DNA of 64,000 nt. It comes from Microglena sp. YARC. Taxonomy: Eukaryota > Chlorophyta > Chlorophyceae > Chlamydomonadales > Chlamydomonadaceae. The notes beneath the pieces are model-generated. The model was not told where the DNA came from and ran no database searches. It saw nothing but the letters and a program-made list of their open reading frames with translations. A program made the translations under genes and the position numbers. This document shows, piece by piece, positions 1-64,000 of this stretch. The stretch is taken from assembly GCA_022414725.1 (NCBI GenBank), contig CM039466.1, forward strand, positions 10,384,527 to 10,448,526. Direction: 5' to 3'. Each line of letters starts with the position of its first letter. Position 1 is the stretch's first letter.

Positions 1-45
1 ATTTTTCCTGTTGACAGAACACAACATTTTAAAGTTATTTACGCC

Positions 46-240
46 AGCTACATTATCTTAAAATGATGATTTTATTAAATTCTTTAGTTAAATGATCACT
101 GTAGCACAGACTCAGAGCCCCTGTCAGTACAACGATTGTTTGGGGTTCATCAATGCTTTTTCTTTTTAGCCCCTCCTATCACGGTTGGACAAGTCTCTTT
201 AGCATATCTGGCCTACCCTAGAATAGACTGCGACATACAT
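46..240 (+). mobile_element. Interspersed element A, copy at the window start
   Basis: Shares with other copies the string of landmarks aaatgatcactgtagcac, cgattgtttggggttc, tctttttagcccctcc, tatcacggttgg and ggcctaccc. Like other copies it ends in an ACAT-type tail (gacatacatacatag), which here runs straight into the 43-bp minisatellite. No ORF; probably a SINE or a LINE 3' end. Confidence 0.8.
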
Positions 241-3200
241 ACATAGTTACATACATCTCCCTGTAACATCCATCCATGCATGTTACATACATGTACATCT
301 CCCTGTAACATCCATTCCCAGCATGTATACATAACATTGTACATCCCCGTAACATCCATCCATGCACCGTTATAACTACATGTACATCTCCCTGTTAACA
401 TCCTCCATGCATGTATACCATACATGTACATCCCCTTTGTAAATCCATTCCATGCACATATACATACATGTACATCTCCCTGTATACATCATCATCCATG
501 CATGTACATAGATACATGCATACATGTACACCCCTGTAACATCCATTGTAATGCCATGCACATCATCCATGTACATACATGACCCTGTTAATGCATCCAT
601 GTTATGGGCATGTATGTATACATACATGTTACATTCCCGCCGTAACATCCATCCATGCACGTATACATTACAATGTACATCTCCCTGTAACATCCATCCC
701 ATGCATATATCATCAATGTACATCCCCCTGTAAATTCCCAAGCCTATGCACGTACAAACCTACATGTACATCCCCCTGTAACATCCATCCATGCATGTCA
801 TATATACATGTACATACCCCCTGTAACATCATCCATGCATGTTACATAGCATGTACATCCCCCTGTGGCATCCATCCATGCATGTATACATACATGTACG
901 TCCCCTATGTAACATCCATCCATGCATGTTGATACATACACATGTACATCCCCTGTAACATCCATCCATGTGTATCCCCTGTAAACATCCATGCCATGAC
1001 ATCCCCTTTGTATACAACATACATCCGCCTGGTAAGCATCTCCTGTAACCCATCCATACATCCATTCATGCATATGCATGTATGTTACATACATCCCTGT
1101 AACACATCCATGCCGCCCCTGTAACATGGCAATGTATACATACCAGTCATCCCGCATGTGTATTACATGTGACATGTAACATCCATGCATTATACCACTG
1201 TACATCCTCCCTGTAACATCCATCCATGCATTTACAAAACGATGTACATCCCCCCTATACTCCATCCCCATGCATGTTACATACACTGTACATCCCTGTA
1301 ACATTCCATTCCATGCATGTAATACATGTAACATGTCATCCCCTGTAACATCGCATCATCATGCATGCGTATACATACATTGTACCCCCCTGTAATAACA
1401 TCCATCCATGCATGTATACATGTATTCATCTGTAACTATCCATTCCATGCATGTATTACATACATGTACATCCCCCTGTAACATCCATTCCATGCATGTA
1501 TACATATATGTGTACATCCCCCTGTAACATTCCATCCATGCATGTACATACACACATGTACATCCCCTGTAACATCCATCCATGCATGTTACATACATGT
1601 ACATCCCCTGTAACATCCATCCATGCATGCCCCTATACATACATGTACATCCCCTGTAACATCCATCCCCATGCATATATACATGTACATCCCTGTACAT
1701 CCACATGTGTATTTGGTAACACCCCCTTGTAACATTCCCCATGTACTAATACATCCCCCCTGATAACATCCATCCAGCATGTATACATACATGTACATTC
1801 CCCCTGTAACATCCATCATGCATGTTAACATACATGTATCCCTGTACTCCATCCATGTACATCCATGTAATCCCCCTGTAACATCCATCCATTTATGTAT
1901 ACATACATGTACATCCCCATTGTAACATCCATCCATGTAAATTTACATGTACGATCTCCCTGATCCATCATGCATGTATACATCAGTACATCCCCACATG
2001 TAACATCCCCATGTAAGTATACATCCATCCCCCTGTAACATCCTCATGCACGTTTATCAACATACATCCCCCTGTACATCCATTTCATGCACGTATACAT
2101 CATGTAACCCCTGTAAACATCCAGCCATGCATGTATACATACATGTACATCCCCCTGTAGCATCCATCCATGCACGTATACATACTATTAGACATCCCCC
2201 TGTAAAACATCCATCCATGCTTATATACATGTATCATCCCCCTGTAAGACATCCATCCATGCCTGTTATACATACATGTACATCCCCTGTAGCATTCCAT
2301 CCATGCATGTATACATACATGTACATCCCCGTGTAACATCCATCCATGCATGCTATACATACATTGTACATCCCCCTGTAAAACATCCTCCATGCATGTA
2401 CATACTTACATGTACATCTCCTGCTAACATTCATCATGCACGTATACATACATGTACATCTTCCCGTGTAACATCCATCCATGCTGTATACATACATGTA
2501 CATCCCCTGTAACCATCCATCCATGCACATATACATACTGTACATCCCCCGTGTAACTCCATGCCATGGCACGGTATAATACATGTACATCCCCTGTAAG
2601 ACATCCATCCAATGCCATGTATTACATGTACATTTCCCTGTAAACATCCAATCCATGCATTATACATACATGTCATCCCCCTGTAACATCCATCCACTGC
2701 ATGTATACATGACACATGTAAATTCCCCCCTGTAACATCCATTCCATGCATGTTACATACATGTACATCCCCCTGTAAACATCCATTCAGCATGTATTAC
2801 ATACATGGTGTACATACCCCTGTAACATCCCATCATGCATGTTATACATACATATACAATCCCCCTTGTAACATTCACCATGATGTTACATACATTGTAC
2901 ATTCTCCTTGTAAACATCCATCCATGCATGCCATACAATACATTGTACATATCTTCCTAGTACTACATCCATCCATGCATGCCACTTATTAGCGCCTCTC
3001 TCCCATATACATCCTCACCTCATGCACTCCATCTCCAAGCACTATACCATAACGCGTATGACTCAAGGCTACTTACATATAATTTGCCTTTACCATATGA
3101 GTGAGCTAATGTAAGCGTCCACTCCCTGTAACACCATCCATGCATTATACATGTTTACATCTCCTGTAACCATCATCATGCATGTATACATACATGTAAC

Positions 3201-6200
3201 ATCCCCCTGTAACATCCATCATGCTGTATAAATACATTGGTACATCCCCTGTAATTCATCCATGCATGTAATTACATACATTGTACATCCCCTGTAACAT
3301 CCATCCATGCATGTTATACAATGTAATTCTCCCTGTAACATCATCCATGATTTATACATAATGTTACACCCCCTGTAAATCCATCCATGCCATGTATTAC
3401 ATACATGTACAATCCCCCTGTAACAATTTTTCCATCATTGCATGTTACATACATGGTACATCCCCTGTAACATCCATCCATGCATGTAATACATACATGT
3501 AAATCCCCTGTAACATCCATCCATGCATGTTAACATTTACATGTACGATCCCCCTGTCATCCATCCATGCATGATATACATACATGTAACATCCCCTGTA
3601 AACATCCATGCATGTTATTACATACATGTACATCCCCCTTAACATCAACCATTGCATGCTACATACATGTACATCTCCCTGTAACATCATCATGCATGTA
3701 TACATACATGTACATCCCCAGTAACAATTCTCTCCCATGCAAAGTATACATACATAACATCCCCCTGTAACATCCATTCCATGCATCGTATACATACATG
3801 TAATCCCCCTGTAACATCATCCATGCATGTTACATACATGACATCTCCCCATTGTAACATCCATCCATGCATGTATACATACATGTACATCCCCCTGTAC
3901 ATCCATTCCATGCTGTTACATACTTTTTTGTTACATCCCCTGTAACATCATCCATGCATGTTACATACATTGTACATCCCCCTGTAACATCCATCCATTG
4001 CATGTATAACATACATTGTACATTCACCCATGTAACATCCATCCATGCATGTATAACATACATGTCAATCCCCTTAAATCCATCCATGCACGTATACATC
4101 ACATGTACATCTCCCTTGTTACACCATCCATGCATGTCTATACATACATGTACATCCCCTTAACATCCATCCATACATATACATACATTTAATCTCCTGT
4201 AACACCATTCGTTGCGATGTATACAACATGATACATCCCCCTGTAACATCCATCCATGCATGTTTACATACATGTACATCTCCCTGTAACATTCCAGCAT
4301 TGCATGTATACAATACATGTACATCCCCCTGTAGCATCCAAGCCATTGCGTTAATACATTGTACATTCCCCCTGTAACATCCATCCATTGCATTGTATAT
4401 TATACATGTACATCACCCAGTAACACCATCCTATGCACGTATACAAATGTACATCTTCCGTGTAACTATCCTTCCGATGCATGTATACATATCATGACAA
4501 TCCCCCTGTAGCATCCATCCATTGCATTATACAATACCATGTACATCTCCCTGTAACATCCATCCAATGCACGTATACATACATGTACATCTTCCCTGTA
4601 ACATCCATCCATGATGAATATACATACATGTACATCCCCCTTAACATGCCACCATGCATTTTATACATACATGTACATCTCCCGTGTACATCCATTCATG
4701 CAGTATACATACATGTACATGCTCCTGTAACATCCATCCTATGCAGTGATACATACATGTACATCCCCCATGTAACAATCCATCCATGCATGTATACATT
4801 ACATGTACATCCCCCTGTAAACATCCATCCATGCATGTATAATACATTACATCTCCCTGTAACCATCCATCCATTGCATGTTATACATACATGTACATCC
4901 CCCTGTAACATCACCCATCCAATGCATATTATACATGTACATCCCCTGTACATTCCATCCATGCATGTATACACACATTGTACATCCCCTGTAACATCCA
5001 TCAGCATGATACATTACATGTACATCCCTGTAACTTCCTATCCATGCGTGTATACATACATGTCAATCCCCCTGTAAACATCCATCATGCATGTATACAT
5101 ACATTGTACATCCCCCTGTAACATCCCATCCATGCACCTATACATACATGCTACATCTCCCTGTAGCATCCATCCATGTTCATGTATAATACATGTACAT
5201 CCCCCTGTAACATCCATCCACGCATGTATACATAATTGTACATCTCCCTTAACATCAGCATTGCATGTATACATACATGTACTCCCCCTGTAGCATCCAG
5301 CCATGCATGTATCATTACATGTACATCCCCCTGTTAACATCCATCCATGCCTCCTATACATACATGTACATCTCCCTGTAACATCCATCCATGCACGTAT
5401 ACATACATGTACATCTCCCTGTTATATACATCCATCCATGCATGTTATACATACATGTAATCCCCCTGTACATCCACCCATGCCCATGTATACATACATG
5501 TACATCCCCCTGTAACACCATTATGACGTTTTATACATACATTATCATCTCCCTGTAACATCCATCCATGCATTGCTATAATCCATTGTAACATCCCCTT
5601 GTAACATCCATCCATGCCATGTTAATACATGTACATCCCCGTACATCCATCCATGCATGTATACATACATGTACATCTCCCTGTAACATCCATCCATGGC
5701 ATGTTATACATACATGTAACATCCTGCCCTGTAACATCCATCCATGCATAATATTACATTGTACATCCCCCTGTAATCCATCCATGCCATGTTACATACA
5801 TGTACATCCCCCCTGTACAACATCCATCCAAGCATGTATACACACATGTACATCCCCCTGTAACATCCATCCATGCATGTATTAATACATGTACTCCCCC
5901 TGAACATCCATCCATTCATATTAATGTTACATCTCCCTGTAATCCAGCCATCATGTATAATACATGTTACATCCCCCTGTAACATCCATCCAAGACATAT
6001 ACATACATGTACATCTTCCCTGTATACAATCCATCCATGCATGATATACATTTACATGTACATTCCCCCTTTGTAACATCATCCATGCAGCTATACATAC
6101 ATGTACATTCCCCTGTAACATCCATCCATAGCACGAATAACAAATATATTCCCCCATAATGTAACATCATCCATGCATGTTCACTACATGTTACATCTCC

Positions 6201-9200
6201 CTGTAACATCCATCATGCATTATACAATACATTACATCCCCTGTAACATTCATCCATTCATGTTAGCATAATGTTACATCCCCCCCTGTAACATCCATTC
6301 CATGCATATATACATGTACCATCCCCCTTGTAACATCCATCCATGCATGTTACATACACTGTACATCCCTGTTAACTCCATCCATGCATGTATGACATCA
6401 TGTACATTCCCCCTGTTAAACAATTCCATTCCATTATGCTATACATACAATGTAATTCCCCATGTAACATCCAATCCATGCATGATACATACATGTACAT
6501 CTCTCCTTAAATCCAGCCATGCATGTTACATACTGTACATCCCCTGCTAAACATCCATCCTGCATGTGTATACATACATGTAATCCCTCCCTGTACATCC
6601 ATCCATGCACGTTACATACATGTACATTCCCCCTGTAACATCCTCCAATGCACGCCCATTATACATACATGTAATCCCCCTGTAGCATCCAGACATGCAT
6701 GTATACATACATGTACATCCCCCTGTAGCATCCATCCATGCCACGTTATACATTAATGTACATCCCCCTGTAACATTCCATCATGCTTTATATAATGTAC
6801 ATCCCCCTGTAACATCCATCCATGCCTGTAACTACATGTTAAATCCCCTTGTAGCATCCATCCTGGCATGTATACATATCATGTACATCCCCATTGTAAC
6901 ATCCATCCGATGCATGTATACATACATGTATACAGTCCTCTGTAACATTTTCCAGCCATGCAATGTATACTTACAGTACATCTCCCTGCTAATCTTCATC
7001 CATGCACGTATTACTACACTGCTCACATCTCCCTTGTAACATCTCATCCATTGCATGTATACATACATGTACATTCTCCCTGGTAATCATCCATCACATG
7101 CAATGTTATACATACATGTACTTCCCCCTGTAACATTTCCATCGATGCATAATATAATGTAACATCCCCCTGTATACATCCAATCCATGCATGTTACATA
7201 CATGTAACATCCCCTGTAACATCCATCCATGCACGTATACGCACCACTTTAACATCCCCCTGTAAACATCATCCATTGCATGGTATACATACATGTACAT
7301 CCCCTGTAAACATCATCCATGCGTGTTATACATACAGTACATCCCCCTAGTAACATCCATCATTGCAATGTATCACATACATGTACATCCCCCTGTAACA
7401 TCCATTCCGATGCAACATTTATTTACATACATGTACATTCCCTGTAGCATCCATTACAATGCATTGTATACATAACATGTTACATCCCCCTTAACTCCAT
7501 CCATGATGTACTCACATCATGTACATCTCCCTGTAACTCCAGCATGCATGTATTACATTCATTGTACATCCTCCCTGTTAGCATCCCATGCCATGGCATG
7601 TATACATACATGTACATCCCCCTGTAACATCCATCCATGCATGTATACATAACAATGTACAATTCCCTGTAACATCCATCCATGCCACGTATACATACAT
7701 TGTTACATCTCCCTGTAAACATCCACTCCATGCATGTATACATACTTAATTCCCCCGTAACATCCACCCATTGCTGTATAATCATGTACATCCCCCTGTA
7801 ACATCCATTCATGCACGTTATACATACAGCTACATCTCCCCGTACAATCCATCCATGCATGTATAATTACATTACATCCCCCTGTAACATCCATCAATGC
7901 ATTGTATACATACATGTACATCTCCCTGTTAACATCCATCCATGCATGTGATACATACATGTACATCCCCTGGTAACATCCATCCATGCATATATAATTG
8001 TACATTCCCCCTGTAAACATTCCATCATGATGTTACTACATGTAACATCCCCCTGTAAACCATTCCAGTCCAAGATGCTATACACACATTGTACTATTTC
8101 CCAGATAACATCCATCCATGCATGTATACCATACATGTACGATCCCCCTCCTGTAACATCCATCCTTTCATATATAACATGTACATCTCCCTGTAAACAT
8201 TCAGCCATGCATGCTATACCATAATGTTACATCCCCCTGTAACATCCATCCCAAGCTTCAATATACATACATGCTAACATCTCCTCTGTAACATTCCATC
8301 CATGCATGGTATACCATACATTGTACATCCCCCTTGTAACATCCATCCATGCATGTTTATACCATACTATGTACACTCCTTCCCTCGTAACATCCATCCA
8401 TGCACGTACATTACATCCCCCCTTAACATCCATCCATGATGTTACTTACATGTACATCTCCCTGTAAACATCCATCCGCATCATGTATAACTACATGATA
8501 CATTTCCCCCTATGTAACATTCATCCATGCATGTTAATACATGTACATCCCCCTGTACATCCATCCATGCATATATACATGTCATCCCCTTGTTAACATC
8601 CATCCATGCATGTTAACATTACATGTACAATCCCTGTAACAATCCATCCATGCATGTTTACATACATGTACATCCCCATGTAACATTCCATCCATGCATG
8701 TTACATACATGTACATTCCCCCTCGCCTGTAACATCCTCCATGCATAATAATGTACATCCCCCTGTAACATCCATCCATGCAAAAAACGCGATATACATT
8801 TACAATGTACATCTCCTGTAACATCCATCCATGCATGTCTTACATACATTTGTACATCCCCCTGTAAACATCCATTCCATGCACATATCGACATACATGT
8901 ACATCTCCCTGTAACCATCCATCTATGCATTGTATACACTACATGTCTCCCCCTTGTAAACATCATCCATGATGTTATACATACATGACACTCCCCCGTG
9001 TAACATCCATCCATGCACTTACATACATGTTACATCCCCTGTTAACTTATCCATCCATTGCATATATACATGTACATTCTCCGTAACATCCATCCCATGC
9101 ATTATACAATAACATGTACATCTCCTGTAACATCCATTCCATGCATTAATATACATACATGTACATCCCCCCCTGTAACATCCATCCATTGCATGTTACA

Positions 9201-12135
9201 TACATGTACACCCCCTGTAACATCCATCCATGCTGTTACATACATGTACATCCCCTGTAAAATCCATCCATGCATGTATTACATACATGTTTACATCCAC
9301 ATTAACATCCATCCATGCATTGCTATACATACATGTGACAAGTCCCCTTGTACATCATCCCATGCACGTATACATTACATGTACCATCTCCCTGTAAACA
9401 TCCATCCATGCAATGTATACATACATGTACATCCCTCCTGTAACATCCATCCATGCACATCATTACATACATTTACATCTCCGTGTAAATCATCCCGTTC
9501 GTTGTATACATCATGTACATTCCCCTGTAACATCCATCCATGCATGTATACATACCTTCATGTACATCTCCCTGTAACATCCAGCATTGCATGTATACAT
9601 ACATGTACATCCCCCTGTAGGCATCAGCCATGCATGTATACATTTACATGTATCATCCCCTGTAACATCCAATCCATGCATGTATATTATACATGTACAT
9701 CCCCCAGTAACATCCATTCATGCAGTATAACATACTATGTTACATCTTCCTGTAACATCCATCCATGCATGTATACATTACATGTACATCCCCCTGTAGC
9801 ATCCATCCATGCATGTATAATACTGTACATTTCTCCCTTGTAACATCCATCCATTCACGTATTATCATACATGTACATCTCCCTCTCAAACATCCATCCA
9901 TGCATGTATAACTTACATGTACATCCCCCTGTAACAATCCACCCTATGCCATGTATACATACATGTACATCTCCCCTGTAACATCATTCATGTGCAGATA
10001 TACATACATGTACTCTCCTGTTAACATCCATCATGCATGTATTACATACCATTTTGTACAATCCCCCTGCTAACATCCATCCATGCATGGTTATACATAC
10101 ATGTACATCCCCTTGTAACATCCATCCATGCATGTCATACATTACATGTACATTCCCTGTTAACATTGCCAATGCCATGCATGTATACATACATTGTTAA
10201 CATCCCCCTTGTAACATCACCCATTCCATGCATATATAAAGTGTACATCCACCTTCTGTAACATCCATCCATGCATGTATACACACATGTACATCCCTGT
10301 AACATTCCATCCATGCATGATTACAATACAATGTACCTCCCCCTGTAACATCCATCCATTGCATGTATACATACATGTACATCCTCCCTGTAACAATCCA
10401 TCCATGCATGTATACATACATATACATCCCTGTAACATCCATCCATTGCATGTTACATACTATGTACATCCCCCTGTAACATCCAATCCATTCACGTTAC
10501 CATACATGTTACATCCCCTGTAACATTCCATCCATGCACGTCTATTACATACATTGTATCCCCTGTAAATTCCAGCATGACATGTATTACATTACATGTA
10601 CATCCCCCTGTTAGATCCATCCATTGCAGCTATACATTAATGCTCAACCTCCCCCTGTAACATCCATCCATGCTTATATACATGTACATCCCCCTGTAAC
10701 ATCCATCATGCCTGTTACATTACATGTACATCCCCCGTAGCATCCATTCATGCATGTATTAACATACATGTACATCCCCCATTGTAACATCCATCCATTT
10801 CATGTATACCATAACATGTTACATCCCCTTGTAACACCATCCATGCATGTGATACTTACTGTACATTCCCTGTAACATATCATCCATGCACGATATACAT
10901 ACATGTACATCTCCCTGTAACAATCCATCCAATGCATGTATACATTAATTTGTAATCCCCATGCTTAAATCCATCCTGCGTGCTATAATATCATGTACAT
11001 CCCCTGTGAACATCCATCCATGCATGTTATACATTTACATGTAATCCCCCTGTAAACATCATCATGCACATATACATACATGTACATCTCCCTGTAGATC
11101 CATCCATGCATGTCTATTACATACATTGTTACACTCCCCCTGTAAGCATCATCCATGCATGTATTACATACATGTACATCTCCCTGTAACACTCCAGCAT
11201 TGCATGTATAACATACATGTACATTCCCCTGTAGCATCCAGCCATGCATGCTACTACATTACATGTACCATCCCCCTGTAACATCCATCCTGCATGTATA
11301 CTACATGTACATTCTCCCTGTAACAATCCATCCATGCACGTAATAGATACATGTACATCTCCCTTTAACATCCATCCATTGATGTATACATAACACTGTA
11401 CATCCCCTGAACATCCACCCATGCATGCTATACATACATGTAATCCTGTAACCATCCATTACATGAGTATACATACTTGTACATCTCCCTTGTAACATCC
11501 ATCAGTGCCATGTATACTACATGTAATCCCCCTGTACACATCCCTCCAGTCATGTTACATACATTGTACATTCCCCCTGTAACATCCATCCTGCATGTAT
11601 ACTACATGTACATCTCCCTGATAACATCCATCCATGGCATATAATACATGTACATCCCCGTGTAAATCATCCATGCATATAACATTTACATACCCCTGTA
11701 AAACATTCCATCCATGCATGGTTACAACATGTACATCCCCCAATGTAACATCCATCCAAGCATGTTTAACCACACATGCTTACATCCCCCTGTAACTCAC
11801 TCCATGCATGTATCATACATGTTAAATCCTTCCCTGTAACATCCATCCATTCATATAGTACATTAACATCCTCCGCTGTAACATCCAGCCATGCATGTAT
11901 ACATACATGTAACATCCCCCTGTAAAATCCATCCAAGGACATATACATTACATGTACATTCTCCCTTGTTAACATCCATCCATGCATGTATACATTACTG
12001 TACATTCCCCTGTAACATCGCATTCCATGCATGTATACATTACATTACATCCCTGTAACATCCATCGCATGCATGTTACATACATGTACATCTCCCTGTA
12101 ACATCCATCCTATGCTGTATACATACGCAGAGTGT
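233..12135. repeat. 43-bp minisatellite, noisy portion
   Basis: About 270 copies of a unit with landmarks catgtacatccccctgtaac, atccatccatgcatg and tatacata. The unit is rich in small palindromes (atgcat, gtatac, tgtaca). Copies here carry many one-base insertions and deletions, far more than in 15301-17880. The region lies in the intron after E32. No gene is supported inside it. Confidence 0.95.
2985..3125. other. Non-repeat island in the minisatellite
   Basis: About 140 bases that do not match the 43-bp unit (landmarks cttattagcgcctctctccc and cataacgcgtatgactcaag). No ORF or known element recognised. It could be real unique sequence or an assembly junction. Confidence 0.6.
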
Positions 12136-12247
12136 GACCACTACCTAGGCCAGCCCAATGATACACCATGTCGCGACCACGTCATACACATCGCCACCTC
12201 CACCCCTGACAAACCAACTCCACCCACACCCATGTCCTTCTATCTCT
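12136..12247. other. Unique spacer between duplicated blocks
   Basis: 112 bases of C/A-rich non-minisatellite sequence (landmark gaccactacctaggccagcc) lying exactly between two copies of an 815-bp block. No feature recognised. Confidence 0.7.
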
Positions 12248-13062
12248 TAACAATCCATCCATGCACGTAATAGATACATGTACATCTCCCTTTAACATCC
12301 ATCCATTGATGTATACATAACACTGTACATCCCCTGAACATCCACCCATGCATGCTATACATACATGTAATCCTGTAACCATCCATTACATGAGTATACA
12401 TACTTGTACATCTCCCTTGTAACATCCATCAGTGCCATGTATACTACATGTAATCCCCCTGTACACATCCCTCCAGTCATGTTACATACATTGTACATTC
12501 CCCCTGTAACATCCATCCTGCATGTATACTACATGTACATCTCCCTGATAACATCCATCCATGGCATATAATACATGTACATCCCCGTGTAAATCATCCA
12601 TGCATATAACATTTACATACCCCTGTAAAACATTCCATCCATGCATGGTTACAACATGTACATCCCCCAATGTAACATCCATCCAAGCATGTTTAACCAC
12701 ACATGCTTACATCCCCCTGTAACTCACTCCATGCATGTATCATACATGTTAAATCCTTCCCTGTAACATCCATCCATTCATATAGTACATTAACATCCTC
12801 CGCTGTAACATCCAGCCATGCATGTATACATACATGTAACATCCCCCTGTAAAATCCATCCAAGGACATATACATTACATGTACATTCTCCCTTGTTAAC
12901 ATCCATCCATGCATGTATACATTACTGTACATTCCCCTGTAACATCGCATTCCATGCATGTATACATTACATTACATCCCTGTAACATCCATCGCATGCA
13001 TGTTACATACATGTACATCTCCCTGTAACATCCATCCTATGCTGTATACATACGCAGAGTGT
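12248..13062. repeat. Second copy of an 815-bp block (first copy 11321-12135)
   Basis: The block repeats the preceding 11321-12135 at a constant offset of 927 bases, including all its irregular indels, and ends exactly where the N run starts. No difference was seen between the copies. This pattern points to an assembly duplication rather than biology. Confidence 0.9.
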
Positions 13063-14062
13063 NNNNNNNNNNNNNNNNNNNNNNNNNNNNNNNNNNNNNN
13101 NNNNNNNNNNNNNNNNNNNNNNNNNNNNNNNNNNNNNNNNNNNNNNNNNNNNNNNNNNNNNNNNNNNNNNNNNNNNNNNNNNNNNNNNNNNNNNNNNNNN
13201 NNNNNNNNNNNNNNNNNNNNNNNNNNNNNNNNNNNNNNNNNNNNNNNNNNNNNNNNNNNNNNNNNNNNNNNNNNNNNNNNNNNNNNNNNNNNNNNNNNNN
13301 NNNNNNNNNNNNNNNNNNNNNNNNNNNNNNNNNNNNNNNNNNNNNNNNNNNNNNNNNNNNNNNNNNNNNNNNNNNNNNNNNNNNNNNNNNNNNNNNNNNN
13401 NNNNNNNNNNNNNNNNNNNNNNNNNNNNNNNNNNNNNNNNNNNNNNNNNNNNNNNNNNNNNNNNNNNNNNNNNNNNNNNNNNNNNNNNNNNNNNNNNNNN
13501 NNNNNNNNNNNNNNNNNNNNNNNNNNNNNNNNNNNNNNNNNNNNNNNNNNNNNNNNNNNNNNNNNNNNNNNNNNNNNNNNNNNNNNNNNNNNNNNNNNNN
13601 NNNNNNNNNNNNNNNNNNNNNNNNNNNNNNNNNNNNNNNNNNNNNNNNNNNNNNNNNNNNNNNNNNNNNNNNNNNNNNNNNNNNNNNNNNNNNNNNNNNN
13701 NNNNNNNNNNNNNNNNNNNNNNNNNNNNNNNNNNNNNNNNNNNNNNNNNNNNNNNNNNNNNNNNNNNNNNNNNNNNNNNNNNNNNNNNNNNNNNNNNNNN
13801 NNNNNNNNNNNNNNNNNNNNNNNNNNNNNNNNNNNNNNNNNNNNNNNNNNNNNNNNNNNNNNNNNNNNNNNNNNNNNNNNNNNNNNNNNNNNNNNNNNNN
13901 NNNNNNNNNNNNNNNNNNNNNNNNNNNNNNNNNNNNNNNNNNNNNNNNNNNNNNNNNNNNNNNNNNNNNNNNNNNNNNNNNNNNNNNNNNNNNNNNNNNN
14001 NNNNNNNNNNNNNNNNNNNNNNNNNNNNNNNNNNNNNNNNNNNNNNNNNNNNNNNNNNNNNN
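13063..14062. other. Assembly gap of 1000 N
   Basis: Exactly 1000 unspecified bases. The round number indicates a placeholder gap of unknown true size inside the minisatellite. Confidence 0.99.
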
Positions 14063-15300
14063 TGGGAGAGAGAATCTCCATGCATGTATACATACAGTAC
14101 ATCCCCCTGTAACATTTCATGACCATGCATGTTACAATACATGTACATCCCCCTGTAACATCCATCATGCATATATATCATGGTTACAGTTCCGCCTGTA
14201 ACATCCATCCATGCATGGTTTACATACATGTACATCCCCCTGTAACATCCATCATGCATGTTATATCATACATGTACATCCCATGTAACATCCAGTGCCA
14301 TGCATGTTACATAGCATGTACATCCACTGTAAATCCATACCATGCATACTATAATGTACATCCCACTGTAACATCATCCTGCACGTATAACATACATGTA
14401 CATCTCCCTGTACATCCATCCATGAGCATGTATACATACATGTACATCCCCTGTAACATCACTCCCATGCAGCAATATCGCATACATGTACATCTCCCTG
14501 TAACATCTCATCTATGCATGTATACATACATGTACATCCTCCTGTATACTCCATACATGCATGGTATACATACATGAACATCTCCCTGTTAGAGAGTCAC
14601 AGCATTAAGGCATATACATACATTACATCCCCCTGTAGCATCCAGACATGCATGTCATCAATACATGTACGATCCCCCTGTAACATCCTGCATTTGCATG
14701 TATAACATACATGTACTCTCCCTGTAACATCCATCCATGCATGTTACAATACATGTACGTCTCCCTGTAACATCCATCCATGCATGTATACACTACATGT
14801 AACATCCCCACTGTAAACATACACCCATGCATGTATACATACATGTACGAAATCCTCCTGTGAACATCCATTATGGCACGGTATCACATACATGTACAAT
14901 CTTTCCTGTAACATCCATCCACTGCATTGTTAACATACATGTACATCCCTGTAACATCTATCCATGCATGTATACATACTGTTACCATCCCCTCGTAACC
15001 AATGCCATCCATGCATGTTACAACACTGTCGATCTTCATTGTAAACATCAGCGCTCATCACAGTCGCATTCAGCGTCGTAATCTAGATGTGTGTGAGAGT
15101 TGTGTTGGGGGATTGTAGACGATTTGTTCCCCTGTAACATCAATTCCCATTGCAATATACAAGTACACAATCCGCCCTTACATCGTATCCAAAGCCATGT
15201 TACATACATGTCAGCTTCCCCCTGTAACATCCACCATGGCATATACACACATGTAACATCCCATGTAAATCCATCCTGCATGTGATAACAGAGAGAGATC
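14063..15300. repeat. 43-bp minisatellite, noisy, right of the gap
   Basis: Same unit as the rest of the array with frequent indels. It is interrupted at about 15048-15130 by ~80 bases of unrelated sequence (landmark cagtcgcattcagcgtcg). A short gagagagat string occurs at about 15291. Confidence 0.85.
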
Positions 15301-17880
15301 ATGTACATCCCCTGTAACATCCATCCATGCATGTATACATACATGTACATCCCCCTGTAACATCCAGCCATGCATGTATACATACATGTACATCCCCCTG
15401 TAACATCCATCCATGCACATATACATACATGTACATCTCCCTGTAACATCCAGCCATGCATGTATACATACATGTACATCCCCCTGTAACATCCATCCAT
15501 GCATGTATACATACATGTACATCCCCCTGTAACATCCATCCATGCACGTATATATGTACATCCCCCTGTAACATCCATCCATGCATGTTACATACATGTA
15601 CATCTCCCTGTAACATCCATCCATGCATGTATACATACATGTACATCCCCATGTAACATCCATCCATGCATGTTACATACATGTACATCCCCCTGTAACA
15701 TCCATCCATTCATATATACATGTACATCCCCCTGTAACATCCATCCATGCATGTTACATACATGTACATCCCCCTGTAACATCCATCCATGCATGTATAC
15801 ATACATGTACATCCCCATGTAACATCCATCCATGCATGTATACATACATGTACATCCCCCTGTAACATCCATCCATGCATGTTACATACATGTACATCCC
15901 CATGTAACATCCATCCGTGCATGTTTACATACATGTACATCCCCGCCCCCTGTAACATCCATCCATTCATATATACATGTACATCCCCCTGTAACATCCA
16001 TCCATGCATGTTACATACATGTACATCCCCCTGTAACATCCATCCATGCATGTATACATACATGTACGTCCCTATGTAACATCCATCCATGCATGTATAC
16101 ATACATGTACATCCCCCTGTAACATCCATCCATGCACGTATACATACATGTACATCTCCCTGTAACATCCATTCCATTTGCATGTATACATACAGTACAC
16201 ATCCCCCTGTAACATCCATTCATGCACGTATACATACAAGTACATCTCCCTGTAACATCCATCCATGCATGTATACATACATGTACATCCCCCTGTAGCA
16301 TCCATCCATGCATGTATACATACATGTACATCCTCCTGTAACATCCATCCATGCATGTATGCATACATGTACATCTTCCCTGTAACATCCATCCATGCAT
16401 GTATACATACATGTACATCCCCCTGTAACATCCATCCATGCATATATACATGTACATCCCCCTGTAACATCTATCCATGCATGTATACATACATGTACAT
16501 CTCCCTGTAACATCCATCCATGCATGTATACATACATGTACATCTCCCTGTAACATCTATCCATGCATGTATACATACATGTACATCTCCCTGTAACATC
16601 TATCCATGCATGTATACATACATGTACATCTCTCCTGTAACATCCATCCATGCATGTATACATACATGTACATCCCCCTGTAACATCCATCCATGCATGT
16701 TACATACATGTACATCCCCCTGTAAACATCCATCCATGCATATATACATGTACATCCCCCTGTAGCATCCATCCATGCATGTATACATACATGTACATCC
16801 CCATGTAACATCCATCCATGCATGTATACATACATGTACATCCCCCTGTAACATCCATCCATGCACGTATACTTTCATGGTACATCTCCCTGTAACATCC
16901 ATCCATGCACGTATACATACATGTACATCTCCCTGTAACATCCATCCATGCATGTATACATACATGTACATCCCCCTGTAAACATCCATCCATGCACGTA
17001 TACATACATGTACATCCCCCTGTAACATCCATCCATGCACGTATACATACATGTACATCCCCCTGTAACATCCATCCATGCATGTATACATACATGTACA
17101 TCTCCCTGTAACATCCAGCATTGCATGTATACATACATGTACATCCCCCTGTAACATCCATCCATGCATGTATACATACATGTACATCTCCCTGTAACAT
17201 CCATCCATGCATGTATACATACATGTACATCTCCCTGTAACATCCATCCATGCACATATACATACATGTACATCCCCCTGTAACATCCATCCATGCACGT
17301 ATACATGTACATCCCCCTGTAACATACATCCATGCATGTTACATACATGTACATCTCCTGTAACATCCATCCATGCATGTATACATACATGTACATCCCC
17401 CTGTAACATCCATCCATGCATGTTACATACATGTACATCCCCCTGTAACATCCATCCATGCATATATACATGTACATCCCCTGTAACATCTCCATCCATG
17501 CATGTATACATACATGTACATCCCCCTGTAACATCCATCCATGCATGTATACATACATGTACATCCCCCTGTAACATCCATCCATGCATGTATACATACA
17601 TGTACATCCCCTGTAACATCCATCCATGCACGTATACATACATGTACATCTCCCTGTAACATCCATCCATGCATGTATACATACATGTACATCCCCCTGT
17701 AACATCCATCCATGCATGTATACATACATGTACATCTCCCTGTAACATCCAGCATTGCATGTATACATACATGTACATCCCCCTGTAACATCCATCCATG
17801 CATGTATACATACATGTACATCCCCCTGTAATATCCATCCATGCATACATACATGTACATCCCCCTGTAACATCCATATA
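15301..17880. repeat. 43-bp minisatellite, clean portion
   Basis: About 60 near-perfect copies with a few recurring variants: gttacata instead of gtatacata, tctcc instead of ccccc, a cattcatatata short form, and cagcattgcatg. Because 43 is not a multiple of 3, all six frames cycle through the unit and give spurious long ORFs. The array ends 15 bases before exon E32. Confidence 0.97.
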
Positions 17881-17895
17881 TCCACGCATACATAC

Positions 17896-18132
17896 CTGTC
17901 AGACAGAGTGTTGTAGGACTGGCAGTTTGACCGAGCATATCCCAGTGCCTCTTCTAGTGGTGACTTCTTCGCGTAGGCTGCAGCTCCACCACCATTGGGC
18001 ATAGCCCCCCTCTTGATGAGCAGGTGGGTGATGGACGCTTGGCCAAAGCGGCATGCCAGGTGGAGAGGGGACACCCAGGGCTGGGGGTGTGTGTATCCAG
18101 GAATCTCAATGCTCTTGACAAAGTTCTTGATC
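17896..18132 (-). CDS. Exon E32: ankyrin repeat, last exon visible
   Basis: 237 bases encoding IKNFVKSIEIPGYTHPQPW, then VSPLHLACRFGQASITHLLI and KRGAMPNGGGAAAYAKKSPL. A textbook ankyrin core. It ends at a donor CAG|GTATGT, so the transcript continues leftward across the minisatellite. The donor lies directly against the array and is built from the same ACAT-type sequence. Confidence 0.93.
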
Positions 18133-21100
18133 CTGCAGTGATTTAGAAATGGGGATGTGAGGGTTCAGGGTTTAGGGGGGTGAGATTCTGGGTGTGTGAG
18201 ATTCCAGGAATTTAAATGCTCAATACGAAGTGTTAGATACTGCAGTGGATGCACTGCAAAGTGTTTGATTCTTCAGTGGGGGCAATACAAAGTTCTCAAA
18301 CCACTAACCTGTCAGTCAAAGCTGGTACATCTGTACCAACCAAGCCTGAGCTCGTATAGGCTTATGTCCAGGCGTACTTTACGAAGTTAGGCAAATGGAA
18401 GACACTGGCTAAACAATGTCATTGTTCGATGTCTAAGGAAACCAGCAACAATATTCATCTTTCTGTATACTGTTTCATACGAAGCAATACATCTTTCTGT
18501 ATACTGTTTCATACAAAGCAATACATCTTTCTGTATACTGTTTCATACAAAGCAATTAATACTTATCATATCTTCCGCTATATTCGTATGGAATTAGTGC
18601 TGGTAAAAATGCTTGCTTACTGCAATATGGCCTTCCGATAATATTTTGATAACAAAATCCGATAATAGTTTGGATATTATTTTGCAATATTGTCCGAGGA
18701 TTTGTTTGAAGACCCCTCCCAGATGTTGTGGAGCGGGCTTGTCAACAATGGCCAACAATAGCCTGTTGATGACAATGTAATGTAATATTGTGTAATGTAA
18801 TGTAATGTAATGCAATGTCATGTATTGCACTCACCCAGACAGCATCTTCACCAGGCCTGGGACAGGGTTGGTCCACAAGCGGGCATAGGGAATAGCACTG
18901 GCACCCGCGTCGAGCTGGTCCTTCACTTCCTTGCTCTTCTCCCTGAACAGAGCCCTGCGCCTCTCAATGTCCTTCTTGAGGTTGCCGCTGTACTCAACAC
19001 CAAAAGTGTTGGGGTCAGCGCCCATGTCGAGCATGAGCCTCACGGTCTCGAATTTCTTTTGCATCACCCCAACGTGCAGGGGCAGCACCTTGCTCCGGCA
19101 CTTACCAGCCATCTTCTCCCACTGGCCTTGCAGGTAGGTGGGAATGTCTGGCAGGGCCACATAGGAGTCGTTCAGGTTGCCAGCACACCTGCATGTACGT
19201 AGGTTGGAAGTCAAAGGGCTGTACAGCGTGTGTATGTATGAATGAATGTTGACAGGGCCACGTAGGAGTTGTTCAGGTTGCCAGCGCTCCTGCAAGCACG
19301 TAGGTTGAAAGTCAAAGGGCTGTACGGCGTATATGTTTGTACGGATGTAAATATGTATGTATGTTTGTACGCACTTGACCCATACAGAAAAAAACCCTAA
19401 CTCACATACAAATGCAAGAAAAGGAATTCAACAAATAGAATGAACAACCCAACCCAATAGAATGAACAACCCAACCCAACCCAATAGAATGAACAACCCA
19501 CCTGAAGACGAGCCAAGCCAGGCGAGGCATGTCATTGAGCAGCGTGGCAAGCACCATGGGGTCCATGATGGTTGGGTGGTTCACGGGCTGGAAGGCCTTA
19601 AGATCCAGCACCTTGTCCTCGAATTGGCGCAGAACCTTGGGATGTGTTCCTGCCCTTTGAGCTTTTGCCAGTGCTATTTCAGCACGTGGCAGCATGTACA
19701 TGCTGTTCGTAGCACGGGAACTGGCGAAGGGACGGTGGGCCAAGATCAGGTCTGTGATCTGCTGCACCACCTGTACGAAGAGAGAGGAGGAGAAAGTGGG
19801 GAAGTCAGTATGCAATAGCGGGTATATGCTGGCCACAGTGCGGGAGCTGGAGAATGGAAGGTGGGACAGGATCGAATCCGTGATCTGTTGCGTATATATA
19901 GAGAGAGGGAGACAGGGAGAGATAGGTTGGGGTAGTCAGTATGCAACAGAGAGAGAAGTAGAGAGTGGGGAAGTCAGTATGCAATAGCGGTAGATGCTGG
20001 CCACAGTGTGGGAGCTGGAGCATGGAAGGCGGGACAGGATCGAGTCTGTGATCTGTTGCATATATATATTGAGAGTGAGGGAGAGATAGTTTGGGGTAGT
20101 CAGTATGCAACAGCGGTATATGATGGCCACAGTGTGGGAGCTAGTGAATGGAAGGTGGGACAAGATCAGGTCTGTAATCTGTTGCACCACCTGTATGAAG
20201 AGAGAGAAGTAGAGAGTGGGGAAGTCAGTATGCAATAGCGGTATATGCTGGCCACAGTGTGGGAGCTGGTGCATGGAAGGTGGGACAGGATTGAGTCCGT
20301 GATCTGTTGCATATATATAGAGAGAGAGGGAGAGAGGGAGAGATAGTTTGGGGTAGTCAGTATGCAACAGCGGTATATGATGGCCACAGTGTGGGAGCTA
20401 GTGAATGGAAGGTGGGAAAAGATCAGGTCTGTAATCTGTTGCACCACCTGTATGAAGAGAGAGGAGGAGAGAGTGGGGAAGTCAGTATGCAAGAGCAGGT
20501 ATATGCTGGCCACAGTGCGGGAGCTGGTGCATGGAAGGTAGCCTTGTTGTGGCGCTCCTCCGGCAGCAGGAAGAGTGCGTACTGAATTGGGGTAACCCCA
20601 AATCCATCAGAAATATTCGGTCTATCCGGACCAAAGCAACATACAGACATACAGACATGGTGCACACACACACACACTACCCCCCTGCCCCCATGTATGT
20701 ATGCACCACCTTGTTGTGGCGCTCCTTCAGCAGCAGGAAGAGTGCGTACTGAATTGGGGTGACCCCGAAGCCGTCGGGAATGTTGATAGATGGGGAGAGC
20801 TTCAGAAGGGCCTCTACGCAGCTCATTCGGCCCAAACGAACTGCCAGCACCAGGGGGCTGGTGCGGTTGAGCTCCGGGCGGGTGGGCACATCTGCACCGC
20901 CGAACCATGAGGTTTTCTTGGGTGCAGCTTTCTTGCCCGGGGGCAGAGGACGCCGCTGGCGGGCTGCCTCCTCGGCCTTCTTGCACTTCTTCAGGAAAGC
21001 CGCCCACTTGCCCTGGGCCAGAGGGAACTCCTGGGGGAAGGAACCATGGTTGAAGTATTTAGACAAAGGTGTGTGTGGGGGGGTGGGGGGCGTGTATGTG

Positions 21101-24100
21101 TGTGTGTGGTGGTGGTGGTGGTGGGTGGGGGGGGGGGGGGGCAGCATGTTTTCTCACCCAAAACCCAATGTGTACTACATGTACAGTTTTCAGGCCCATC
21201 TTAGTATCTTTTAAGGACCACACCCAATCACCACCAACAATCTGAGGAGACGTACTCATGACTTCATGAGTGTCAAATTGATGTTCCTCAGTCACAGATC
21301 TAACCACCAACCACAATCACCACCAGCACCCACCAGCACCACCAACATGAGGAGACATGCTCTTGAGGTAACACTTGATGTTCCTCTGGTGCAGACATAA
21401 CCACTAACCACAATCAACCACCACCACCAACAACAACCACTATGTCCAAGCTGAGGAGACATACTCTTGAGATACCACTTGGTTTTCCTCTAGTGCAGAC
21501 CCACCAACCACAATCAACCACCACCAGCAACCACAATGACCAAGCTGAGGAGACATGCTCTTGAGGGACCACTTGATATTCCTCTGGCGCAGATCTAACC
21601 ACCAACCACAATCACCATCACCAGCCACCACCAACCTGGGGAGACATGCTCTTGAGGTACCACTTGATGTTCCTCTGGCGCAGATCTGCACTGACCGCCT
21701 GCTGCTCCTTCACAGTCTTGTACCCCTTCAGCCTGGCATGCACGTTCCACAAACCTGGCGCAGGGGTGGTTGGTTGGTTGGTTGGTTAGTAGTTGGTTAG
21801 TTACTAGTTGGTTGATTAGTAGTTGGTTGGTTGGTAGTTGGTTGGTTGGTTGGTTTGTAGTTGCTTGGTTGGTAGACTGGCATTCACGTTCCACAGACCT
21901 GAGACAGGGGTGGTTGGTTGTTCAGTAGTTGGTTGGTTAGTAATGGTTGGTTAATAGTTGGTTGGATGGTAGACTGGCTTTCATGTTCCACAGACCTGGG
22001 ACAGGGGTGGTTGTTTGTTTAGTAGTTGTTTACTTGGTATTTTGTTGGTCAATAGTTGGTTGGCTGGTTAGTAGTTACTTGGTTGGTACTCTGACTCACA
22101 TTCCGCAGACCTGGGGCAGGGGTGGTTGGTTGTTCAGTAGTTGGCTGCTTAGTAGTTGGTTGGTTTATAGTGAGTTGGTTGGTTAGTAGTGGCTTGGTGG
22201 GTAGACTGGCATTCATGTTGAACACAGACCTGGGGCAGAGGCACTTGGATGGTTGGTAGTTGGTTGGTAGTTGGTTGGTAGTTGGTTGGTAGGTTGGTAG
22301 ACTGGCATTCACGCTCCACAGAGGTGGGGCAGAGGCACTTGGTTGGTTGGTAGTAAGTTGGTAGATGGTTGGTATGTTGGTAGAATGGAAGTCCAATGGA
22401 CAGACCTGGGCCAGAGGTATTTGGTTGGTTAGTTGTTGGTTGATAGAGACGCCAGCATGAGGCTGGTCATGAACCAGACCTGGGCCAGAGGTATTTGGTT
22501 GGTTAGTTGTTGGTTGATAGAGACGCCAGCATGAGGCTGGTCATGAACCAGACCTGGGCCAGAGGTATTTGGTTGGTTAGTCGTTGGTTGATAGAGACGC
22601 CAGCATGAGGCTGGTCATGAACCAGACCTGGGCCAGAGGTATTTGGTTGGCTAGTCGTTGGTTGATAGAGACGCCAGCATGAGGCTGGTCATGAACCAGA
22701 CCTGGGCCAGAGGTATTTGGTTGGTTAGTCGTTGGTTGATAGAGACGCCAGCATGAGGCTGGTCATGAATTCTGTATCCTTTAGAGGATGGAAATACATT
22801 ATACAATGCTGTACAAAAAAGGTAATAATAACGCCAGGTGGGGCGAGGTTTTAAGGGAACCCGTCGTATGCGGGTAGAGAGCGGTCTTCTACCTCAACTG
22901 GACAAGCTACCATCGCGGTTGACAACGACCAGCAACGCTAAGAGCGACCGTAGGGGGAATCGAACCCCCGACTCTTTGTCCTAGTGATTTGGTATACAAC
23001 TAGACCAATGAATATCACTGAAAGGGGCTAATGCTATACAATGTATTAAAAAATGCGATGAGAATCGCTATATTAAATGATCACGGTAGGACAAACTCAG
23101 GGTCCCAATAGGTAAATCGATTGTTTGGGGTTCAGGTCACCAGTGTTATTTCTGTTCAGACCCTCCTGATATCATGGTTGGGCAGGTGCCTTTAGTCTAT
23201 TAAAACGTGCAACGCGATTCACAAGTGAATGTGAAGTGAAGTGAATGTGAAGTGAATGTGAATGTGAATGTGAAGTGAATGTATCACTGTAGCACGAACT
23301 CAGGGCCTCCGTCGGTAAATAATTGCTTGGGGATCAGTTCATCAGTTTTCTTTTTCCTTTTTCTGTTTAGACCTTCCTGATATCATGGTTGGGCTAATCC
23401 CTTTAGCCCTATTCGGTCAGCCCCTGGGATGTAGCAACATTAAGCTCCCGTCAACCTTAAGTGAATCTACTCATATGTAGGAGTGGCAACGCGATTCAAC
23501 TGAATCTTGTGTCGCTGTTTGTGTCGGGAGACACACCTCCTGGGGTGAAGTTATTTTCACAAATAAAAAACAAATACAGACAAATTGACCTGGCGCAGCA
23601 GCAGAGCCCTTGGACTTGGGGTCGTAGTCGTCCTCCAGCATGTCCTTCAGAGCGGGTGAGTTGATCGAAGTGTCGATCAAAACGGAGGTTGGTACCTGCG
23701 AGAATCATACGGTGTGTGTGAGTGCTTGGGTGGGTGGGTGGGGTGGGTGGGGTGGGGTGGGGGGGCGTAAGAGTGAAGGATGCTCACTAGATGCGGGGGT
23801 CTGAAATGTCTATCAAAACGGAGGTGGGATACTCCTTCTTTTGTGAGAATCATACAGGGTGGGTGGGGGGGGGTAGGGGGTAACAGTACAGGATGCTCAC
23901 TTTAGTGCGGGGGTCTGAAATGTCGAACTGAACAGAGGTGGGATACTTCTTCTCCTGCACTGATCATACAAGGGGAGGGGGTTCCAACCCACCACCAACC
24001 TGTCCTTAGCCCTAGACCCGGCCCTATCACTTACTTTCATGTACTTAGGCAGTCCTTCGTAGAGAGTTGCAGGCTGGTAATAGGGCTCATTGGCCCACAG

Positions 24101-26861
24101 CTTCTCTCCAGGCGTTCCGCAGATAAGGGCCTTTGCACGGTCCCCCATCGTCATGTTCACCTTCATCACCTTCTTCCCGTTCTTGTCGACCACAATTTCT
24201 CCCTCAGCCACAGGACCAGCCTCGCTCTTGAACTCAGATACCTCAGTACCCTCACCTGAATACAGGATTAAATGAATGAATGAAAACATGAATAAATGAA
24301 AAATGAATTAATACATGAATAAAGGAGAACACAAATATCTCATACATGAATGAATAAATGCATGAATACATTAATCAATTATGAATGAATCAATGAATGA
24401 ACAAAAACATGAATAAATTATGAATGAATAAACGAATCAATGAAATGAAGCTCACCCAGCGGCCCAGCAATCTTATGCAGCAGCAAACTGGATTCGGCGT
24501 TAAAGCTCTCCCGGTCGCTCTTCCTCCTCAGCCCCCCCTTCTTAAACGAAGTCTCTCTCAGGAGCTTGGAGGTGAACTCAGTCAGACTTCCTTTCCTGCT
24601 GGTCACAGGGCTACCATCCTGGTCAACCCTAAACGCTCCACCCTCTAGATCAGCGCCACCCGATGACCTGTCATCCGAAACATGGAGCCCGGTCTTGGAG
24701 GGCCTCAGGCGACCTTGAGGCAGTAGCTGGCGCATGGCCTTCTCCCTCTGGTCCAGGATCTCATCCATGGCATCCTCTTCATCAAAGATGTCATCACCCT
24801 GTACGTGTGTAAGTGTGAGCGTGCATGTGTGCAGGTTTGTGTGTATGTCTCTGTCTACATACCCCCCTGACTATCCCTGGGCTGGACCCCAAACAATCCT
24901 TTCACCAACGGGGGCCCTGAGTTTGTGCTGCAGTGATAATATCCCAGCAGTATGCTTGTGCAGTTTCAGCACAGTATTAAATTATGCCCAGCAGTACACA
25001 CGTATAGTTTCAGCACAGTATTAAATTATGCCCAGCAGTACACGCGTTTAGTTTCAGCACAGTATTAAATTATGCCCAGCAGTACACACATATAGTTTCA
25101 GCACAGTATTAAATTATGCCCAGCAGTACACACGTATAGTTTCAGCACAGTATTAAATTATGCCCAGCAGTACACACGTATAGTTTCAGCACAGTATTAA
25201 ATTATGCCCAGCAGTACACACATATAGTTTCAGCACAGTATTAAATTATGCCCAGCAGTACACACGTATAGTTTCAGCACAGTATTAAATTATGCCCAGC
25301 AGTACACACGTATAGTTTCAGCACAGTATTAAATTATGCCCAGCAGTACACACGTATAGTTTCAGCACAGTATCAAATTATGCCCAGCAGTACACACGTA
25401 TAGTTTCAGCACAGTATTAACTTATGCCCAGCAGTACACACGTACAGTTTCAGCACAGTATTAAATTATGCCCAGCGCCGCACATGTACATTATCAGCAT
25501 GTGACTCAATTCTGCCTTGCAGTACGGATGTACAGTATCAGCATGTTATTCAATTCTGCCCTGCAGTACGCATGTACAGTAGCAGCATGAGTTCTGATTT
25601 CACTCTGCCGTACACGTACAATTTCAGCATGATATCCAACCGCACCCAGCGGTACGCACATACAGGTTCAACATATAGAATACACTTATAGAACGAGAAT
25701 AACCTGGAACCCCAGCATACCTCGTCGTTGCAGTTGTACTTGTCCTCGTAGTCCAAGTCATCCTCTAGCTCAAGAGGTGGCATATCAGCCTCCTTCTCAT
25801 CTGAGGGGAAGAAACGATCCCACCTACAAACAGGGAGAGTGATTGGTTAGACAACAGGGCTGATGCTAGTCATCTGGACACCAGTACAAGCTACCTATAA
25901 ACACCACTTATAAACAGGGAGATTGATTGGTTAGACACCAGGGCAGGTGATAGTTATCTGGCACCAGTACATGCTACAAGCTCAAGAGGCGGCATGCCAG
26001 CCTCCTTCTCAATGGAAGGGGAAGAAACGATCCCACCTACAAGCAGGGAGATTGATTGGTTAGACAACAGGGCTGATGCTAGTTATCTTGACACCAGGAC
26101 ATGCTACCTACACCAGTCATTTACATTAAAAACAATTCAATTTATGACATCAGTCATTAAATAAAAACAATTCGATTTATGACATTAGTCATTTACATTA
26201 AAAACAATTCAATTTATGACATCAGTCATTAACATTAAAAACAATTCAATTTATGACATCAGTCACTTACATTAAAAACAATTCAATTTATGACATCAGT
26301 CATTAACATTAAAAACAATTTAATTTATGACATCAGTCATTAACATTAAAAACAATTCAATTTATGACATCAGTCATTAACATTAAAAACTATTCGATTT
26401 ATGACATCAGTCATTTACATTAAAAACAATTCAATTTATGACATCAGTCATTAAATAAAAACAAGATCAAATTAGAAATCAAACCGATATCAATTGATAA
26501 ATAAAAAACAAGAAAGAATCAACACACAGGAAGGCTTACCATAGAGAGCCCATCTTTCTCCAGCGCCTGCGCATAACAGCGGTGGGACCGTCGTAGTGAG
26601 ATGTGAGCATGCTCAGGTCAAGACCCTCAGCAACTGGACCAGACTCTTCCACAGGCTCATCCTCGGGGTTCTCTGCCTCGGAGTCCTCTCCCTGCCCATC
26701 ATCTTCTAACTCCATGTCAACCTCCTCAGCCTCAGCCTGCAGAAAGAAGCACGTGATGGGAGGGTGGATGGTAGGAAGTGTGGATGGGTGGGAGGGAGTG
26801 TGGGTGGTTGGGTGGGAGAGAGAGTGCGGGTGGGAGGGTGGGAGGGCATGTTAGTGGGAAG

Positions 26862-26910
<49 letters not shown>

Positions 26911-29900
26911 GACATGATATCATTCTGCAGCTCCCTACGCATGTTTCCATAGTAGGTTTGAAAAACAACTTTCACTCACCTCAACACACTCACGTGGGAG
27001 GGAGTGTGGGTGGGTGGGTGAGGCTCACGATCGATAGAAGGTGCCAGCTTGTTTGCTTGCACTGAGGCCAACCATCAATACAAATAAAACAAATGAACTA
27101 TAATACATACCACCAATACAAAACAAATGAACTATAATACATACCACCAATACAAAACAAATGAACTATAATACATTTCACAGACCTCCTAATAATAAAA
27201 AATAAATAAAAATCACTGACTTCTACATAATTATAATCAGGGGGGGGGGGGGGGGGGGGGGGGGGGCAGAAGGACAGATTTTGGACCGTACCTTCGATAT
27301 GGTGTCTGATTCAGATGGGAGTTGGAATTGTGGAAGTTTCATACAAAAAGAGGGGGGAAATAAAGTTGGGAAAAAGTTTTTAACCCCCCCCACCCACCCA
27401 CCCATCCACCCTCCCAAAACCCGATTACCTCACCCTACCCCCCCTAAAATGGGGGTCATTCGAAAGATCTTTTCTGGCCCATTCCAGTTATGCTCTTACA
27501 TCTTTCATGGGCTTGCCCAAACGTGATTTATCGCGTAGTTAATATTGGGGCCGCTTCGGTTGAAAAAACCTTTGGACCCCTCTAACTTTTGTACAACTTT
27601 ATTTTTGGCTAAACAAAATTGTTATAGGTTAGCCTATATCCAAAGCGAAGGTGCGGTACGGCAGCTTTTTTCTTGCCCTCCCCTCGATAATAATAATATA
27701 TAAAATAAATTTCACTGACCTCCACACGCTTGGGAACGGAGTCCATGAAGTCCCCTTTCTCCTCAGCGGACAGCTCGGCACCAGGCATGTCATCAGCATC
27801 ATCAGCAGTTGTGGACAGGAACTCCAAGCTGCCTCCATGTCCGGACCACACCTCCAAGAACTGAGGGACACCTGCATGTATTTATGTTTTCATTTGTGAT
27901 TCTGTTTTTCATTCGTGGTAATGGTGTTTATGTTGCACATATTTAGTCACATTGTATACATCACCTATCATTGTACTTCACATATTTAGTCACATTGCAT
28001 ACATCACCTATCATTGTACTTCACATATTTAGTCACATTGCATACATCACCTATCATTGTACTTCACATATTTAGTCACATTGCATACATCACCTATCAT
28101 TTTACTTCACATATTTAGTCACATTGCATACATCACCAATCGTACCATATCGAACTGCACGATGAGGCCAACTCTCGCCACTAATATCCGTGCAGTTGAC
28201 GGGCTTGGCTCCCATTCCGATGAGGATAGAGGCAACAGACAGAGTGTTGATGCGGTCCAAATGCATGGCATGGCCCAGAGCAGTCTTTCCCCCTTCGTCC
28301 TCCATGTCAACCTTCGCACCTCTTTGGAGCAGAATCTGCATTGTTGGGGTAGTGTGTATGTGTGTGACAGTGGGTAGTGTGTATGTGAGCGACAGTGGGT
28401 AGTGTGTATGTGTGCGACAGTGGGTAGTGTGTATGTGTGCGACAGTGGGTAGTGTGTATGTGAGCGACAGTGGGTAGTGTGTATGTGTACGACAGTGGGT
28501 AGTGTGTATGTGTACGACAGTGGGTAGTGTGTATGTTTGTGACAGTCCAGGTGTATGGTATGGCCCATGTATGCACAGCCCTCCCCGATATTGACTTTGG
28601 ATAAGTCTATTTTACCAGATAGACTGTAGAACACACACATGTGCATTGGTATTTGCATGACCCAGAATCTGCTTTGTTTCGATAGTGTGCATGAGTCCTA
28701 GCCCGTTTCAGTGATACGATTAGTCTAGTGGTACACCAAATCGCTGAAACGAAGCGGGGTCGGGGGTTCTATTCCCCCTACGGTCACCCTGAGCATTGCA
28801 GGTTATTACCAACCGCAAAGGTAGCTTGTCCAGTCGAGGTGGTAGACCGTTCTCTGCCCGCGTACGATGGGTTCCCTTAATACGATGCCCCACCAGGCGT
28901 TATCATATCTAGATTCCAGTTACCGTGCCGGTCGACGACCCTCCGGGCGGGCCCAAGTGGACTCAAGGGGTTTGAACCTTTCACCTGCTGCGATCCTTTT
29001 CCTGCACTGCTGATATTTCTGTTCATGCGCACGTCAACTAGTCAAATGTTAGGGTGTGGAGGTGGCCGGAATCTGGCAAACAGCGACAGACAGGCAGACA
29101 GAGATGCAGACTGACAGGCATGGACCATGGAAATAAAGGCTCCAGCCCCAGGCCTCTGGGGGGCCTAGGGAGGCTAAAGCATCAAGTCCTAGGACCGTTG
29201 CAAGCGGCGCAGAAAATTAGCGGAGAGTGGGTTCGAAATTGGCGAGGTTCAAGCTGTCCGAGGATTAGAAGGGTGGAGAGTGGCGAGGCCCAGTTTTGGA
29301 ACATGACGGACGGACAGACAGACAGACAGACAGACAGATTCTTGGACAAAAGCTGTGACCCTGGAGGATCCTGCCCTCCAGAAAAGGGGGGCCTGGTAAC
29401 ACCAAAGCTGGCACCACAAAAACTACACCACCGACACAAAATGCATGATTCACCCAATTCAACCTGTGCCCCTGATTAGAAAACAAATCCATCCCCCATC
29501 TCCCATCTCTCACCACCCATCCCCCACCTTCCATACTCCCCCCATCTGCCATCCCCCACCCACACATGATCTCCCATATTTCAGCCTGCGCCCCTGATTA
29601 GAAAATAAATATCCCATCCGCCATCCCATGTCACATGAGAGGTGGCTGGTCTCCAGGTGACACCAAATCTGAACAGCAGCAGCCCCAATAATGAAACATC
29701 AAGCACGATGTCCATTGATGTACCAAATTTGCCAAATGCCCATCGATACATCGAATTAAAACTTTGGCTTACCTGGATGGAGCCCTCACTGGCGCCCTTA
29801 GCAGCGCACATGAGAGGGGTCTGGCCTCCAGGTACAACCGGAGCCATTACAGGCGAGGAGCAGCAGCCCCCTTTGCTGAGTACAACCGGTACGAATTTCC

Positions 29901-30900
29901 TGGTGCGCTGTTTCTCATGATTGGGATCGACCTGAACATTTGTAATTATGGGTTTTGGGGTTGATCTTCGACTGTCTATAGGTCCTGATTGCAGGGTACG
30001 CATGCTCTTTCAAGGGAACACTGCTCGGGATCATTGGGATTAACCTAGGCATTTGTAGTTATGGGGGTTGGGGTTGATCTCCGACTGTTTAGAGGTCCTG
30101 ATTGCAGGGTACGCACGCTCTTTCAAGGGTACACTGCCCGGGATCATTGGGATTAACCTAGGCATTTGTAGTTATGGGTTTTGAGGTTGATCTCTGACTG
30201 TCCACAGGTCCCGATTGCAGGGTACGCATGCTTTTTCAAGGGTACACTGCCCAGGATCATTGGGATTAACTTGAGCATTAGCAGTTACAGGTTTTGGGGT
30301 TGATCTCCGACTGCCCAATTCAACCCACCCCAGCCCTGCCATGCCCAGGTAGGCCCAAGACTCATCATCAAGCAGGCAGGGAATATGAGCTTGTGCAGCC
30401 TACAGCCCATCCACACACACCCTCCCTCCCACACACAATCCCTCCCACCCACCCAATACTGCCCAAGCTCCATCAAGCTCACCTGCACCACCTCCAAGAG
30501 ATACTTCACCAGCCAAGCATTGTCATGGAATGCAGCAAGCATGAGGGGGGTGTAGCCCTTCTCATCTTTCTTGTCCCAGTCCAAGGGGCCTTTGCTGGAC
30601 AGCACTTGGACTGCTCGCTCAGCAAAGTTGGAGAGTGGATTCTACAGGACACCATGTAAAGGAGCACATCAGTAAATGGAATGCGGCAAGCATCAGTAAA
30701 TGAAATGCAACCGTTGTCCTAACTCTCAATGTGCATGTGTAGATGGCGTAAGCCTTTCTTGCAGATTACCAGATGCTATCATATCCATCTACCAGCATAC
30801 CTTGCATATACCCCCCCCCCCCCCCCCCCTCTCCCCCTCAATTCCTCCTCTCTCATACACACACGCTTCTTGAGTTCCTCCTACAGTAGAGCCATCTCAA

Positions 30901-30973
<73 letters not shown>

Positions 30974-33111
30974 CCCCCCCCCCCTCAATTCCTCCTCTCT
31001 TCTTGATTTCACCCACAGATGAGCCATCTCCACACACACACACTCAACTCCTCTCTCTTACACACACGCTTCTTTAGCTCCCCCTACAGCAGAGCTATCT
31101 CAACACACACTATCTCCCTCTCTCTCTCCCCCCCCCCTCTCAGCCCACCTTGCAGATTGCCAGGAGAGGGTGCTTGGTTTCAGAAGCCTTGTTGATGTCT
31201 GCTCCTTCTTGCACCAGCATATCGAAGATGATAGCATCGTGATCGTAAGTCAAGGCGGTCACGCAGCCCAAGTTCCTAGCAATGGGAAGCTCGCCAGCAT
31301 TCGTGCCTTTGTTGACATCGCAGCCTTTGTCCAAGAGCACCTTGACAACCTTGTCCTGGTGTCCACTGATGGCAAGCATGAGGGGGGTATCCATCACTGT
31401 GGGGGCAAAACGAATAAAAAGGGTCATACAAGGGATGTAGTCATTAGCAAAGGGGAGAGCCATGCATGTGTGCATTGGTGGATATTGTAGCCCCTGTCCA
31501 AGAGCACCTTGACAACCTGGTCTTGGTGTCCACTGATGGCAAGCATGAGGGGGGTATCGTCACTGTGGGGGCAAAACGAATAAAAAGGGTCATACAAGGG
31601 ATGTAGTCATTAGCAAAGGGGAGAGCCATGCATGTGTGCATTGGTGGATATTGTAGCCCCTGTCCAAGAGCACCTTGACAACCTGGTCTTGGTGTCCACT
31701 GATGGCAAGCATGAGGGGGGTATCCATCACTGTGGGGGGGGGGGGAAGGGAAAGGGTCATACAAGGGATGTAGTCATTAACGAAGGGGAGAGCCATGCAT
31801 GTGTGCATTGGTGGATATTGTAGCCTCTGTCCAAGAGCACATGACAACCTGGTCTTGGTGTCCACCGATGGCAAGCATGAGGGGGGTATCCATCACTGTG
31901 GGGGGGGGGGGGGGGGGGGGGGGGGAAGGGAAAGGGTTATACAAGGGATGTAGTCATTAACAAAGGGGAGAGCCATGCATGTGTGCATTGGTGGATATTG
32001 TAGCCCCTGTCCAAAAGCACCTTGACAACCTGGTCTTGGTGTCCATTGATGGCAAGCATGAGGGGGGTATCCATCACTGTGGGGGGGGGGGGGGGGGGGG
32101 GAAAGGGAAAGGGTTATACAAGGGATGTAGTCATTAACAAAGGGGAGAGCCATGCATGTGTGCATTGGTGGATATTGTAGCCCCTGTCCAAGAGCACCTT
32201 GACAACCTGGTCTTGGTGTCCACTGATGGCAAGCATGAGGGGGGTATCCATCACTGTGGGGGGGGGGAAAGGGAAAGGGTTATACAAGGGATGTAGTCAT
32301 TAACAAAGGGGAGAGCCATGCATGTGTGCATTGGTGGATATTGTAGCCCCTGTCCAAAAAGCACCTTGACAACCTGGTCTTGTGTCCATTGATGGCAAGC
32401 ATGAGGGGGGTATCCATCACTGTGGGGGGGGGGGGGGGGGGGGGGAAAGGGAAAGGTTATACAAGGGATGTAGTCATTAACAAAGGGGAGAGCCATGCAT
32501 GTGTGCATTGGTGGATATTGTAGCCCCTGTCCAAGAGCACCTTGACAACCTGGTCTTGGTGTCCACTGATGGCAAGCATGAGGGGTATCCATCACTGTGG
32601 GGGGGGGGGGAAAGGGAAAGGGTTATACAAGGGATGTAGTCATTAACAAAGGGGAGAGCCATGCATGTGTGCATTGGTGGATATTGTAGCCCCTGTCCAA
32701 GAGCACCTTGACAACCTGGTCTTGGTGTCCACTGATGGCAAGCATGAGGGGGGTATCCATCACTGTGTGGGGGGGGGGGGGAAGGAAAGGGTTATACAAG
32801 GGATGCAGTCATTAGAAAAGGGAGAGCCATGCATGTGTGGCATTGGTGGATATTGTAGCCCCTGTCCAAGAGCATCTTGACAAACTGGTCTTGGTGTCCA
32901 CTGATGGCAAGCATGAGGGGGGTATCCATCACTGTGGGGGGGGGGGGAAAGGGAAAGGGTTATACAAGGGATGTAGTCATTAGCAAAGGGGAGAGCCATG
33001 CATGTGTGCATTGGTGGATATTGTAGCCTCTGTCCAAGAGCACCTTGACAACCTGGTCTTGGTGTCCACCGATGGCAAGCATGAGGGGTATCCATCACTA
33101 TGTGTGTGTGT

Positions 33112-33156
<45 letters not shown>

Positions 33157-34565
33157 AGGGAAAGGGTCATACAAGGGATGTAGTCATTAGCAAAGGGGAG
33201 AGCCATGCATGTGTGCATTGGCGGATATTGTAGCCTCTGTCCAAGAGCACATGACAACCTGGTCTTGGGTGTCCATTGATGGCAAGCATGAGGGGGGTGT
33301 CCATCACTGTGGGGGCAAACAAAGGGAAAGGGTCATACAAGGGATGCAGTGATTGACAAGGGGAAAGAAACGAAGGGGAAAGAAGCAAAGAGAAAGACAC
33401 ATCCAAGGGAGAGGGTAGGTAACTAAGGGAAATAAACAACAAAGGTATAGTGTTATGCTATGGCATACTAGTGCCGCTGCAGAACCTGACCTGGTCTGCC
33501 GCCTATTCATAAGCTGGGCCTTCCTTGCGTAAAGAATCGATGACCTCTACCTCTGAATCACATATAGAGTCAGTAACAAAATCCATGCCCCATCATCACT
33601 CTCTATATTAGTACACACAATTATCACTCTCTATCTAAGTACATACAATTATTACTACGGGTTGTTCATCCCGATTGATGACTCAAAAGCAACACACATG
33701 CCCCCATCATCACCACAGTATACACGTTATCTGCTGAAGTACACACATGACCTGCCGTAGTACACAATATCTGCCACAGTACACACATTACCTGCCACAG
33801 TGTGCATGTTACCTGCCACAGTACACACATTACCTGCCACAGTGTGCATGTTGCCTGCCACAGTACACACATTACCTGCCACAGTGTGCATGTTACCTGC
33901 CACAGTACACACATTACCTGCCACATTACACATGTTACCTGCCACAGTACACACATTACCTGCCACATTTCACATGTTACCTGCCACAGCACACACATTA
34001 CCTGCCACATTACACATGTCACCTGCCACAGTACACACATTACCTGCCACATTACACATGTTACCTGCCACAGTACACACATTATCTGCCAAAGGACACA
34101 AATTATGTGCCGTAGTACACACAATATCTGCTGTAGTACACACCTTATCTGCCGTTGAACACACAGTATCTGCCGTAGTACACACAATCAATGGAGATTT
34201 CTTGCCTTAAGTGTTTTTCTCCCCCTTGCTTACTTACCCATGTCCTTTTGCATGATGTTTCTGGTAGAGGCATCTCCCAGTTGCTCGATGATCTTCATTG
34301 AGTTCTTTTGAGCCTCCTCCTCAGGCCCAGCCTGTGGGGGTGTGTGTGTGGTGTGTGTGTGTGTGGTGTGTGTGGTGTGTGGTGGGAGTGGGTTGAGGTT
34401 TGTGGTGAGGTGTGTGGTGGGGAGTGGGGTGGGGTGGGGTGGGGGGCATGAAGCATTCTTTTGCCTTCAGCCACAGAGAGTATTTGCTCACCTCTGATTT
34501 TCAGGTGATTTTAATTTTCAGGTGATTTCCTGTACATGATGCCAACATCAGTGTGCCTTAATTCG

Positions 34566-34628
<63 letters not shown>

Positions 34629-37600
34629 CTAATTATATATGCCCAACCTTAATATCGGGAAGGACTAAATACAAAACAAGCGCCGGTGAACTGAACCCCA
34701 ACAAAATCCTCCAAATGAGCAGTGATTTAGATATATTGACAAAATCATATGATATATCTCAAATATTGCAAGATTACATATATTGTGCAATACATTGTAT
34801 ATATCTAATTTGTATGATGTATCACCCTGTCATATAAGCTTTATACATATTTTACTGGTGATACTTGGTGATACTATCAGAAAGTGTCCTAAAAGCCAAA
34901 CCATAAGTAGGGAGCGGCAAAATGATATTATGTCATCATATGATATCATATGATGCCGGCAGTCTGGCTAGGCTGAAGTTACCACTGATATAATCTTGGG
35001 GACTAGTACGTTATTGACATCACTACTCATGAGTAGGGATCGGCATATCATCTGATTTTGGCCGAAGGTGAGTATGATATCGTATGATATCATACAAATT
35101 GCATCATATGATGTTGTATTTAAATGGTACCTTTGGCCAAGTCAACCTGCCAGCATCATATGATATCATGGTGCCGTTCCCTACTCATGAGCAGGGAACG
35201 GCAACTAATTTTAGTGTTTGAAAAACTAATATTAAATTATATTATTATAGTGTCAGAATAATATTAGTTTTTCAAATAAATTCGAAATTCTGGTGAGACG
35301 GCTCGTCCGACTAATATTATATAATATTATTTATTCACCAATATTATATAACCTAGCCGACCCCTAGCCATAACAGGTGGGGGCACAAGGGTCCAAGGTC
35401 ACATATGATCCCCGCCATCATCTCCGTTATCATCATCATTATCATCACCACCATCATCACCATCATGGCCGACCCCTACTCATGAGTCATTACCTTCAGA
35501 GCCAAGTGGTAGGTGCTAAGGCCCTGCTTGTTTGGAGTGGTCAGGGCAACGACTTTGTCATCAGCTTGAGACAGCAAGAACTGCACAACCTCGCCTTGTC
35601 CTCGCATACCTAATCACACAAGATGAGAAGAATGTTAAGGTGTGATCATCATCAGGAAAGACATAACAATCATCAGCATCATCATCAATAGATTATAGTT
35701 AAATATAAATGTATGTATGTTTGTATGTATATATGTATGTATGGGTGTGTGTATGTATGTATGTATGTATGTATGTATGTATGTATGTATGTATGTATGT
35801 ATGTATGTATGTATGTATGTATGTATGTTACAGTTCAGGGATAGACCAAACAGGATGAAGGGACTTGCCAAACCGTGACAGGAAGGGCTAAAAAGAAAAG
35901 CATTGATGAACTGAATGCCAAACAATCATTCATTTTTTGTTAAAAAAGAAGTAAAGCACTCACTAGCAAGGTGAAAAACACATAAAGCACTCACTGGCAA
36001 GGTGAAGTGGAGTGTTGCCCTGCCTGTCCAGCAGGTATGGCTTCAGTCCAAGCTTCGTCAGCAGCTCGCAAGTTTCCCTGGCTCCCTTGGCAGCAGCATA
36101 GTGCAGGGCTGAGCGATCAACCGCATCCTACATTGGAAAGAGTTTGACACCGTCGGATGACAGGATTAGCGTGGGTTACACCGAGGGCAGGTACCAGGAC
36201 ATAATCTTGGGTTATGACTTGTCCATGCCTCAATAGTTTGATCCCAGGCTGACTGACTGACTGACTGACCGCATCCTACATATTTATGTAGGTATGTATG
36301 TATGTTACAATCCAGGGGTAGGACAGTTAGGCTAAAGGGACTTGCCCAACAAGGACAGGGAGGGCTACAAATAAATATGTGTATGTCCTACATGTATGCG
36401 AACGTTATGTAATAAAGGGGTGCTGAAGACCCCCCAAATTAGCCTCCAGTGCATACAGCCCGATACAGCCCCAACTTGTGGCGAGCAACTAACATGTATG
36501 TAGTGCCCGTGTTTGACCCTCGGATACTAGATCGATGTCAACGTCTCCGGTGCATCTGACGACTATCAGGCCGAATGGTTGATGGGTAACCAGCCCCCAG
36601 TATTCTGTGATTACCTTATCCAGCATTGGATTGGCTCCCTTCTGGATGAGCATGTCGTACACCTCGATGTTGTTGGCAGCAGCAGCCAAGTTGATGGGTG
36701 GGACCTGAGTATCAGGAGTTGTTCAGGGGTGAGCGGCGTTAGGGCCATTGCACATGCTCAAGATTAAGTTCACCTTCACTCTATCATGCTTCAGTTACAT
36801 TTCACATGACCAAGAATAAGTTCACCTTGCCTCCATCATGCTGGAGGTCCATTGCACATGCTCAAGATTAAGTTCACCTTCACTCTATCATGCTTCAGTT
36901 ACATTTCACATGACCAAGAATAAGTTCACCATGACTCCATCATGCTGGAGGTCCATTGCTAATGACCACCAATAAGTTCACCTTGACTCCATCATGCTGG
37001 AGGTCCATTGCTAATGACCACCAATAAGTTCACCTTGACTCCATCATGCTGGAGGTACATTGCACATGGCCACCAATAAGTTCACATTGACTCCATCATG
37101 CTTGAGGTACATTTCACATGCTCATAACTGAGCGTCTGCATCAAAACTAAATCCGGATTTGTTGAGTTTGACTCACAGCTCCCATGAGGTATGGTAATCT
37201 GGCCATTGCCCCCTTCTCAACAATTATGATATAAGCACAAGCACCCAGCTAATCAGGACTTGCATGACTGCATGAATAGCTGCGTCAAAACAAAATATGG
37301 TATATAGTTTAATACTTACAGCTTCCATGAAGCAGGGGACTCTGGCCATTCCCCCCATCTCAAGAACCATGTTGACAAGGGCGGCTGTTGTGTTGTTGTC
37401 CACGAGACCTCCAGCATTGTACTTCAGCACCCAACCCAGTACAGTCTCGCCTGTGCAGTGTAACAATTTCATCACTTATTGGAAGAAGTATCAAGAATGG
37501 AGAGGCAATACAATGGTAGTATCAAATGTGGAGAGGCAATACAATGGCAGTATCAAGTGTGGTGAGGCAATACAATGGCAGTATCAAATGTGGAGAGGCA

Positions 37601-40600
37601 ATACAATGGCAGTATCAAGTGTGGTGAGGCAATACAATGGCAGTATCAAGTGTGGTGAGGCAATACAATGGCAGTATCAAGTGTGGTGAGGCAATACAAT
37701 GGCAGTATCAAGTGTGGTGAGGCAATACAATGGCAGCATCAAGTGTGGTGAGGCAATACAATGGCAGTATCAAGTGTGGTGAGGCAATACAATGGCAGTA
37801 TCAAGTGTGGTGAGGCAATACAATGGCAGTATCAAGTGTGGTGAGGCAATACAATGGCAGTATCAGAGTGCAGAGCAAATAATAGCAGTAGATAACAATC
37901 AAAAAATAATTTACAGCAGCAAGACCTCAGGGCTCTGGTCGGTTAAACATTTTTTAGGGTTCAGTTCATCAGTGCTTTCCTGCTTAGACCCTCCTGATAT
38001 CATGGTTGGGAAAGTCCCTTTGGCCTATTTGGTCTATCCCTGGGCAGTAACATACAATGCCAGTACAATTGTAGCACAGCTATTTTTTACAATCTGGACA
38101 GCTAATTTTACCAGCGTGAAGGTGTACTAGGTTGCATTAGGTCTGGAAATGAAAAGCCTGTCAGAGGAGCTGCCTAGAAGCTGCTGCTCATGGCTGAATA
38201 GAAAAGCACAGGGCGATAGGTTGCTGAAATGAAGCATGGCCTAAAACCCACCTTCAATATTCCGAGTGTTCACCAGAGTCGCCTGCAAAAGAGAATGTTG
38301 ATATTCATTAAGACAATGTTGATATTCATTTAGAGAATGTTGGTATTCATTTAGACAATGAGAATGAGAATGTATAACTCATCAACAAGCAATGTGCGTT
38401 TGGGTGGGTGCGGGGAGGGTGGGAGTGTGTGTGTGTGGGGGGGGGGAGGTATGGTGTGGTGGGGTGGGTGGGGTGCGGGTGGGGGTGGGGTTGGGTGGGC
38501 GATGCACTGCATCACACACAACCAACATATATCAACATCAATGCTCCTTCATATCAGCAACATCTCAATGCAATTAATGGCGGTTGGACCCAGCACAAGC
38601 AAATGGGCTGGCCCCCTCAACCTCACGCCTCGTTATAATGCGTAACATAGCACGAATTCAGGGCCCTCGTCGATAAAACAGTTGTTTGGGGTTCAGTTCA
38701 TCATTGTGTTTTATTTTGAAGCTCTTCCTATCACAGTAGGGCAAGTCCTTTTAGCCTATTTGGCCTACCCCTGGACTGTAACATATATACACACATACAG
38801 ACAGACAGACAGACAGACAGACACACACAAACATGCGACATTGATTGATTTATCTTACATTCGAGAGCTTCTTCAGGAAGATCTCCACGTAGTCAGACCA
38901 GCCGTACTTGGCAGCAAGCAGAGGAAGATTGTTTCCCTGCATGCATGAGGAGATAGTGTTGGATGAAGGCATCGTAATCAAACACACAATAACTGATTAA
39001 AATCATAAATTAAAAACTCATATTAAAAAATAAGAACTAGTCCAGGAAGATCTCCACAAAGTCTGACCAGCCATACTTGGCAGCAAGCAGAAGAAAAGTG
39101 TTTCCCTGCATGCATGATGAGATAGTGCTGGATGAATACATCATACACAAACAAGCAATAACTGATTAAAATCATGAATTAAATACTCATTAAAAAAAAT
39201 ACTAACTAGTTCAGTTACTAACTAGTTCAGTTACTAATTAGTAAAAAATACTGACTAGTTCAGTTACTAACTAGTTCAGGAACATCTCCACTAAGTCGAA
39301 CCAGCCATACTTGGCAGCAAGCAGAGGAAGAGTGTTTCCCTGCATGCATGATGAGCTAGTGTTGGGAGATGCGAGCAGAGTTCTATGCAGCGTCGCAAGC
39401 GATGCTAGACAGAGAGTGTACGCAATGGAGGGACAGGTGGCAAGAGAAGCAAGTTAGTTATGAGACTGTTGGCTGGCATGTTGCAAGCAGAGGGAGAGTG
39501 TTTCCCTGCATGCATGATGAGATAGTGTTAGGAGGAGACATCGTAGTTGAAGTTATATGTGAAAAAGGGCTCTTGGCAGTAAAGAAAATACAGGAAGTAC
39601 ATTGCCCTCCTGTTGGTCTAGAGTATGTGTGTATATTACAGTCCAGGGGTAGGCCAAATAGGCTAAAGGGAATTGCCCAACCGTGAAAGGAAGGGCTAAA
39701 AAGAAAAAGCATTGATGAACTGAACCCCAAACGATCGTTTCACCGATGAGGGCCCTAAGATCATATGCTACAGTGATCATTTAATTCTACACTTTAATTA
39801 AATCATCATCTCATCTTGTGCGATTTTTATCGCATTTTTTATACATTGTTTTCAGTATTTCCATCCTTCAAAGGAATCAGGATTTGTGACCAGCATCATG
39901 CTGGAGTCTTTATCCACCTATCCAGGTTAAATTTACATCTTATCAGAGTATACAACCATACCGTGGCGTCTGACAAGCTGTAGTTGATATCATCAACCAT
40001 CTTCACCATCAACCAAGCAGCACATTGGTCTTTGGCACCCTTTTCTGAACCTCTTTGACACCCAGAATGCACCCTTATAATTCAAATATAGGGTGACATA
40101 GACCCCCCAAAGTAGCAGTAGTAGGTACCTTGCACCCGTTGTAGTGTAGAGCAATGAAATGGGTATGGCTGGTATATGACTAGGGTTCTGAGGTGTGTGT
40201 GTGGGGGGGGGGGTAGGGGGGTGGGGGGGGTAGGAGTTTAGCTAGTTATAGCCTGAAATAGCTTCATCACAGTATACAGGTGTAACTTGTCATCTGACAC
40301 GCAGTAGTTGATATCGTCACCCATCTTCTCATACAAGCATACATGGGACATACATTCACCCACCATCATTCAATCGACTTCTACACTATCATTAAATCAT
40401 CATCTTATCAGAGTATACGCGTACCTTGACATCTGACACGCCGTAGTTGATATCATCACCCATCTTCTCCATGATCCAAGCAGCAAGCTTCTTGCGACCA
40501 GAAAGAACAACAGCCAGAAAGGGAGAGCGACCCTCAAAATCTGTGTATGTAGGAAGGGTGTGGATGGAGAAGATTATTAAGTTGTAAAAATATTGAATAT

Positions 40601-41466
40601 GATATGTGACTTAATACAAAGTCAAGTCTTCTATACAAAATGTTGCATACTAAAAATCAATGTGTTATGCTTATCTGTCAACTGCCACTAGCACTGTTGC
40701 ACCACACAAACACACGCGCACACACACAAACACACATACATACACAAAAAAAGGCACCTTGCTTGTTGATGAGTTTGGTGTATCGATCCTTGGATGGCTC
40801 ATCCCAGCACCCCACCCCCCCCCACCCCCCACCCACCCCCCACACACAAACACAAAATAGGCACCTCGCTTACTGATGAGTCTGACATATTAAGCCTTGG
40901 TTGGCTCATCCCAGCGGCCCCACCCCACCCCCCCACACACACCACCCACACCCACACAAACACATAATAGGCACCTGGCTTGTTGATGAGTCTGGTGTAT
41001 TGAGCCTTGGTTGGCTCATCCCAGCCGCCCCACCCCACCCACACAAACACATAATAGGCACCTGGCTTGTTGATGAGTCTGGTGTATTGAGCCTTGGTTG
41101 GCTCATCCCAGCCGCCCCACCCCACCCCACCCCCCCACACACACACAAACACAAAAAAGGCACCTGGCTTGTTGATGAGTCTGGTGTATTTAGCCTTGGT
41201 TTGCTCATCCCAGCTGCCCATCTTAGCCTCCTCAGTGCTAAGCAAGAGCTCCACAGCTTTAAGCTTTCCTGTTTCAACAGCGCGGTGGAAGGGAGTCGCA
41301 CCACTTCCATCTGGGGTCATCATGCTGTGCCCGTAACGGATGAGCTTGCGGATGCCCTTCAGATGGTTGATGGCAACACTGAAGTGCAGGGCAGTCTTGC
41401 CTGCACGTAGGTAGGTAGGTGGTGTATGGTGTATGGTGATGATGATGGTGATGGTGATGGTGATGG

Positions 41467-41518
<52 letters not shown>

Positions 41519-44500
41519 AATGATGGTGGTGGTGAACATCATGCACACACACACACAAAAATGTATGCAAGCAGCAGCTAGTTGTATAATGAGTCAATAC
41601 ATTCGTTAACACTTGGGGGATTCGACTCGCATACATGCAACCGGCCGTCCAACCCTGATTGCGACTTGGTTCACCACCGGTGTACATCCCCACCCCCTAT
41701 AACCTTGCCCTAGGCCCTAGACATGAAGCTTTGGCAGGATAGATTTCTGCGGTACCGAGTCAACCACACCAGATAAACATCTCAGCGATGCTGCTAAGCC
41801 AGTACAATGCCTGTTTGGCCGTTGGCCACACCTGTCAGGATATACCCAGCAAAAACGGTGACCCCCCTCCCACCCACCCACCCCACCCACACGCACCACC
41901 CCACCCACACGCACCACACCACCCACACGCACCACACCATCTCAGCGATGCTGCTAAGACAGCAGTCTTGCCAATGTCCTCATCTGGACCTTCACCCTTC
42001 ACAACTCTCGAGTTGATTTGATTTGATGGCATGCGCCGCATCAACATCCGCATTTCAGTCCAATCAGCTTCCTTGGTAGCCCGGCGGAGATCCTTGGAAT
42101 CCTCCCTCATCTGCTCCTCAGTCTGAGGGTCCTTTGGAGTGTCTGCAAGGGGATGTGTGTGGGGGGGTGTGGGGGTGAGTGGGTGGGTGTGGGTGTGGGG
42201 TGGGGAGTGTGGGGGTGGGTGGGTGGGGTGGGAGTGTGGGGGTGGGTGTGAGTGGGTGGGGGGGGGGGCAAGGGGGTGATAGAGGGCATGGTCACACTCA
42301 GAGCGATGGAAAAGACTCAGAACATATGGCAGGAGGGAATGGTGGGACTTGTCTTATAATGAATCAAATAAATAAATGGGATGCCTTATAATGAATCAAA
42401 TAAATAAATGGGATGCCTTAAAATGAATCAAATAAATAAATGGGATGCCTTATAATGAATCAAATAAATAAATGGGATGCCTTATAATGAGGCATGAGGT
42501 TGAGGGGGGCAGACTTTTTGCTTGCACTGGGCAAGCCATGTGTCTATTTGTATTGCACCATCAGTAGTGGGGAAGTTGCCCCCCCCTTAAGTTTGCCCTC
42601 GTCACATCTCTAACCTGAGCCCCAACCCCCATTAACCATAAACCATAAACCTTAAATTGCAAATATAACCACTTAACCACTAAAGTGAAGTGGGGGCTAA
42701 CTTCCCCAGGACACATGGTGACTTTCCCCAGCTGCGGCGCACGGGAGGGTCCCCTTGACACCACGCCCCTCCATGCGCTTTCTTTTTTTTTCTTCCTCAG
42801 GACACACTATCTGGATTCATCTCCACATCGTGGTTCACTAAACCACTAAACCATTTAACTTAACTACTCCAAATCTAAACCACCTAACCACTAAACTTAA
42901 GTGGGGGCTAACATCCACAGGACGCACCATCTGGATTCAACTCCACATTGTGGTTCACTAAACCACTGAACCACTAAACCAATTAACTTAACTACTCCAA
43001 ATCTAAACCACCGAACCACTAAACTTTAAGGGCTAACATCCTTAGGACGCACCATCTGGATTCAACTCCACATTGTGGTTCTTGCAACAGGCTCCACCCT
43101 GAATGTAAGAAAACGAAGGCAGTACATTTTCAGACAATTTTCAGTACATGCAGTTCAGGCAGTACATAAGTGCACTTTTCAGTGCATGCAGTTCAGGCAG
43201 TATTCTTAAACAATTTTAATGCATGCTTCCTTCGTCCAGGATGTTGCTTGCACAGTCCATACAAACATACATCAACATCCATAAAAAACATGTAAATAAA
43301 AACAAATAAAAATACATAACAACATACATCAAAAACATAAAAAGAAAAACAAAGAAAAACATATATCAGCATCAAAAAAAAGGATCAACATCCAGGCTTA
43401 ACCCACGCAAAGATGAACCAACTATTCAGAATGTATCATTACAGATGAGATGTTAAATACAGATCCACATTTGGGAGGAGCGGAAGATACATGTGTACGC
43501 AACAGAATGGACCTGGTCTTGTATTGGATATAATTCCATACTGTAGTATGATGGCCTACATACACACCATGGTTGCTCCGTATACTGGCGATCAGCAGTC
43601 GACAAAATGGGAAGACGTCTGTACACCGGCTTGTTGTAGCTGAATTGTAGCTGAATGTAGAGCCTCAGGTAGTCCAGTAGGGTAGGCGCCACTCAGCAGT
43701 CACTAAGAAGTCAGTAAACCTAATGGGAGGGAGAGTGATGATTGTGAGGGTGGGATGTGCGGATGATCGTGGTTGAGATGGTTATAAGTCCCTATTGACG
43801 AAGTCAAATAGGTATGTGATGAATGTAGGGCACGCAGGTACCCAGGTAGGCCAGTAGCCACCCAGCAGTGACTAAGAAGTCAGAAAAGGTGCATGGAAGC
43901 ACACCCAAGATTTGCTCAGCACTGTCAGTAGTGGGGCTGATGTGATTTATTAGATGAGGCACTTGGGAAGGGCAGCAGCCACTCAGCAGTGACTAAGAAG
44001 TCAGAAAAGCTGCGTGGAAGCATACACACAAGATTTGCTCAGCAGTGTCAGCAGCGAGGCTGGTGTGATTTAGAAAGAGGCACAATGTCTTGAAAGATCA
44101 AGCCCGCTTGCAAGCCCCTTGAGATGCGCTTGGACGGCGCACGCAAGGCGCTTTCGGCGCACTTACGATACGCGGATCATAATAATCTGAGGGGGGGGGG
44201 GGGGGGGGGGGGGCAATCGGGTCAGCTTGCTGCAAGGGGGCCAGGCACATGCTTGCAGCAAGCGGTAGTCACATGATGTGCAATGAATCCATGCAACCAA
44301 GCCGAAGTGCATGCGCCAATCCGCCGTGGTTCACTGCAACGCAGACACCCTCCTGCATTCCTGGAGCAGTCTGATAGACGGTAGCATGAGGCGTTAGGCT
44401 TTTGGCGTGAGCAAAGGTGGCGGGTATATCATTCGTGATACGGACAAGGCAGTGAATGAATACTTACAGGATTTACTTACATCTCAGCTTTTACTACCAT

Positions 44501-46530
44501 TGTAGAAGGAAGCCTGGTTCTAATCCATATCTCGGGCATCTGCGATTCAGTGTCCTATCGCTTATTGCTCGGATGTCCTGCTGCAATCATCTCATACGTC
44601 GGTAAGATTGCCGAAGCTTCTATCTTGTGAGAGCGATAGCTGTGGCCAGCAGGTAGTGGCACTCGAACAGGCAAGAAATTCCCAGCCAACTTCGCGCATT
44701 CTGAGGATGCAGACTGTGTACGCCAGAGGCTGGAAAATAGCGCGACGTTTGAGCCTCAGGGACCCCTCCTCGGTATTTGGTATCGTATCAGCCGAGCAAG
44801 ATAAAGCAGGATGGTTGGAGTTGGCTCTTGCGAGCAGGACTGCACGCACTTTTTCGACGTAAACCGTTTGACAAAGGCACTTGACCCACCCAGATTGAAG
44901 CGCTTAATCGATGTGTACGTATCAGTGGAGTGGGATGCTGATATTTATGGCAGGCTTTCGCATTCTGGCACGCACTTTCTGTGAGTAAACCGTTCGACAA
45001 AGACACTCCGCCTGCCTCGCTTGAAGCGCTTCATCGATGGGAGCAATTGATGGTACTAGCCCTCGTATCATTTGATTGGGCTGATGAGGCCTTAAGTTGG
45101 CTTTTGCGTGCAGGACTGCACATTCTGTGAGCCATCAGTTAATTCCAGACACTCAACCCAACCTACCTCGCTTGAAGCGTTTAATCGATGAAAGAATAGC
45201 AAGTTTTTATGCCGTGAAAGCTATCGCATCACGGTCCGCAGCAGTCCAGTGGTGGTGGTGGAGATCGTCGAAGGCCTCAATAACGTTCTGGTCTAGGCTA
45301 GTTCCTATAAAGCGATAAGTGTGAGTGGAACCCTGAACCTGTTAGACCCTGCGCCGCGGGCCGAGGGCCGCGGGCAGGCGAAGAATTGAGAGAGAGATTT
45401 GGTGAGAGGAGGAGGTATTTTAATTGTTGGAGTGTGAAACAGGTTCAGGAGCTGACGCTGGCAACGAAGAGGTGACGCTGGCAACAATGAGGTGCAAAGT
45501 GGCCCGCGCTTGCACGCGTGACACGAGATTCTTGTGCATATGTGGTTGTAAATATGTAGTACATGCGAGTATGTACCACCACTACCACTACTACGCAGAG
45601 TGTACAATCCGAAGCCTAGCGGTAGGCGCATTTGCTCCTGCCTTGTATTGTGTTTCTCTCCCTACGAATACTACCATCAGCAGCTTCTGTCAGCATGAAT
45701 TGCGGTGCTCTCACGCGTTTTATGACTTGGTGACTACTCTTGTACTTCCTTAGAACTATCGACTCTCTCAGTCCTGTGCCAGCTTCCCGTAGTGACAGTT
45801 TCCCTTAGACTGAGTCATTGTGTGACTCAGTGACAGGTTCCTGTCAGCTACTTCACCGGTCTTGCCTTTACTCTGATAGTTTCCCGGCTGCCCGGTTTCC
45901 TCTGACATTGACTGTATATTGTCTAAACCCTCATCAGGGTGTAGCCTACCTTTCTTTCTTTCTCTGGTGCCCCTTGATGGGTCTCCAGTGCTTGTAACGT
46001 TACTCTCGTCTCTGCATATATAGATTGGCGTGCTGCACACACAAAGTCCACTCATCCGGAGTGTTATTAAAGCTGATAGCTTCTATACAGCCCCCTTGCC
46101 TGACTGTTCAGCCAACCCTGACGCAACCTAGCGCAACTCGAAGCTGACACTGCCAGCTGTCCATTACTGCTGAAATTTCGGGTGTGGCACAGTCGCTGGC
46201 TCAGGGAGCTGCCTAGAAGCTAATAACAGGCCGAAAAGAAAAGACCAGGACAGATTGTGTAGCTGTGGTATGGGAGTGGGACAGATTGAGACACACACAC
46301 GCTCGCACACACTCACAAACGCACGCTCACACAGTCAGGTTGTTACAGGGACAATCACACATGGAGGCACACTTGTCCCACGAAAACTTAGTATCCGCTT
46401 CTGGAAGAAGGAGCTACGGCATGAGATGAGTACACAGTCCATCTGGTTCCTCGGCAGTCTAGGTACAGCTGGAGTGAACAGCTTGACTTGAGCCAACCAG
46501 GACTAATGGGGCTTGTGGACCCCCCCCCCC

Positions 46531-46563
<33 letters not shown>

Positions 46564-49500
46564 CACACACACACGCCCACGCCCACCCCCACTACTGCTA
46601 GGCTTGTTGCAGCAGTCAAGAAGACTGGGGATAAGGAGAGGCTACTTCATTGGTAACGTTGACATTTCATTTGAGTTCGTGCTCCAATAGGGCCGAAGCA
46701 GGAGCACGCTTCATTGCTTCTGCTATGGGACTTCTGAGCGATAAATTAGGGCCAGATAAATTAGGGTAAAGATGGGTAAGCTGATGCATGCGAACGGGAG
46801 GGTTCCTTCAACCTCACGCCTCCGTGGCAGGGGGTATGAATTTTCAATTTTCAATTTGTGTAAGCTGATTCAAGCCAGCTGACCGAAAAGGAACAGCTGG
46901 ATGATGGCTTGTGAATCGCAAGTTTGGATCGCCTGCCATTTATCAGCAAACTTGGAATAATGATTTCTTGCTGCCAGGTTTTGTAGCACGGTTGAGAATG
47001 TCCGAATCAGCTGTGCTAGTGGTTGAGATAGTGGAGCTCGTAAAAAGATTGTTTGGGGTTCAGTTCATCAAGGCCTTTTCTATTTAAAGCCCTTCCTATC
47101 ACGGTTGGGTAAGTCCCTTTACCCTACCCCTGGACTGCAACATAAATACTGTGGAGTTAGAAGCAAAATTGGAGACAAGGTTTATTTGATCAACTTGCAT
47201 CAACTAAACGACTGGTCGAGAGTTTTTACGTCCTAAAGTTGATATTAACGCATGCAGCTGCAAGCTGTGGATAGAGGTTACAGGTTAGAGGCAGGGTAAT
47301 TCAAAGCGCGCGCTATTGCGCTTTTGAGCGCTGACTTTTTGACCCCTCTGCGCTTTAAGCGCATTTTTTTCAACCCCCCCGTGGGCGCAGCAAGCAATTT
47401 TTGCGCTTTTTGCACTACAAAGCGCAGTTGTTCTGTTTCCAAGTGCGCTAAAGCGCTGGCCAATTTGGCCATTTGGGATTGAAGTACCCTGCTGTGGATA
47501 CAGGTTACAGGTTAGAGGTGATGACTAGGAGATTTTAACTTCAATCGAGGAAATGAGGGATGGACCATCCTACGAATATATAACCGTTGGTCCCTTTTCC
47601 ACATTCCTTGCTTTAGCCTCAACCGTTTCTCCTGATTCTGAGCATGAATGTAGCAGACAACCCCCTCCCCTCCACCCCACCCCGGGCGCGTCTCCAGGCG
47701 TCTACAGGGCGTATCTAGTCTTTGGCAACCCTGTAATGAAGGGCGCCTGGAGGCGCGTCCCGAATGAAAGAAATTAATTATGAATCCAATGGATTGTAAT
47801 TGATATTAATTTCATTTTATTCATTTAATGTTGTGTTATTTAATTCGATTTTATCCCATTCAATTTATCTAGTCTTTGGCAACCCTGTAAGCGTTGGTCC
47901 CTTTCCAACATTCCTGTCTTTAGCCTCACCCTGTTCCCCTGATTTAAAGCACGAATGTGGCAGACAACTCTTCCTAAGTAGAATGGCAAGATTCGCATTT
48001 TAACATTCATATGTCCAGAACTCCAGATATCTATCTCAGCCAGCACCCCTGACGTCACACACCAGGGCCGACCATAAGGAGGCCCCGGACACCCTGCTAT
48101 TTCACGCCTCCAATGCAGATTTTGAAGGGTCTGCTACGTTTCAAACGTAGGCGCTGGCTCATGAGACATAGATTTTGGCTCATGCAACGAAGATTGTGAT
48201 GACAATTTAAGTGACAATTACATATTAAAACATGGCTTTCGAAGTACCGTCGAACAACCCTGGCTCTATCCCCGGGGTGAAAACTGGATCAGAATGGATT
48301 CTCCCTGGATCCACCCATACCCCAATATCCCTACCCATTGGGAGACCACTAGGGCACCAGGATAATGTAACCGACACCACCTTCATCATCATCATACTTT
48401 ACGGACCCTCATCCTCATATGGTATTCCATGTACGGCACGGTGACTATAGCTAGCTCCGGCTTACGCTATGGTGTCCTTAACTTCTCGCCTTGTGAGTAA
48501 CGGTATTACACGGATGTAACAACTTCAATTTCAATTTCAATTCCATGTACGGCAATCAAAACAAACAACCAATCTATGCCAAGCTCGCTTCTGTGAGTTC
48601 TTAATGGAGACCGAAAAAGAACTCTAGGGTATGCGCCGAAGTAATGATAACTCCTTGTGGGGCGTGGTGTGTGCGAGCAGTGAACCAGTTTGGTTCAAGC
48701 AGGTCAGCACCAGGGTTTTTCTTTTCGGCTTTTCTTAGCAGCTTCTAGGCAGCTCCCTGAGTCAGGCGCTGGGCTCCGCCGCACTTTCTCAGCAGTTTAG
48801 GACAGCTGAGTGTGTCAGCTTGAAGGTGCTGTAGCTTGCGTCAGGTTAGGCTGAAGAGCCAGTGAGGGAACTGAGGGGAGCTGCATAGAAGCTGCTGCTT
48901 GTAGCTGAAAAGCCAGTCAGGGGACTGAGGGGAGCTGCATAGAAGCTGCCGCTTGTAGCTGAAAAGAAAAACACTGGTCAGCACCTACTTCACAATTCCT
49001 ACTTGATAGCATTCTGTACACAGGAGTATGATATAATAGTTTTTATAATCCCAATGGCTACTGGTTTACAAAAAGAGACGAGAAACCTGCATGCTTCATA
49101 TTTGAAAGAGTCGGTAGACAGATGGTTGAAAGAGTCGGTAGACAGATGGATTCAAATAAACGGGCCTGCCTGCAGACGGTGACTAGCCTAAAGGCTGGTA
49201 TACCATGTAATAAATACACCACTCCCGGTATATGAAATGACCACCAATAATCAATTGAGGTACATTTGTACATCACTACGGTACCAGTATATGGAATGGC
49301 CAACAAGAAATGAAATTGATGTACATTTGCGGAAGGTAAATTTGCACACCACTACCGGTACATGAAATGACCACCAATAATGAAATTGAGGTACATTTGT
49401 ACACCACCGCCGGTATATGAAATGACCACCAATAATGAAATTGAGGTGCATATGCACACCACCACCGGTATATGAAATGACCGCCAATAATGAAATTGAA

Positions 49501-52500
49501 GTACATTTGCACACCACTACCGGTATATGAAATGACCACCAATAATGGAATTGAGGTATATTTGTACACCACTACCGGTATATGAAATGACCACCAATAA
49601 TGAAATTGAAGTACATTTGCACACCACTACCGGTATATGAAATGACCACCAGTAATGAAATTGAGGTACATATGTGGAAGCCTGCAGCATGCTTATTTTA
49701 TTATTTGCTTATTTTATTCGTTGAGTCCTGCAGCATGCTTTGCAGTAAAAGTTGATATATTGAGCTTGGAGATCAGCAGGTGTAAGGCACTGTTTCCTTT
49801 TGGGGCTACTTGTGGCAGCTTCCCGCCAGCTCCAATAGCCAGCCACTGGGTCAAACCCAAATATTGCAGCTGCATCGAAATGCCTGTCGTGCCAGCTTTC
49901 AAACTTGCTACCTAGCTCACATGAAATAGAAGACCCGACTTGGATCATTGTGTGACAATGCCTATTGCCACGTCCTAGGTTTAGAAACAAAGCTTCGGCA
50001 GGACAGGATAGTTTCTGGGATACTGAGTGTGACACATGAAATGGACGGCCCGATATGGATCATTTCCGGGCCATCGTTTTTGCCCAGGCCTAGGTCTTAG
50101 AAACAAGCTTCAGCAGGACAGGTTTATGTGAGCGAGTCAGTCACATGAAACAGATAAACATGAAACAGATGAACATGAAGTACGGCAGCTTCCCGCCAGC
50201 TCCAATAGCCAGCCACTGGGTCAAACCGGCAGTCAGTCACATGAAACAGATAAACATGAAACAGATAAACCGACATGGACCATCTTGGGACAAATGCTTT
50301 TGCCCTGTATTAGATACAAGCTTTGGCAGGAAAGGTTTCTGTGATGCTGAGTCGGACACATGAAATATACAAACCGATATGAATCATTGTGGGACAATTC
50401 CTATTGCCCAGTCCTAGGTCTTCGAAATAAAGCTTCGGCAGGGCAGGACAGTTTCTGGGATACCGAGTCTGACACATCAAATAGACGACCCGGCATGGAT
50501 CATCTTGGGGCAAATGCTTTTGCCCTGTATTAGAAACAAGCTTCGGCAGGATAGGTTTCTGTGATACTGAGTCAGACACATGAAATAGACGACCCGATAT
50601 GGATCATTTTGGGGGAAATGCTTTTGCCCCCGTCCTAGGTCTTAGAAACAATCTTAGGTAAGACAGGACAGTTTCTGAGATATTGAGCCAGTCAAATGAA
50701 ATAGACGACCCGACATGGATCATCTTGGGACAACTACTTTTGCCCTGTCCTAGGTCTTAGAAATAAGGCTTCGGCAGGACAGTTTCTGGGAGACTGAGTA
50801 TGACACATGAAATAGACGACCGGCATGGATCATTATGGGACAACTGCTTTCGCCCCGTCCTAGGCCTTAGAAATAAAGCTTAGGCTGGACAGGATAGTTT
50901 CTGGGATAAAGAGTCAGACACATGAAATAGACGACCTGATAAGGATCATTATGGGACAATTCCTATTGCCCTGCCCTAGGTCTTAGAAATAAAGCTTCGG
51001 CTGGACAGGACAGGTTTCAGTGACAAATAGTCAGACACATGAAATAGACGACCTGATAAGGATCATTTTGGGACAATTCCTATTGCCCTGCCCTAGGTCC
51101 TAGAAATAAAGCTTCGGCAGGACAGGTTTCTGTGATACGGTGTCAGACACATGAAATAGACGACCCGATATGGATCATTTTGGGACAAATGCTTTTGCCC
51201 TGTATTAGAAACAAGCCTAGGCAGGACAGGACAGTTTCTGGGATAAAGAGTCAGGCACATGAAATAGACGACCCGATAAGGACAATTTAGGGCAACTGAT
51301 TTTACCCTGTCCTGGGTCTCAGAAACAAGCTTTGGCACTTGAGAAGGACAGGTCACTAAGTTAAGGAGTCAGTCACATAAAATAGACAATCCAATATGGA
51401 TGATTTCCGGGCAATGGTTTTTGCCCTACCCTAAGTCTTAGAAATAAGCTTAGGCAGGACAGGATAGTTTCTGGGATAGCCAGTCAGACTCATGAATTAG
51501 AAGATCCTGCATGGATCATATGGGGACAGCTGCTTTTGCCCTGTCCTAGGTCTTATAAATAAAGCTTCGGCAGGACAGGAAAGTTTCTGTGATACCGAGT
51601 CTGACACATGAAATAGATGACCCGATATGGATCATTTTGGGGCAAATGCTTTTGCCCTGTATTAGAAACAAGCCTAGGCAGGACTGGACAGTTTCTGGGA
51701 TACTGAGTCAGACACATGAAATAGACGACCCGATAAGGATCATTTTGGGACAGCTGCTTTTGCCCTGTCCTGGGTCTTAGAAACAAGCTTCAGCACTTCG
51801 GAAGGACAGGTCCCTGAGTAGAGGAGTCAGTCACATGAAATAGACAATCCTATATGGATAATTTCCGGGCCATGCTTTTTGCCCTGCCCGAAGTCTTAGA
51901 AACAAGCTTAGGCAGGACAGGTTTCTGTTTTTCGGAGTCAGTAAAATGAAATAGACAACGCGATATGGATCATTTTGGCACAGCTGCAAAGGTTTCACCA
52001 CCAGTCCCCCCCCCCCCCCCCCCCCCCCCATATCCGTCTCGGTCGCACGAAAGTCGCACAAACAAACTGACACTGGGTGACCAGGGTGACACGGGGTGAC
52101 CAGGGTGACACTGGGTGACCAGACGGGGTGACACTGGGTGACCAGGGTGACACGGGGTGACCAGACTGGGTGACACTGGGTGACCAGATTGGGGGGGTCT
52201 TCGTCCTAGAAATGAAGCTTTGGCAGGACAGATTTCTGCAATTTGGAGTCAGTAAAATGAAAAAGACAACCTGATATGGATCATTTTGGCACAGCTGTTT
52301 AGGTTTCACCACCAGTGTACACCCCCACCCCATATAACCTCGGCCTAGGCCTACAAATGAAGCTTCGGCAGAACAGCTTTCTGCGATACTGAGTCAACCA
52401 CACCAGATAAACGTCTCAGCGACGCTGCCAGGCCAGCAGACTGGGTGCCACCGCTAGCCGCAGCTGGCTGCCCGGCCTTGGGCTGGGGCGGTGAGGGGGG

Positions 52501-55500
52501 CTTCGGCAGGCCACTGTTGGCAAGCGCCGCAACAGCCACGTGGGGCCTCCCAGCCTCACTCGGCGGCTTCCCTGAGCTGGAGACCACATTCCTGACATAG
52601 CGAGGGCTGCTTCCCACGCGAGAGCCCCTCTCCCCATCGTACGAGGACCTGGCCAGCATGCTCCTCTGCCCTGATTGAGCTGGGGGGGGGGGGCAGGGGA
52701 TGGAGGGTGGGGGGGGGAGGGGATAAAGGGTGGGGGGCTGGGGGGCTGGGGATGGAGTGTAGGGGTGGGGGGTGGGGGCTGGGGGGTGGAGATGTAGGGT
52801 GGGAGGTGGGTATGGGACGTGGTGGGGGGGGTACCTGCAATGAAACCAATGCAGCGGCATGACTTCTTATAAGGGTTCAGGGTACATTACGCTTAACTCT
52901 ACCACAAATTGTTCATCACGATTTGCTTGTTCAGGTAATTTTAGAGTCAGCTGACAACTCATTCTTTGATGAGATAATTATCCAGCAACAAACTTAGAAA
53001 TTCAGCTGGACCTTTTTTATTCAGAGGATTCTCACCCGAAGAAGGTGGCAGAGTTCAGTGAATGCAATAAATGCATGCCGCCACCACCCCCACTACCCCC
53101 ACCTACCTCTTCCCCCCCACCACCATGCACGTCAGTTGTAAGTAGGGCAGGGCAGGGCAGGTTGGTACGAGGTAGACAATAGCATGCAATTATATGCCAG
53201 CATGAGGTTCTCTTCGAGGAGGGTGGCAGAGTTCAGTGGATGCAATGCATGCCGGATGCAGTTTTTTTTTTAAGCTGAAAGTGGTTTTTATCTAGCTTTA
53301 TGGTTACAGGCCTCCTCCAGGGGCAGCGTTTTAGTGCTTTTTACAGCAATTTACAGCTTTTGAAGCCTATTATAGCTTTTCAAGGCCATTTAGGGGGGAG
53401 GGGGTAATTTTTGTTCTGTACATTTGTACAGAGATAATTTTGCCATAACGGGGTCAAAACTAGCGAGCGCTACATACGGTACAGCGGAAATAAAAAGGCC
53501 TGGCCGCTTGCACATCAGTGCTAAGTAGGGCGGGGCAGGTTGCTATGAGGTAAACAATAGCATACAATGCGTATGGCGCACCGTGGACTAAACCAGCAGG
53601 CTCTTCTGCCCTGGGGGGGCAGGGGCTCCGTGGGTAGTGGAGAAGTTAGCCCCCACTTACGTTAGCCCCCACATGCGTTACACCTAGACCCTGAACCCTG
53701 AACCCTAAACCTTCAACTCAAAATCTTAACCACTCAACCCTAACCCCCCTAAACTTAACAGGGGGCTACCTTAAGTGTGGACCAACCACCACCATTAACT
53801 GGGGGTTACATTAACTGGGTACCTGCCACCACCACCACCACCACCATTAACTGGGGGCACTTTAAGTGGGGGCTTACTTCCCCAGGACTCACCGTGGACT
53901 GAAGTACCTGAGTCTGAGGGCCGCTTCTCTGTCCTTTCTTCCAAGCTCGAGCGCTGGGAGGCAGACGTCCGGACTCTGTCCCTGTCTCGCCCCACAGCTG
54001 CAGAAGCGCTCGTCTGCAGGCTACGGGAGGGGGGCCTGGGGACCGAGGGACACGGGGAGGGCTTGGGCGCAGGCATCTCCGAGGGGTGGGAGGGGGGCCT
54101 GGAGACCGAGGGGCACGCGGAGAGCTTAGGCACAGGCATCTCCGAGGGGTGGGAGGGGGGCCTGGAGACCGAGGGACACGAGGGGGGCTTGCTCACCGGC
54201 ATCTCCGTGGGGTTGGAGGAGCTGCGGGGCATAGAGCACTTGCCCCTGGACAAGGGAGGGGGCTGCGGATGCAGCGCAAACTTGCCGTTTGCTCTGGGCA
54301 CACCACCCACTGTAGTGTCCAGGTCCAGAGAGCTCCTGGAATCCTCTGACCGGGTATACGATAGCCGACGGCCCCTCGAGCCTGACACGGGGATGTTAGA
54401 GTCTGACCTGAAAAGAACAGAAAAGAAAAGCAGTAAGTCGGTGTGAATTAAGGAAGCTGTCCAAAAGGGGTCCTCGGACAACACTAGGGGGGGTGCATCA
54501 CAGGTCGTGTGTTGTGCATTGGAGTGGGTCTCAGCTGCACTATACTTATATGCATCTTATTGATCCCCGTTCAACGAATGGCTCAGTGGCAGAGCTCCTA
54601 GAACGTCGAAGGTGCCGGGTTCGAATCCCTACAGGTGCAACTTTAGTGTTTGTGGTCGCTGTCAACAACCATGGTAGCTTTGTCCAGGTAAAGTATCAGC
54701 CCGTTCCCTCCCTTCGTATGACGGGGCTCCTTTAATACCACTCCCCACCAGGCGTTATCATTCCTTTTTTGTATGCATGTTATATGCATGTTATATGCAT
54801 GTTATATGCATGTTATATACCAGACATAAAACATACAGAAATACAAACCTCCGCATCTTCACCTTGGTGGCTATCAGCCGACTGGCCGCACTAGGTGGGG
54901 AACCTGAGCACGAAGCTCGTACTTTGACACTGCCAGCTGAGGAGCGTGTTGGCGGCCGCTGGCTTGGCTTGCTGCTGCCTGACCAGCCACTGGCTTGGGC
55001 CTCAGAAGAGGATGCTTGTGACAGCCCCCGCCTAGCCAGCAAGGGCTCCCCCACTAGCTTTGCCTTGGCCCTGGCCACAGCTGCGGCCTCTTCCTTCTCC
55101 TTCTCCCGCTCTAGCTTCAGCTTCATGTGTTTGGCCGAGTACTTGGCTCGCAGCTCTTTTCGTTTCTCAACATCGTCCTTTCGCCGCTTCTCTTCGTCAC
55201 TGTATGCAAAGCGTTGGCACAAGGAAGGCTGGTGTCAGTGTGGGGACAAGGATTTGGGCAAAGTACACACCCACAAGGAAGGCTGGTGTCAGTATGCTGA
55301 CAAGGATTGGGGCGATGTACACACCCACAAGGAAGGCTGGTGTCAGTATGCTGACAAGGATTTGGGCGATGTACACATCCACAATGAAGGCTGGTGTCAG
55401 TATGCTGACAAGGATTTGGGCGATGTACACACCCACAAGGAAGGCTGGTGTCAGTATGCTGACAAGGATTTGGGTAAAGTACACACTCACACAAGGAAGG

Positions 55501-58500
55501 CTGGAGTCAGTCTGCTGACAAGGATTTGGGCGATGTACACACTCACACAAGGAAGGCTGGTGTCAGTATGCTGACAAGGATTGGGGCGATGTACACACCC
55601 ACAAGGAAGGCTGGTGTCAGTATGCTGACAAGGATTTGGGCGATGTACACACCCACAAGGAAGGCAGGTGTCAGTATGCTGACAAGGATTGGGGCGATGT
55701 ACACACCCACAAGGAAGGCTGGAGTCAGTCTGCTGACAAGGATTGGGGCGATGTACACACTCACACAAGGAAGGCTGGTGTCAGTATGCTGACAAGGATT
55801 TGGGCGATGTACACACCCACAAGGAAGGCTGGTGTCAGTATGCTGACAAGGATTTGGGCGATGTACACACCCACAAGGAAGGCTGGTGTCAGTATGCTGA
55901 CAAGGATTGGGGCGATGTACACACCCACAAGGAAGGCTGGAGTCAGTCTGCTGACAAGGATTGGGGCGATGTACACACTCACACAAGGAAGGCTGGTGTC
56001 AGTATGCTGACAAGGATTGGGGCGATGTACACACCCACAAGGAAGGCTGGTGTCAGTATGCTGACAAGGATTTGGGCGATGTACGCACCCACAAGGAAGG
56101 CTGGTGTCAGTATGCTGACAAGGATTGGGGCGATGTACACACCCACAAGGAAGGCTGGTGTCAGTCTGCTGACAAGGATTTGGGCGTTGTACACACCCAC
56201 AAGGAAGGCTGGTGTCAGTATGCTGACAAGGATTTGGGCGATGTACACACCCACAAGGAAGGCTGGTGTCAGTATGCTGACAAGGATTGGGGCGATGTAC
56301 ACACCCACAAGGAAGGCTGGAGTCAGTCTGCTGACAAGGATTGGGGCGATGTACACACTCACACAAGGAAGGCTGGTGTCAGTATGCTGACAAGGATTGG
56401 GGCGATGTACAAACCCACAAGGAAGGCTGGTGTCAGTATGCTCACAAGGATTTGGGCGATGTACACACCCACAAGGAAGGCTGGTGTCAGTATGCTGACA
56501 AGGATTTGGGCGATGTACACACCCACAAGGAAGGCTGGTGTCAGTCTGCTGACAAGGATTTGGGCGATGTACACACCCACAAGGAAGGCTGGTGTCAGTA
56601 TGCTGACAAGGATTTGGGCAAAGTACACCCACGAGGAAGGCTAGTGTCTGTATAAGGACAAGGATTTGGGCGAAGTACACACCCACAAGGAAGGTTGGTG
56701 TCGTATGCTGACAAGGATTTGGGCACAGTACGCCCACGAGGAAGGCTGGTGTCTATGTACAGACAAGGATTTGAACGAAGTGCAATGATTATAAATCATG
56801 ACACAAACTTACACTTCATGCTGTTCAAAATAACTTAACACAATTATACACAGGATTATACATCAATAAAGTAATTATAAATAATTATAATTGATTATAA
56901 ATCATTATACAAACTAGCACTTCATGCTGTTCAAAATTAGAATACATAATTATGTATAATCAAACTAACACTTTATGCTGTTCAAAGTAATTATAAATCA
57001 TTATAATTGATTATAAATCAATATAATTGATTATAAATCATTATAATTGATTATAAATCATTATACAAACTTACACTTCATGCTGTTCAAAATAACTATA
57101 ATTGACTATACATAATTATACAAACGTACACGTCATGCTGTTCAAAGTAATTATAAATCATTATTATTGATTATACATAATTATACAAACTCACACTTCA
57201 TGCTGTTCAAACTCAGCCGTGAGCTTAGCTATCGATGGAGGCGGAGCTCCCACCACCACCTCCACGCTCTTTCCCTCGCCCACAGGGAGCCCAAATCGTT
57301 CTGTAACTCGCTCCATTGCACTCTGGGGATGAAAAAATAGAATGTTGAGTATATTTGTCTGTTTTGTTTCATTTGTTCCTATTTTGTGTTTGTTTTGTTT
57401 TGGTCCAGCATCCTTACACCACTCACCCTCCCTACTTATGGGAATTGTGGGGTCGCATTGTTTTGTTTTGTTTTGGCCCTGCCTCACTGCCCTTATTGCC
57501 CTCCCTACTTATGGGAATTGTTGGTTGTATTGGTTGTATTGGTTGTATTGGTTGTATTGGTTGTATTGGTTGTATTGGTTTGTTTTAGACCTGCCTTGCT
57601 TCCCGTCTTGCCCTCCCTACTTGTCGGAATTGTTGGTTGTATTAGTAGCATTGGTTGTATTGGTTTGTTTTGGCCCGGCCTCGCTACCCTTCTCGCCCTC
57701 CCTACTTCCCTTCCTCTTTCCTCCTCCCCATTTCCCTTCTCAAACCCTATAATCCGTCAATCCCCATCCCCATCCCCCTGCTCCTCCCTTTCTTCCAATC
57801 AGGGTACTACATTTTTCAAATTGGTCAGCGCTTAAAGCGCACAAACGCCAAATTGGTCAGCGCTTAGTAGTGAAACGCAAAAACTGCGCGCTGCGTCCAC
57901 AGGGGGTTGAAACAACTGCGCAAAACGCGCAGTGGGGCTCAAAAAGTGTACGTGAAATTGCGCTGCCACGCGCGCTTTGTAGTACCCTGCTTCCAGTCAG
58001 TTGCACACTCACCTCAGCGCACGGATTTGCCCTCCCTCCCCCCTCCCCCCCCCCCCTCCCCCCCCTCCTTCCAAAGAGCCACACACTTACTTCACACACA
58101 CACTTAAACTCCTGGGTTGAAAATCCTTCCAAACAAAAAAACACCTCGAATCCAGGATTGGCCATGGCCTCAGCTAGGGTCGGCCGTCACCTCCAAGCCC
58201 CCCCCCCCCCCCCCCCCCACGCCTCTCCTTCCCTTCCAAGCAGTCACACACTCACATCAAAGCCAGGATTGACCCCCCCTCCCCCCCCTCTTCCCCCCTT
58301 CTTCTCCCTCTCCCTCCCCCTTCCAAGCAGCCACACAGTCACTTAACCTCTTGGGTTGAAAATCCTTCCAAACAAAAACACAGTTCAGAGCAAGGATTGG
58401 CCATGGCCTCAGCTGCAGTTGGTCGCCCACCTACAAGCAACGACCACACCCCTCCCCTCCCAACCCCTCTCCATCCAAGCAGTCACAAACCCACCTTGAA

Positions 58501-58833
58501 GGCAGGATTGGCCATGATCTCAGCTGCAGTTGGTCGCTCACCTCCAAGCAGCGACCACACACTCACATCACATCCTGGGTTGAAAAAGAAAACATCCCAC
58601 CTTGAAGGCAGGATTGGCCATGATCTCAGCTGCAGTCAGTCGCCCACCTCCAAGCAACGACCACACCCCCCTCCCCTCCCAACCCCTCCCCTTCCAAGCA
58701 GTCACAAACCCACCTCGAAGGCTAGAATGGCCATGATCTCAGCTGCAGTTGGTCACCCACCTCCAAGCAACGACCACACACCCCTCCCCTTCCAAGCGGC
58801 CACACACTCACCTTGAAGCAATGATTGCCCCCC

Positions 58834-58864
<31 letters not shown>

Positions 58865-61800
58865 CTCTTCTCCCTCCCCCTCCCCCTTCCAAGCAGCCAC
58901 ACAGTCACTTCACCTCCTGGGTTGAAAATCCGTCCAAACAAAAAACCCACCTCGAAGGCAGGATTGGCCATGATCTCAGCTGCAGTCAGTCGCCCACCTC
59001 CAAGCAACGACCACACACCCCTCCCCTCCCAACCTCTCCCCATCCAAGCAGTCACAAACTCACCTGGAAGGCTGGAATGGCCATGATCTCGGCTGCAGTC
59101 GGTTGCCCACCTCCAAGCAACAACCACACACCCCTCCCCTCCCCTTCCAAGCAGCCACACACTCACATTACTTCCTGTTTGAAAACTCACACTCACCTGG
59201 AAGGCAGGATTGGCCATGATCTCAACTGCAGTTGGTCGCTCACCTCCAAGCAACGACCACACACCTCTCCCCTCCCAACCCCTCCCCTTCTAAGCAGACA
59301 CACACTCACATCACTTCCTGGTTTGAAAACATAAACACACCTCGAAGACAGGATTGGCCATGATCTCAGCTGCAGTTGGTCGCCCACCTCCAAGCAACGA
59401 CCACACCCCTCCCCTCCCAACCCCTCTCCATCCAAGCAGTCACAAACCCACCTTGAAGGCTGGAATGACCATGGCCTCAGCTGCAGTTGGTCGCTCACCT
59501 CCATGCAACGACCACACACCCCTCCCCTCCCTTCCAAGCATCCACACACTCACCTCGAAGGCTGGAATGGCCATGAGCTCAGCTGCAGTTGTTCGCTCAC
59601 CTCCAAGCAACGACCACACACACCCCTCCCCTCCCAACCCCTCCATATCCAAGCAGTCACAAACCCACCTTCAAGGCTGGAATGCCCATGGCCTCAGCTG
59701 CAGTTGGTCGCTCACCTCCAAGCAACGACCACACACCCCTCCCCTTTAACCCACACACCCCTCCCAAGCAGTCACAAACTCACCTCGAAAGCAGGATTGG
59801 CCATGATCTCAGCTGCAGCCGGTCGCTTCGACTCATCCTTGGCCATCAGTGACTTTACCATATTACGCAGCTCCTCACTGTGGCGTATGAAAGGATTATG
59901 CAAGGGTATATGGAAGGGTATATGGAAGGGCACATGAAAAGGATTATGCAAGGGTGTATGAAAGGATTATGCAAGGGTATATGGAAGGGTATATGGAAGG
60001 GCACATGAAAAGGATTATGCAAGGGTATATGTGAGGGCACATTTAAGGGCACATCAAAAGGATTATGCAAGGGTGTATGAAAGGATTATGCAAGGGTATA
60101 TGGAAGGGTATATGAAAGGGCACATGAAAGGGTGTATGAAAGGAAGAGTATATGAAAAGGCACATGAAAGGGTGTATGAAAGGATTATGCAAGGGTATAT
60201 GGAAGGGTATATGGAAGGGCACATGAAAAGGATTATGCAAGGGTATATGTGAGGGCACATTTAAGGGCACATCAAAAGGATTATGCAAGGGTGTATGAAA
60301 GGATTATGCAAGGGTATATGGAAGGGTATATGAAAGGGCACATGAAAGGGTGTATGAAAGGAAGAGTATATGAAAAGGCACATGAAAGGGTGTATGAAAG
60401 GATTATGCAAGGGTATATGGAAGGGCACATGAAAGGGTGTATGAAAGGATATATGGAAGGCTATGTGAAAGGGCATATGAAATAGGTATAATATAATGGT
60501 GGCATGAGGAAAGGCAACCAAGCATGGGTGGGGGGAAGCTGGTCCCCACAAAGGCAGTCCCCAGTGAATCAAATCTTCTCAGGTTTAGGGTTTAGGGTTA
60601 GGGGTTTAGGGTTTAGGGGTTTAGGGTTCAGAGTTTAGGTTTTACGGTTTAGGGTATAGTTTTCTGATTCACTGGGGACTGGCTTTGTGGGGACTAGCTT
60701 CCCCCCTCCAGCAGCATGCGGCTTTATTCACCTGTAGTGGTTTGGGATTAGTGGAGTCGGGCCTGCAGTGATTTTCTTCTGCAATCCCTTTAGCCTATTT
60801 TGGCTTACCCCTGGACAGTAACATACATTTGAATGGGCAGAACAAAACACAGTACCCCTGGACTGTAACATACATACATGCATACGCACCTGTAGTGGTT
60901 TGGGATGAGTGGAGTCGGGCCTAAAGTGATTTTCTTCTGCATTCCCTTCAACATTAATAAATAGACCCAGAGAGTGCTGACAAGTCCCTTTAGCCTATTT
61001 GGACTACCCCTGGACTGTAACATACATTTGAATAGGCAGAACAAAACACAGTACCCCTGGACTGTAACATGCATACATACAATCGCACCTGTAGTGGCTT
61101 GGGATGAGTGGAGTCGGGCCTGAAATGATCTTCTTCTGCAATCCCTTCATGTCGAATGCCTGCGCAGAAGTGAGAAGCAGAGCTTTTTCCAGTTCAGAAA
61201 GTGGGTTACAGGGGGTAGCTTCGTGGGTTTAGGCCTCCTCCAGGGACAGAGTCCTGATATTTTTAGTGGGGCCGCCCTGGATGTTCAAGGGGCAGCATCC
61301 CCCGAGAGCTGGGGAATTCAAGGGTCTCAGGTAGCGAACGTTTGTGCCAAAACAGTATCTCAAGTAGCGAGCGTTTCAGCCAAAAGGGGGTCTCAGGTAG
61401 CGAAGGTTTCGGCCAATACAGGTTCTCGGGTAGCGATCAGGATAGACAGCGGAAAAAACATGTGGTAAGAAGAACAGGGTTCAGAGACTGCATCCAAATG
61501 TATCGCGCATATCTTATACAAACGGCACATTATGTATCAACGTAAAATTTGATTAAGAGTTAGCGAGTACTACTCCTACATACACCTTGAACGATTGTTT
61601 TGGATTCATTTATCAATGCTTTTTCTTTTTAGCCCTTCCTGTCACGGTTACGCAAGTCCCTTTGGCCTACCCCTGGACTGTAACAAACATACGGTTTGCC
61701 ATTTCAAATAGGTACAGGAAGGAACCCCACATGAGCCCTTGCCATTTCAAATCGTAGCAGAGCATTAAAAAATCAGCTGCTGCTGCTGCTGCTGCTTCTA

Positions 61801-62181: not shown

Positions 62182-63665
62182 CTGACAAGGAGACAGTAGG
62201 GTGTGTTGGATTAGGTAGGTTTGGTGTAGAAGGTATGCTATTTTCTGATGGGGGGAGGGGGGGGGGGGGGGTAGCTGATAGGGGGGCTTGCATCAGCTCA
62301 GGAAACATGTTGTTAGGGGTTCCAACCTGACAAGGAAACAGTAGGGTGTGTTGGATTGTACATGTTCTGTGATGCGTGTTGACAATGATGATGGGTGGTG
62401 ATGAAGACAGTAGGATGCAACAGTATAGGTAGGTTCAGTGTAGAAGGAATGCTATTTTCTGATGGAGAGGCGCCAGCTGATCATGGATCTTGCATGAGCT
62501 CTGGGGACATGTAGTTAGGGGTTCCAACCTGACAAGGTAAGGAGACAGTAGGATGCAATAGCGTAGGTAGGTTTAGTGTAGAAGGTATGCTCTTTTCTGG
62601 TGAGGGGGGGGGGGGGGGGGGGGGGAGCTGATAGGGGGGCTTGCATTAGCTCCAGGGACATGCAGTTAGGGGTTCCAACCTGACAAGGAGACAGTAGGGG
62701 GTGTTAGATTGGACATGTTTTGTGATGCATGTTGATAATGATGATGGGTGGTGATGGAGACAGTAGGATGCTGTAGCGTAGGTGGGTTCAGTGTAGAAGG
62801 TATGCTATTTTCTGATGGGGGGGGGGCTCAGCTGATAGGGGGGCTTGTCTGAGCTTCGGGGACATGCAGTTAGGGGTTCCAACCTGACAAGTAGATAGTA
62901 GGGTGTGATGGATTGGACATATTTTGTGGTGCATGTTGATAATGATGATGGGTGGTGATGAAGACAGTAGGGTGTGTTAGCGTAGGTAGGTTCAGCATAT
63001 ACGTTATGCTGTTTTCTTATGGGAGGATGTCAGCTGATCAGGGGTCTTGCATGAGCTCAGGGGACATGTCGTCAGGGGTTCCAACCTGACAAGGTCAGGA
63101 GATAGTAGGATGCTGTAGCGTAGGTAGGTTCAGTGTAGAAGGTATGCTCTTTTCTGAGGGGGGGGGGGTGGGGGGGAGCTGATAGGGGGGCTTGCATTAC
63201 CTCAGGGGACATGTACTTCAGGGTTCCAACCTGACAAGGAGATAGTATGATGTGTTGGATTGGACATATTTTGTGGTGCATGTTGATAATGATGATGGGT
63301 GGTGATGGAGACAGTATAATGTGTTAGCGTAGGTGGGTTCAGCATATACGTTATGCTGTTTTCTAATGGAGGGACGTCAGCTGTACGACTTGTCTTGTAA
63401 TAGCCCCGGGGACATGTTATTAGGGGTTACAACTTGACAAGGAGACAGTAGGGTGTGTGGGATTGGTCATGTTTTGTGATGCGTGTTGACAATGATGATG
63501 GGTGGTGATGGAGACAATATAATGTGTTAGCGTAGGTGGGTTCAGCATATACATTATGCTGTTTTCTAATGGAGTGACGTCAGCTGTACGACTTGTCTTG
63601 TATTAGCTCCAGGGACATGTAATTAGGGGTTACAACTTGACAAGGAGACAGTAGGATGCGTTTGG
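62182..63665 (-). repeat. Array of eight E1 5'-edge pseudo-exons
   Basis: Copies end at about 62326, 62528, 62679, 62883, 63085, 63230, 63432 and 63636, each with gacatgtagttaggggttcc and aacctgacaagg. Sense reading is G-T-P-N-Y-M-S-x-E-L-M-Q or close, then P-L-S-A-P. The two right-most have AACTTGACAAGG, which destroys the acceptor AG|G context. G runs in five of the spacers are acceptor-side C-tracts in the sense strand. Confidence 0.94.
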
Positions 63666-63679
63666 TGGTTAGGTCCTGT

Positions 63680-64000
63680 GATGCGTAGTAATGGGTGGTG
63701 ATGGGTGGTGATGGGTGATGACGGGTGGTGGTGGGTGGTGATGGAGAGTGATGGGTGGTGTGGTGGTGATGGGTGGTGATGGGTGGTGTGGTGGTGATGG
63801 GTGATGACGGGTGGTGATGGAGAGTGATGGGTGGTGTGGTGGTGTGGTGGTGATGGGTGGTGATGGGTGGTGTGGTGGTGATGGGTGATGACGGGTGGTG
63901 ATGGAGAGTGATGGGTGGTGATGGGTGGTGATGGGTGATGATGGGTGATGATGGGTGGTGATGGGTGGTGATGGAGAGTGATGGGTGGTGTGGTGGTGAT
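63680..64000. repeat. (GGTGATG)n microsatellite to the window end
   Basis: Degenerate gggtggtgatgggtgatga repeats. It lies within the intron upstream of E1, so the next kinase exon must be further right. Confidence 0.95.

What the first reader, a model, noticed from the sequence alone, without database searches (positions are those of the whole stretch)
17896..63665. Introns built from tandem copies of the neighbouring exon's edge and splice site
At 14 or more of 32 exons the adjacent intron is a tandem array whose unit includes 10-100 bases of the exon plus its donor or acceptor: E1, E2, E3, E4, E9, E10, E11, E18, E20, E21, E27, E28, E30, E31, with single copies at E13, E24 and E29. Both donor-side and acceptor-side edges are copied, and copies are decayed but recognisable. 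Tandem duplication across AG|GT junctions is a known model for intron gain, but I know of no well-described gene where it has happened repeatedly at so many exon edges. It suggests exon-intron boundaries are preferred sites of duplication here, or that such expansions are tolerated only where splicing still works.
Basis: seen in the sequence. Interest (0 to 1): 0.92.

Follow-up and report, generated by a model that had tools for sequence, protein, structure and literature searches.

The report
Alga introns built from exon-edge repeats
In two neighbouring genes of what is probably a green alga, the introns are largely repeats, and many of these carry copies of the adjoining exon's edge and splice site; this likely arises because ordinary repeat growth spills over exon borders while splicing is predicted to skip the copies, making it a dense new case of something already known from amphioxus.

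Summary
I rebuilt 33 exons on the minus strand. They belong to two genes, not one: a NEK-type kinase (7 exons) and an ankyrin-repeat protein (26 exons). Junction-spanning copies lie in the junction's own intron at 24 of 65 junctions (75 copies). At a strict score it is 18 of 65, reached by 0 of 1953 junction-by-foreign-intron pairs. Copies are about 85% identical to the real edge in both exon and intron parts, and 60 of 75 keep the splice dinucleotide. The host looks like a chlamydomonadalean green alga.

Repeats fill the introns: 59.8% of 1742 internal intron positions have a same-intron copy. Coverage falls towards the junction with no peak, and junctions are less covered than interiors in all 15 settings tried. 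A stop-codon edge with no splice site is copied too. The intron-birth signature is absent in 30 of 31 introns.

Best reading: ordinary minisatellite growth overruns exon edges, and splicing still takes the outermost site. The kind is known as "mirages" in amphioxus (PMC3087553, passages). New are the host, the density, and public gene models that contain edge copies.

The parts
52351..62181 (-). Gene N: NEK-type protein kinase, C-terminal part, 7 exons N1-N7 (62181-62059, 61159-61089, 59877-59784, 57322-57195, 55199-54849, 54407-53908, 52670-52351), 528 aa, ends in a stop
   Evidence: in-frame splicing without internal stops; Pkinase PF00069 E=1e-16; best solved relatives NEK1 and NEK2
17896..43098 (-). 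Gene A: ankyrin-repeat protein, 26 exons A1-A26, 1473 aa, open at both ends
   Evidence: in-frame splicing; Ank_2 PF12796 E=8e-62; 6 differing residues in 1351 aligned to P0001
62326..63636 (-). acceptor-side array of N1: 8 copies of intron end and 40-53 nt of exon; 6 of 8 keep AG
61942..61942 (-). single donor-side copy of N1
   Evidence: score 40
60889..60889 (-). donor-side copy of N2 (61 nt of exon + GT)
   Evidence: score 84
58255..59668 (-). donor-side array of N3: 12 copies; the stretch 59084-59064 in one copy is the first exon (MAIPAFQ) of public model P0121
56812..57129 (-). donor-side array of N4: 5 copies
49980..51552 (-). array of 9 copies (scores 20-38) of the N7 stop-codon edge: an exon edge without a splice site
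   Evidence: tandem array 50327-51987
42807..42927 (-). donor-side copies of A1 (2)
40757..41061 (-). donor-side array of A3: 4 copies
39961..40285 (-). donor-side copies of A4 (2)
39105..39505 (-). acceptor-side copies of A5 (3)
37176..37176 (-). single donor-side copy of A7
   Evidence: score 41
31562..33306 (-). acceptor-side array of A12: 10 copies, unit about 166 bp with C-rich tract, AG and 103-118 nt of exon
30044..30270 (-). acceptor-side array of A14: 3 copies, unit 113 bp
26036..26036 (-). single acceptor-side copy of A18 (90 nt of exon)
   Evidence: score 80
23901..23954 (-). 54-nt intronic stretch upstream of A21 that public model P0001 reads as an extra exon (EKKYPTSVQFDISDPRTK); its peptide resembles the start of A21
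21898..22323 (-). acceptor-side array of A22: 5 copies
21241..21544 (-). donor-side array of A22: 4 copies
19895..20447 (-). acceptor-side array of A24: 5 copies, 74-91 nt of exon
19289..19289 (-). single acceptor-side copy of A25
   Evidence: score 68
18239..18239 (-). single acceptor-side copy of A26
   Evidence: score 30

Best explanation
The introns of these two genes are largely repeats, many of which contain copies of the adjoining exon's edge, and these edge copies are likely passengers of ordinary tandem duplication that would hit introns at random and spill over exon borders, while splicing is predicted to go on using the outermost, real site. Shown here: the arrays, the copied edges, the lack of a coverage peak at the junction, the copied stop-codon edge, and the decay of the copies without regard to reading frame. 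Inferred: slippage or unequal exchange makes and expands a unit whose ends fall at arbitrary places; if one end falls inside an exon, the exon slice and its splice site are multiplied into the intron; this survives only if the spliceosome keeps the copy next to the exon body (first donor, last acceptor), as pairing of sites across short exons (exon definition) would do; the spare copies then decay. Untested: RNA usage.
For: Edge copies far above chance and local: 24 of 65 junctions at >=20 (null 9 of 1953), 18 of 65 at >=30 (null 0 of 1953); for those 24 junctions, copies scoring >=25 anywhere in the window number 68 in the own intron and 3 elsewhere, all 3 for A2 A. General duplication: 59.8% of 1742 internal intron positions have a same-intron copy (on either side) versus 6% of 302 internal exon positions. 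No peak: pooled one-sided coverage is 4% at exon -60, 22% at -30, 29% (18 of 62) at the junction and 45-50% from +30 to +250; junction below interior in 15 of 15 settings over 30 introns. Not splice-specific: the N7 stop-codon edge has 9 copies downstream. Unit ends vary: the exonic share of the unit is 0.13-0.70 in 18 strict cases, and no unit holds a whole exon. Copies decay as non-coding DNA: exon part 84.7% and intron part 84.8% identical; distinct changes by codon position 97/81/96 of 367/370/371 sites, p=0.40; 1 of 48 distinct exonic indels is a multiple of 3. Copies look like splice sites yet appear skipped: 36 of 75 score at least as high as their own real site; using an intact copy breaks the frame or adds a stop in 58 of 60 cases; in the UWO 241 protein P0004 the net insertion is 0 at 13 of 13 strict array edges of gene A. 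Exons are short (median 152 nt) and introns long (median 716 nt).
Against: No RNA data: use of the outermost sites rests on reading frame and homology. Volvox and Chlamydomonas are thought to use intron definition (passages of PMC4378016), which would favour the inner copies. A mutational preference for edges could be hidden if selection removes most edge duplications; junction depletion alone cannot exclude that. Unit ends may not be fully random: no exonic share exceeds 0.70 (KS against uniform p=0.056). Some results could hint at use of copies: distinct changes are synonymous in 27.4% against 21.5% expected, p=0.02, without a transition correction; per-copy counts by codon position are uneven (237/146/206, p=2e-6), though shared ancestry inflates them; the splice dinucleotide survives in 60 of 75 copies, a little above the 72% that two bases at 85% identity would give (my arithmetic); four public gene models contain extra edge-like peptides. 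Only 31 introns of two genes were examined.
Confidence: 0.74

Rival explanations
1. Exon edges are true hot spots: something about splice sites or transcription makes duplication start there, and arrays then spread into the intron.
For: 18 of 65 edges carry strict copies, on both donor and acceptor sides.
Against: Coverage has no peak at the junction and is flat from +30 to +250; junctions are below interior in 15 of 15 settings; the N7 stop-codon edge, which is not a splice site, is copied 9 times.
Confidence: 0.08
2. The introns themselves were born by tandem duplication of AGGT-bearing exon sequence (Rogers model), and the arrays are the remains.
For: Potato RdRp shows an intron gained by duplication across an intron-exon boundary (PMC4974935, passages); the P0001 model reads an A21-like intronic stretch as an exon.
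Against: Donor surroundings resemble the same intron's acceptor surroundings above the 95% null in 1 of 31 introns, about the number expected by chance.
Confidence: 0.05
3. The copies are functional: alternative exon ends or regulatory decoys kept by selection.
For: 60 of 75 copies keep the splice dinucleotide; four public gene models contain edge-like peptide copies; two A3 donor copies stay open in frame; slight synonymous excess.
Against: Dinucleotide retention (80%) is close to the 72% expected of two bases at 85% identity (my arithmetic); indels ignore the frame, 1 of 48; 58 of 60 intact copies would disrupt the protein if used.
Confidence: 0.08
4. The arrays are assembly artefacts.
For: A 1000-base run of N lies inside the 17.9-kb array; such arrays are hard to assemble.
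Against: Copies are diverged (about 85%) and carry their own indels; edge-like peptide repeats also appear in two other homologous gene models, P0002 and P0003, whose DNA I did not see.
Confidence: 0.04

Closest known systems
Amphioxus 'mirages' (minisatellites spanning exon-intron boundaries; Adh3, globins BflGb6 and BflGb9; PMC3087553, passages)
   Same: Tandem units span intron and exon, at 5' or 3' boundaries; many but not all keep AG/GT; units of similar size; regular splicing is said to be unaffected there.
   Different: Host is a probable green alga; 18-24 of 65 junctions in two adjacent genes; here edges could be shown to be covered less than intron interiors; no RNA or haplotype data.
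Lancelet PGBD5 repeats of 60 and 108 bp over splice sites (PMC3902484, passage)
   Same: Imperfect tandem repeats over 5' and 3' splice sites.
   Different: One gene, in an animal.
[quoted passage not shown] potato RdRp and fission yeast cases in PMC4974935, passages)
   Same: Duplication across an intron-exon boundary can create a new exon or intron.
   Different: No donor-acceptor homology in 30 of 31 introns here; the arrays look secondary to existing introns.

Membership tests
Mirage-type minisatellites | tandem repeats whose unit spans an exon-intron boundary | tested here: met
   18 of 65 junctions at strict score, 0 of 1953 null pairs
Mirage-type minisatellites | occur at donor and acceptor boundaries | tested here: met
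   10 of 32 donors, 14 of 33 acceptors at score >=20
Mirage-type minisatellites | many but not all copies keep the splice signal | tested here: met
   60 of 75
Mirage-type minisatellites | regular splicing is not disturbed | not testable with these tools
   no RNA; reading frame and homologues agree with outermost sites
Mirage-type minisatellites | length instability between haplotypes or cells | not testable with these tools
   one sequence only
Intron gain by tandem duplication (Rogers model) | donor and acceptor surroundings of one intron are homologous | tested here: not met
   1 of 31 introns above the 95% null
Intron gain by tandem duplication (Rogers model) | intron absent in relatives | not testable with these tools
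   no DNA of relatives was available

The most novel reading that the evidence does not exclude
Exon-edge arrays are an exon nursery and a natural splicing experiment: in this alga about 60 intact decoy splice sites in two genes are read past because splicing pairs sites across exons and takes the outermost copy, against the intron definition assumed for Volvox and Chlamydomonas, and now and then a copy escapes the rule and becomes a real new exon, as the fourfold EFPLAQGKWSAFL peptide of homologue P0003 and the extra exons in P0001 and P0121 suggest.
Probability: 0.25. Interest if true: 0.72.

Novelty: new member of a known kind. Interest (0 to 1): 0.5.

Why it matters
It carries boundary-spanning minisatellites from amphioxus to a probable green alga, at a density that turns many introns into a test of which of several near-equal splice sites is used. 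That makes exon versus intron definition directly testable in an alga. It would also help explain long introns by repeat growth, and it shows that automatic gene models of this species take edge copies for exons, so predicted peptide repeats at exon borders deserve distrust until RNA supports them.

Tried and rejected
Amphioxus as host: my first guess from the mirage literature; rejected because the best named hits of the ankyrin protein are green algae. One gene with 32 exons: rejected, two genes. Intron birth by duplication: no sign in 30 of 31 introns. The first copy counts were inflated by alignments of the edge with itself and were dropped; one search replaces them. The first identity table let copies align to the real edge or to neighbouring copies and was dropped; one search replaces it. 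The giant 43-bp array below 17899 as an edge array: its best copy scores 19, below threshold, and by eye only the intron side matches. Rfam (at gathering scores) and tRNA scans of the window found nothing. Species name: not established; no tool gave the source species of the EukProt records. Literature: in the listings of ten full-text searches I recognised boundary-spanning minisatellites only in amphioxus papers. I saw titles and abstract beginnings there and passages of seven papers, no whole paper; a listed C. elegans paper on splicing and intronic minisatellites (PMC4039745) was not opened, so this is no proof of absence. PMC11782384 (passages) reports short direct repeats at the two ends of introns, a different pattern.
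Full report
What is there. On the minus strand I placed 33 exons. They splice in frame into two proteins: a NEK-type kinase part of 528 aa ending in a stop (N1-N7) and an ankyrin-repeat protein of 1473 aa, open at both ends (A1-A26). Pfam gives Pkinase (E=1e-16) and Ank_2 (E=8e-62); the nearest solved kinases are NEK1 and NEK2. All 32 donors are GT except A2 (GC); all 33 acceptors are AG. The N6 donor is uncertain by 12 nt: the public model P0121 reads four more residues there.

Host. For the ankyrin protein the best hits are three EukProt records: P0001 (91% over 98% of the query), P0002 (79%) and P0003 (81% over 34%). Next come named chlamydomonadalean algae, first Chlamydomonas sp. UWO 241 (47%). 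P0001 differs from the window at 6 of 1351 aligned residues (five at one join, 75-80, and one at another, 415), lacks its first 26 residues and two stretches (191-216, 345-414), and has one 18-residue addition; it is taken as this gene. The kinase matches P0121 (98% over 83%), numbered next to P0001 (gene10357, gene10358). That P0002 and P0003 are paralogues in the same species is inferred from the shared name format.

Is it more than chance? For each of 65 junctions I scored copies that span the junction (at least 6 points on each side) in the junction's own intron, leaving out the edge itself. 24 of 65 reach 20 (10 of 32 donors, 14 of 33 acceptors), with 75 copies; among 1953 pairs of a junction with another intron, 9 reach 20. 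At 30 or more it is 18 of 65, on 16 exons, against 0 of 1953. Six junctions score only 20-25 and are weak. For the 24 junctions, copies scoring at least 25 anywhere in the window number 68 in the own intron and 3 elsewhere. Three of 65 junctions have an inverted match of 25 or more.

Are edges preferred? Not in this window. Of 1742 internal intron positions 59.8% have a same-intron copy on either side, against 6% of 302 internal exon positions. With one-sided targets, pooled over donors and acceptors of 31 complete introns, coverage is 4% at exon -60, 17% at -45, 22% at -30, 32% at -10, 29% (18 of 62) at the junction, 31% at +10, 42% at +20 and 45-50% from +30 to +250. Per intron (30 introns of 260 nt or more; one shorter intron dropped), the junction is below the interior in all 15 combinations of flank and threshold, each bootstrap interval lying below zero. 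The stop-codon edge of N7, which is no splice site, has 9 copies (scores 20-38) in the following 3 kb and one more at 41716. Selection against edge duplications could hide a mutational preference; the data cannot separate the two.

What the copies look like. Aligned outward from the junction, 75 copies have 3862 bp of exon part (84.7% identical) and 3440 bp of intron part (84.8%); the splice dinucleotide is unchanged in 60 of 75, near the 72% that two bases at 85% would give (and my arithmetic). Counting each distinct change once, mismatches by codon position are 97, 81 and 96 over 367, 370 and 371 sites (p=0.40), and 1 of 48 exonic indels is a multiple of three. Against this, counts per copy are uneven (237, 146, 206; p=2e-6, inflated by shared ancestry), and distinct changes are synonymous a little more often than random (27.4% against 21.5%, p=0.02, no transition correction). 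The exonic share of the unit runs from 0.13 to 0.70 in 18 strict cases (KS against uniform p=0.056), and no unit contains a whole exon.

Splicing. By a leave-one-out weight matrix, 16 of 33 donor copies and 20 of 42 acceptor copies score at least as well as their own real site. Taking any one of the 60 intact copies instead would shift the frame in 46 cases, add a stop in 12 and stay open in 2, both at A3. At the 13 strict array edges of gene A, the net insertion in homologues is 0 at 13 of 13 in P0004 and at 12 of 12 testable in P0006. In P0008 it is 0 at 10 of 12 testable (the others are shorter by 8 and 13). In P0002 it is 0 at 12 of 13 (the other is shorter by 9), but this narrow window misses a 42-aa insertion just beyond A24. 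P0003 has insertions of 5, 5, 64 and 26 aa at 4 of 11 testable edges. So the outermost sites give the conserved protein. Skipping acceptor copies that lie upstream of the real ones is what exon definition would do; exons are short (median 152 nt) and introns long (median 716 nt). For Volvox and Chlamydomonas intron definition has been proposed because their introns are short (PMC4378016, passages). This is inference, not RNA evidence.

Edge copies in public gene models. Two can be traced to this window: P0121 starts with MAIPAFQ, read from an N3 array copy at 59084-59064, and P0001 has 18 extra residues read from an A21-like intronic stretch at 23954-23901. For two others I saw only the proteins: P0003 shows the start of exon A23 four times exactly at the A22/A23 border (64 extra aa) and has 26 extra aa at A23/A24; P0002 has 42 extra aa near A23/A24. 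In the eight more distant proteins compared (P0004, P0006-P0010, P0012, P0014), no insertion of 7 aa or more lies within 8 aa of a strict array edge. Either annotation software was misled, or copies are sometimes recruited as exons; RNA would decide.

Comparison with the known. Boundary-spanning minisatellites are called mirages in amphioxus (Adh3, globins; the passages also point to further loci), with units of 10-160 bp, both boundaries affected, many but not all units keeping AG/GT, and regular splicing (PMC3087553, passages; PMC3902484, passage). The sequence features that define them are met here; RNA and haplotype features could not be tested. The Rogers model of intron gain is not met: 1 of 31 introns shows donor-acceptor homology above the 95% null. 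I file this as a new member of a known kind, in a new and distant host and at high density.

Noticed in passing
1-17899: Giant array of a unit of about 43 bp (17.9 kb, with a 1-kb run of N) that begins at the A26 donor; by eye only the intron side of the junction resembles the unit.
   Followed up: partly
41716: Lone diverged copy of the N7 stop-codon and 3' region (score 68) inside an intron of gene A, 10.6 kb from N7: dispersed, not tandem.
   Followed up: partly
20546-20640: Intronic copy of the end of exon A23 that stops exactly at the exon-intron border and runs straight into the A24 array (seen by eye).
   Followed up: no
38747-38776, 39641-39670, 60986-61015: Interspersed element with the core GTCCAGGGGTAGGCCAAATAGGCTAAAGGG, 3 close matches with none expected, and more diverged ones by eye.
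   Followed up: partly
60580-60660 and 53680-53740: Degenerate TTTAGGG-like runs seen by eye; this telomere repeat type is recalled for some green algae.
   Followed up: no
55218-56773: 54-bp unit, 28.7 copies, near the N5 acceptor, where no junction-spanning copy was found: an intron array that stops short of the edge.
   Followed up: no
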